IMG/VR virus record: IMGVR_UViG_3300025237_000013
Coordinates: 1 to 33,570 of that record
Source of the DNA: a virus
DNA length: 33,570 bases
Direction: 5' to 3' (one strand)
Part shown: positions 1-33,570 of the stretch, in pieces
How the letters are laid out: every line of letters begins with the position of its first letter
How positions within the stretch are numbered: the stretch's first letter is position 1
Translations under genes and position numbers: made by a program
Notes under the pieces: generated by a model
What the model was told of the DNA's origin: nothing
Database searches by the model: none
Seen by the model: only the letters and a program-made list of their open reading frames with translations

Positions 1-1273
1 ATGAAGTAGGTACTATAACAAGGTTAAACATTTTAATTAAAGACTTTAAAAAATCACCTACTTGCATTTTAGGCATCTGACCTTTCTGCAATACGCTATC
101 TACAATTAAATTCGTACAATATATATAACCTGTTGTGCTAACACTTCCAGTTGTGCCTTTCGCTGTTGTAGAAGTTGCTTTCTCTAAAGGTGTGCTACCT
201 GTATCTTCCCATTGTACTTTGTATTCTGACAAAGAAGATGTAAATGTAAATGCTTCATTAGATTGCACTTTGAAATTTATACTTTCTGACAATGTTGTAT
301 CTACAAATACTAATTCATATTGAGCTGTTCCTGTTCCTACTTTATTAAACTCTAAAGCTGTTGTGCCATCATTTATTATAATAGTATAATTAACATCTTC
401 AAATCCTGCTGATGGTGTTACCGTAACAGTATATCTATTTATCTCTGTTGTTTCTGTTGGATATCCTGGATCGGTTTGATTCCCATCTACTTCAACCCCA
501 AAAGAAGTTGCAGCAGAAAAACTTAAAAGACTTGGTGTACCTGTTGTCGTAATATACCCTTTATCTCTTGACATCCACATAAACAACTTCCCAAAATCTG
601 TTGTTCCAAAGAAGTCAGCAGAAAATGTAATACTATATTTTGTTTCTATTGCATCTATAATATGTGATAATTTTATAGCTGGTTTAAGTTCATTAAATAA
701 AATACCGTTTGTTGTACTCGGTAAGGTAGAACTCTTATAAAATATATCATCAGCAGTACCACTATCCCAAACCCAATTCCTAACAGGAGATATCAAAGGG
801 TATATAATGCTTCCGCTTGATAATCCTGTCCCCTCTATTCCTAATTTTACATTACTACTATTGTAAGAATGATTATATGCAGACAAGTCTAAATCATTTA
901 ACATATCTTCACCAAATAAATCAGATAATTTAACTAGGTTATTATAAAATGTAATCTTATAACTAAACACTTTGCCATCTCTTAAAGTTGCACTATCTAA
1001 TTCTATAACACCATCTTTAAATGGCATATAGTTTAATTCTAGATTTGCACTTGCTCTTGTGGTTGAATCAAAACCACCTGTAATATCTGCGTTATACCAA
1101 TGTTTAAAAATCTTATTATTACAAGGTGATGCTGGTATTGTAAATGATTGCGTGTAGTCTGTAAATACTTTAGAAAGGTCGTTAATATTCTGAACAGAAC
1201 TATTTAAGGTTACATTCTCATCCTTAAACAATTCTACTTTTTCCCCTCCTATATAAACGTTTAATTTGTACAT
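1..1273 (-). CDS. Tail protein, N-terminal part (cut by window edge)
   Basis: The minus strand is open from ATG at 1273 to the window edge, giving 424 residues and no stop. The protein begins MYKLNVYIGGEKVELFKDEN and is rich in beta-prone, Ser/Thr/Asn stretches, as expected for a tail-tip or baseplate-like virion protein. The start is set by a TAATG overlap: the stop of the upstream gene shares one base with this ATG. It belongs to the tail operon that begins at 3367. The open frame at the right edge (33570 down to 32893) reads like the C-terminal part of the same family of proteins, so the gene is probably split by linearisation of a circular genome. Joining the edges directly gives an in-frame TAG, so some bases are missing. 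Assignment to the tail rests on position and composition; exact role unknown. Confidence 0.75.
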   Translation of the reverse strand, partial: MYKLNVYIGGEKVELFKDENVTLNSSVQNINDLSKVFTDYTQSFTIPASPCNNKIFKHWYNADITGGFDSTTRASANLELNYMPFKDGVIELDSATLRDGKVFSYKITFYNNLVKLSDLFGEDMLNDLDLSAYNHSYNSSNVKLGIEGTGLSSGSIIYPLISPVRNWVWDSGTADDIFYKSSTLPSTTNGILFNELKPAIKLSHIIDAIETKYSITFSADFFGTTDFGKLFMWMSRDKGYITTTGTPSLLSFSAATSFGVEVDGNQTDPGYPTETTEINRYTVTVTPSAGFEDVNYTIIINDGTTALEFNKVGTGTAQYELVFVDTTLSESINFKVQSNEAFTFTSSLSEYKVQWEDTGSTPLEKATSTTAKGTTGSVSTTGYIYCTNLIVDSVLQKGQMPKMQVGDFLKSLIKMFNLVIVPTS

Positions 1274-2433
1274 TAGTAAACATCATTTATAACATTATTA
1301 GCATAGTCAAAATCTATTGTATAGTTTATTAAACTATCGTTTATGTGTTTCTTATAATCTAAATTAGAAGTAGCAACACTAGCAGGTTTATCATCTACCC
1401 ACACAAACTCACTTAGCAACACTTGTCTAAGCACATCCTCTTGTTCTTCACCTACCCAACCACTATTTAAACTAATGCTTTCTCTACCGTTAACATTGTA
1501 ATCTTTAATCTGGTGCTTCTCTACACTATAAGTTTCTGTGGATGGTTGATATAAACTAGAGTTGTAATTATCTTTAGATATTTTTATCTTTTCTCTAGAT
1601 GCCTTAAACATATATATTTGTTGTAGCAATCCATTACGATCATAAAACTTAATAGTGTTATATGTATATTTACATTCTTCTATATTGTTTACTGTAATAG
1701 TCTCTAATACTACGCTATCTCTTATTAAATCTATTGTGTCTATTGTGTTATCAGATACCGCTTCTGCAAATGTATTAAAACAAGTATTAACTTGATACGT
1801 TCCACTATCTGCTAAAACTCTAGCTTTAAAGCTATCTATTTGATTCTGTATAATACTAACATACTGATTTTTATCATAGCTTTCAGCACTAGAATAAGCA
1901 GAAGATAAATCATCTGTTTCTATTAACACACTTCCGTTATAGTATTTAACTGTATCAACTCCATCATCAGATTCTCCAGCAAACAAACCTAATTTAATAG
2001 GTTTATCAATAGGGTTATTAATTACGTTTGTAAAGAAATTTGTACCTGCGTAGTTTATACCATCTACAAAATACCCATAACCATCAACCGCTAAAACTAA
2101 ATCCGTAGTATATAATTGAGATGATCCTGATGTAGTAACTACTACTTTACTTTCAACCCAAAGTGTGTCTATAAATCCAGATAATGTATCATCATAAGCA
2201 TCTCTGTTATGATTAAATTCATCTCTTATTAATTGGCTGAACTCAAATGTTATCTCTAATGATGTAGCTGTTAAAGCATTTTTTGCTATTGTGTATGTTG
2301 CTGATGCTGGTCTATCATCTACTTCGTGTCCGCTCCAAATCCTAAGACTTAGAGTGGCTGTTAGTATATAAGCCGCTGCATCTACTCTGCGATAAAAAGG
2401 ACTTCTACTATTTAATCTTTGTACGTATGCCAT
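1273..2433 (-). CDS. Putative tail/baseplate structural protein
   Basis: 386 aa, with no recognised enzymatic motif. The N-terminus MAYVQRLNSRSPFYRR and the alternating beta-strand pattern, with many Thr, Ser, Asn and aromatic residues, resemble virion proteins encoded between the tail-completion gene and tail-tip genes in Bacteroidetes phages. It overlaps the next gene by one base (TAATG at 1271-1275) and starts at the final base of the preceding gene, so translation is coupled through the whole tail operon. Expected to be part of the distal tail or baseplate. This function is inferred from synteny only. Confidence 0.6.
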   Translation of the reverse strand: MAYVQRLNSRSPFYRRVDAAAYILTATLSLRIWSGHEVDDRPASATYTIAKNALTATSLEITFEFSQLIRDEFNHNRDAYDDTLSGFIDTLWVESKVVVTTSGSSQLYTTDLVLAVDGYGYFVDGINYAGTNFFTNVINNPIDKPIKLGLFAGESDDGVDTVKYYNGSVLIETDDLSSAYSSAESYDKNQYVSIIQNQIDSFKARVLADSGTYQVNTCFNTFAEAVSDNTIDTIDLIRDSVVLETITVNNIEECKYTYNTIKFYDRNGLLQQIYMFKASREKIKISKDNYNSSLYQPSTETYSVEKHQIKDYNVNGRESISLNSGWVGEEQEDVLRQVLLSEFVWVDDKPASVATSNLDYKKHINDSLINYTIDFDYANNVINDVY

Positions 2434-2909
2434 TATAAAAGTTTGTTTATATCTAATGCGAAAGCATCGACTAATTCTGTGCTTAATTTTTTAAATTCTT
2501 TTTCAAAAGGTTCTGTTAAAAACAATGTTTCTTTAATCCCTTCTCTTTTTATTTTCCTTGCTATTGCAAATGCTAAGCCTTTTAACTTGCTTTCTGTTTG
2601 CTTTACAAAGCTACCTGTTTTTAAATCTCTTAATCTAATAGGTTTCTTTTTAATCCATTTTAATATAGGTGCTGTTGGTGGTTGACTTCCTTTTCTTCTA
2701 CCTTTATCTACGTTCATTCCGTAGTCTTCCATATCAATACTAAATCTAAAGTTGCCTGTTTTAAATACCTTTAAATCATAAGATAAAGACTTCCTTAAAT
2801 TACCACTACTATCTATTACTCTACCCCTTCTACTTGCTCCTAGATTTATCTTGGCTAACTTTATTACACGCTTACCAAAGTTATCTAATTCTTTCTTTGT
2901 CTCTAGCAT
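2433..2909 (-). CDS. Putative tail completion / HK97 gp10-like protein
   Basis: 158 aa, basic. It opens with a Lys-rich helical segment (FGKRVIKLAKINLGASRRG) followed by SGNLRKSLSYDLK and an Arg/Lys-rich middle (VDKGRRKGSQPPTAPILKWI). The pattern of an N-terminal helix, a 'G.LR.SL' strand and a 'V..G....' turn before a basic segment is typical of HK97 gp10-like tail-completion proteins that join head and tail. It overlaps the gene before it by 7 nt, and its last codon abuts the 386-aa protein. Placement directly after the 154-aa putative terminator fits a neck or tail-completion role. Moderate confidence from pattern and synteny. Confidence 0.5.
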   Translation of the reverse strand: MLETKKELDNFGKRVIKLAKINLGASRRGRVIDSSGNLRKSLSYDLKVFKTGNFRFSIDMEDYGMNVDKGRRKGSQPPTAPILKWIKKKPIRLRDLKTGSFVKQTESKLKGLAFAIARKIKREGIKETLFLTEPFEKEFKKLSTELVDAFALDINKLL

Positions 2910-3367
2910 ATACTTTGAGTGTTTGGAATATCAACCGTAAATGTTAAACTCCAACCAGCCAATAAGTTTTCATAGCTATCTTCAAAAGGATCAGCCGAAC
3001 CATTACCATTTAAATAATATAAGTCATCTGCTAACGTTCCCTTTTTTAGAGACAGGTTTAAACCATTTACAACAGATAGCATTGTGTTTAATATATCTTG
3101 CTTATCATCATTCCCAAAGAAAGGTTCGTTTGTATCTTTAACATCTAACTTAGATAAATTAACTATATCCATACAAGAAACTGTTATTTCCATCTGTATA
3201 ATATTATCTAAGAAGTTTGCATTACCTACTAATATATGTGCCAAAGGAAATATAGTTCGCTTGTTTAAGTCTACTTCTTCTAATGTTTTAAGCGTAACCG
3301 TATTGATATGATCGCTTGTATCTAAGTAGTTTTTTATAGCTGTTGTAATTTCGTAGAATCCTTTCAT
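2903..3367 (-). CDS. Putative tail terminator-like protein, first gene of the tail operon
   Basis: 154 aa (MKGFYEITTAIKNYLDTSDHI...). The short N-terminal helix followed by alternating strands, and the size, resemble tail-terminator or minor tail proteins encoded before a gp10-like gene; there is no decisive motif. The ATG at 3367 is joined directly to a GTCTTATTAAT element that recurs before three other late genes, so the mRNA is probably leaderless and starts at this codon. A terminator at 3405-3436 insulates it from the small gene upstream. Function is inferred from position; the start is well supported. Confidence 0.6.
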   Translation of the reverse strand: MKGFYEITTAIKNYLDTSDHINTVTLKTLEEVDLNKRTIFPLAHILVGNANFLDNIIQMEITVSCMDIVNLSKLDVKDTNEPFFGNDDKQDILNTMLSVVNGLNLSLKKGTLADDLYYLNGNGSADPFEDSYENLLAGWSLTFTVDIPNTQSIC

Positions 3368-3400
3368 ATTAATAAGACTATAAAAGTAGTTTTTGTTATA
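3368..3400 (-). promoter_or_regulatory. Late ECF-like promoter P3367 (tail operon)
   Basis: Minus-strand TATAAC (3400-3395), 16 nt, GTCTTATTAAT (3378-3368), then ATG of the tail operon. The same element occurs upstream of 26548, 29118 and 30491. The AAC...GTCT spacing is that of ECF-sigma promoters, and GTCT lies 11 to 8 nt before the ATG, which predicts a start at or next to the A of the ATG. Confidence 0.7.
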
Positions 3401-3404
3401 TCAC

Positions 3405-3436
3405 ATAAAAAACCCCACTAAATTAATAGTGAGGTT
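3405..3436 (-). terminator. Intrinsic terminator after the 62-aa gene
   Basis: Inverted repeat AACCCCACTA (3411-3420) / TAGTGAGGTT (3427-3436) with one mismatch and a 6-nt loop. On the minus strand it is followed by a T run, so it ends transcripts of 3460-3648 just before the late promoter P3367. Confidence 0.7.
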
Positions 3437-3459
3437 AGTAATTATATAAAATTTAATTA

Positions 3460-3648
3460 TTAAAAGAATCTTAATACATCTCTTTTTAATTCCATTGTTT
3501 GAATCCAATCGTTATTAGAATCAAATGCTGACCATTCTCTAGACTCTAAAGAACCATTGGTAATAGTACCAGCAAAAACATTATTTACAAAAACATCATA
3601 TTCTCCTGAACATTTTTTCTTAGTTGTTATTTTTTTTGATATTGTCAT
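3460..3648 (-). CDS. Small unknown protein, moron-like, with own promoter and terminator
   Basis: 62 aa, basic N-terminus (MTISKKITTKKK) then YDVFVNNVFAGTITNGS and W-containing REWSAFDSNNDW. I do not recognise it. The repeated 'vfVNNvFaGtI' strand pattern suggests a small beta-sheet protein. It is a one-gene unit: a host-type promoter (3678-3709) and a terminator (3405-3436) flank it. Its promoter and 5' leader are nearly identical to those of the plus-strand gene at 30608 (shared GTATAAGCAATAA and TAGAAATTATGACA), so the two were probably built from the same expression cassette. This suggests a moron-type accessory gene, or an early gene lying between terminase/chaperone and tail genes. Confidence 0.7.
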   Translation of the reverse strand: MTISKKITTKKKCSGEYDVFVNNVFAGTITNGSLESREWSAFDSNNDWIQTMELKRDVLRFF

Positions 3649-3677
3649 AATTTCTATTGTTTTAGTTATTGCTTATA

Positions 3678-3709
3678 CAAATATAAAGAACATATATATA
3701 CTGTGCAAG
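3678..3709 (-). promoter_or_regulatory. Host-type promoter for the 62-aa gene
   Basis: Minus strand: CTTG (3709-3706), 20 nt starting CACAGTA, TATATTTG (3685-3678). This matches the Bacteroidetes TTTG/TAnnTTTG consensus. The TTGCACAGTA extension recurs at 9854 and 18101. Confidence 0.75.
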
Positions 3710-3720
3710 TTTATTTGCAT

Positions 3721-4439
3721 TTATTTTTTTATTTGTTCTAACTCTTGTTTCTCTTTTGTAAACACCAACCATGTTAAACATGCGTGTAAACTTAGCTCTG
3801 TAACTTTGTCAAATCTCGTAAGGTCTCCATCAGCAATTGCGAAGATTGACGAATACCATCCCCACTTGCTCCCAAATTGTCCTCGTGCTGTAAGGTCTTC
3901 TGTATTTGATCCTCCAAATATGGCAGGGTAGCTTTCAACAAGTCGTTCGTTAAATGATAAAAAAAAACCATCGCTCCTTGAAATACTCCTAAAGGTGCTT
4001 GTAACATTTCACTTGCATACTTTTCTGATCCCTCGTACTTTTCTATTTGATATAAGCTATTCTTTTTAAAAGTTATAGGTCTATACATTACAGCCATAGC
4101 TCTATTAAAAGTATCTTCATCTTTAAAATAATCATCTAAATCTATCTTCTCACCTAAGCTAATAGCTTCTAGGTCTGGAATGAAACCGTAAGTAGTTCCG
4201 TTCATTGTAAAAGTAGGTTGAAACTTAGCTTCTTCATTTAATGCTTTTGTAATTATATTTACAGCTTCATCAAACTTACTAAAATCTATATCTCTAATGC
4301 CTTGATTAATATTACAAAATATCTCTACTGTTTTCCTATCTATGTAGTCTTGATTAGTTTTACCTTTAACAGCTTTTTGGTAATCGTTATACTGTTGTAT
4401 TGTAATCTCGTTTAGATTCTCTGGTATTGTTATCTCCAT
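3721..4439 (-). CDS. Tail assembly chaperone, long -1 frameshift product (GT-like)
   Basis: The first 160 codons of the gene starting at 4439 lead to MVFF, encoded over a run of nine T on the minus strand. Slipping back one base there opens a frame of 79 further codons, beginning LSFNERLVES and ending KEKQELEQIKK at TAA 3721-3723. That frame has no ATG of its own and is closed by a TGA about 16 codons upstream of the T run, so it can be reached only by frameshifting. Its content (SKWGWYSSIFAIADGD, LSLHACLTWLVFTKE) is protein-like and resembles a sequence type common in Bacteroidetes phage tail-chaperone loci. Length arithmetic fits exactly (239 aa from 719 nt with -1). A programmed frameshift is the norm for tail assembly chaperones (lambda G/GT). 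An indel in the sequence is the alternative. Confidence 0.6.
3792..4439 (-). CDS. Putative tail assembly chaperone, 0-frame product (G-like)
   Basis: 215 aa. Starts MEITIPENLNEITIQQYNDY and continues with a mostly helical body (GEKIDLDDYFKDEDTFNRAMAVMYRPI, LGVFQGAMVFFYHL), ending TLRDLTKLQS. The 'LG..QGAMVFFYHL..DLL' segment is typical of the tail-chaperone-like proteins of Bacteroidetes phages. It follows the 46-aa gene and terminase (4439/4440 abut). A T9 slip site at 3959-3967 permits a -1 shift to a 239-aa product. The role would be to load and protect the tape measure before tail polymerisation. It lies apart from the tape measure gene here, which weakens the synteny argument. Confidence 0.55.
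   Translation of the reverse strand: MEITIPENLNEITIQQYNDYQKAVKGKTNQDYIDRKTVEIFCNINQGIRDIDFSKFDEAVNIITKALNEEAKFQPTFTMNGTTYGFIPDLEAISLGEKIDLDDYFKDEDTFNRAMAVMYRPITFKKNSLYQIEKYEGSEKYASEMLQAPLGVFQGAMVFFYHLTNDLLKATLPYLEDQIQKTLQHEDNLGASGDGIRQSSQLLMETLRDLTKLQS
3957..3968 (-). other. Candidate -1 ribosomal slip site (GTTTTTTTTTAT)
   Basis: On the minus strand the zero-frame codons are GTT TTT TTT TAT. The run contains the classical T TTT TTT heptamer. A -1 slip enters the 79-codon frame that ends at 3721. Confidence 0.6.
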
Positions 4440-4580
4440 TTATAAACTCTTTAAAAATTCTACTATAATATCTTTACTTGGAATTTCTTTTGTATCAAGT
4501 ATATCTACATCTTTAACAGTTGTATTTATTTGTGTAGTTATAACACCATCTACTTCTATCATTACTCTTATTCTTTTCAT
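4440..4580 (-). CDS. Small unknown protein (46 aa) between terminase and chaperone
   Basis: 46 aa, MKRIRVMIEVDGVITTQINT through IIVEFLKSL. Its ATG overlaps the terminase stop by one base, and its stop abuts the ATG of the next gene (4439), so it is tightly coupled at both ends and very likely real. The amphipathic strand-turn-strand-helix layout gives no function. Confidence 0.7.
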   Translation of the reverse strand: MKRIRVMIEVDGVITTQINTTVKDVDILDTKEIPSKDIIVEFLKSL

Positions 4581-5812
4581 TATAGTACGTTGTATATTCC
4601 TTTGTTTTGATTTGCAAAGTAGTAAGCTAATACATATCTTATTGGATCAATCCTGTGATTGTAAGCATCAATAGGTACATTAGCTTTCTTACTTAACCAT
4701 ATATAATTGTTAAACTCTTTTATAATCTCTAAGCTATCCTTATCTACTATTATCTCAAAGTCTTGCATTAAACTAATACCACTTGTAATACTTCCTTGCC
4801 CTTTTATAGATGCTTCTATATTTAAACCTCTATCTTCTAACTCTGAAATAAGTCTTGGCTCTGCACTATCTCCTATTATTAGATTATCTTTAGCATGGTA
4901 CTTATTTAATGTATATATCTCGCTTGTGCTTAATCCTTGTTTTCCATAGCACTCTCTTACATATAACTTCTTTCTACTATTATCTATTGCTACTTCTATT
5001 AAGGTTGTAGGATCAATACTAAAACCGTAATCTTGTCCAAAGATACTACTAATATTTTGATTAAACTCTCCTATCTTCCAATTATTAAATATAACCCCAT
5101 CTGCTTTATCTAGCCAACCACCTAATACTATATGCTCATACTTCTTTGGATTGTTTAATTTAAGTTGATCAAAGTATTTTAGTATCTCATCTGGCACAAA
5201 CTCTAAGCAATCTAAGTAAGATGTATGTATATAACAAACGTTATCTTTAACACCATTAAACCCACTTGGTATTCCTCTAGATTCAAAGTACTTCTTATAT
5301 ATAAAGTGTTCTTTAGATGCAGGGTTTAATATAATAATCTTTATGTTATTGTTTGCATCTGATTTCTTATTACCTCTAATAGATAATAGTATCTTTGTGT
5401 ATATTTCTTCTTCTGTAAGTTCTTCTCCTTCTTCTAATACCCAACAGCTAAAATCTTTAAACCCTTTAACGTTTGCAGTTTGTATTCCACTACCAGCTTT
5501 TATACCTTTGAATACTATCTTAGCTTTGTTAAAGTTACTCTCTATTCTATTTGTTGATATTGTAAACTGATCTTCTAAGTTAAGCATATCAATCTTCTCT
5601 GTAACCTCTGGAAATATACTATCTCTACTTGAAGCAGAAGTATAACGAGTGTACAAAGTTCTATGTTCATATTTCAAAGCACCATTTACAACAGCAGTAG
5701 AAACAGCAAAAGACTTTTGCGAGAATCTACCACCTGTAACTATAAAGATATCTACATCTTTAGGTAAATTAAATAATGGTTTAAACTTCTTACTTATATT
5801 AATCTTCTCCAT
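4580..5812 (-). CDS. terL: Terminase large subunit
   Basis: 410 aa, the DNA-packaging motor ATPase and headful nuclease. N-terminal ATPase domain: Walker A-like TGGRFSQKS at residues 26-34 (Gln replaces the usual Gly before Lys-Ser), Walker B CWVLEEGEE at about 123-131, and coupling motif ILNPASKEH near 156. C-terminal RNase H-like nuclease: acidic residues in GQDYG (D261), IIGDSAEP (D315) and NHRIDPIRY (D389). This arrangement is that of the Terminase_3/XtmB family, and 410 aa is a normal length. It overlaps the small subunit gene by 14 nt. Acts on concatemeric DNA at the portal encoded at 24427-26208. Confidence 0.93.
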   Translation of the reverse strand: MEKINISKKFKPLFNLPKDVDIFIVTGGRFSQKSFAVSTAVVNGALKYEHRTLYTRYTSASSRDSIFPEVTEKIDMLNLEDQFTISTNRIESNFNKAKIVFKGIKAGSGIQTANVKGFKDFSCWVLEEGEELTEEEIYTKILLSIRGNKKSDANNNIKIIILNPASKEHFIYKKYFESRGIPSGFNGVKDNVCYIHTSYLDCLEFVPDEILKYFDQLKLNNPKKYEHIVLGGWLDKADGVIFNNWKIGEFNQNISSIFGQDYGFSIDPTTLIEVAIDNSRKKLYVRECYGKQGLSTSEIYTLNKYHAKDNLIIGDSAEPRLISELEDRGLNIEASIKGQGSITSGISLMQDFEIIVDKDSLEIIKEFNNYIWLSKKANVPIDAYNHRIDPIRYVLAYYFANQNKGIYNVL

Positions 5813-6065
5813 CTGTGAAGTTGATACTAGGTATTCCCATCTTATCTCCTTTAGTTGTAATGTCTACTTTTTGTTGAGGTTTGCCATAGAAATATTCAAA
5901 GAATAATTTAACCGCCCAATTCTGCTTTTTACCTAATCCATCTTTTAAAGCCTCTAGAGCCACTTTATTTAATGGCGTAAGGTTTTCTATTAGCTTCTGT
6001 TCTTCTGCCTTAGCTTTACGCCCAGCGTTCTTATTACCTCCGTTGTTCTTTCTTCCGTCTTCCAT
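5799..6065 (-). CDS. terS: Terminase small subunit-like protein
   Basis: 88 aa, very basic and Gly/Asn-rich N-terminus (GRKNNGGNKNAGRKAKAEEQKLIENL), then a helical segment ending VKLFFEYFYGKPQQKVD. The 'GRPK.EEQKLIE.L.....AL.AL..G...K...VKLFFEY.YGKPKQ' pattern is characteristic of short terminase small subunits in Bacteroidetes phages. It would recognise the packaging site and recruit the large subunit. It overlaps terL by 14 nt, which supports the pairing. Confidence 0.8.
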   Translation of the reverse strand: MEDGRKNNGGNKNAGRKAKAEEQKLIENLTPLNKVALEALKDGLGKKQNWAVKLFFEYFYGKPQQKVDITTKGDKMGIPSINFTDGED

Positions 6066-6088
6066 AAATCAATTAAAATCATTAATGA

Positions 6089-6289
6089 TTAATCTAATAC
6101 TTTATCACCATCTGTAATATAGCGTTTGTTTTCTTTTCTGTTATCATAAACAGTCTTCCCATTTTCTTGCTTTTCACATAAACATTCATCACCTCTTAAA
6201 GTAAATACTTCAAAGATTTCTAAGTCTTTAAACTTTTTTAAAGTTGCTGCTTTAAATGATTCTCTTTTTAATTCTTTCTTTTTTGCCAT
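6089..6289 (-). CDS. Small unknown basic protein (66 aa)
   Basis: 66 aa starting MAKKKELKRESFKAATLKKF, with a possible single strand pair around EIFEVFTLRGDECLCEKQENG containing a C-x-C. Not recognised. Seven bases separate it from the lipoprotein gene upstream, and it runs co-directionally into terS. Cytoplasmic by composition. Confidence 0.65.
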   Translation of the reverse strand: MAKKKELKRESFKAATLKKFKDLEIFEVFTLRGDECLCEKQENGKTVYDNRKENKRYITDGDKVLD

Positions 6290-6295
6290 TGTTAT

Positions 6296-6559
6296 TTAAT
6301 TTATTGTTTTACATTTAATAGTTTGTACTCTTACTTTATCACTACCAGATATTACTTGACCATCTTGTTCACACGAAGCATCATAAGATGTATAACCTAT
6401 ACTAAGTTTACTTGTTACAATTCCGTTATTATAAACAACCTTATATGTTCTAGTTTCTAATTCACATTCACATATTTCTTTATCTGGTAATTCTAATACA
6501 TCGTTTATACTACAACTTGTTAGTAGTAATATAATTAATAATTTTGTTAAGTTTTTCAT
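6296..6559 (-). CDS. Putative small lipoprotein
   Basis: 87 aa. N-terminal signal MKNLTKLLIILLLTSC with a lipobox LTSC (lipidated Cys16), then a short acidic linker and a beta-rich domain with four further cysteines (CECE, ASCEQD, TIKCK). It would be exported and anchored in the outer or inner membrane. Phage lipoproteins of this kind can act in superinfection exclusion or lysis, but nothing here decides which. It lies away from the lysis genes, so a role at the host envelope during infection is more likely than spanin function. Confidence 0.7.
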   Translation of the reverse strand: MKNLTKLLIILLLTSCSINDVLELPDKEICECELETRTYKVVYNNGIVTSKLSIGYTSYDASCEQDGQVISGSDKVRVQTIKCKTIN

Positions 6560-6565
6560 TTGTTT

Positions 6566-6715
6566 CTATCTTTTAATTTCTAAGTAAATATATCTAATAG
6601 CCCATATAATAGCAAATACAGTCCATAATACAGGGAAGCTATCTCCTGTTGAAGTGTTAGCCATTATTAAACATCCATAAGTTCCTGTAACTGCAATTAT
6701 TCTATCTTCTGTCAT
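6566..6715 (-). CDS. Small membrane protein (49 aa)
   Basis: 49 aa, MTEDRIIAVTGTYGCLIMAN then SFPVLWTVFAIIWAIRYIYLEIKR: one clear transmembrane segment near residues 27-43 followed by a basic tail, so the C-terminus is predicted to be cytoplasmic. It ends 6 nt before the lipoprotein gene. A TATATTTG -7 box lies upstream at 6738-6745 without a convincing -33. Function unknown. Confidence 0.6.
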   Translation of the reverse strand: MTEDRIIAVTGTYGCLIMANTSTGDSFPVLWTVFAIIWAIRYIYLEIKR

Positions 6716-6765
6716 TGTTTTAAGTTTTAATGTTTATCAAATATATATAATATAAATGATATAAC

Positions 6766-6999
6766 CTAATATATTAACTTATTATTTTTAAAGTCTATAT
6801 CTTTACAACCATATTTGTCTTTTACTTCTTCCGCTAATTCTTTTAGTTCGCTATTGTATTTATCAGCTGCTTGTGTTAAAGAATAGTTTTGCATAGAATT
6901 ATAACCTAATTGCAATACAGTACTTCCGATTGCATCAGATAGCTTTTTATATTGATCCTTTTCTTTTGTTGATAGTTTACTCTTTGGTTTCGTATTCAT
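6766..6999 (-). CDS. Small unknown helical protein (77 aa)
   Basis: 77 aa, MNTKPKSKLSTKEKDQYKKL, Lys/Tyr/Leu-rich, with predicted long helices (NSELKELAEEVKDKY) and a GCKDIDFKNNKLIY tail. Not recognised. It overlaps the upstream 133-aa gene by 23 nt, consistent with coupling. Confidence 0.6.
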   Translation of the reverse strand: MNTKPKSKLSTKEKDQYKKLSDAIGSTVLQLGYNSMQNYSLTQAADKYNSELKELAEEVKDKYGCKDIDFKNNKLIY

Positions 7000-7378
7000 T
7001 GTATATAACTTTTAGTTCTCTTAACATTGATATCCAACAGCTAGAACAAGATGTTTGCTTCTGGTTCTTATTGAATGTTTTGTTGTATATGATTAATAGT
7101 GCTTCTCTTTGTGTTATGTTTAATCTACTTGTGCTTTTACTATATATTTCTTTTAGGTAATTGTATTCCTTTTCTTCTAAACATTCTACTTTATAAGGAA
7201 ACATTTTATTAAGTTTCTCTTTTCTTTTATCACATCCGCAGTCATCAAATAATAAATCTACTACTTTCTTAATACCTGTTGCTTTAGTTATCTTTTCAAT
7301 GGTATCTCCTAAACCTTTAGACTTCTTCCATTTCTTATACTCGTTTGTTCTTTTATCTTTAGGTTCTTTTGCTTTCAT
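6977..7378 (-). CDS. Cys-containing phage protein of unknown function (133 aa)
   Basis: 133 aa. Lys-rich start, then GLGDTIEKITKATGIKKVVD followed by DDCGCDKRKEKLNKMFPY, a block I recognise as recurrent in flavobacterial phages and prophages, always without assigned function. A second half contains TSCSSCW (C-x-x-C). The CGC and CSSC pairs could bind a metal. It lies between the sigma factor block and terminase, overlapping neighbours on both sides (20 and 23 nt). Confidence 0.7.
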   Translation of the reverse strand: MKAKEPKDKRTNEYKKWKKSKGLGDTIEKITKATGIKKVVDLLFDDCGCDKRKEKLNKMFPYKVECLEEKEYNYLKEIYSKSTSRLNITQREALLIIYNKTFNKNQKQTSCSSCWISMLRELKVIYNEYETKE

Positions 7379-7580
7379 ACTTTCGTAGTTCGTTATCTAT
7401 TTCTTTTTCTGTCTCCCAAATAATTATACTATCTTTTAATGTATCGTAATTATCTGGATTTTTTAATTTAAGTAACCTATTATACTTCTCTGTTTTTCTA
7501 TCACTTTTTTCAATGCGTAATTTTATTTCTTCTATATCATCTTCATCTGTAAGTAGCTCTCCATTTTTAAAGTATTCCAT
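7359..7580 (-). CDS. Small charged unknown protein (73 aa)
   Basis: 73 aa, MEYFKNGELLTDEDDIEEIK onward, highly charged, with two probable helices and a short strand pair at the start (YFKNGELLTDE). Overlaps the sigma factor gene by 14 nt and the 133-aa gene by 20 nt, so it is probably translated in concert with them. No family recognised. Confidence 0.6.
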   Translation of the reverse strand: MEYFKNGELLTDEDDIEEIKLRIEKSDRKTEKYNRLLKLKNPDNYDTLKDSIIIWETEKEIDNELRKYESKRT

Positions 7581-8106
7581 CTAATTCTTTCTTTATAGTA
7601 TTCCTTGCATTTTTTATAGTATTGAATATAGAGCTTAAACTAATACCTGTATCTCTACTTAATGCTCTCATAGTAACACCAGAGTAATGTAGATTTAAAA
7701 CCTTTCTGTCATACCAGAGCAATGTATCTTTAGCTACAACCAATCTATCTATCTTATTACTTGCTTCTACTTCAGACTTCATACAGAATAAGTTAGTGTC
7801 CTCTACTTCATAAGACGTAAATTCAAGATTTTGTTTATTTAAGTAATCCACTAAATCTTCTATATAAACTTCATTATCTCTTTTCTTCTTTAGTTTCCTA
7901 AAGTAATCAAAGTATAAGTTTCTAAGAACAAAGTAAGCATATATATCAATAGACTCTATTAGTGTCTTTTTGTTTGCCAAGTGCATTTTAATATACATAT
8001 CTTGTACTAAGTCTTCTGCTACTGATTTGTTAGCTCCTAATCTTTTTACGACTATAATCCAATCGTTATGTTTATTATATAAATCTAAGAGGATATCCTT
8101 ATCCAT
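7567..8106 (-). CDS. ECF-like sigma-70 family RNA polymerase sigma factor
   Basis: 179 aa. Region 2 spans about residues 30-72, with AEDLVQDMYIKM (2.1-2.2) and YAYFVLRNLYFDYFRKLKKK (2.3-2.4, -10 recognition). A short acidic linker follows, then region 4 at about 130-176, with the helix-turn-helix GVTMRALSRDTGISLSSIFN leading into KNARNTIKKEL. Regions 1.2 and 3 are absent, as in ECF sigma factors. It would redirect host RNA polymerase. The obvious candidate targets are the four shared AAC-n16-GTCT late promoters at 3368, 26549, 29119 and 30492. The family call is strong; the promoter link is inference. It overlaps the next gene by 14 nt and shares one base with the gene before it. Confidence 0.85.
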   Translation of the reverse strand: MDKDILLDLYNKHNDWIIVVKRLGANKSVAEDLVQDMYIKMHLANKKTLIESIDIYAYFVLRNLYFDYFRKLKKKRDNEVYIEDLVDYLNKQNLEFTSYEVEDTNLFCMKSEVEASNKIDRLVVAKDTLLWYDRKVLNLHYSGVTMRALSRDTGISLSSIFNTIKNARNTIKKELDGIL

Positions 8107-8309
8107 TAATGTTTAAATGCTAGTGATAAGTATTCCTTTAGCTCTGGTGTTTCTACTAAAGTTAATACAACACCACCTAATAAAATATTATAACACCCCT
8201 CTACATCTGCTGGTCTATAACAACCTTTTATATCAAACGGATCAAAGTTAAATTTAACATAAGAACCATCTGGATCGTATTCATCTTGCGTATATAATAA
8301 TGCTGTCAT
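8106..8309 (-). CDS. Small unknown protein (67 aa), first gene before the sigma factor
   Basis: 67 aa, acidic, MTALLYTQDEYDPDGSYVKF with GCYRPADVEGCYNILLGGVV, two Cys. Not recognised. Its stop shares a base with the sigma factor ATG, so it leads that transcription unit. A TATATTTG -7 box at 8334-8341 (minus) lies about 25 nt upstream of the ATG, without a good -33 element. Confidence 0.65.
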   Translation of the reverse strand: MTALLYTQDEYDPDGSYVKFNFDPFDIKGCYRPADVEGCYNILLGGVVLTLVETPELKEYLSLAFKH

Positions 8310-8371
8310 ATTTGCTTACTTATTTATTTAAAGCAAATATACACAAAATATATTTAAGTTATAGAAATAAT

Positions 8372-8449
8372 TTATATATAGAAAAGAACAGCTAAAAGTA
8401 TTATTAAGACTGCTGCTTCTATTAATAAATTTCTTTCTTCTACTTTCAT
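8372..8449 (-). CDS. Possible 25-aa single-span membrane peptide
   Basis: ATG at 8449 overlaps the stop of the preceding gene (ATGA type). The product MKVEERNLLIEAAVLIILLA plus VLFYI is a short charged head and one transmembrane helix. The overlap and the clean hydrophobic segment argue for expression; the tiny size argues for caution. Confidence 0.45.
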   Translation of the reverse strand: MKVEERNLLIEAAVLIILLAVLFYI

Positions 8450-8829
8450 AATTCTTTATCTATTGTGTTTATGTCTATTGCTAATCCTTTTTCTATTAAT
8501 ACGAATACGTCAAAGTGGTTTTTAATTAAATACTCATATATTGCATAAGGAATATCATCTAACCAATATTTATGACTATAATGTTTAATGTAATGCTTTC
8601 TTTCGTATGTCACATAATCTAAATGACTTATATGTGTTCCTAATTCCTCTATCAATTCCTCTTGTGTTAAATCAGATAAAGGTCTTAGTATTGGTTTAAA
8701 TGTTTCTGTAATTTCTAACACTCTTTCTAAAGAACCAACAGTTAAAATATAACTACCTATTCCTTTATTATTAATACGCAACCCATAAGGTAAATAAGGT
8801 GCTAAATCTTCTAGTTTTAATTTTTTCAT
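8446..8829 (-). CDS. Unknown cytoplasmic protein (127 aa)
   Basis: 127 aa. Starts MKKLKLEDLAPYLPYGLRIN, continues with a strand-rich middle (IGSYILTVGSLERVLEI) and PILRPLSDLTQEELIEELG. 'LAPYLPYGL......' followed by 'ILRPLSDLT.EI' is a layout frequent in phage and prophage proteins of Bacteroidetes with no assigned function. Overlaps the upstream gene by 4 nt (ATGA) and the downstream 25-codon frame by 4 nt. Confidence 0.7.
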   Translation of the reverse strand: MKKLKLEDLAPYLPYGLRINNKGIGSYILTVGSLERVLEITETFKPILRPLSDLTQEELIEELGTHISHLDYVTYERKHYIKHYSHKYWLDDIPYAIYEYLIKNHFDVFVLIEKGLAIDINTIDKEL

Positions 8830-9053
8830 AATTCTATATTATTAAATCTTATTCCTAAATCTTCTCTTGTAAAATGTTTACTTACATTATCTGATAACCT
8901 TTTAACTTTATCTGTACAGCGTGTTACGTTATCTCTAAATGACGATAACTCTCCAAGTGTTGAAGATGTGCTAACCACCTCAAAAGATTCGTTAGAGGTT
9001 AAGCATTTAAACTTTGTAGCTCTAATTGATTTGTTTTTTCTTAGTATGTTCAT
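8826..9053 (-). CDS. Small unknown basic protein (75 aa)
   Basis: 75 aa, MNILRKNKSIRATKFKCLTS, then a Ser/Thr-rich segment and DKVKRLSDNVSKHF. Its first bases (ATGAACATACTnA) are the same as those of the gene at 9235, hinting at shared translation-initiation context. ATGA overlap with 8829. No function inferred. Confidence 0.6.
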   Translation of the reverse strand: MNILRKNKSIRATKFKCLTSNESFEVVSTSSTLGELSSFRDNVTRCTDKVKRLSDNVSKHFTREDLGIRFNNIEL

Positions 9054-9055
9054 AG

Positions 9056-9235
9056 TTAATTTTTATTACCACAGTTTCTACATAACCCTACTAATTCAAT
9101 TCCTTTATAAATCATATCTACTTTTCTTTTATTGCATTTAAGACAGGCTATCCTTCCTGTTTCCATTTCTTGCTGAATCCTAGCTATCTCGCTAAGGTGT
9201 TTAAAAAATATTTTTATATATTTAAGTATGTTCAT
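9056..9235 (-). CDS. Small zinc-ribbon-like protein (59 aa)
   Basis: 59 aa, MNILKYIKIFFKHLSEIARI, then IACLKCNKRK and VGLCRNCGNKN: two C-x-x-C pairs 26 residues apart, a zinc-ribbon-like arrangement. The start overlaps the upstream stop by 4 nt (ATGA). Small zinc ribbons in phage early regions often bind host RNA polymerase or nucleic acid, but that is only a possibility here. Confidence 0.65.
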   Translation of the reverse strand: MNILKYIKIFFKHLSEIARIQQEMETGRIACLKCNKRKVDMIYKGIELVGLCRNCGNKN

Positions 9236-9474
9236 TTCAATAGTTCTTTAATTTCTTTTAGTTCATTGTAAAGGTATGAATCTCCTGTTGAGGTTAACTC
9301 TATAAGTTTATCTAACTTATCAAAACCTTGTGCTTTTAACTGCAGATCATATATAATTAATATGTCGTGGTCATTCCATGTTCCGTTCTCAAATTTAGAT
9401 TTAAAAAAATCCATTTGCATAACTTCTTTCTCGAAGTATTTTAATACTAACTCTAATGATAAATCTATTTTCAT
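9232..9474 (-). CDS. Small unknown helical protein (80 aa)
   Basis: 80 aa, MKIDLSLELVLKYFEKEVMQ, acidic, mostly helical. Not recognised. One base separates it from the upstream gene and it overlaps the zinc-ribbon gene by 4 nt, so it is one of a tightly coupled series of early genes. Confidence 0.6.
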   Translation of the reverse strand: MKIDLSLELVLKYFEKEVMQMDFFKSKFENGTWNDHDILIIYDLQLKAQGFDKLDKLIELTSTGDSYLYNELKEIKELLK

Positions 9475-9475
9475 C

Positions 9476-9670
9476 TTAATATAATTGTTTTAATACACAT
9501 TCATAAACAAACTCTTGATCCTCGTTAATCAAATCTAAATCTTTATCTGTTAAAGCAACATCATAGAGTTCTGCATACGAAATAAACGCATCGCAAAAAT
9601 CTGGATAGTCTGATGTACATATCCCTTCTACTTCTATATTCTCTAGCTTATACTTATTTGTTTCTATCAT
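9476..9670 (-). CDS. Small acidic protein of a recurrent phage/host family (64 aa)
   Basis: 64 aa, very acidic. 'YKLENIEVEGICTSDYPDFCDAFISYAE' followed by 'LTDKDLDLINED.EFVYE' is a pattern I recognise from many Bacteroidetes phage and genome proteins, without an assigned function. It overlaps the 49-aa gene upstream by 17 nt. Its strong negative charge would suit a DNA-mimic or inhibitor role, but that is speculation. Confidence 0.65.
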   Translation of the reverse strand: MIETNKYKLENIEVEGICTSDYPDFCDAFISYAELYDVALTDKDLDLINEDQEFVYECVLKQLY

Positions 9671-9803
9671 CGTTGTATTTTTTAGCCATTAATTCAAATA
9701 TTTTACTCATACCATCAACAAAACCTACACACCTATCAAAGTTATGTCCTTCTTTTTTGTAATTTATTACCATTGCTTCTTGATGTTCTTTTGTAATTAT
9801 CAT
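9654..9803 (-). CDS. Small unknown protein (49 aa)
   Basis: 49 aa, MIITKEHQEAMVINYKKEGH then FDRCVGFVDGMSKIFELMAK. Preceded by a well-formed host-type promoter (9826-9857) at a normal distance, which supports the start and makes this the first gene of a new early transcription unit. The stop lies inside the next gene (17-nt overlap). Confidence 0.6.
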   Translation of the reverse strand: MIITKEHQEAMVINYKKEGHNFDRCVGFVDGMSKIFELMAKKYNDDRNK

Positions 9804-9825
9804 AATATATTGTTTTAAGTTTTAT

Positions 9826-9857
9826 CAAATGTAAGTATAATATTATTACTGTGCAAA
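9826..9857 (-). promoter_or_regulatory. Host-type early promoter before the 49-aa gene
   Basis: Minus strand TTTG (9857-9854), 20 nt beginning CACAGTA, TACATTTG (9833-9826). The -33 box overlaps the last codons and stop of the VRR-NUC gene (TTT GCA CAG TAA). Confidence 0.75.
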
Positions 9858-10121
9858 TATATCAAAGGTTATATTCTTTGGGTAGATAATTTTATCTGTA
9901 TGGTAGCAGAAAGAAATCTTACCTAATTTGTTAAGCTCATCTATTCGTTTACGTTGCAGAGGTTTCAAAGTATCGTTACCTTCTTTTACTTCTATAAATA
10001 GATCATTGCTTAAACCAAATGCAAATATATCTGGATAACCAGCTTTGTTAAGTCTAATAGTTTTTAGAACTAAATAACCTTTTAATTCTAATGCTTTTAT
10101 AATTTTAGTTTGTAGTGTCAT
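9846..10121 (-). CDS. VRR-NUC domain nuclease
   Basis: 91 aa, essentially one VRR-NUC (PD-(D/E)xK superfamily) domain. Motifs: GYPD at 28-31, FIEVKEG with E44 and K46 as the ExK pair, and TLKPLQRKRIDEL (Q56) after it. Stand-alone phage VRR-NUC proteins are structure-selective DNases and are often encoded beside an SF2 helicase, as here (gene at 10309-11535). Likely role in processing branched replication or recombination intermediates. Overlaps the 64-aa gene by 4 nt. Confidence 0.88.
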   Translation of the reverse strand: MTLQTKIIKALELKGYLVLKTIRLNKAGYPDIFAFGLSNDLFIEVKEGNDTLKPLQRKRIDELNKLGKISFCYHTDKIIYPKNITFDIFAQ

Positions 10122-10312
10122 TTGTAAATAGTACTTAAAAAGAAATCATACTCCCATTTATTTATTGTTTTATTATGCTTTAAAGTATGTAACCAATCTA
10201 AAGTTGTCCAACAATATAAACTAGGCATAGAAACACTTAAACAAATTTTATGTATAAACATAAATTTATTATCAGATAGCTCTTTGTAATCTTCATCTAT
10301 TATAGTTATCAT
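10118..10312 (-). CDS. Small unknown protein (64 aa) between helicase and nuclease
   Basis: 64 aa, MITIIDEDYKELSDNKFMFI, with Trp-rich SLYCWTTLDWLHTLKHNKTI. Overlaps both neighbours by 4 nt, so it belongs to the helicase-nuclease unit and may be an accessory subunit. No family recognised. Confidence 0.65.
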   Translation of the reverse strand: MITIIDEDYKELSDNKFMFIHKICLSVSMPSLYCWTTLDWLHTLKHNKTINKWEYDFFLSTIYK

Positions 10313-11535
10313 AAATAATCTTTTTTAAACACGTTTAATGTATAATTCTTTTTATCTTGTACACTTTTATAAATATTCTTTTCTATTCCTCGTTTGCTAA
10401 ATATCCAATAGATATGATTTTCTAATCTTTGCATTGTTGTCATTCTATCTTTAGCTTGAAAATATGAGGTTGCACTAAAGTCTATGTTATAGAATACTAA
10501 GCTATCTGCTTTCTTTAAACTAATACCTTCTCTACCACTTACAATCTGTAAGGCTATGTTCTTATCTGTTGTATTAAACTCATCTAAATCATTTGTAAGG
10601 TTATTTCCATAGATTTGTTTCAATGCTTCATACTCTGCTTTGAACTTATAGAAGATACCTATTTTCTCTTTCTTAAAGTGTTCTTTTATAAAATCTGCTT
10701 TACTTGTATCTATAACTTTACTATTGCCATCTTCAAATTTTATAGTTCCGCTATATAATTGATGTAGTTTAGATTGTAACTTAACAGCACTATCTGCTAT
10801 TATCTCATTGTATTTTCCTTCTATAAACTTATCCTTTGTAAGTTGCTTACATAGTTTATATGTAATTGGTAGCATCTCTACCTCCAAGATATGTTCTTTT
10901 ATAGTTGTAGTAAACCCTGCTTGTTCTTGTGTGTATGTTAATATGTAAGGATTAACAATAGGCTTTATAAGTTCTAAGTTGGCTTCTTTATAATCATTCA
11001 CAACAGCATAACCTAGTTGCACTTTCTTTACATTAACAAAAGTCTTAGCCCATTTATAAAACGATTTGTAAGGTGTGAAAGGTGAAGCGTTAGACAATCC
11101 AAACACATGGAAGTATTGACTGTAAGATTCTGGTGTAGGTGTTCCAGATAGAAGTATCATTGGTAGGTTTCCGTATTGTTCGTTAACAGCTTTAAAGTAT
11201 TTAGACTTCTTAGGAAATGATCCATAACCATGACACTCATCAACTATAACCAAATCAAAATCATTTGTATTTAACTTATGTAAAGATTCTCTATTGATAA
11301 TAGTTATCTTAAAATGTTTAAAGTAACCAAAGTTATCATAATCATTTTGTATAGATGTAATTGCTTTCTTCTTAGTTACAAATAAAACATTCTTTGCTCC
11401 GTATAGTCTTGCTGTTTCTAAAGACGTAAGGGTTTTACCTGTTCTTACTTCCATAAATAAACAAACTAACTTTAACTGTTTAAGTTTTAAATTTGCTATA
11501 ATGCTTAATTGTATTTGGTATTTCCTTAATTCCAT
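10309..11535 (-). CDS. SF2 (SNF2/DEAD-like) DNA helicase
   Basis: 408 aa. Motif Q/I region RKYQIQLS... then Walker A EVRTGKTLTS (about 29-38), motif II DECHGYG (DExH class), motif III LSGTPTPES, and C-terminal motif V/VI IVSGREGISLKKADSLVFYN and QAKDRMTTMQRLE with the arginine finger region. The layout is that of SNF2-type phage helicases, shorter than chromatin remodellers. It probably works with the VRR-NUC nuclease encoded downstream in fork remodelling or recombination. One base separates it from the DnaA-like gene upstream. Confidence 0.88.
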   Translation of the reverse strand: MELRKYQIQLSIIANLKLKQLKLVCLFMEVRTGKTLTSLETARLYGAKNVLFVTKKKAITSIQNDYDNFGYFKHFKITIINRESLHKLNTNDFDLVIVDECHGYGSFPKKSKYFKAVNEQYGNLPMILLSGTPTPESYSQYFHVFGLSNASPFTPYKSFYKWAKTFVNVKKVQLGYAVVNDYKEANLELIKPIVNPYILTYTQEQAGFTTTIKEHILEVEMLPITYKLCKQLTKDKFIEGKYNEIIADSAVKLQSKLHQLYSGTIKFEDGNSKVIDTSKADFIKEHFKKEKIGIFYKFKAEYEALKQIYGNNLTNDLDEFNTTDKNIALQIVSGREGISLKKADSLVFYNIDFSATSYFQAKDRMTTMQRLENHIYWIFSKRGIEKNIYKSVQDKKNYTLNVFKKDYL

Positions 11536-11536
11536 T

Positions 11537-11962
11537 TTAATATGTTGCTGTGTTTTCTATTGTTTCTCTAATAGTTTTTAACTTCTCTATATTAAATCTA
11601 TTTAACATGCTATATATTTCTAATCTCATTTTATCATTACCTATTGTCTTATAATGTTTAGAATCTGTTTTAATAACCATCTTTAAGGTTTCTATCTGTT
11701 TGCGTAAATTTCTATCTACTTGCATCTCCTCTACTAAACGCCTATTACTTGTAACAAAATTAGAGTGTGTTCTATTAAATTGTTTAGCTATAAAAGTTAG
11801 AGGAATTGTTTTTGTCATTTCACGAATCAAATATACGCATATATTTCTTGGTCTTGATATCATTGATCTGTTGGTATCTTCGTATAAATCAACTCCATAA
11901 TAATCAGATACTATCTGTATTATTTCGTTCATTGTTTTTATCTCGTTGCTTTTAATTATCAT
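11537..11962 (-). CDS. DnaA domain IV-like DNA-binding protein
   Basis: 141 aa. The segment SRPRNICVYLIREMTKTIPL followed by TFIAKQFNRTHSNFVTSNRRL (about residues 35-75) matches the DnaA C-terminal signature (R..A.YL.R..T..SL..IG..FG.RDHTTV..A..K). The AAA+ ATPase domain of DnaA is absent. The C-terminal half is a helical extension (KMRLEIYSMLNRFNIEKLK). It may bind origin-like sites to load the primase-helicase, or interfere with host initiation. It overlaps the preceding small gene by 11 nt. Confidence 0.75.
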   Translation of the reverse strand: MIIKSNEIKTMNEIIQIVSDYYGVDLYEDTNRSMISRPRNICVYLIREMTKTIPLTFIAKQFNRTHSNFVTSNRRLVEEMQVDRNLRKQIETLKMVIKTDSKHYKTIGNDKMRLEIYSMLNRFNIEKLKTIRETIENTATY

Positions 11963-12137
11963 TTTGTATTGTTTTAAATATTCTTAATTCATTATCTGAT
12001 TGCAATGTATAGCCTACTTTTAATCTATAATTTGTAAGCCATTGCAGAGCTTCTTTTAAACTATTGTATGGTTCAGAGTAGTTATACCATTTATTTTTTT
12101 TAAATGCTTTTAAAGTGTAATTATATGTGTTTGTCAT
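11952..12137 (-). CDS. Small unknown protein (61 aa)
   Basis: 61 aa, MTNTYNYTLKAFKKNKWYNY..., aromatic-rich with the pattern 'W..Y.E.Y.SLKEALQWLTNYR'. Not recognised. One base separates it from the methyltransferase upstream, and it overlaps the DnaA-like gene by 11 nt. Compare the plus-strand 58-aa cassette protein at 19280, which also starts MTNTNKYK and has a similar size. Confidence 0.6.
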   Translation of the reverse strand: MTNTYNYTLKAFKKNKWYNYSEPYNSLKEALQWLTNYRLKVGYTLQSDNELRIFKTIQNDN

Positions 12138-12138
12138 A

Positions 12139-12795
12139 TTAAAATAATCTTGTTTGTTCTATGTTCTTATTACTTATAATACCTAAAGCTGTTTCTAATA
12201 TAGTTTTCCCTGCTTCATAGTCTACTAGATTACGAGCCACTTTATCTATTCTTTGTTTCCCTTTATATTTTGTGAAGTCGTAATCATGAAATTTGCTTAA
12301 ATCAGAAACTTTAGAGTGTATAAAATTACTTGCTTTTCTACCTTTTAAATCGTTTGGTAAATTAAAGTTAGTCCAATATAAATGTCTATCTCTTTTTTTA
12401 GCAACCATTAAAGGTTCGTAAAAAGGTATTACATTTTCAACAACATATTTACCTTTAAAAAAATGTTCTAATAATAATATTTCTTGATATAATTTCATAT
12501 CAGGATAAGTTGCTTTAGATTTTCTCTCGCCTTCACCAGTATTTGTTTTCCTCATTCGGCTATGAGTTGGGCAAGGAGGCGAGCTCCAAATAAAATCATA
12601 GTTCATATAGTTTTCTAATAAAAAAGCGTGTGCATCTGAAACAATTACTTTATCATTCGGGAATCTTTTTTGATATAATTTTGCTAATTCTTCATCAATT
12701 TCAACAGCAGTAATTTCTAGATTATCAGAAACTTCATCCCACTTGTATCTGTTACCGCCTAAACAAGCGTATAAATTTAATATTTTGTATTTCAT
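12139..12795 (-). CDS. DNA (cytosine-5)-methyltransferase, short phage type
   Basis: 218 aa. Motif I LNLYACLGGNRYKW (SAM binding), acidic motif II AVEIDEEL, motif IV SSPPCPTHS with catalytic Cys75, motif VI VVENVIPFY (118-126), RHLYW in the target-recognition region, and KVARNLVDYEAGKTILETAL as the motif X-like return to SAM. It is much shorter than cellular C5 methylases (over 300 aa), but all core motifs are present. No restriction enzyme lies nearby, so it probably protects phage DNA from host restriction. It has its own host-type promoter at 12813-12844. Confidence 0.85.
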   Translation of the reverse strand: MKYKILNLYACLGGNRYKWDEVSDNLEITAVEIDEELAKLYQKRFPNDKVIVSDAHAFLLENYMNYDFIWSSPPCPTHSRMRKTNTGEGERKSKATYPDMKLYQEILLLEHFFKGKYVVENVIPFYEPLMVAKKRDRHLYWTNFNLPNDLKGRKASNFIHSKVSDLSKFHDYDFTKYKGKQRIDKVARNLVDYEAGKTILETALGIISNKNIEQTRLF

Positions 12796-12812
12796 AAGTT
12801 TTATATTTAATT

Positions 12813-12844
12813 CAAATTTACAACGATTTTAGTTAACTCGCAAA
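12813..12844 (-). promoter_or_regulatory. Host-type promoter before the second methyltransferase
   Basis: Minus strand TTTG (12844-12841), 20 nt, TAAATTTG (12820-12813), 18 nt before the ATG at 12795. Perfect match to the Bacteroidetes consensus. Confidence 0.75.
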
Positions 12845-12861
12845 TTATTTAGCACTTTATT

Positions 12862-15213
12862 TTAAAACCATTCTTCCTCTTTTATTTCTTCTGCTACTTC
12901 ACTATCGCTTATCATAAACCATCTATCCCCATTACTATTTCCTTGTGTAAATTCAATACCTTTATAGTTAGCGTACTTCTGTAACCATATATTAAAACGC
13001 TTTCTTGTAAGCCATTTCTTATAGTCTGTATATTCATCCGTAAATTTAATGAAGTAATCAACTTTGTTTAGTCTTACATTTAAACTTACTATCTCTCTAT
13101 CTTCTACCCACTCCATAAATTCCATAGAAGATTCCGCAATAAACTTTCTTAACTTAATATTCTTAGCATTTTGTTTTATCAATCCATTTTTAAAGAACAT
13201 CTGCAAGCAATACATCATATAGTTATCATACTTCTGGTATTCCAACAAATCCCAATCATCAAATAGCTGTCTTCCAAACTCCTCCTCTGGTGTTAATTTA
13301 TCACCGTAGTATTGAGCTATTTCTATTTCGTGTCTTCTACGATCGTGGCTGTTTCCTTCTCCTTTTACAGCGTAGTTTGTGCTTAGTAATATTTTAGGTG
13401 AATCGTGTACGTTTAATTTTATAGCATCTTTGTTCTTTCTTTCTAGTGTTATTCCTTCCGTAACTAAACTAAATTGGCTTTCAAAATCCCAGTTCTTTTT
13501 TATATCATCAAAGACTAATATCTTTGTATCTATGCTAATAGTTTGGTTTGCAAACTGTGATTTACTATCATACTGCTTACCATCAATTATAGATGTCTTT
13601 CTAATATTTGCCAATCCTTGTACGAATAAACCTTTACCTGTTCCTCCCTCTGGATTGTCGCTTATAACTTCATCATTTAATATAATAGCTTTGTTGTTAC
13701 TTCTATTTTTATAGGTACTCATCATGTAACCTAACACACATTCTACCGCTAATGGTTCTTCATTAGATACATTATTAATAAACTTAGAATAATCATTATC
13801 AAATGTTTCTAAGGTCTGCCATTCTCTCTCTAATATATGCGACTTCCATACATACCCATCTACATCTACATATTCTTTTAATTGTATGCTATTCTTTTTT
13901 ACTTCTAATATACCATTAGAAAAAGCAAAGTAGGAAGTATCTCGTGTATCGCTTAACATTAATAAATCAATACTTTCTAACATTGTAAGGTATTGCTCAC
14001 TAAATAGGTTTTGGTAAATAGCACAATAGTTCCATACATCTAATTGTTTCTTATCCATTAGGTAATCTAAAACAAAATCTTTAATCTTAGAAATAGATGT
14101 TAATTCTACCTTATTAGATTCTATATAAACAAAAGAGGGTTTGTCTGCATCGTTAGGAAAGTGTTTTTTAAATCCATTATTCTGAAGAAACATTTTATAC
14201 TTCAAAGGATTAATAGTTATCTTTTGTTTGTCGCTTACATTCCAAAAGTCCTCTGTTTCAGATTCTATTTTTATCTCGTTGTAGGTGTCTTCATTAATCT
14301 TATATTTATCTAATACCTTTTGTTTTCCTTTGTTTAAATCAACCTTTATATTATTTATACGTGTATAGTCTTCAAAGTACTTTGAATTGAAGCTCCTTAT
14401 TTTAAATGCAGATTTTATAGCGTTTCTTGTTTCCGTTTCCGAGAACTTACCAAATACAATGTTATTTAATATGTGTGCTTCTGTTGTAGATTGACTTACA
14501 CCATACTCGCAAAATGCTCCAGCTAAGTTAAATATAAAGTTATTACGTTCACCATCAACAAAATCTGTAACCCATTTAAACTTCATAATTTTTGAGATGA
14601 TAGTCATCTCATCATTAATAGGTATTAAAGGCACTCTATCCGTAACTTTAAAACCCTCATCTATTAGAGTAGGTTGGTATATTTCAGCATCGTAGTTTAT
14701 ATATATGTTTGGATCGTAGGATTCAAAGCATATTCTATCTACGTTACAGTTGGCAATATCGAAGTTGTCATATTCAAACTCCTTATTAAATTGTCTGAAA
14801 TATTTATCGTGTGTAAACTTGTCAGAATCTTCTGGTATTCTTACCAATGCTTTTAAACCAATGTTTGAAGGAGAAATAAATATAGCTACTATATGTTTAT
14901 TCTTTTTAAGCTGTTGAAATTGCTCCATCATAATATCTTTAGACTTATATTTGTCAAAGTCTGTTATCATTAATCCAGAGTGCTTAACAAGTCCGTTTTT
15001 ATTACGTTCTTTAAACTCACCTCCAAAACAAATACAAGGTAGATTACCTTTTTGTTTTTGATAGTCTTCTTTCTTTAAAGTTCTAAGATGTTCTATAAAC
15101 TCTTTTGATGGATTCCCTGTTCTAATTCTTTCTAATGATTTCTCTAAAGAAATGTAGTAAGGTATTTGTGTTTCCTTTAATCTCTTAAAGATTGTTATTT
15201 TGTTGTTTTTCAT
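12862..15213 (-). CDS. Primase-helicase (BT4734-like N-terminal domain plus D5-type SF3 ATPase)
   Basis: 783 aa. Residues about 40-180 look like a BT4734/VirE N-terminal primase-like domain (GLMITDFDKYKSKDI near 80, 'FISPSNIGLKALVRIP' near 112-127, 'DRICFESYDPNIYIN' near 159). The C-terminal half is a helicase of the D5/DUF5906 type: Walker A NPEGGTGKG (about 520-528), Walker B ILVFDDIKK (about 565), sensor ILLSTNYAVKG (about 608) and an arginine-finger region HDRRRHEIE (about 623). It should prime and unwind phage DNA at the fork. It lies between the two methyltransferases. No DNA polymerase gene was found, so replication must use the host polymerase. Confidence 0.88.
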   Translation of the reverse strand: MKNNKITIFKRLKETQIPYYISLEKSLERIRTGNPSKEFIEHLRTLKKEDYQKQKGNLPCICFGGEFKERNKNGLVKHSGLMITDFDKYKSKDIMMEQFQQLKKNKHIVAIFISPSNIGLKALVRIPEDSDKFTHDKYFRQFNKEFEYDNFDIANCNVDRICFESYDPNIYINYDAEIYQPTLIDEGFKVTDRVPLIPINDEMTIISKIMKFKWVTDFVDGERNNFIFNLAGAFCEYGVSQSTTEAHILNNIVFGKFSETETRNAIKSAFKIRSFNSKYFEDYTRINNIKVDLNKGKQKVLDKYKINEDTYNEIKIESETEDFWNVSDKQKITINPLKYKMFLQNNGFKKHFPNDADKPSFVYIESNKVELTSISKIKDFVLDYLMDKKQLDVWNYCAIYQNLFSEQYLTMLESIDLLMLSDTRDTSYFAFSNGILEVKKNSIQLKEYVDVDGYVWKSHILEREWQTLETFDNDYSKFINNVSNEEPLAVECVLGYMMSTYKNRSNNKAIILNDEVISDNPEGGTGKGLFVQGLANIRKTSIIDGKQYDSKSQFANQTISIDTKILVFDDIKKNWDFESQFSLVTEGITLERKNKDAIKLNVHDSPKILLSTNYAVKGEGNSHDRRRHEIEIAQYYGDKLTPEEEFGRQLFDDWDLLEYQKYDNYMMYCLQMFFKNGLIKQNAKNIKLRKFIAESSMEFMEWVEDREIVSLNVRLNKVDYFIKFTDEYTDYKKWLTRKRFNIWLQKYANYKGIEFTQGNSNGDRWFMISDSEVAEEIKEEEWF

Positions 15214-15224
15214 TTATATATATT

Positions 15225-15479
15225 TTATTTGTTTTTTATTTTTTCAAATTCTTGCCACTCTTTTGTAGTTGAGTGCATAGATATCAACAAACAAGTTAAT
15301 CCACCCTCTATAAACTGAATTCTATCTTCCCACCCATAAGATTGTTTTATATCATATAACTTCCCTCTAACATTATCTATTTCCGTTCTTAAATCCTCCA
15401 TTAATTCACTTAATGGTTTATCCATATCTTTAGCATTTTTGTAATAAATAGGATTTCTATTTTTATTTATTCTTTCCAT
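15225..15479 (-). CDS. Unknown protein upstream of primase (84 aa)
   Basis: 84 aa from ATG at 15479 (MERINKNRNPIYYKNAKDMD). An ATG at 15506 would add 9 residues, but the inner start overlaps the methyltransferase stop by only 13 nt and is preferred. The sequence LSELMEDLRTEIDNVRGKLY and a GWEDRIQFIEGGLTCLL segment indicate a helical protein. Not recognised; coupled to the primase gene 11 nt downstream, so a replication accessory role is possible. Confidence 0.6.
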   Translation of the reverse strand: MERINKNRNPIYYKNAKDMDKPLSELMEDLRTEIDNVRGKLYDIKQSYGWEDRIQFIEGGLTCLLISMHSTTKEWQEFEKIKNK

Positions 15480-16108
15480 TTTGTTTGTTTTAATATTTCT
15501 ATACATAATTGCTGTGGTATTTTAGAGCGTTCATAATTATTTTTTAATCCTTGTGTTCCTGTTTTAGATCCTCTTGGTGCTGGTTCGTGATGGCATTTAG
15601 TATTACCATTGAAACATATAGCTCTTGGCTTCCAACCGTTAGGATTAAATAAAGGATTGTAAATATTGTTACTCCATATATCAGTAGGCTTTGCTCTTTT
15701 ATCTCCGTAAGTACAATACCATATTGTTACTTTTGCTATTCCTTTCATAAAATCCATCTTTCTTAAATAACCTCTAGGGTTTTCAATATAGTATTTTGCA
15801 TTTGGAAACTGACTAATAATTTTTAAAGTATTTAAAACTAACCTATCGCTTTTTTCTGCAAATGGTGTTTTAGGTTTTCCATTATCTCTATGCTTACTAA
15901 TAGCTGCTATTGAATAAGTAGTACAGGGAGGGGATGCCCATATTAAATCTGGTACAAAAGGGATCTGTTCTTTTGTTAAAAACTCAATATCTTGTACTAA
16001 GTCTATATTTTCAAAATTGTTTATATCTATGCTAAAGACATTATGCCCTAGTTTATCAGCAATCTTTCCAATAGAACGTGATCCAGCAAATAACTCTAAT
16101 ACATTCAT
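15467..16108 (-). CDS. DNA (cytosine-5)-methyltransferase, short phage type (first copy)
   Basis: 213 aa. Motif I LELFAGSRSIGK (4-15), SIDINN acidic motif II, motif IV ASPPCTTYS with catalytic Cys62, and motif VI YIENPRGYLR (109-116; ENP instead of the usual ENV). C-terminal SKIPQQLCIEILKQ resembles the motif X end ('vP..L...i'). Target recognition lies in the short segment with TDIWSNN and GWKPRAICFNG. Different enough from the 218-aa methylase at 12139 that they likely recognise different sites. First gene of the unit that includes the primase. Confidence 0.82.
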   Translation of the reverse strand: MNVLELFAGSRSIGKIADKLGHNVFSIDINNFENIDLVQDIEFLTKEQIPFVPDLIWASPPCTTYSIAAISKHRDNGKPKTPFAEKSDRLVLNTLKIISQFPNAKYYIENPRGYLRKMDFMKGIAKVTIWYCTYGDKRAKPTDIWSNNIYNPLFNPNGWKPRAICFNGNTKCHHEPAPRGSKTGTQGLKNNYERSKIPQQLCIEILKQTKWKE

Positions 16109-16131
16109 AATTTTTCTAATTTTGTAGATTG

Positions 16132-16163
16132 TAAAGATATAAAATATAAATCAAATACACAAG
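16132..16163 (-). promoter_or_regulatory. Host-type promoter for the methylase-primase unit
   Basis: Minus strand CTTG (16163-16160), 20 nt, TATCTTTA (16139-16132), which matches TAnnTTTG except for the last base. It lies 23 nt before the ATG at 16108. Confidence 0.6.
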
Positions 16164-16168
16164 TTTAT

Positions 16169-16364
16169 TTCAATGTGTATCTAAATACTGTTAAAGTGTA
16201 TCTTTTTTAATCCAATGTGTACTGTATTATTCGTAACGTTTATAGTACTTACAGCGTGGTTTTGCCCTCAAAGTACACATTGAACTCCAATTCTAGGGGA
16301 CACCCCCTAAAATATATTTATTTTATTTGGTGGGTATATAGGAAAAACGCTTCAATGTGTACTT
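16169..16364. repeat. Four copies of TTCAATGTGTAC, one inverted: candidate origin or operator
   Basis: The longest gene-free stretch of the early region holds TTCAATGTGTATC (16169-16181), TCCAATGTGTACT (16211-16223), an inverted copy AAGTACACATTGAA (16271-16284) and TTCAATGTGTACTT (16351-16364). A degenerate TTAAAGTGTATC lies at 16191. They bracket a GC-rich hairpin and lie just upstream of the methylase-primase operon. Iteron-like repeats plus a hairpin suit a replication origin or a repressor-binding region. Confidence 0.6.
16294..16309. other. GC-rich perfect hairpin inside the iteron region
   Basis: TAGGGG-ACAC-CCCCTA: a 6-bp stem with a 4-nt loop, conspicuous in this AT-rich genome. No T run follows, so it is not a terminator. 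It could be a single-strand initiation or protein-binding structure. Confidence 0.5.
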
Positions 16365-16370
16365 TGCATA

Positions 16371-16401
16371 AAAAAACACCCTATTTAGAGTGTTTTTTTT
16401 T
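16371..16401. terminator. Bidirectional terminator after the SSB-like operon
   Basis: AAAAACACCCT / AGAGTGTTTTT with loop ATTT and A/T runs on both sides. The stop codon of the 48-aa gene (16381-16383) lies inside it. It separates the SSB-like unit from the iteron region. Confidence 0.7.
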
Positions 16402-16527
16402 ATCTTCTTGATAGTACTTTAAAAGGTACTTACTATATTTCCTTTTATGATATTTGTTTTGTTTATAATAGTACCTTAGATTGTAAGCTAACACTATTAT
16501 AATTATAATTAATATTGTGTAGATCAT
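16381..16527 (-). CDS. Small membrane protein with basic tail (48 aa)
   Basis: 48 aa: MIYTILIIIIIVLAYNL is a single membrane anchor, followed by a Tyr/Lys/Arg-rich tail (RYYYKQNKYHKRKYSKYLLK). The ATG overlaps the upstream stop by 4 nt (ATGA), and the stop sits inside a terminator, as expected for the last gene of an operon. The basic tail would face the cytoplasm. Function unknown. Confidence 0.6.
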   Translation of the reverse strand: MIYTILIIIIIVLAYNLRYYYKQNKYHKRKYSKYLLKYYQEDKKKHSK

Positions 16528-16709
16528 TTTTTTAGTATTTTAATTTCTTTCTTTGTTAAATCTTTTTTAAATAATAAAATATCTGTAATATTTATTTTAT
16601 TATTATTTAAATAAGATCCCATTTCTAATAACTTTGTTCTGTTTTTTTTAGTATCTTTTAATTTAAAGAAACAGGTTATGCCATTTACTTTCATTCTTCC
16701 ATTAAACAT
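16524..16709 (-). CDS. Small unknown protein (61 aa)
   Basis: 61 aa, basic, MFNGRMKVNGITCFFKLKDT..., with a strand-turn-strand start and a helical Lys-rich end. Not recognised. Two bases separate it from the gene upstream, and it overlaps the membrane peptide gene by 4 nt. Confidence 0.6.
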   Translation of the reverse strand: MFNGRMKVNGITCFFKLKDTKKNRTKLLEMGSYLNNNKINITDILLFKKDLTKKEIKILKK

Positions 16710-16711
16710 AA

Positions 16712-16933
16712 TTAATTATATTTATTTATTAAAGTTCCTATTTGCCAAAGTATATCTTTCTTTTGTCTAAGTAGTTTTCTAAAGTTTGCATTTTCCTCAT
16801 ACAGCTTTTCTGTATTTGGCAATACTCTAAAATCTTTTACTTCATATCTTTGTAGCATCTCCTCCTCAAAAGATGATACCTCATCGCGAGGTATCACCAT
16901 TGTAGTATTAATAAGTGTTTTAGTAGCTCCCAT
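16712..16933 (-). CDS. Small unknown coiled protein (73 aa)
   Basis: 73 aa, MGATKTLINTTMVIPRDEVS, then a long helical stretch (LYEENANFRKLLRQKKDILW) that could form a coiled coil. It starts directly after the SSB-like gene (1-nt gap) and may be its partner. No family recognised. Confidence 0.6.
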   Translation of the reverse strand: MGATKTLINTTMVIPRDEVSSFEEEMLQRYEVKDFRVLPNTEKLYEENANFRKLLRQKKDILWQIGTLINKYN

Positions 16934-16934
16934 A

Positions 16935-17624
16935 TTAAAATGGTAAATCTATATCTTCTTTCTCACTATTAAGAGATTTAACTTCTTCAGCAACTACTTC
17001 TACATCTTTTACATCAGCACCTTTTTTATAGTTGTTAATGTACTCTTGTAACACCTTAGCTTGTTCTGTTGCTTTAGCATCAATTTTTACATCAATATTT
17101 TCACCTACTGTAAAAACAGGCATAGAATATTTAATACTTCCTTTCTTACCATCTTGTGCTGTGTTTACTTCCATCCATTGATTATCTAATAAATGGTTGT
17201 TGTCTTGGTAAAAAGTAGAGTAGTTACTAACAGCAGAACCTTTTAATTGTAGGTTAGCTATTGAGCCATCTTCTAACAATACATAAACACTTCTGTGATA
17301 CTTTCCACCAGCTTGGTTTACTTTTGCTTTTACATCCTTGTAAAGTCCTTCTGCAATAACACCACCTTTAAAAGATGATACTTTTAATTCCTCTTTTCCT
17401 ATTGCATAAACTTCATTAGAGAAGATTGCAGATTCAGAAGCATCGTTCCAACCTTTTACAGTTGAGTAATGTTCTAAGAATAAGAATTTAAAAGGTAAAG
17501 GTACCTCTACATTTTTTGCTGCTTCTTTGTCGTAATAAGAAAAGCATTTGTCGTTTGATTTCCAGCTAATAAATTTAGTTGCTGGGTTTTTACTACTTGT
17601 GTTTGGGCGTTCTAATCTTGCCAT
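16935..17624 (-). CDS. Putative single-stranded DNA-binding protein with acidic tail
   Basis: 229 aa. The body is beta-rich with basic and aromatic residues (FISWKSNDKCFSYYDKEAAK, KYHRSVYVLLEDGSIANLQL). The end is an acidic, disordered stretch that finishes EKEDIDLPF, the same kind of tip (D-D/I-x-P-F) through which bacterial and phage SSBs contact partner proteins. Early position and co-direction with replication genes agree. I do not recognise a canonical OB fold in the primary sequence, so the call rests on the C-terminal tip and context. Partners could be the primase, SF2 helicase or metallophosphatase. Confidence 0.6.
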   Translation of the reverse strand: MARLERPNTSSKNPATKFISWKSNDKCFSYYDKEAAKNVEVPLPFKFLFLEHYSTVKGWNDASESAIFSNEVYAIGKEELKVSSFKGGVIAEGLYKDVKAKVNQAGGKYHRSVYVLLEDGSIANLQLKGSAVSNYSTFYQDNNHLLDNQWMEVNTAQDGKKGSIKYSMPVFTVGENIDVKIDAKATEQAKVLQEYINNYKKGADVKDVEVVAEEVKSLNSEKEDIDLPF

Positions 17625-17649
17625 AATAATAATTGTTTTAAATATACGA

Positions 17650-17772
17650 TTATTTTTCCGTAACCGCTTCGGATCTATTTTTATATTCTTGTTCTAATTT
17701 ATTTAATTTGTGTTCAAGCCAACAGTTTTCTGTTATGTTGGCGTAGCTTTTAAGTAGTTCTAAGGTAGTCAT
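17650..17772 (-). CDS. Small unknown protein (40 aa)
   Basis: 40 aa, MTTLELLKSYANITENCWLE then HKLNKLEQEYKNRSEAVTEK; one amphipathic helix pair. Overlaps the preceding gene by 23 nt and follows its direction. Position in a run of overlapping short genes supports it; function unknown. Confidence 0.5.
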   Translation of the reverse strand: MTTLELLKSYANITENCWLEHKLNKLEQEYKNRSEAVTEK

Positions 17773-17914
17773 TGTAAGGTTTTTCAAAGTTAGTGTCTTG
17801 GTTGTATTTTAAAGAATTTACTATAACATTAGCAATCTCTTTTTTGTAGTCGAATGTAACCTTAACATCAGTAGGTAAAGCTACGTCTTTTGTTCTTAGA
17901 AATTTCTGTATCAT
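17750..17914 (-). CDS. Small unknown protein (54 aa)
   Basis: 54 aa, MIQKFLRTKDVALPTDVKVT then FDYKKEIANVIVNSLKYNQD. The ATG shares its first base with the last base of the upstream stop codon (TAATG-type junction at 17914), strong support for coupled translation. Unrecognised. Confidence 0.6.
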   Translation of the reverse strand: MIQKFLRTKDVALPTDVKVTFDYKKEIANVIVNSLKYNQDTNFEKPYNDYLRTT

Positions 17915-18048
17915 TAGTTGTCAGAGTTAAAACATTTATTAGAACAATATTGCTCATGTTCTGATATTGGTTGGTCACATACACAGCATTCGCTTGTGTA
18001 GTCTTCCTCTCCGTAAGGGTTATCTAATTTCCATGCATCGTAATTCAT
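17914..18048 (-). CDS. Small Cys-rich (zinc-finger-like) protein (44 aa)
   Basis: 44 aa, MNYDAWKLDNPYGEEDYTSE followed by CCVCDQPISEHEQYCSNKCF. The C-x-C/C-C-x-C and C-x-x-x-C spacing with a His looks like a small treble-clef or zinc finger ('C..C......YCS..C'). The gene is the first of an early unit, 25 nt downstream of a host-type promoter at 18073-18104. Confidence 0.65.
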   Translation of the reverse strand: MNYDAWKLDNPYGEEDYTSECCVCDQPISEHEQYCSNKCFNSDN

Positions 18049-18072
18049 AATATATAAGTTTTAAATTCTTTG

Positions 18073-18104
18073 CTAAACTAAAAAATAATTAGTTACTGTG
18101 CAAG
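18073..18104 (-). promoter_or_regulatory. Host-type early promoter for the zinc-finger/SSB unit
   Basis: Minus strand CTTG (18104-18101), 20 nt beginning CACAGTA, TAGTTTAG (18080-18073; consensus TAnnTTTG with one mismatch). Shares the TTGCACAGTA extension with 3706 and 9854. Confidence 0.65.
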
Positions 18105-18105
18105 T

Positions 18106-18252
18106 TTAATTAGATAAATTATTTTTTAGTTTTTTTAAATTTATAACAATAGATAGCAATAGATACTTTATTATTTTATATAAAACCCACCACCACCTAA
18201 AACCTATTGTTGTTCTATCTATTTGATACATATATTTTTTTAGTCTTGCCAT
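18106..18252 (-). CDS. Possible small basic, Trp-rich protein (48 aa)
   Basis: 48 aa, MARLKKYMYQIDRTTIGFRW plus WW and VLYKIIKYLLLSIVINLKKL. The ATG begins 1 nt after the stop of the metallophosphatase gene, suggesting reinitiation. The C-terminal half may be an amphipathic or membrane helix. If unexpressed, this stretch is merely the leader region before the next promoter. Confidence 0.45.
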   Translation of the reverse strand: MARLKKYMYQIDRTTIGFRWWWVLYKIIKYLLLSIVINLKKLKNNLSN

Positions 18253-18253
18253 T

Positions 18254-18976
18254 TTATAATTTCATTTTTACGTTAATTGCAGTTTCTCCATTTATTATAA
18301 CACCAACACCGATAGCTTCTTTCTTACCTCCCTGCATATATCCCATTGCGTAAGATTTACTATCTATACCACAACCTACTTGCATACCAAATAAAGCAGA
18401 GTACTTACCGAAAAACCATTCTGTATACATTTGTGTGTGAAAGTGTCCAGATACAGTACTTACCATATCTCTTTTGGCTGCTGTTTTTGCTGCCGAAGAT
18501 TTATCACCATGTACATATCTAACACCATCTATATAAACCTCTGTTACAAAATTCCAATTAGGCGTTTCTAAGACTTCTTTATATTCCTTTATCCACTTGC
18601 TTGGTATGTTACTTGTTTGCGCCTTACGTACAATAATACGATCATGGTTTCCTAAAGTAACATCAGCTTTTGGGAATGCTTTATACCAACGTGCTATTCT
18701 TTTTATTGCTAACTCTAATTCTGCTTTACCACCCATTCCATCTGCTGACGTTTCGTGATAAGAACTAAAATGCGAATCAATAATATCGCCAATCATGACG
18801 ACCTTGTTACAATTGTATTCTTTGTAGGTGTCTTTACAGAATTTTAAATAACCATCTAAGCAAAAAGGCTCATGTAAATCACCGATACATAATACTCTTG
18901 ATTCTACTTTTGTTATCTTTTCGTACGCTTTTAGGATGTTTCCTTTTAATCTTGGTCTAAAATCTTTATTACTCAT
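18254..18976 (-). CDS. Calcineurin-like metallophosphoesterase
   Basis: 240 aa with the full set of metallophosphatase motifs: D-x-H in CIGDLHEPF (D33, H35), GDxxD in IGDIIDSH (63-67), GNHDR (109-113), a His in VRYVHGD (H156) and GHFH (177-180). These bind two metal ions. Phage members of this type are nucleases or phosphatases acting on DNA or RNA ends, or on nucleotides. It is the first gene of the minus-strand early region, adjacent to the divergent cassette array, with a host-type promoter at 18992-19020. Confidence 0.88.
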   Translation of the reverse strand: MSNKDFRPRLKGNILKAYEKITKVESRVLCIGDLHEPFCLDGYLKFCKDTYKEYNCNKVVMIGDIIDSHFSSYHETSADGMGGKAELELAIKRIARWYKAFPKADVTLGNHDRIIVRKAQTSNIPSKWIKEYKEVLETPNWNFVTEVYIDGVRYVHGDKSSAAKTAAKRDMVSTVSGHFHTQMYTEWFFGKYSALFGMQVGCGIDSKSYAMGYMQGGKKEAIGVGVIINGETAINVKMKL

Positions 18977-18991
18977 AAGTTTTATTTTTTA

Positions 18992-19020
18992 CAAATATAC
19001 ATTATTTAAAATAAAACAAA
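18992..19020 (-). promoter_or_regulatory. Host-type promoter for the metallophosphatase
   Basis: Minus strand TTTG (19020-19017), 17 nt, TATATTTG (18999-18992), 15 nt before the ATG. The spacer is shorter than the 20 nt seen at the other promoters here. Confidence 0.55.
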
Positions 19021-19059
19021 TTAGGTAGTTTAATTTATTTATTATATATTTGCTTTTTA

Positions 19060-19105
19060 TAACGGTTTGGGTATGGCATCGTTTAATGTGTTATACACGT
19101 TGTTA
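19060..19105 (+). repeat. attC-like palindrome S1
   Basis: Left arm TAACGGTTTGGGTAT, right arm ATACACGTTGTTA, 46 nt in all. The arms pair imperfectly, with extra bases in the left arm. The tip contains CGTTTAATG, a form of the CGTTTTAATG that recurs in S2 and S8. First site of the cassette array. Confidence 0.65.
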
Positions 19106-19208
19106 ATTCCTTTTATATTGTTAGTTAAGTATCAATATATAGGTTTATAATTAACAGATTAATCGTTACATTAAGTAAATGTGATTTTTGTAACAATATA
19201 ATTGTACT

Positions 19209-19257
19209 TAACGGTAAGTGTAACACATCGTTTTAATGTGTGTTATATATTGTTATC
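19209..19257 (+). repeat. attC-like palindrome S2
   Basis: Left arm TAACGGTAAGTGTAACACAT, tip CGTTTTA, right arm ATGTGTGTTATATATTGTTA followed by TC. Its right box GTTATCTA (19252-19259) is complementary to TAGATAAC at 19450-19457, the 3' box of the unit that follows. The 103 nt between S1 and S2 hold no credible gene. Confidence 0.7.
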
Positions 19258-19279
19258 TAACTTTTTAAAATTTTAAACA

Positions 19280-19456
19280 ATGACTAATACAAATAAATAC
19301 AAGATTGAGAAATTAGGAATGTACTGGCATCTTCTACGACTGCACTATGTAGGGTGGTCTGTCTTTAAAAGAAAAGTATGGTTAACAGAGTTTCCTTATT
19401 ATTGGCATAAAGAAGATGCTGACAAGGCACTTAAAGAAATTTTAAATTGTAGATAA
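19280..19456 (+). CDS. Cassette protein 1, unknown (58 aa)
   Basis: 58 aa, MTNTNKYKIEKLGMYWHLLR, Trp/Tyr-rich (LHYVGWSVFKRKVWLTEFPY, YWHKEDADKAL). Not recognised. The gene fills the unit from GTTATCTA (19252) to TAGATAAC (19450), and its stop codon TAA lies inside the 3' box. It is on the opposite strand to the flanking phage operons. Host origin or cassette origin is likely; function unknown. Confidence 0.65.
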   Translation: MTNTNKYKIEKLGMYWHLLRLHYVGWSVFKRKVWLTEFPYYWHKEDADKALKEILNCR

Positions 19457-19584
19457 CGTATTTAGATAAGATTTTATTTTTAACAACAGTACAAAAACAT
19501 AATAAAGAATGAGTATAGCATATAAAGATGACAGTAGCGGTGAATACGCTAAGAGTAAAAATTTAATTTTATCTAGTGTTACCC
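19450..19584 (+). repeat. attC-like palindrome S3 (right arm inside an ORF)
   Basis: Left arm TAACGTATTTAGATAAGAT (from 19454), right arm AATTTTATCTAGTGTTA ending in box GTTACCC (19578-19584). The arms pair over TAGATAAGAT/ATTTTATCTA. The intervening 90 nt hold the start of the 62-aa ORF. Confidence 0.6.
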
Positions 19585-19697
19585 AACGTAGTGACCTTTT
19601 AAGTTTTATTAAAGAGGTTGCTGAATGGGATAAAGAATACAGCAGTACAAGAATTAAATTAAGGGCAAAAGAGTTGGTTAAACTTAATTGTGGGTAA
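19509..19697 (+). CDS. Cassette protein 2, possible fusion across a recombination box (62 aa)
   Basis: 62 aa, MSIAYKDDSSGEYAKSKNLI, then SSVTQRSDLLSFIKEVAEWD and a basic end LKLNCG-type terminus (KLNCG). Codons 24-26 lie on the box GTTACCCA, complementary to the 3' box TGGGTAAC (19691-19698), which also carries the stop codon. Residues 24-62 therefore form the cassette proper, and residues 1-23 come from the preceding attC-like site. The V-T/S-Q-R-S-x-LL stretch recurs in the protein at 20023. The true start could be downstream; no better ATG exists. Confidence 0.5.
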   Translation: MSIAYKDDSSGEYAKSKNLILSSVTQRSDLLSFIKEVAEWDKEYSSTRIKLRAKELVKLNCG

Positions 19698-19786
19698 CGT
19701 ATTCGTATATGATTAGTACGACAAAAAACAAATATTAATAAACAAATAAGACATAGTAAGTATTAATTATATACGTTGTTATGCAC
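19692..19786 (+). repeat. attC-like palindrome S4
   Basis: Left arm TAACGTATTCGTATATGATT (from 19695), right arm ATTATATACGTTGTTA ending in box GTTATGCAC (19778-19786). About 50 nt of AT-rich sequence lies between the arms. Confidence 0.7.
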
Positions 19787-19796
19787 TTTTAAAATT

Positions 19797-19961
19797 ATGG
19801 CAAATATAAATATAAAAGAAATAAGTAACGATATAATAGAAATACTTGGCGTTACTTATTATACTGAAAGTTATTTAAAAGAAATGATGTTAAGGGAAAG
19901 GTATAAAGGACTATTAGAAGGAAGGCAAGTTTTTGTAGCTGAATTTAAGGAGATATTTTAA
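19797..19961 (+). CDS. Cassette protein 3, unknown (54 aa)
   Basis: 54 aa from the ATG at 19797, MANINIKEISNDIIEILGVT then YYTESYLKEMMLRERYKGLL and EFKEIF; mostly helical. Starting at this ATG rather than an upstream TTG keeps it wholly between the boxes GTTATGC (19778) and GCATAAC (19966-19972), which are exact complements. Function unknown. Confidence 0.6.
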   Translation: MANINIKEISNDIIEILGVTYYTESYLKEMMLRERYKGLLEGRQVFVAEFKEIF

Positions 19962-19965
19962 TTGG

Positions 19966-20158
19966 GCATAACGTATTCGTATAAAGAAAGTAAATATAAT
20001 TTAAACTTAAATATTAAAAGAAATGAAAACAGAACTTTTTAAATTGATTGAGAGAAACTCGGCAGATATAGAGGAATCTTCTAAAAACGGAATAATAGCT
20101 CATCATGTAGATGTTGATGAACTAGTAAATGATTTATTTACTTTATGCGGTGTTAGCC
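19966..20158 (+). repeat. attC-like palindrome S5 (long; right arm inside an ORF)
   Basis: Left GCATAACGTATTCGTATAAAG, right ATTTACTTTATGCGGTGTTA ending in box GTTAGCC (20152-20158). Pairing is weaker than in S3 and S7, and the loop (about 145 nt) carries the first 43 codons of the 101-aa ORF. Confidence 0.45.
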
Positions 20159-20328
20159 AACGAAGTAAACTGTTAAAGGCAGAGGATAAAGATATGTCTT
20201 TTAATGATTACATACAGAAGTATTTTGAAGAACCTAAAGTTGAATTAACTTATAAAAGTAAAAAGAACAAAAATGTTATGACTGAAACCGAGTTGATAAA
20301 ATACTACAAAAGAGCTATGTGCCTTTAA
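20023..20328 (+). CDS. Cassette protein 4, possible fusion across a recombination box (101 aa)
   Basis: 101 aa. N-terminal part MKTELFKLIERNSADIEESS...DVDELVNDLFTLCG, then VSQRSKLLKAEDKDMSFNDY and a Lys-rich C-terminal half. Val44-Ser45 lie on box GTTAGCCA (20152-20159), complementary to the 3' box TGGCTAAC (20332-20339). In another frame the end reads NCG-stop, like the 62-aa cassette protein, so a small frameshift may have altered the original terminus. Function unknown. Confidence 0.6.
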   Translation: MKTELFKLIERNSADIEESSKNGIIAHHVDVDELVNDLFTLCGVSQRSKLLKAEDKDMSFNDYIQKYFEEPKVELTYKSKKNKNVMTETELIKYYKRAMCL

Positions 20329-20331
20329 TTG

Positions 20332-20391
20332 TGGCTAACGTTTAGTATATGAGCCGTTTTTTTCTATGGCTTATATACATTGTTGTAGCAC
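20332..20391 (+). repeat. attC-like palindrome S6
   Basis: Best-formed site. TGGCTAACGTTTA, then an 11-bp stem GTATATGAGCC / GGCTTATATAC (one G-T pair, 12-nt loop), then ATTGTTGTAGCAC. The right box GTTGTAGCAC is at 20382-20391. Confidence 0.75.
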
Positions 20392-20413
20392 GTTAATTTT
20401 AAAACAAATAATT

Positions 20414-20632
20414 ATGATAACAAATTGGAATGACAAGATAACCTTTGGAAAATTTAAAGGTGATACGGTAAAAGAAGTTTTTGAATATGATGCAACTTAC
20501 TTATGGTGGGCGATGATGAATACAGATAATACAAACTTTGCAGAAGAAGTGAAAAATGGTATTCAAAAACGAACCGAAGAAATAAATGCTGAAAAGTATG
20601 AGGATTTATCTTGGGGTGATTTCTGCACTTAA
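20414..20632 (+). CDS. Cassette protein 5, ExoX-like C-terminal domain (72 aa)
   Basis: 72 aa from the ATG at 20414, MITNWNDKITFGKFKGDTVK then EVFEYDATYLWWAMMNTDN. The 'FGKFKG.T..EV...D..YL.W' pattern is that of the small ExoX-like C-terminal (DUF3820-like) domain, found alone or at the end of DnaQ-type exonucleases and thought to bind nucleic acid. The unit is bounded by exact 10-nt complements GTTGTAGCAC (20382) and GTGCTACAAC (20634). An upstream start at 20366 would run through the right arm of S6 and was not used. Confidence 0.7.
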   Translation: MITNWNDKITFGKFKGDTVKEVFEYDATYLWWAMMNTDNTNFAEEVKNGIQKRTEEINAEKYEDLSWGDFCT

Positions 20633-20633
20633 T

Positions 20634-20766
20634 GTGCTACAACGTGTTGTATATGGAATGTTGCGTAAAATTAGACTTAAATTAATAGATATGAAAAAAA
20701 TAAAAGGTATTAGAATACTTAAAGGAAATATAGATAATAAGCAATTTTCTATATACGGTGTTAGCA
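20634..20766 (+). repeat. attC-like palindrome S7 (right arm inside an ORF)
   Basis: Left GTGCTACAACGTGTT then GTATATGGAA; right TTCTATATACGGTGTTAGC. The GTATATGGAA/TTCTATATAC stem pairs with one G-T. Box GTTAGCATTA (20760-20769) lies in the coding frame of the 80-aa ORF. Confidence 0.65.
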
Positions 20767-20933
20767 TTAGTTTTTTTGCCAAGTTGTTTAAACCTCACTT
20801 AATTTGGGATTGGTACGACTTTGGTTTAATGCTGAAAATTAATAAGCAAAACAATATTGGAAACTATCACTTTGCAATAGACATACAAATAGCATGGCTA
20901 AACCTTTGGGTACAGTGTTGGCAAAAACATTAA
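20691..20933 (+). CDS. Cassette protein 6, possible fusion across a recombination box (80 aa)
   Basis: 80 aa from the ATG at 20691, MKKIKGIRILKGNIDNKQFS, IYGVSISFFAKLFKPHLIWD, WYDFGLMLKINKQNNIGNYH, then AIDIQIAWLNLWVQCWQKH; aromatic and hydrophobic. Val24-Ser25 lie on box GTTAGCATTA, complementary over 10 nt to TAATGCTAAC at 20931-20940. The stop codon TAA overlaps that 3' box. Residues 1-23 are encoded inside S7. Function unknown; an interfacial or membrane-associated protein is possible. Confidence 0.55.
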   Translation: MKKIKGIRILKGNIDNKQFSIYGVSISFFAKLFKPHLIWDWYDFGLMLKINKQNNIGNYHFAIDIQIAWLNLWVQCWQKH

Positions 20934-20934
20934 T

Positions 20935-20982
20935 GCTAACAATATTATAAATGGCGTTTTAATGCCTTTTATGATAAGTTAT
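20935..20982 (+). repeat. attC-like palindrome S8, end of the array
   Basis: Left GCTAACAATATTATAAATGGC, tip GTTTTAAT, right GCCTTTTATGATAAGTTAT. It contains GGCGTTTTAATGCC, related to the tips of S1 and S2. Confidence 0.65.
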
Positions 20983-21002
20983 AAAGCGTTTTAATGCTTT
21001 AT
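20981..21002. terminator. Perfect hairpin at the convergent end of lysis operon and cassette array
   Basis: ATAAAGC-GTTTTAAT-GCTTTAT, a 7-bp stem with the same 8-nt loop as S8. It overlaps the spanin stop codon. It may end minus-strand late transcripts, but no strong T run follows. Confidence 0.4.
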
Positions 21003-21436
21003 TTAAACCTTAATAATAACGCACAAATAACCGTTATAAGAATGCTGTAAATTAAAAGCCATAAAGGAGTTTTATATCTTATAATTTCTTCCGAAGATTC
21101 TTTTATTTTATTCTCGTACTTAATTCTATACTTATTTTCAAAGATGCTTTCATAAGCCTTTAAATCAATTTTAGCCTGTATAGAGCCATCAACAGATATA
21201 ATATCTATTTTACCCTGTGGCACACTAATAGATTGCTTAAAAGGTCTTAAATTACCTAAGCTATCACAAGGCTTTTCAACTGTTAAAGTATCTGTAAATC
21301 TTTCTGTAATAATTCTATCTTTTGTAACTATTAAAGTATCTACTTGTTTAATGTGTTCCTTTTTAATAGTTGTCTTTTTTGTAGCACAACTTAGCATTAA
21401 AAAAGTAAATAAAATAAATAAAATGTTTTTGTTCAT
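20999..21436 (-). CDS. Unimolecular spanin (u-spanin)
   Basis: 145 aa. N-terminal lipoprotein signal MNKNILFILFTFLMLSC with lipobox LMLSC (lipidated Cys17), a periplasmic region rich in charged residues and strands (KQVDTLIVTKDRIITERFTD, YRIKYENKIKESSEEIIRYK), and a C-terminal transmembrane helix WLLIYSILITVICALLL followed by RFK. An outer-membrane lipid anchor plus an inner-membrane helix in one chain is the definition of a u-spanin (T1 gp11 type), which fuses the two membranes at the end of lysis. It is the last gene of the lysis module, as is usual. Confidence 0.8.
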   Translation of the reverse strand: MNKNILFILFTFLMLSCATKKTTIKKEHIKQVDTLIVTKDRIITERFTDTLTVEKPCDSLGNLRPFKQSISVPQGKIDIISVDGSIQAKIDLKAYESIFENKYRIKYENKIKESSEEIIRYKTPLWLLIYSILITVICALLLRFK

Positions 21437-21534
21437 TGTATTAAATTAATGTGTATATTTGTATTCAAGTAATTAAATAATATTTTGTAAGTTTTTCTAT
21501 TAAGCATTCTATTTTATATAGGGTGTTTTTTAGT

Positions 21535-21948
21535 TTACACAATATATAAATTTACTTCTTTTAAGTCCTTTAAAATATTGTGAAATTTAACCATTGTTTT
21601 AGTAGAATTTAAAATATCTTTCCATCCATCGTTATCTATATCTGCAAAACTATCACCAAGAGATATACATCCATTACTCTCCCAGAAGTGATTAAAAGAA
21701 TGTAGTTTACACTCTGTTCTGTTTGGTACATCTTTTAACTCCCATAAGTGTTTTTTAAATCTATTAGAGTATTCTAATTTACATTTATAAACTCCTAAAG
21801 GCACACAGCTAATATCTGTTTTATTATCTATGTATGGTAGCTCTAAAGTTCTGCATTGAAATAAGGTTTTATCGTTATCATCTACAATATATAACTCTCC
21901 TAGTGTTTGTCTGTTTAAGTGTTGACGTCTATAAATTTGTAAATACAT
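21535..21948 (-). CDS. DUF5675-like lysis-module protein
   Basis: 137 aa. Pattern: YRRQHLNRQTLGELYIVDDN, then FQCRTLELPYIDN, SCVPLGVYKCKLEYS, HLWELKDVPNRTECKLHSFN and SNGCISLGDSF. The ordered R-TLELP, C-I/V-P-x-G-x-Y, VP-R and H...N..GCI..G elements match the DUF5675 family, common in Bacteroidetes phages next to holins. The His-x(n)-GCI arrangement recalls L,D-transpeptidase or peptidase active sites, so it may be the endolysin or a wall-modifying enzyme; no other endolysin is visible. No export signal, so a holin would be needed. Abuts the 110-aa gene. Confidence 0.75.
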   Translation of the reverse strand: MYLQIYRRQHLNRQTLGELYIVDDNDKTLFQCRTLELPYIDNKTDISCVPLGVYKCKLEYSNRFKKHLWELKDVPNRTECKLHSFNHFWESNGCISLGDSFADIDNDGWKDILNSTKTMVKFHNILKDLKEVNLYIV

Positions 21949-22281
21949 CTACTTCATAAGTGATTTAGCAAGAAATATAATAACGCCACCAATAAACCCA
22001 GCAGCTACACTTATTAAACCAGCTTTACCAACTCTAACTGCATCTACCTTGTCTTTCTTATCTAATCTATTTTTATTATCATTAGCTAACTGAACAATTC
22101 CTTTTGTATTTGTTTTACTATTATTTTCTAAATATCCTAAAACTTTATTATTAATATGATCTTGATCGTTCATAAAAGTAGAAACACTTGCAGCAAAATC
22201 TAAATGAGTTTTTGCCATGTTTTCTTGTCCTTCTTTTATAGAAAGCAATATATCTTTTTGAGTTACTTTCTTAACTGCCAT
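21949..22281 (-). CDS. Membrane-anchored coiled protein of the lysis module (holin or XhlA-like)
   Basis: 110 aa. Residues 1-80 are soluble and helical (VTQKDILLSIKEGQENMAKT, KKDKVDAVRV). The C-terminus has a single transmembrane segment (AGLISVAAGFIGGVIIFLAK) and SLMK. The cytoplasmic helix plus C-terminal anchor resembles XhlA-type holin accessory proteins. It sits directly before the DUF5675-like gene and overlaps the 61-aa gene by 11 nt. Role in membrane permeabilisation is likely but not proven. Confidence 0.6.
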   Translation of the reverse strand: MAVKKVTQKDILLSIKEGQENMAKTHLDFAASVSTFMNDQDHINNKVLGYLENNSKTNTKGIVQLANDNKNRLDKKDKVDAVRVGKAGLISVAAGFIGGVIIFLAKSLMK

Positions 22282-22456
22282 TAGATTTCTTTTTAGTCAT
22301 TATATCCTCTGCTGTGTTTCCAATAATTCCAAATCCGAACAATCCACTTGTATAAATTGCAAAACCTGTGTCGCTCGTAATTGCCCAAGTTGTTAAAGCA
22401 ACTAATGTACCAATTACCGCTAACCAAAATTTACTGCTTTTATATAATCTTTTCAT
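22271..22456 (-). CDS. Putative holin (61 aa, two membrane segments)
   Basis: 61 aa from the ATG at 22456 (MKRLYKSSKFWLAVIGTLVA), chosen because the stop of the preceding gene ends at 22459; a longer frame from 22552 would overlap that gene heavily. Two hydrophobic segments (WLAVIGTLVALTTWAI and YTSGLFGFGIIGNTA) with a short Asp-containing link and a Lys-rich tail. Size and topology suit a holin. Confidence 0.65.
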   Translation of the reverse strand: MKRLYKSSKFWLAVIGTLVALTTWAITSDTGFAIYTSGLFGFGIIGNTAEDIMTKKKSNGS

Positions 22457-22458
22457 AT

Positions 22459-22710
22459 TTAAAATCTTAAAATGTAATATATAAATATTGGCATTATACC
22501 AAAAATAAAATCCATTAAACTTGCATTGCCTTTTTCTAAAAGTCCATCCCATACAACCTCTTTTATAATTGCTATTAATATAAGCAATAGACTTGCATCA
22601 AATACAGTTAAGAAATTAGATAGTATAACAAACAATATAGAACTCCAAAAGAAATGCAATAGCTTATCATTTGGAATTAAATTATTTAAAAATAAAAATA
22701 TTTGTTTCAT
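22459..22710 (-). CDS. Polytopic membrane protein of the lysis module (83 aa)
   Basis: 83 aa. NNLIPNDKLLHFFWSSILFV with 'P.DK..HF' before the first membrane helix, then LLLILIAIIKEVVWDGLLEK, GNASLMDFIFGIMPIFIYYI. Three probable membrane segments. The 'DKxxHF...E..D...G.....D' arrangement is common in small Bacteroidetes phage membrane proteins encoded beside holins. It may be a second holin or an antiholin. It starts 5 nt after the adhesin gene's stop. Confidence 0.65.
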   Translation of the reverse strand: MKQIFLFLNNLIPNDKLLHFFWSSILFVILSNFLTVFDASLLLILIAIIKEVVWDGLLEKGNASLMDFIFGIMPIFIYYILRF

Positions 22711-22714
22711 ATTA

Positions 22715-23857
22715 TTATGTTGTTAAAGTTGCTAATTCTGTATCTGTTAAAATAGTGTTATAATATTGCAAAGATTTACATCTACCATTAAAATACCCAC
22801 CCCCAAAACCTTGATCAAATGCTAAAACATCTAAACCTATTGGTGTATCTACACCTGTTCCTGTTGCTACTTCAACGCCATTTATCCAAAAAGCGTAATC
22901 TCCTGATTTATATTTTAAAGCTATTTTATTAAAATTTAAAACATTTACTGTATTAATTCCAAAACTAAATGAATTAACACCTCCAGAAAAACAAAATACA
23001 TAAATATAATTTGAAGCAGAAGTATAAAACAAAATTCTATTATTGTAATCTAATCCACTAGATATAGAAACAGGACTATCATCCGAATTGACATTTAATG
23101 CTTGTATTTCTGCAAATAAAACTCCTTCTGTATCATTTAAAATACTAGAGATTCCCGATTTACTAACTTTGTCTAAAGCTCTGGTTACAGCTGTTGTTGT
23201 TGTTGTTATTAAAGTACTTGCAAAACCACCTGCTTCTAATTGCCCTCCCCATAAATAAACATACTCACCTGCTGATGATGATGGGAAAGATATATCAACA
23301 AATCCATCTGCGGATGGTGTTACAGATATTTCTATTCTTTGCCATTCGTCTGTTAATGTAAAATTAACCTCTCCTTCATCTTTTATGTCTAAAGACATGG
23401 ATGTAATATTTCCTTCTTTAGCGTAAACAGAATAAGTATAGAAAAGACCTGATGGAATTATTGTCAAGCTAGAAGTTCTTAAAATTAAATCATTTGAACC
23501 TCTTGTAATTTTATTACCTGTTAATGTACCATCTGGAGCTGTTATACTATTGATGGTTACTGTTGAACCAGCTACTTTAGACCAAAAACCATTGTTGAAA
23601 TTAGAAGACGCTGTTTGCTCATTTTCTCTTGATAATTCTAATAATAAACTAGGGCATGTTGCAGTATTATCGTAATCTAAACGAGGTACATTATCAGCCA
23701 CTTCTGAAACCAAACCATTAGAGTTTATCTCGTTAGCAACAGTCCCACGCACTACTGTAAAATCAGCACTTGCATCTAAAGGCTTTTGGCTGTATAATTT
23801 ACTCGCTTTTCTCCCACTTGGGAACATTACGATATTCGCATCGTTGTAGTCGCTCAT
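22715..23857 (-). CDS. LamG/concanavalin-like receptor-binding or adhesin protein
   Basis: 380 aa. N-terminus MSDYNDANIVMFPSGRKASK LYSQKP followed by DFTVVRGTVANEINSNGLVS and NVPRLDYDNTATCPSLLLEL, an arrangement frequent in phage fibre or head-surface proteins of Bacteroidetes. Middle (about 85-210): a carbohydrate-binding-module-like beta sandwich (FNNGFWSKVAGSTVTIN ... EYVYLWGGQLEAGGFASTLI). C-terminal (about 225-380): a LamG-like domain (GVLFAEIQALNVNSDDSPVS, FNKIALKYKSGDYAFWINGV, RCKSLQYYNTILTDTELATL). It probably binds glycans at the host surface. Placed between the connector and lysis genes. Confidence 0.75.
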   Translation of the reverse strand: MSDYNDANIVMFPSGRKASKLYSQKPLDASADFTVVRGTVANEINSNGLVSEVADNVPRLDYDNTATCPSLLLELSRENEQTASSNFNNGFWSKVAGSTVTINSITAPDGTLTGNKITRGSNDLILRTSSLTIIPSGLFYTYSVYAKEGNITSMSLDIKDEGEVNFTLTDEWQRIEISVTPSADGFVDISFPSSSAGEYVYLWGGQLEAGGFASTLITTTTTAVTRALDKVSKSGISSILNDTEGVLFAEIQALNVNSDDSPVSISSGLDYNNRILFYTSASNYIYVFCFSGGVNSFSFGINTVNVLNFNKIALKYKSGDYAFWINGVEVATGTGVDTPIGLDVLAFDQGFGGGYFNGRCKSLQYYNTILTDTELATLTT

Positions 23858-23921
23858 TCTCTTTATTTTTTAAATATTCGTTTAACTTGCTAAGGTTTAC
23901 TTCTTTTATTTTGTATCTCAT
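23799..23921 (-). CDS. Possible 40-aa basic protein overlapping the adhesin start
   Basis: ATG at 23921, 1 nt after the connector stop; MRYKIKEVNLSKLNEYLKNK and RCEYRNVPKWEKSE, basic and helical. It overlaps the adhesin coding start by 59 nt in another frame, a large overlap, so it could be spurious. The tight junction with the upstream stop is the only support. Confidence 0.35.
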   Translation of the reverse strand: MRYKIKEVNLSKLNEYLKNKENERLQRCEYRNVPKWEKSE

Positions 23922-23922
23922 A

Positions 23923-24423
23923 TTAAAGCACCCAGTTAGTAGGGTTTATATCTTTATTTGGATCAATCTCATCACCTTCGTTTGTGCTATACTCTGGGAA
24001 GTCATTATCATTTTCGCATAAATGATTTACCAACAACTTACCAAAATATTCGCTATGTATTCTATGCTGCTCACTCAAAGCATCCACTTCTGATTGCTCT
24101 GCTATTTGTTCACTACTTCCAGAGTGTTTAAATACTCCTCCGTTTCCTAAAGTAAATCCAGCAAATGGTAAAAACATACTCATAGTGCTATGTGTTAAAA
24201 ATGGCTGTATGTAGTCTGTATTTAATGCTAAGTAAACACCAGCTAAAGAACCAGCAACAATATCAGCTGCCATCTTATCGTATAAGTCTTGCCCTAAATA
24301 ACCTCTCACGTCTTTTAACTGCGATAGATATATAAATTGTGTTAACTTATCTCTATCTAAATTACCATCTAAAAAAGTACTTTTAATTATATCTTCTGGT
24401 TTTATAAATAATGCTTTTGCCAT
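23923..24423 (-). CDS. Head-tail connector-like protein (DUF6712-like)
   Basis: 166 aa. MAKALFIKPEDIIKSTFLDG NLDRDKLTQFIYLSQLKDVR GYLGQDLYDK is the N-terminal pattern of DUF6712 proteins ('I...TI..GNID.DK....I...QD..I...LG..LY..L'). The remainder is helical with a STMSMFLPFAGFTLGNGGVF segment. These proteins are encoded beside the portal in Bacteroidetes phages and are regarded as head-tail adaptors. The 3-nt gap to the portal gene supports that. Confidence 0.75.
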   Translation of the reverse strand: MAKALFIKPEDIIKSTFLDGNLDRDKLTQFIYLSQLKDVRGYLGQDLYDKMAADIVAGSLAGVYLALNTDYIQPFLTHSTMSMFLPFAGFTLGNGGVFKHSGSSEQIAEQSEVDALSEQHRIHSEYFGKLLVNHLCENDNDFPEYSTNEGDEIDPNKDINPTNWVL

Positions 24424-24426
24424 ATC

Positions 24427-26208
24427 TTAATTTTTATAGTTTGGGTGGTGTCCATTGTTCGGCATATCTTTAGGTGCTTTTTCTGCATCTGTATATTCTT
24501 TTCCTTTAGGTGTGTAACTTTTAGGAATACTATCTACTTCTTTACCTTTAGATATTTGCTTTTCTGTTTTAGATTTTAGTCTATAAAGATTCTCATTAAA
24601 GAAATGCCCACAATTTACTCCACCTTTGTATCTGAATAAACTATAATTCTGTCCTTTATGTCCAAATGATTTATTAACACCACTAAAACTAGCTTTATCT
24701 ATATCCTCTTTTCTATAAACAACACCTCTACCTGTTTTAGCCATCATATTAGTACAGAAACTTCTTGATTTTCCACTACTGTATTTTTGTGCATATTCGT
24801 AACGTACTTTATAAAAAGATTTATCTAAAAAACTTTCTTTAGTTGGTGCTGATTTTACAACGTCAGCTAAATTTTCTGATTTTAATTCTTTTATAAGTCT
24901 GTTAGCCCAATGATCTACATTTTCTGCATATTCGTTGTATTCTCTTTTTTCTACTAACTCCCAATCATCAGACATTACATCTTCATTTAATCCAACCTCA
25001 ATCTCATTAAATTGGTCATCTGTTAAATCTACTTCTGAACTTAAACTCAATTCTGCATCTACTCCTGTTTCTTCTTCTATTGCTTCTTCATCTACAACAC
25101 CATCAACATCTATAAATTCTAATGGTTTTAAAGTTTTGAAATATAGTTTTAAGCTAATGTCATTAAAAGCTAAAATTTTATCTAATCCTCTAATAATTTG
25201 GTTTTGAAAAGGTTTTATAATTTGATTATTAAATAATGCAAAAGCATTCTGTAACTCCTCTGCGTTGTTTCCTAAGCCACTATTATCTTTAACACCTATT
25301 AATATAGGATTTGTAACCTTATGTGCTCTTAGTAACTTGTCTGTTGCTTCATCGCTAAGAAATTGGTATTGTTGAGAAGCATCATTAAGTTGTAGGTTCT
25401 CAATAGTTGCAGCACTATCTTTATTTTTATTAAAAGCTACTATAATTTTACTTCTACTTTTAGCTCCACCCCATTTTTTTACAATGTCAGCTTCAATTTG
25501 GTTTTGTGTCTTTTTATCTGGCACTCCATTATTAAAGTTTAAGAATGTAGATGCAGTCATACCATTTTGTAAATTATTGATATGAAAAGAACTCATTTCA
25601 TCTTCCATTTCAGCATATACAACTCCAGATTGATAATCACAAGGTGAAAAGTAAAAAGAACCAGCAGCATAAGGCTGAATGTATAGTATTTCACTTTCTT
25701 TACTAGACATTCCAAAAGCTGGTATTCTTGTAGGTACTATTTTATCGTTTTCAAAGTCAATAGAGTGATAATATGCTTCTATTTCACCGTCTTCATTTGC
25801 TTTTTCTGGTGCTAAATAATTTACAGGTATGTGAAAAACCTCTACAATCTTATCATGTTTCTTATTATATATAACTTGTAAGGCAAATTTACCTAGTTTT
25901 TTGTAATCTTTTACAATATTTTCTATCTCAATTTCCTTAAATAAGCTAATCATTTGAGCGTATTGCTCTGGTTTCTTAGCAGAATCTAAAGCAGATAAGC
26001 CTTTTCCATATATTAAATTAGAAATACCATCTATAATACTCGCATTTGTAGGACTTTCGTTGTATGCTTCTATTAAATACTTGAAATAACTGTTATTTTC
26101 ACCCCATGTTACCCATTGTTTATTGATAGATTCCTCCACAATAGGTTTAATATAGCTAGAAAGCTCAATTACAGATATGTTATTTTCTTTTTTTATCGGT
26201 TGTTTCAT
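24427..26208 (-). CDS. Portal protein with C-terminal Cys/His-containing extension
   Basis: 593 aa. Residues about 1-370 follow phage portal proteins: SSYIKPIVEESINKQWVTWG, NNSYFKYLIEAYNESPTNAS, GKGL, VFHIPVNYLAPEK, and the stem/crown region GNNAEELQNAFALFNNQIIK. After an acidic linker (about 372-405) an additional domain of about 140 aa follows (VRYEYAQKYSSGKSRSFCTN, MMAKTGRGVVYRKEDIDKAS, then RYKGGVNCGHFFNENLYRLK). This extension is known at the end of several Bacteroidetes phage portals; its C, H and Y residues could bind metal. The portal forms the DNA entry ring contacted by terminase. Two bases separate it from the gene upstream. Confidence 0.82.
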   Translation of the reverse strand: MKQPIKKENNISVIELSSYIKPIVEESINKQWVTWGENNSYFKYLIEAYNESPTNASIIDGISNLIYGKGLSALDSAKKPEQYAQMISLFKEIEIENIVKDYKKLGKFALQVIYNKKHDKIVEVFHIPVNYLAPEKANEDGEIEAYYHSIDFENDKIVPTRIPAFGMSSKESEILYIQPYAAGSFYFSPCDYQSGVVYAEMEDEMSSFHINNLQNGMTASTFLNFNNGVPDKKTQNQIEADIVKKWGGAKSRSKIIVAFNKNKDSAATIENLQLNDASQQYQFLSDEATDKLLRAHKVTNPILIGVKDNSGLGNNAEELQNAFALFNNQIIKPFQNQIIRGLDKILAFNDISLKLYFKTLKPLEFIDVDGVVDEEAIEEETGVDAELSLSSEVDLTDDQFNEIEVGLNEDVMSDDWELVEKREYNEYAENVDHWANRLIKELKSENLADVVKSAPTKESFLDKSFYKVRYEYAQKYSSGKSRSFCTNMMAKTGRGVVYRKEDIDKASFSGVNKSFGHKGQNYSLFRYKGGVNCGHFFNENLYRLKSKTEKQISKGKEVDSIPKSYTPKGKEYTDAEKAPKDMPNNGHHPNYKN

Positions 26209-26209
26209 A

Positions 26210-26548
26210 TTATGGTGTTACAAATTCGTTATCTCTTGCAGCAGTTTCTACAAAATCGTTGTTATTAATCACATATTTCTCGTAATCTACTTGGTCAGTA
26301 CAAAATATAGAACCTCTATACATCAAAACAGTACCGTTTAATACTTCATAGTTGTAATAAGTACCCTCTATTAATGTAAATGCTTGTGCTATTGTAGCCT
26401 GTTCATTAGTATAAGCAGCGGTTACGGTATAACTAACTGTTATATTTGTGTCTTCGCTAGTAACCTTTAAATTCAAAGAAGAAAGTACTGTACTTCTAGG
26501 TATAAAAATAAGGTTTTGAGCAGTAGTTACAGTTGTTAGTATGTTCAT
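26210..26548 (-). CDS. Small virion protein, first gene of the portal-lysis unit (112 aa)
   Basis: 112 aa, beta-rich: NLIFIPRSTVLSSLNLKVTS, NITVSYTVTAAYTN, EGTYYNYEVLNGTVLMYRGS IFCTDQVDY. The 'IPR......L.L' start and 'Y..EV......YRG.IFCT.Q' block recur in small proteins next to portal genes in flavobacterial phages. Likely a minor head or neck protein. Its ATG abuts the late element GTCTTATTAAT, so the mRNA is probably leaderless. Confidence 0.6.
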   Translation of the reverse strand: MNILTTVTTAQNLIFIPRSTVLSSLNLKVTSEDTNITVSYTVTAAYTNEQATIAQAFTLIEGTYYNYEVLNGTVLMYRGSIFCTDQVDYEKYVINNNDFVETAARDNEFVTP

Positions 26549-26581
26549 ATTAATAAGACTAAATTTTAAGTATTTGTTTTA
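26549..26581 (-). promoter_or_regulatory. Late ECF-like promoter P26548 (portal to lysis)
   Basis: Minus strand TAAAAC (26581-26576, variant of TATAAC), 16 nt, GTCTTATTAAT (26559-26549), then ATG. The -35 element overlaps the -33 element of the divergent plus-strand promoter at 26573. Confidence 0.65.
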
Positions 26582-26604
26582 TTTAATAAATTGTTGTATC
26601 TTTG
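26573..26604 (+). promoter_or_regulatory. Host-type promoter of moron 1
   Basis: TTTG (26573-26576), 20 nt, TATCTTTG (26597-26604), 23 nt before the ATG at 26628. Confidence 0.75.
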
Positions 26605-26627
26605 TGGTAAATAAATATTAATAAATA

Positions 26628-26852
26628 ATGATAGACTTAACAAACCATATAGAAATTAGTGAATCTTTTAAAACAAAAACTGTTATTTGCTGTATTGTGA
26701 GGTTAGATAAAGAAACAATGTTAAACGCTTTAAAAAGTAAAAGTATATATCTAAGAGGCGAATACTTTAAAATTCCCGAAACAAAACTATTACACTTGTT
26801 GCTAAATAATAAGTTTGGAGAAACATACTTAGAACTTGAAAAAATAGAATAA
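26628..26852 (+). CDS. Moron-like unknown protein (74 aa)
   Basis: 74 aa, MIDLTNHIEISESFKTKTVI CCIVRLDKETMLNALKSK..., alternating strand and helix, ending LLLNNKFGETYLELEKIE. No family recognised. It is transcribed against the late operon from its own host-type promoter and is closed by a hairpin terminator at 26868-26895, the classical layout of a moron. As the promoter is host-type, it could be expressed early or in isolation from late genes, for example to alter host physiology or exclude other phages. Confidence 0.75.
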   Translation: MIDLTNHIEISESFKTKTVICCIVRLDKETMLNALKSKSIYLRGEYFKIPETKLLHLLLNNKFGETYLELEKIE

Positions 26853-26867
26853 TAAACATAAATAAAA

Positions 26868-26895
26868 AAAGAGCGTACTGTAAAGCACGCTCTTT
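26868..26895. terminator. Bidirectional terminator between moron 1 and tail tube gene
   Basis: Perfect 9-bp stem AAAGAGCGT / ACGCTCTTT with a 10-nt loop, A run before and T-rich after. It serves both the plus-strand moron and the minus-strand capsid/tail tube transcripts. Confidence 0.8.
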
Positions 26896-26923
26896 CTCAA
26901 TGAAAAATCCAAAACACTATTTC

Positions 26924-27472
26924 TTATGGTGTGATTTGAGATGAACTAATAGTTGATCCACTTGTTAAAGCATCAGTCAAACTAGTAGTTATATAGTTAG
27001 CCCATATTTTCTCTTGCCCAGATATCACTAAAGTATATCCGTTAAAATCTCCTAAAGCACCACCTACATTTGCATTACCATCTAAAATCTCACAACCGTA
27101 CTCTAACCCTGCAATCATAAAATCACCAGCGTTAGTTTCAACAACAACGTGAGGTCTACCATAGATTAATAATTTTAATTCTTTGTTAGTTAAAACATCT
27201 GTTTTATTAAGTGTTACATTTAATGTTTGTTCTGCAAAAGTAGTTCCGTTCTCTCTTGAAGATGTCATCTTTTGTTCAAAGGTAGATACACCTTTTAAAT
27301 CATATTTGAACCAAGTAGCAGTATCACTAGCAAAAGTAGTAATCTCGTCTGTTTTAGTTCCGTCATAGGTAATCGCACCAAGAGAGCCATGATCTGCAAA
27401 GTAAATAGCTTTTAAACCAGATACTGCATCCTTACATCCTATTGCTCTACCAATTGTTAAATCACAAGCCAT
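26924..27472 (-). CDS. Major tail (tube) protein
   Basis: 182 aa, MACDLTIGRAIGCKDAVSGL KAIYFADHG, then TWFKYDLKGVSTFEQKMTSS RENGTTFAEQTLNVTLNK, ELKLLIYGRPHVVVETNAGD. The order 'GR...CKD..GG.KA.YF....' , 'SFEQ...SSRENGT.F.EQ.L..TL.K' and 'YGRPH.VVE' is typical of tail tube proteins in Bacteroidetes siphoviruses. It would polymerise around the tape measure. It follows the capsid gene across a terminator-like hairpin, which may set its level relative to capsid. Confidence 0.75.
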   Translation of the reverse strand: MACDLTIGRAIGCKDAVSGLKAIYFADHGSLGAITYDGTKTDEITTFASDTATWFKYDLKGVSTFEQKMTSSRENGTTFAEQTLNVTLNKTDVLTNKELKLLIYGRPHVVVETNAGDFMIAGLEYGCEILDGNANVGGALGDFNGYTLVISGQEKIWANYITTSLTDALTSGSTISSSQITP

Positions 27473-27492
27473 ATTATTATATTTTTTTTATA

Positions 27493-27528
27493 AAAAAAAG
27501 GTAAGTGAATAAACACCCACCTTTTTTT
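27493..27528. terminator. Hairpin between capsid and tail tube genes
   Basis: AAAAAAAGGT...GTG / CAC...ACCTTTTTTT with a 2-nt internal bulge and a 6-nt loop, flanked by A and T runs. No recognised promoter follows, so the tail tube gene depends on read-through; this may be a partial terminator. Confidence 0.65.
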
Positions 27529-27548
27529 GTTATTAATTTGTTTTATTA

Positions 27549-28472
27549 TTATGCGTATCTTACAATTTCAGCTCCGTAACCGAAAGCAACTGCTGCTGTA
27601 AATTTCATGATTACTCTAACATTGTCATCTCCTAATGTAGCAGAAGTGTCAATCACTTGCACTTGCTCGATATCGTTTCCTATATTTGTTCCGAAAAACA
27701 AGTTAGAAGAACGTGCAGCCATCATATCACTTGAAGGTAAACCTTTCGCTAAGAATAAGTTAATACCATTAAAAGCTAATTGTGTTGGCTTACCATCTTG
27801 GTAACCACCTTGATGATAGTCAGCAGCTCCTAAAGCTGTTACATAATGTCTGTAAACATTTGTAGGAACATAGATATTTAAATCTTCTTCCATTCTGATT
27901 GTGTCTGGGATAGCTTCTTCCACTTTTTTCAATTCTGCAATCACATTTGTAGCGCTTATAGTAGTTCCTGTTACATCAATAACATCACCATCAGCTAAAG
28001 CTAATACCATTAAGCCATCATACTGTCCAGCTGTTGCATTAACACCTTGCCAAATGTTGCTTTCGTTTCTTGTAGCTACTTGTTTTACAACTTGCTCAAC
28101 TAAGTAAGATTGAAAATTAGGTGCTAAAGAATCACTTGCTCCGTAACCGTTTTGTAAAGCATTCCAAGTTGCTTGGTAATCTGCTTTACAAAGCTCTAAG
28201 TTTACCTTAAAGTTTTCTGGTGCTAATGTTTTATCACTTAAAGTGATTGTTGAAGTATCTGAAAAATCACAAGACGCGTTCTTTACTAAGTCTGCTGATA
28301 AATCCAAAGTTTGAATTTCCCATTTGTAATCGATACCTGGTACTACTGTTAAACCTCCGTTTGCAATAGTAGATGCTCCTAATAGAGCTGCTGATATAAA
28401 GCTATCTGAAGCCTTACCTGCGTAATTTTGACTAACTGTTGAAGTTGTCGCTAATTTAATTTCTGAACTCAT
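27549..28472 (-). CDS. Major capsid protein
   Basis: 307 aa. The N-terminal region (ASDSFISAALLGASTIANGG) is followed by a beta/alpha body, LVEQVVKQVATRNESNIWQG (spine-helix-like), MEEDLNIYVPTNVYRHYVTA, FNGINLFLAKGLPSSDMMAA and the end VIMKFTAAVAFGYGAEIVRY. Order and length resemble HK97-fold capsid proteins of Bacteroidetes phages. The gene starts 17 nt inside the scaffold-like gene and is followed by a strong hairpin. Position after protease and scaffold genes is diagnostic. Confidence 0.82.
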   Translation of the reverse strand: MSSEIKLATTSTVSQNYAGKASDSFISAALLGASTIANGGLTVVPGIDYKWEIQTLDLSADLVKNASCDFSDTSTITLSDKTLAPENFKVNLELCKADYQATWNALQNGYGASDSLAPNFQSYLVEQVVKQVATRNESNIWQGVNATAGQYDGLMVLALADGDVIDVTGTTISATNVIAELKKVEEAIPDTIRMEEDLNIYVPTNVYRHYVTALGAADYHQGGYQDGKPTQLAFNGINLFLAKGLPSSDMMAARSSNLFFGTNIGNDIEQVQVIDTSATLGDDNVRVIMKFTAAVAFGYGAEIVRYA

Positions 28473-29118
28473 TTTTATTTGTTTTATAAAAGTTATTTAA
28501 CATATCGGTAACTCTATCTCCTGTAGTCTTTCTACGATTCGCTCCGATTATGTTCATTTTTATTTCTTCTGTTTCTTTAGCTTCTGGAGAAGAATTAATC
28601 TTCTTAGATGCTGGTACTGATTCTAATTCTGTTTTTAAATTTTCTACTGATGAAAGCAATTCAGCCTTTTCAGTTTCGTGCTTATTTAAAATTTCTTCAT
28701 CGTGAGATGTAAGCATTGATTTAATTTCGTTTATAGCATTTTCAAAATCTGCTACTGTAACAAATTCCGATGCTTGTTCAACTTCTTCTGGTGCTTCATC
28801 TTCAGCTGGTGCATCACCTACTGATTCAATAACCCCTTCTTCAGCAACTACTAATACTCTACCATCCTCTAAAGTATAATCACCAACTGGTACTGCTACT
28901 CTTTCGTCTTCTGAAACGATAAACACATCTTGTCCTGCTTCAAATGATTCTGCTTCTAATACAGTTCCATTTTCTAAAGTTTGTGCTTCTAATTTAGTTT
29001 CAACTTCTTTAGCTTCTACAACTTCTTCGGTTTTAACTTCCTCTAATTTAGTTTCTTCGACTTCTTTCGATAATCCAAGAATGTCCATTATCTTTTTTAT
29101 TTTACTGTTTGCTTCCAT
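28456..29118 (-). CDS. Scaffold-like protein preceding the capsid gene
   Basis: 220 aa, extremely Glu-rich. Residues 1-60 are helical (SKIKKIMDILGLSKEVEETK, repeats of EE/VE), the middle is an acidic beta segment (VPVGDYTLEDGRVLVVAEEG), and residues about 120-165 form a probable coiled coil (EILNKHETEKAELLSSVENL). The end, SPEAKETEEIKMNIIGANRR KTTGDRVTDMLNNFYKTNKN, is basic, as expected for a capsid-binding tail. This composition and the position directly before the capsid gene identify a scaffolding protein. It starts at a leaderless-type late promoter. Confidence 0.72.
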   Translation of the reverse strand: MEANSKIKKIMDILGLSKEVEETKLEEVKTEEVVEAKEVETKLEAQTLENGTVLEAESFEAGQDVFIVSEDERVAVPVGDYTLEDGRVLVVAEEGVIESVGDAPAEDEAPEEVEQASEFVTVADFENAINEIKSMLTSHDEEILNKHETEKAELLSSVENLKTELESVPASKKINSSPEAKETEEIKMNIIGANRRKTTGDRVTDMLNNFYKTNKNEFRN

Positions 29119-29151
29119 ATTAATAAGACTATTTAAAATTTGTTTGTTATA
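29119..29151 (-). promoter_or_regulatory. Late ECF-like promoter P29118 (scaffold-capsid)
   Basis: Minus strand TATAAC (29151-29146), 16 nt, GTCTTATTAAT (29129-29119), then ATG. Confidence 0.7.
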
Positions 29152-29157
29152 TTTTCG

Positions 29158-29925
29158 TTAAACTGATGTTATTTTGTAAAACCATCCTGTTACTACAATA
29201 GATGCGTTTTGTGGTGATGAGAATCTAAATCGTGCTGGAAAGTTTCTTGTATTATCACTTCCTATATACATCTCATAAAATGCAATAACAGGTGTTCCTG
29301 TTGCAGCAGTCTTATAATAAACGTGAGACATTGATTTTTCAAAAGATGGTGATCCACCCTCTGCGAAACTAAATAGTAATCTAATTTCTTGTGCTGCTAG
29401 GTTTGTTATAGTTAAATCAACTCTAAAGGTAATAGTATCACCAACTTTTAAACTTGTAAAGTCAAATTTATTTGTGTCTGGTTTCCATAGCGTGTCCTTT
29501 GAATCTGGATTGTATGAATCTGTTTGAGTACCTAGAGCGTTGTTAGTTAAATAAGTTGTAGTTGCATTCCCTACGTGTGTTATAGGAGTTGATGCTGTTG
29601 CTGTATCGCTAGCATCAAACCAATATGTTTTAGTAAATTCTGCGCCTAAAGCGGCGCTAGACTTTCCCAAGCTAAGACGCGCAAAATCTCTAAATGTTGA
29701 ATTAGAGAAACTAGCGTCAGAAGCATTTACGGCTTCAGATACAAGAACTGAATACAATAATCTATTTACTTTGTTATTTATGGAATAAAAAGAAATCTTA
29801 TTATTTGTATTTAATTCGTTTGATCTAAAATATACAATTCTTGCTGGTATTTCAAACTCAACTACACTTGTATCGGTGTCAGTTACTACTAAAGATGAGT
29901 TTATTATTTCAATTTTTTTTGACAT
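29158..29925 (-). CDS. Putative head fibre or decoration protein
   Basis: 255 aa, beta-rich, with no catalytic motif. N-terminal half: MSKKIEIINSSLVVTDTDTS VVEFEIPARIVYFRSNE. C-terminal half: LKVGDTITFRVDLTITNLAA, FYEMYIGSDNTRNFPARFRF, ending ASIVVTGWFYKITSV. The C-terminal pattern (strands ending with 'v.v.GW.YKI') resembles TNF-like or fibre-head domains on virion surfaces. It lies between protease and scaffold, a place where decoration or head-fibre genes occur. The ATG overlaps the protease stop by one base. Confidence 0.5.
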   Translation of the reverse strand: MSKKIEIINSSLVVTDTDTSVVEFEIPARIVYFRSNELNTNNKISFYSINNKVNRLLYSVLVSEAVNASDASFSNSTFRDFARLSLGKSSAALGAEFTKTYWFDASDTATASTPITHVGNATTTYLTNNALGTQTDSYNPDSKDTLWKPDTNKFDFTSLKVGDTITFRVDLTITNLAAQEIRLLFSFAEGGSPSFEKSMSHVYYKTAATGTPVIAFYEMYIGSDNTRNFPARFRFSSPQNASIVVTGWFYKITSV

Positions 29926-30491
29926 TATTCTAGTATTATTTTTTTAATTTGTTCCAATATAGATTCATCTTTAGATTGCTCTATTGCTTTATCTGCGAAA
30001 AACCCTTCTATGCTAAATCCTTTTATCTCTCCGCTCTTTGCTTTCTGATAAATTTCTTCATTATCTACTTTCATAGATACCATCCAAGTTCCAACAGGTA
30101 CGCTTAAACCGTAGTGATTAGATTTATCTTTAATAGTGTCTTCTACTATCCAAGATTCTACAACTGTAATTCCTTCTATCTTTGTAGCGTGTTCTAAAGT
30201 GCTTTCTTTTTGATGTCCTTTCTTTAGGAATAATTCACTACCTTTCCTTACTGTTGACTTGCTAAAGAAGATATGAAACTCCTTACCTTCTTTTACCCTA
30301 AGAATTGCTTTATCTGGAATTAATGCAGCACCAAGTAAGATTCTTTTCTCTTTATCTACCTCTACTAACTTAACTTCTTTGCTTAACATTAAGAAATCAG
30401 ACTCTATTGCAGGGTTTTCAACTAAAGAAATAGCGTTGATACCGCCTAATTCTTCGTCTTCATCTATAAACATTTCAATTATATCGTTCAT
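29925..30491 (-). CDS. Prohead protease, XkdF-like (Peptidase S78_2 type)
   Basis: 188 aa. Features of XkdF-type phage proteases: acidic N-terminus ending GGINAISLVENPAIESDF, strand RILLGAALIPDKAILRV, EFHIFFSKSTVRKGSELFLK, GITVVESWIVEDTIKDKSNH YGLSVPVGTWMVSMKVDNEE, and KSGEIKGFSIEGFF. 'ES(W)IVEDT.KDKS...G..VP.GTW...MKV.......V..GE.KGFSIEG' is the signature of the family. It should mature the capsid by cleaving scaffold. It leads the head unit under promoter P30491. Confidence 0.85.
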   Translation of the reverse strand: MNDIIEMFIDEDEELGGINAISLVENPAIESDFLMLSKEVKLVEVDKEKRILLGAALIPDKAILRVKEGKEFHIFFSKSTVRKGSELFLKKGHQKESTLEHATKIEGITVVESWIVEDTIKDKSNHYGLSVPVGTWMVSMKVDNEEIYQKAKSGEIKGFSIEGFFADKAIEQSKDESILEQIKKIILE

Positions 30492-30523
30492 GTTAATAAG
30501 ACTTATATTTTTTATTTGTTATA
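30492..30523 (-). promoter_or_regulatory. Late ECF-like promoter P30491 (head protease unit)
   Basis: Minus strand TATAAC (30523-30518), 15 nt, GTCTTATTAAC (30502-30492), then ATG. Confidence 0.68.
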
Positions 30524-30546
30524 TTTTCAAAATAAATGCTAAAAAA

Positions 30547-30578
30547 CTTGTGTAGTATATAAAAGGCATGTATCTTTG
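30547..30578 (+). promoter_or_regulatory. Host-type promoter of moron 2
   Basis: CTTG (30547-30550), 20 nt beginning TGTAGTA, TATCTTTG (30571-30578), 29 nt before the ATG at 30608. The leader GTATAAGCAATAA...TAGAAATTATGACA is shared with the promoter region of the minus-strand gene at 3648. Confidence 0.75.
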
Positions 30579-30607
30579 TATAAGCAATAAGTAAAACACT
30601 AGAAATT

Positions 30608-30877
30608 ATGACAGAATTAGAGCAAATTAAAAAAATAGGAAAGGTTACAAAAATAGGTATCGGTTCTTACTTATATACTGGATCAACTTTTATTATCGAA
30701 TTAGAAAAAAGTGAAGATGGTTTTAATTACTGGGCAATAGTAGAACAAACTCTTAAAATTAAAAAGAACTCTATAAAAGACGAAATTAAAAGTGAAATTG
30801 AATTTTCGCAATTTGATACAAAGGGATGTTTAGTAGGTTTCTTAAAAAATTATGACCATCACTTTAGTCAAAAATAA
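30608..30877 (+). CDS. Moron-like unknown protein (89 aa)
   Basis: 89 aa, MTELEQIKKIGKVTKIGIGS YLYTGSTFIIELEKSEDGFN YWAIVEQTLKIKKN..., beta-rich N-terminal half (possible small sheet) and a helical C-terminal part (DTKGCLVGFLKNYDHHFSQK). Unrecognised. It has its own host-type promoter (30547-30578) and a bidirectional terminator (30886-30920), on the strand opposite to the late genes. It is placed immediately upstream of late promoter P30491, like the other two solitary small genes. Confidence 0.75.
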   Translation: MTELEQIKKIGKVTKIGIGSYLYTGSTFIIELEKSEDGFNYWAIVEQTLKIKKNSIKDEIKSEIEFSQFDTKGCLVGFLKNYDHHFSQK

Positions 30878-30885
30878 TAATAAAT

Positions 30886-30920
30886 ATAAAAACCCTACTA
30901 TTAACTTAGTGGGGTTTTTT
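30886..30920. terminator. Bidirectional terminator between moron 2 and tape measure gene
   Basis: AAAAACCCTACTA / TAGTGGGGTTTTTT with a 6-nt loop (one T-G pair), A run before and T run after. It ends the tail operon on the minus strand and the moron on the plus strand. Confidence 0.82.
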
Positions 30921-30921
30921 A

Positions 30922-32766
30922 TTACCCAAAACTTGCTGTACTTTCTTTAGCTCTATCTAAAGCCATCTGCGATGAAATCTCTGTACTTACAACAAATGCT
31001 TGTACAGGTTGTTGCGTTTGATTAGCTACACTTGTTGCTAATTGATTTGTATCGCTTGTTCCCACAACGTTAAACTGTGGTGCTGCTGCTTGTACTGGTG
31101 CTGTTATAGAACTCGCACTTGGAGCTGAACCACCAACGCCACCACCAACAGGGTTAGGAGTTGATAATATACCTTTAACTTGTGATAATCCAAATAAACC
31201 TGTTGCTATTGCCTGTGGTATATTAAAAGGAGCTGGTACTGTTGCTAGTGTTTTAGTTATTGCGTTCTTAGTATTCCATATTGCCTGTGCAACTGCAACC
31301 GCTTTACCAACCGCACTCTCTCTACCTACTATACCGATAACTGCATTAGCTGACATATTCATAGTCTTTAACTTAGCATCTGCTGTTTTATTTTCTAATA
31401 CTTCCTCTGTTTTGTTTTGTTTTTCTATTACCTTTTCTTTTTTGTCAGCATAGAAATTTCTAATCTTTTGCTTTTGTGCTTCGTTAGCATCTAGCTTTTC
31501 TAAATCTCTAATTCTATCTGCTTCTTCTTTCTCTAATTTTATAAGTTCATTTTCTTCTGCAATAACTCCATACTTATCGACAATAGCTTTTACTGATAGT
31601 ATTTTCTTTTCTTCTGCTGTTGCAGCTTCAATAGCTTTTTTCTCGTCAATTACTCTTTGTGTTTCAATAGCTTTTAGCTTCGCGTCTTCAATAGCTTTTA
31701 TACCAGATTTTTCTTCGTTCTGAAATGTAGTTAAAGAAGTTTGTAGTCTTTTCTGTAAGTTTAATTTAGCAGTATCTAATTGAATACCCTTTGCTTTTAA
31801 ATTAGCAACTTTGTTTAAATCATCTTTAGTACTTCCTGATAATTTATTTTCTTCTACTTGTGCATCTAATCTTAATTTATTTGCAGCAACTTCTTTGGCT
31901 GCTATTTCTTCAGAAATTAAAGATGCTTCTTTTAAAAATGCAATTCTTTCTGTTGCGTTAAACTTATCCCTTTGCTCTGATTTAAATCTAAGCTCTGCAA
32001 TATTTTGATCCGCTTTTGCTCTTTCAACAATTAAAGCACGTTCTATCTTATCTGCCTTTGCTCTTTTGTCTGCAATATCAGCCGCTATCCTACCCTCTTT
32101 TACAACCTCATTACTAAATTCTTTTACTGAATTTGTTACTTTATCTAAAGTGTCTTTAACACCTGTTAACGTATCAACATAAGAACTACCAGCTTTTTTA
32201 GCATCTTCTAAAGCTCCACTAAAATCACCACTAAATACTTTCTTAAATGCACTACCTAAAAAACCAATAGTGTCTAATATTGCATCAAATCTATTTGTTA
32301 TGTTTTCTACTATTAAATCTTTAAAAGCTAACAAGGCTTTTTTAGGACTTGTAAAAACAGTTATTATTTTATCACCTAAGTCAGCTAATAAATCTACAAG
32401 GTTTCCTGTTACAGAACCTATAACACCCATTATTTTAGCAAACTTATTTTGTCCTTCTTCTGAATTTGTAAATGCTTTTCTTACAGCTAATATAGCAAGT
32501 AGTAACGCACCAATTCCAGTTCCTATAATAGCCAAACGCATTAATTTAAAACCTCCGTTAACGCCTTTTATAGAAGCAGACATTGCTTTAAATTTAGATA
32601 CAGCACCACCAGTAACTTTATCTAAAGTTCCACCCATCTCACCAGATGATTTTTTTACGTCTTTCGTTCCTTTCTCAACACCTTGAACTGATCCTTTAAG
32701 TTTGTTTACGTCTTTAACAGATTTATCTGTTTTAGCTTCTATTATTATTGTTTTCTTAATTGCCAT
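30922..32766 (-). CDS. Tape measure protein
   Basis: 614 aa. Starts MAIKKTIIIEAKTDKSVKDV NKLKGSVQGV, has a hydrophobic block early (LMRLAIIGTGIGALLLAILA) and a second glycine/alanine-rich hydrophobic region at about 490-540 (AVAVAQAIWNTKNAITKTLA, PQAIATGLFGLSQVKGIL). The long middle is a Lys/Glu/Ala coiled coil (EEKKILSVKAIVDKYGVIAE, LEKLDANEAQKQKIRNFYAD). This is the layout of a siphovirus tape measure. At 614 residues it is short, so the tail should be short for a siphovirus. Last gene of the tail operon, before the terminator. Confidence 0.85.
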   Translation of the reverse strand: MAIKKTIIIEAKTDKSVKDVNKLKGSVQGVEKGTKDVKKSSGEMGGTLDKVTGGAVSKFKAMSASIKGVNGGFKLMRLAIIGTGIGALLLAILAVRKAFTNSEEGQNKFAKIMGVIGSVTGNLVDLLADLGDKIITVFTSPKKALLAFKDLIVENITNRFDAILDTIGFLGSAFKKVFSGDFSGALEDAKKAGSSYVDTLTGVKDTLDKVTNSVKEFSNEVVKEGRIAADIADKRAKADKIERALIVERAKADQNIAELRFKSEQRDKFNATERIAFLKEASLISEEIAAKEVAANKLRLDAQVEENKLSGSTKDDLNKVANLKAKGIQLDTAKLNLQKRLQTSLTTFQNEEKSGIKAIEDAKLKAIETQRVIDEKKAIEAATAEEKKILSVKAIVDKYGVIAEENELIKLEKEEADRIRDLEKLDANEAQKQKIRNFYADKKEKVIEKQNKTEEVLENKTADAKLKTMNMSANAVIGIVGRESAVGKAVAVAQAIWNTKNAITKTLATVPAPFNIPQAIATGLFGLSQVKGILSTPNPVGGGVGGSAPSASSITAPVQAAAPQFNVVGTSDTNQLATSVANQTQQPVQAFVVSTEISSQMALDRAKESTASFG

Positions 32767-32900
32767 AGTTTTCTTTTTACAACATCTTTAGCTTCTCTAA
32801 AAGTGTTTGGTGCTTTATTTATTCCTTTTGCTATATCTATGTTTTCTGAAACACCGAAATAACTATCTTGTTTTAATAGTGTAATTATATTTTTAAACAT
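32745..32900 (-). CDS. Small protein between tail-tip and tape measure genes (51 aa)
   Basis: 51 aa, MFKNIITLLKQDSYFGVSEN IDIAKGINKAPNTFREAKDV VKRKLWQLRKQ. Its ATG overlaps the stop of the tail protein (ATGTTTAA), and its 3' end overlaps the tape measure start by 22 nt, so it is firmly embedded in the operon. A basic helical C-terminus. Function unknown; possibly a tape-measure-associated factor. Confidence 0.65.
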   Translation of the reverse strand: MFKNIITLLKQDSYFGVSENIDIAKGINKAPNTFREAKDVVKRKLWQLRKQ

Positions 32901-33570
32901 CGTTTAATAATTCTAGTTGGACTTTACCATTTGTTAAATTGGCTCTCATTTTATTTATTATATATTTTCTGCTCATTATAATTATTTTATCATTTAATTT
33001 TAAAGTACTTAAAATATGCTGTGGTATAATAGCTTTAAATTTAAACACTCTCCTTTTACTATTATATAAATCTGTAATATAGGTTTGCCAATAGTTAGCA
33101 TATAAACTTTCTAATTGCGATGATTGTGTCCAAGTGCTTATTTCACTACCAAAATTTAAACTATTTGTAATAGCTCCATTTGTTAAAGCGTTCTCTTGTC
33201 CTACATTGTTATAGGTTAATACCTCGCTTCTAGCTCCTGCATCACTTATAAAAGCTAAAGCATTTGTTACAGTTGTTAAAGTAGTAACACCCTTATTATA
33301 AAATATAAAAGGCTCTATCTCTACACTCTCTAATTTATCATCTATAATTTTACCTACGTGTGTATCTGATAAAACACCATCTGTCTGGCTGCTCATTCTT
33401 TCCATCATAACATTCTCAAATTCAGAACTGATAGTTAACTCCCCACCATCGTAAGTGAAGTTAGCTTCTAAATCTCCATAATTTACAGCGTTTGTATCTT
33501 GATATTGTTGGTTTAAAATAGTATCTCCATCTACATATTCAAATGATATAGTCTTATTTAAATTTGGTCT
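32893..33570 (-). CDS. Tail protein, C-terminal part (cut by window edge)
   Basis: 225 codons in frame from the edge (RPNLNKTISFEYVDGDTILN ...) to the stop at 32893. The methionine at 33408 is internal, as the frame stays open to the edge. Beta-rich with NVMMERMSSQTDGVLSDTHV, KLESVEIEPFIFYNKG, and the end RRVFKFKAIIPQHILSTLKL NDKIIIMSRKYIINKMRANL. The final block ('Y.INK...NL..G..KLEL') is typical of tail-tip proteins that precede tape measure genes in Bacteroidetes phages. It most likely continues the gene at 1-1273, with a short missing segment. Confidence 0.7.
   Translation of the reverse strand, partial: RPNLNKTISFEYVDGDTILNQQYQDTNAVNYGDLEANFTYDGGELTISSEFENVMMERMSSQTDGVLSDTHVGKIIDDKLESVEIEPFIFYNKGVTTLTTVTNALAFISDAGARSEVLTYNNVGQENALTNGAITNSLNFGSEISTWTQSSQLESLYANYWQTYITDLYNSKRRVFKFKAIIPQHILSTLKLNDKIIIMSRKYIINKMRANLTNGKVQLELLNDV

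Follow-up and report, generated by a model that had tools for sequence, protein, structure and literature searches.

Start-codon-fused late promoters probably read by a phage-encoded ECF-like sigma factor in a large, almost wholly uncultured phage family

The window analyzed in this work is the whole stretch of 33,570 nucleotides of the IMG/VR record IMGVR_UViG_3300025237_000013. This contig represents a nearly complete genome in permuted form, the open reading frames (ORFs) left open at its ends being parts of one gene of ~680 aa, of which ~33 codons are missing compared to the relative G001. The phage family in which it falls (see below) is large and has hardly any cultured members. The genes on which the argument is built are listed here.

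2903..3367, minus strand: 154-aa gene, late head 1, of the tail unit (PHROG 30964 and synteny)
4580..5812, minus strand: terminase large subunit, in the run downstream of the sigma gene (Pfam Terminase_3, E 2.8e-31)
7567..8106, minus strand: ECF-like sigma factor of 179 aa, with region 2 at residues ~3-76, a linker at 77-111, and region 4 at ~112-175
24427..26208, minus strand: portal protein (PHROG 33693, E 8.9e-95)
26210..26548, minus strand: 112-aa gene, late head 2, with homologues in relatives, located before the portal
27549..28472, minus strand: capsid-like virion structural protein (PHROG 11320 and 1623), used as a control gene without the motif before it
28456..29118, minus strand: scaffold-like protein, late head 3 (C-terminal part of PHROG 24921, position before the capsid)
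29925..30491, minus strand: head maturation protease, late head 4 (Pfam Peptidase_S78_2, E 1.8e-15; PHROG 24921 and 3017)

We infer the names capsid and scaffold from PHROG matches together with gene order. Exactly four exact copies of the 14-mer GTCTTATTAAYATG were found in the 33.6-kb window, all in the minus strand and all ending at the ATG of a long ORF (3367, 26548, 29118, and 30491), while only 0.01 were expected from dinucleotide shuffles and none of 100 shuffles reached four. The units placed 3' of these sites are structural, namely the protease, the scaffold and capsid-like genes, the 112-aa gene with the portal, and the tail. Each copy is the proximal part of a bipartite putative promoter.

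3365..3400, minus strand: putative late promoter 1, TATAACAAA, N13, GTCTTAT, TAAT, ATG; heads the tail unit (gene 2903-3367); identical in G001
26546..26581, minus strand: putative late promoter 2, TAAAACAAA, N13, GTCTTAT, TAAT, ATG; gene 26210-26548 followed by the portal (24427-26208); homologous heads in ~80 relatives
29116..29151, minus strand: putative late promoter 3, TATAACAAA, N13, GTCTTAT, TAAT, ATG; scaffold-like gene 28456-29118 followed by the capsid-like gene (27549-28472); homologous heads in relatives
30489..30523, minus strand: putative late promoter 4, TATAACAAA, N12, GTCTTAT, TAAC, ATG; protease gene 29925-30491; homologous heads in relatives

When the upstream sequences of the four heads were aligned, AACAAA and AGTCTTATTAA were invariant and the spacer between them was variable, so that the -35 block extends beyond the TAWAAC described in an earlier note on this DNA. 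The distance from TATAAC (or TAAAAC) to GTCT is 16, 16, 16, and 15 nt, and the G of GTCT stands 11 nt ahead of the A of the ATG in all four cases. The pattern TAWAAC-N14-17-GTCTTA gave four matches in the window and none for the reversed control, and AACAAA-N12/13-GTCTTATTAA also gave four, versus 0.00 expected. The earlier note had reported this motif at the four ATGs and nowhere else. The motif, its coordinates, its spacings, and the 11-nt distance of GTCT were confirmed by the exact matches, the shuffles, and the reversed control; its restriction to these sites holds for the exact fused form, found only four times, but not for AACAAA-N13-GTCTTAT, which has a fifth copy at 7835-7810. TATAAC-N15/16-GTCTTA has the features of an ECF-type promoter (a -35 with AAC, a spacer of ~16 nt, and a -10 of the GTC/CGT type), and so does the CGTTA-type -10 of relatives. 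An Rfam search gave no match.

The protein encoded at 7567..8106 was likewise recognized in the earlier note as an ECF-like sigma factor with regions 2 and 4, an assignment now backed by a Pfam region 2 match above the cut-off, by a profile of 49 relatives, and by the predicted fold. The match to PF04542 (Sigma70_r2) has E 1.4e-6 and 28.5 bits (cut-off 24), the same family being matched by 25 of the 49 sigma relatives, and the window sigma also matches PHROG 1740 (RNA polymerase sigma factor). No Pfam match to region 4 was obtained for the window sigma alone, while PF08281 (region 4) matches 6/49 relatives. The profile made from the 49 relatives matches Mycobacterium tuberculosis SigL and Bacillus subtilis SigW across both regions, and was aligned via SigL to residue 164. 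An AlphaFold2 model (mean pLDDT 69) consists of two helical domains and a disordered linker (pLDDT <50 at residues 73-112), and its best Foldseek matches are ECF sigmas. With VIA-align 2, residues 1-82 superpose on an ECF region 2 (5uxx_C; Z 10.4, 2.1 Å over 81 residues) and residues 113-179 on the region 4 of sigmaE bound to -35 DNA (2h27_D; Z 9.0, 2.1 Å over 67 residues), at ~15-20% identity to solved ECF members. The predicted protein has therefore the make-up of an ECF factor: region 2, a helix-turn-helix in region 4, and only a linker with regions 1.1 and 3 absent.

Two further elements surround the sigma gene.

7810..7835, minus strand: candidate fifth promoter, AACAAA-N13-GTCTTAT, located within the sigma gene and 5' of the run toward the terminase, with no fused ORF
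8334..8341, minus strand: host-type -7 element TATATTTG, ahead of the early run that contains the sigma gene, its G standing 25 nt before the ATG at 8309

The consensus class of TATATTTG is what we take to be the Bacteroidota primary sigma type. Similar TAnnTTTG-like elements precede small and replication genes, including the sigma run, with ~15-30 nt to the ATG. Gene content, and the presence of these host-type elements before the other units, suggest that the four structural units are expressed late. With the fifth site included, the AACAAA/GTCTTAT pair gave five matches in the window versus 0.01 expected. This intragenic site may drive the terminase run of the window, a lead suggested by comparable sites in relatives: in phage P12024S a fused CGTTAATT site directly follows the sigma gene and precedes gp35 with the terminase run, and in G025, G027, G006, and G037 promoter-like sites lie in the interval from sigma to terminase or inside these genes.

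The family is large. Searches of IMG/VR recovered at least 546 stretches encoding the sigma factor and at least 587 encoding the capsid, both family sizes being lower bounds. The only cultured relatives found were the Nonlabens phages P12024S and P12024L. P12024S was reached via a portal search; its gp33, annotated with sigma region 2, is ~26% identical to the window sigma, and tblastn against cultured phages, with the window sigma or a clade C sigma as query, gave no match at E 0.01. Iterated profiles revealed a late gene set common to ~30 genomes. In most lineages, the homologous late heads carry [A/G]CAAA at ~30 nt and a -10 of their own ~11-12 nt before the ATG.

Window and G001: -10 GTCTTATTAATATG (GTCTTAT type)
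G007-G019: -10 GTTTTAT
G002, G024-G027, G035, G040: -10 TTATATATTAATATG
G006, G020, G028, G033, G034, G037, G041, G043: -10 CGTTATA
G029, G031: -10 CGTATATAA
G032: -10 CGTTTATA
P12024S: -10 CGTTAATA

In P12024S, which has CGTTA-type sites at its late heads, the CGTTAATA promoter has five exact sites versus 0.00 expected, and seven with a looser pattern. Altogether, the bipartite element was found at a fixed register before homologous and non-homologous late heads in ~100 related contigs, and hundreds of related uncultured viruses appear, judging from their sequences, to share the design with lineage-specific -10 passwords. Within the family, fusion to the ATG is frequent without being universal. 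In G029 and G031 (scaffold heads) and in clade C the element stands 13-16 nt further from the ATG at some heads, the -35/-10 spacing being kept in G029 despite the shift; because of these displaced copies, we regard the element as a promoter in its own right for which fusion is not obligatory. Counting against a uniform design, L330/L337/L345, L362, and G039 have heads without a clear-cut promoter.

The fixed register is evident when the heads are compared as classes. A [AG]CAAA starting at -34 to -26 was found in 39 of 85 portal-unit heads (shuffled mean 1.5) and in 42 of 89 protease heads (shuffled mean 6.0), and -10-like words concentrate at -12/-11 in all three head classes; in the control upstreams they are present at all in only 2/107 (capsid) and 2/106 (p182). 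Over the last 17 nt before the ATG, non-homologous heads are more alike within than between genomes (z 8.6, 11.5, and 8.2), while non-head control genes gave z ≤2.6; the comparison was rerun without the protease-scaffold pairs of G020, P12024S, and L373, in which both are a single gene. The ATG-proximal part could also be conceived as a translation-initiation signal or as an operator palindrome, TATTAATA, instead of a -10: it abuts the ATG, TATTAATA is self-complementary, and an A at -3 aids initiation in Flavobacterium (PMC6847099). Against both stand the fixed-spacing pairing with AACAAA ~30 nt upstream, the elements that move off the ATG in G029, G031, and clade C, and the non-head genes (capsid, p182, p166, second tail genes), which lack the element in most genomes; the palindrome, besides, is not conserved in relatives. 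Given the pairing, the shifted elements, and this lack of conservation, both readings were rejected as highly improbable. A pyrimidine before the ATG was also considered as a mark of late heads and discarded as non-discriminating, as it is found too at p182, a non-head gene after a terminator.

Taking the element as a promoter, the question is which factor reads it. The earlier note attributed the reading to the phage sigma and proposed to look for co-conservation of motif and sigma in related phages, considering that the motif in phages lacking the gene would speak against it. Motif and sigma were found together in every informative genome, and the -10 shifts with region 2. Selecting relatives by capsid and ignoring the sigma, the latter was present in 20 of the 20 near-complete records among the matches listed, so that no sigma-less relative was seen among them. 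Starting from the motif, a scan of IMG/VR with AACAAA-N10-14-GTCTTATTAA recovered at least 119 stretches, a sample; among the matches listed there were eight exact ATG fusions in seven stretches, all of them family contigs, and the sigma was visible in the fetched DNA of four of these seven, in a lineage 24% identical to the window sigma. In partial Mantel tests on 45 genomes, to be read as indicative and not as proof since the genomes are related, -10 similarity was associated with sigma distance given capsid distance (r -0.46, p 0.001) and with region 2 given region 4 (r -0.28, p 0.001), and showed no association with region 4 given region 2. Its association is stronger with sigma residues 36-70 than with 1-35. 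In 27 dereplicated genomes the results for the sigma and for region 2 persist, and control genes gave no association. The -35 did not covary with region 4, as expected if this element is nearly invariant.

These data also bear on the possibility that a host ECF sigma reads the promoters and that the phage sigma serves some other purpose. Several ECF sigmas are present in flavobacterial hosts, as is an ECF motif whose -10 box is CGT (PMC9723704). However, the -10 and region 2 of the phage sigma vary together even when capsid distance is accounted for (a change of host by lineage could be involved) and the phage sigma is present in every near-complete member found, which makes the host factor a very unlikely reader. 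Co-occurrence, covariation with region 2, and the restriction of motif-first matches to the family support the attribution made in the earlier note, and on these grounds the late promoters are very probably recognized by the phage sigma.

We propose that the host primary holoenzyme transcribes the early genes, the sigma gene among them. The 179-aa factor would then join the host core RNA polymerase, its region 4 reading AACAAA (-35) and its region 2 GTCTTAT (-10), and would start the tail, protease, scaffold/capsid, and portal units, perhaps also the terminase run from the site inside its own gene. Transcription would begin at the A of the ATG or within ~2 nt of it, giving leaderless or near-leaderless late mRNAs to be translated in hosts where Shine-Dalgarno pairing is not used. 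As a whole, we consider this explanation likely. The ECF -10 (GTC/CGT) occupies approximately positions -12 to -10, and if this A of the start codon is counted as +1, the CGT of the relatives falls at ~-12 to -10, the GTC of the window being one base closer. Because the GTC stands 9-11 nt before this A, and because the distance is fixed across unrelated genes, the start is most likely at or near it, and leaderless or near-leaderless late mRNAs are, with some reserve, the reading that this register favors. Leaderless mRNAs are a minority (5.5% of mRNAs) in Flavobacterium psychrophilum (PMC9723704), which counts against it.

A less likely though quite conceivable arrangement is promoter recognition by the sigma combined with a start a few nucleotides off, or with processing of the 5' end, which would leave short leaders or a start inside the ORF. 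The starts of the phage 7-11 sigma scatter 6-9 bp from the element (PMC8948821), and some heads of relatives clearly have leaders of 13-16 nt. On the other hand, the distance from -10 to ATG is held at ~11-12 nt across non-homologous genes and lineages, as if the start were the A. Moreover, an A-rich zone upstream of the ATG has been described for Flavobacterium johnsoniae (PMC6847099), and the leadered genes in these genomes have such a zone at -14 to -11 while the late heads lack it, although there the -10 fills that space.

Phage late sigmas with bipartite promoters are already known. The late sigma of phage 7-11, SaPh711_gp47, has experimentally mapped promoters, GTAAtg-(16)-aCTA (PMC8948821). 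Like the window sigma it is a phage factor with region 4 whose bipartite late promoters, with a 16-nt spacer, precede structural units; it joins the host core, as we propose here. In place of GTAAtg/aCTA, for which the text consulted describes no start-codon fusion (PMC8948821), the window has AACAAA/GTCTTAT abutting the ATG. Furthermore, 7-11 infects Salmonella whereas the host here is flavobacterial, and here the -10 differs among the lineages of a very large family. The distant relative phiEco32 has gp36, a phage sigma that turns on middle and late genes from tAATGTAtA promoters and recognizes another sequence, located at comparable places in the genome; it has no region 4 homology and single-element promoters, in contrast to the two elements and region 4 of the window (PMC8948821). 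The likeness to both switches lies in a phage sigma whose cognate promoters stand ahead of late structural genes, the pairing here being drawn from covariation, and as to sequence kinship only general PHROG 1740 matches were seen.

Group 4 ECF factors (Escherichia coli sigmaE, M. tuberculosis SigL, B. subtilis SigW) also have regions 2 and 4 only, and promoters with an AAC-type -35, a GTC/CGT-type -10, and a ~16-nt spacer, while the window sigma is phage-encoded, very divergent, and apparently a temporal switch. The F. psychrophilum SM6 motif, an ECF motif with a CGT -10 box, is of comparable type (PMC9723704). The late promoters of phiKZ have a TATG element at the start that resembles the ATG context, but they depend on a multisubunit phage polymerase, with a start at G, no -35/-10 pair, and no sigma (PMC7618050). 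Closest are P12024S and P12024L (Inhavirus), with similar portal, capsid, terminase, and tail genes, the gp33 sigma in the same place, and AAAACAAA plus CGTTAATA promoters abutting late ATGs; they differ in the -10, and their record has no annotated promoters. In the open-access literature searched, we found no paper describing this design. What is new is the phage group, the abutment to start codons at such a scale, and the lineage-wise divergence of the -10 with sigma region 2.

Overall, these results make the transcription program readable in a group of Bacteroidota phages that is large and nearly uncultured, one cultured phage being available as a test case, and they supply dozens of natural sigma/-10 pairs as data on the way in which ECF region 2 determines the -10. 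If leaderless initiation is confirmed, leaderless mRNAs would be the source of the structural proteins, which are the most abundant products of a phage, in a phylum that does without Shine-Dalgarno pairing. We lean slightly toward the full version, in which an abundant family of flavobacterial phages has merged promoter and start codon, the -10 password of each lineage is set by its own sigma, and leaderless mRNAs serve to express the structural genes. If this is true, one factor would set both when late translation can begin and from which base.

The end-open ORFs at the two extremes of the window (1-1273 and 32893-33570) are pieces of a single gene, about 680 aa long; the window holds a permuted genome from which about 100 nt are missing. 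Another gene is the following:

29158-29925, a 255-aa gene located between the protease and scaffold genes

It matches PHROG 2725 'acetyl-CoA acetyltransferase' (E 2.9e-14), and no counterpart was found in the other genomes compared. On the plus strand, at 19200-20940, runs a series of small ORFs oriented opposite to nearly all other genes and separated by imperfect inverted repeats (e.g., GCATAACGTATTCGTATA / TATACGTTGTTATGC), which looks like a phage-borne integron-type cassette array.

Late heads of another design, with TTTTTAAATAAAA... upstream of the ATG, were seen in a sub-lineage (contigs L330, L337, L345, and L356). No clear GTC/CGT -10 was found at these heads, which possibly follow another specificity with a short leader. 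A capsid locus of the window's phage family, with a CGTTATA head, appears in CP070803, a contig labelled as archaeal chromosome (Woesearchaeota MAG), likely through mis-binning or misassembly.

Within the sigma gene itself lies a fifth match to AACAAA-N13-GTCTTAT in the window (7810-7835, minus strand), shared by the relative G001. From this candidate site, the run containing the terminase could be expressed late.

Follow-up and report, generated by a model that had tools for sequence, protein, structure and literature searches.

A probable integron-type array of mobile gene cassettes without its own integrase in a phage contig

The window, a 33.6 kb (33,570 nt) linear phage contig from IMG/VR that was analysed at its full length, very probably carries an integron-type array of mobile cassettes that lacks an integrase of its own and lies in a resident attC site, which doubles as a terminator hairpin. 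In published descriptions, integrons are platforms of bacteria whose cassettes are canonical and whose IntI carries a special helix. No intI with the IntI additional domain is present in the window, which therefore does not hold a complete integron, and the array falls under the structural definition of a CALIN (at least two attC sites without an integrase). The original prediction of a cassette array that is CALIN-like and has attC sites of a Bacteroidetes type is supported, as is the predicted absence of an integrase from the window, where a search for tyrosine recombinases was negative. The array region (19060-21000) consists of units of one gene and one attC with matching R boxes, and its coordinates are collected in Table 1.

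Sites were detected by the scheme AAC, short gap, arm L'', loop, arm L', short gap, GTT, and were joined when the box after one GTT complements the box before a later AAC (R'/R'' boxes). This yielded a single chain of seven attC-like sites in the window (S2-S8) with a score of 256, against a mean of 27 (sd 12, maximum 75) in 4,246 dinucleotide shuffles. Only nine chains of at least 58 arose in 17.2 Mb of shuffled phage sequence, the best scoring 80, and no other chain of at least 58 was present on either strand of the window. An Rfam search gave no match. All eight sites of the original prediction are present at their places, and its local palindromes hold except at S3, S5 and S7, whose right arms sit 119-182 nt off, inside the next ORF (GTT at 19578, 20152 and 20760); the ORFs concerned thus begin within the site and cross its GTT. 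Once these distant right arms are used, the predicted complementarity of each unit's own boxes is seen in six of six units, with the pairs GTTATGC/GCATAAC, GTTAGCCA/TGGCTAAC, GTTGTAGCAC/GTGCTACAAC and GTTAGCATTA/TAATGCTAAC in addition to the two given in Table 1. It fails for the S1 unit (about 19064-19209), which has neither a matching box nor an ORF. Complementary R''/R' boxes ending in AAC and GTT are carried by the six cassettes and by the resident site.

The complementary L''/L' arms of S2-S8 form stems of 11-14 positions and, as in attC sites, are set off from the R boxes by unpaired bases (3-5 on the left, 1-3 on the right). This asymmetry is accompanied by a recurrent G-T wobble, and the L'' arm shows no clear pattern of extrahelical bases. 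The length of attC sites is about 57-141 nt, a range that the window exceeds both ways, from about 45 nt in S2 to about 185 nt in S5 (AAC to GTT). Phage attC lengths fall into classes of about 41-60, 81-88, 106-125 and 182-213 nt, with 126-181 nt nearly empty, and those of hosts are similar. In many phage cassettes the stop codon comes from the R'' box (TAA of TAAC), and examples in the window (19440-20940) are ORF2 and ORF3.

Table 1. Features of the array region and its neighbours in the window
Feature	Position	Strand	Remarks
Metallophosphoesterase gene	18254-18976	-	Left neighbour of array region
Candidate array promoter TATATTTG	19045-19052	+	Fits Bacteroidetes -7 motif; adjoins array on the left and is conserved in L001-L003, as is the sequence around it
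Left half of resident attC, box TTTATAAC	19056-19063	.	Pairs with GTTATAAA at 20978-20985
S1, degenerate attC-like, with first unit	19061-19209	.	No ORF; weak fold; not joined by chain detector
Cassette 2: attC S2 (19210-19254), ORF 19280-19456 (+, 58 aa)	19210-19454	-	Chain; GTTATCTA/TAGATAAC
Cassette 3: long attC S3 (19455-19580), ORF 19509-19697 (+, 62 aa)	19455-19695	-	Chain; GTTACCCA/TGGGTAAC; ORF starts within S3 and passes its GTT
Cassette 4: attC S4 (19696-19780), ORF 19797-19961 (+, 54 aa)	19696-19969	-	Chain; S4 common to Cellulophaga phage phi17:1 (74% over 113 nt)
Cassette 5: long attC S5 (19970-20154), ORF 20023-20328 (+, 101 aa)	19970-20336	-	Chain; ORF starts in S5 loop and passes GTT
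Cassette 6: short attC S6 (20337-20384), ORF 20414-20632 (+, 72 aa)	20337-20640	-	Entire cassette also in L091; S6 common to Cellulophaga phage phi13:2 at 90%
Cassette 7: long attC S7 (20641-20762), ORF 20691-20933 (+, 80 aa)	20641-20937	-	AAC-to-AAC unit in L353, L354; ORF starts in S7 loop and passes GTT
S8: constant resident attC, intrinsic-terminator-like hairpin, right box GTTATAAA	20938-20985	-	Kept in L001-L003; terminator scan
Gene with weak spanin similarity	20999-21436	-	Right neighbour of array region

The pairing of the two flank boxes places the array inside one resident site. Three sister phages (L001, L002 and L003), with flanks about 90% identical, hold other cassettes at the same locus; in the alignments similarity ends just past the left box and returns at the AAC of S8, which is constant in all three, while everything to its left differs. 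When the flanks are joined, each of the four phages shows a single hairpin. Its outer stem is TTTATAAC/GTTATAAA in the window and L003 and TTACAAC/GTTGTAA in L001 and L002; here bases lying as much as 1.9 kb from each other show compensatory change. Single cassettes are also found elsewhere. Cassette 7 recurs from AAC to AAC at 91-92% in L353 and L354 with different neighbours on both sides, and cassette 6 is complete in L091 at 92%, among other neighbours and with a dN/dS of 0.10. In L008, one cassette is duplicated with its limits at the left-arm AAC. Related phages thus gain and lose whole units with R-box boundaries, as the original prediction would have it (L001-L003, L091, L353/L354). 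Its placement of the crossover mainly at the right-arm G|TT does not hold, because the left-arm AAC is where the sisters, cassettes 6 and 7 and the L008 duplication have their breakpoints, and clear breaks at the right-arm GTT are few (L240/L243). Judged from these alignments, the cassettes are mobile units that are gained, lost and swapped between phages, with breaks at the left-arm AAC. The L'-GTT stretch (about 48 nt) is missing from a relative of cassette 7 (L355:194-399) and the frame is kept, as if the site had died and the gene been retained.

In three of the six cassettes of the window, the start codon and the N-terminal codons lie in the attC loop. The same overlap is present in the first phage set, where the ORF crosses the L'-GTT junction in 68 of 174 clear cassettes; this applies to 41 of 53 sites of at least 182 nt versus one of 49 sites of at most 60 nt, and ORF starts cluster 50-57 nt past AAC. 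The N-module encoded in the loop of ORF5 has a relative in L221 (dN/dS 0.06), and the C-module after GTT differs; comparison of the codons indicates that this loop is under purifying selection. ORF7 is conserved over its full length across the junction. Only these two ORFs provide good evidence, at the level of codons, that loops are translated. In L240 and L243, the bodies are 99.2% identical exactly from GTT to AAC, and the N-modules are unrelated but in frame. Similar pairs number 40 for the loop, 43 for the body and four for both, and some of the loop likeness reflects attC sequence rather than coding. Several N-loop pairs first taken as module sharing were set aside as evidence of translation, because they had too few codons or a dN/dS close to 1 or higher. 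With moderate confidence, these comparisons suggest a shuffling of modules at the attC junction.

Bacterial genomes scanned for one site type held arrays in Muriicola, Robiginitalea and other Bacteroidetes, adjoining an integrase in three genomes. Of 249 Flavobacteriaceae genomes sampled, 147 matched the host integrase at E below 1e-50. An array adjoins the integrase gene in 12 of 20 fetched host loci, in each case on the side to which that gene reads. Two of six host enzymes score above the NCBIfam cut-off of the XerA/integron-integrase model, and all six fall below that of the integron-integrase model. At the N-terminus, most host integrases (L198-L217) are extended by roughly 80-110 aa, and the phage enzymes, which are shorter, have no such extension. 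The alignment of host integrases was also used to retrieve viral loci, which were intended to serve the detector as negatives but yielded 46 chains; after removal of duplicates, arrays were present in 35 distinct viral loci, mostly a few hundred bases upstream of an Xer-type gene encoding 264-298 aa. Terminase and/or portal genes (E below 1e-6) identify eight of 34 recombinase-bearing contigs as tailed phages, and for the others the assignment rests on the IMG/VR classification. The spacing from GKG..KDR to H.LRH is 65 residues in all 33 host enzymes and 60-66 in those array-linked phage enzymes in which it could be measured, versus about 108 in IntI 2A3V, which indicates that host and phage enzymes lack the IntI additional domain; one viral outlier with a spacing of 86 carries no array. 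Activity reportedly depends on an IntI-specific insertion (Messier and Roy, 2001, as cited in PMC9668308), which the host and phage recombinases lack. The host integrase search was negative for the window and for the first set of array loci, and no recombinase of this kind is present in the window or in the sister sequence compared. A 428 aa tyrosine recombinase, distantly Xer-like, lies just past the array of Cellulophaga phage phi13:2 (L081:6121-7407); this protein, gp038, was set aside as the array enzyme as it is only weakly Xer-like.

Mobilisation of the cassettes by a specific enzyme is inferred. Ordinary homologous recombination, or phage recombination of the Red/ERF type, between similar palindromes could in principle move cassettes without any site-specific integrase, and would be in keeping with breaks at both AAC and GTT, the mosaic nature of phages and the lack of a recombinase in the window. 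However, each cassette retains its own complementary R'/R'' boxes, joined sites have differing arms, and arrays adjoin a recombinase in the host and viral loci counted above. This mode of transfer is therefore considered unlikely.

The original prediction was that a canonical CALIN, its G|TT sites on the plus strand and its genes in the canonical direction, had been captured from a host integron. The hosts do share the attC family, and the common body of L240/L243 begins exactly at GTT. Most breaks, however, are at AAC, and cassette 7 in L353 and L354 contradicts such a reading for this array. Since the main exchange is at the left-arm AAC, which is G|TT on the minus strand, the canonical attC orientation is the minus strand and the window genes are antisense to it. 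All lie on the plus strand, the bottom strand of attC, and are thus inverted relative to canonical integron cassettes. Where phage and viral contigs have no such integrase beside the array, all 174 clear cassettes are inverted (a further nine were ambiguous and eight had no gene), and so are all 156 clear cassettes of array-bearing viral loci with their own recombinase, 330 to 0 overall. The isolated phages P12002L, whose arrays the same detector picked up, and JQ (a Tenacibaculum phage) obey this rule. In host Flavobacteriaceae, all 69 clear genes are canonical and none is inverted, with 17 more cassettes lacking a clear gene, and the host arrays fix the polarity of attC relative to intI. The strand assignment is supported by folding stability: all 69 host sites are more stable as the assigned bottom strand, and so are 36 of 38 short phage sites and 96% of the 155 phage sites linked to a recombinase. 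Folding of both strands, as the original prediction had proposed, showed the plus strand of the window to be the more stable for nearly all sites. Capture from a host integron is hence unsupported for the genes, and the captured canonical array has become very improbable. Scarcely credible, finally, is the view that the palindromes merely serve as intrinsic terminators, or as RNA elements, between small genes and play no part in moving them: S6 and S8 are terminator-like in the terminator scan, but the exact unit-wise turnover in sisters and other phages contradicts it, the boxes pair across hundreds of bases, and host arrays are integrase-linked.

In the favoured integron-type reading, the hairpin of the resident attC would serve as a terminator between two convergent phage transcription units, and the array would probably be transcribed from the conserved promoter candidate in the left flank (the -7 motif of Bacteroidetes promoters is TAnnTTTG). 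As the window has no such recombinase gene, the enzyme would act in trans, presumably a tyrosine recombinase of integron type that comes from a host Flavobacteriaceae integron or from a co-infecting phage with a gene for one. It would cut the folded plus strand at AA|C, that is, at the minus-strand G|TT. The few GTT breaks (L240/L243) do not fit bottom-strand single-strand chemistry alone; occasional folding of the other strand may lead to a cut at the right-arm GTT, which would part the loop-encoded N-module from the C-module and give chimeric proteins. A bolder proposal, to which we give somewhat less than an even chance, is that Bacteroidetes phages run their own inverted integron, in which a compact Xer-type recombinase without the IntI helix would act on folded attC, genes would lie on the recombinogenic strand, and the junction would be an in-frame fusion point at which N- and C-modules of small proteins are shuffled combinatorially.

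The six cassette ORFs of the window are small and mostly without a match. In PHROGs, one has weak matches (E 0.015 and 0.088) and the others none, and ORF3, ORF5 and ORF7 have no homologue among the isolated phages in the collection. A scan of 88 proteins from phage cassettes gave 22 member matches to the four main DNA methyltransferase families of Pfam, in which a single protein may count in more than one family; other phage cargo includes a Mom protein, a PAPS reductase domain and a PemK-like domain. The richness of the relatives' cargo in DNA methyltransferases suggests an exchange of anti-restriction and other small accessory genes, and by analogy the window ORFs would fit anti-restriction or accessory roles. 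Outside the array, the ORFs at 12139-12795 and 15467-16108 (minus strand) resemble, by eye, proteins of DNA-methyltransferase type. Alongside the related recombinase of the 147 Flavobacteriaceae genomes, phages have a cassette pool of their own, which is strictly inverted. This system, once confirmed, would show how phages exchange anti-restriction and other small genes, would test the real need for the IntI helix in single-strand recombination, and would offer an example of protein-module shuffling through site-specific recombination.

Phage-borne cassette arrays are already known, as 17 phage CALINs have been published, one of them from the flavobacterial Polaribacter phage P12002L, and IntI1 acted at G|TT on one P12002L attC in an E. 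coli recombination assay (Qi et al., 2023; PMC9892861). Like the window array, the P12002L CALINs are integrase-less attC clusters in a lytic flavobacterial phage, and they carry methyltransferase cargo, as do relatives of the window array. Divergent attC directions were noted there without a stated rule; unlike here, that paper has no description of a systematic inversion, of genes that begin within attC, of module shuffling or of phage arrays that bear a recombinase (PMC9892861). One complete Bacteroidetes integron, that of Salinibacter ruber, was named in the 2022 IntegronFinder 2.0 survey (PMC9024848). What appears new here is the strict inversion, the attC-overlapping genes, the shuffling of N- and C-modules at the attC junction and an overlooked recombinase family; in the open-access literature, with bioRxiv preprints outside the scope, no description of systematic inversion, attC-overlapping genes or recombinase-linked phage arrays was found, and novelty is not proven. 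Sedentary chromosomal integrons (Vibrio-type IntI/attC/attI) share the R/L box logic, the bottom-strand stability and the unit-wise movement, and share with the hosts examined an attC array adjoining the integrase, whereas the window has no integrase and inverted genes, and the additional domain of IntI is absent from the related integrases. Flavobacteriaceae integron-like loci (e.g. Muriicola jejuensis L156) have the attC family of the window, some core sites being near-identical to S6; unlike the window, their genes are canonical in the sample and their integrase lies on the cassette strand. The phage loci with an Xer-type recombinase and an inverted array (L274-L349) have the site grammar, length classes and inverted genes of the window, and differ from it in carrying their own recombinase at the right array end.
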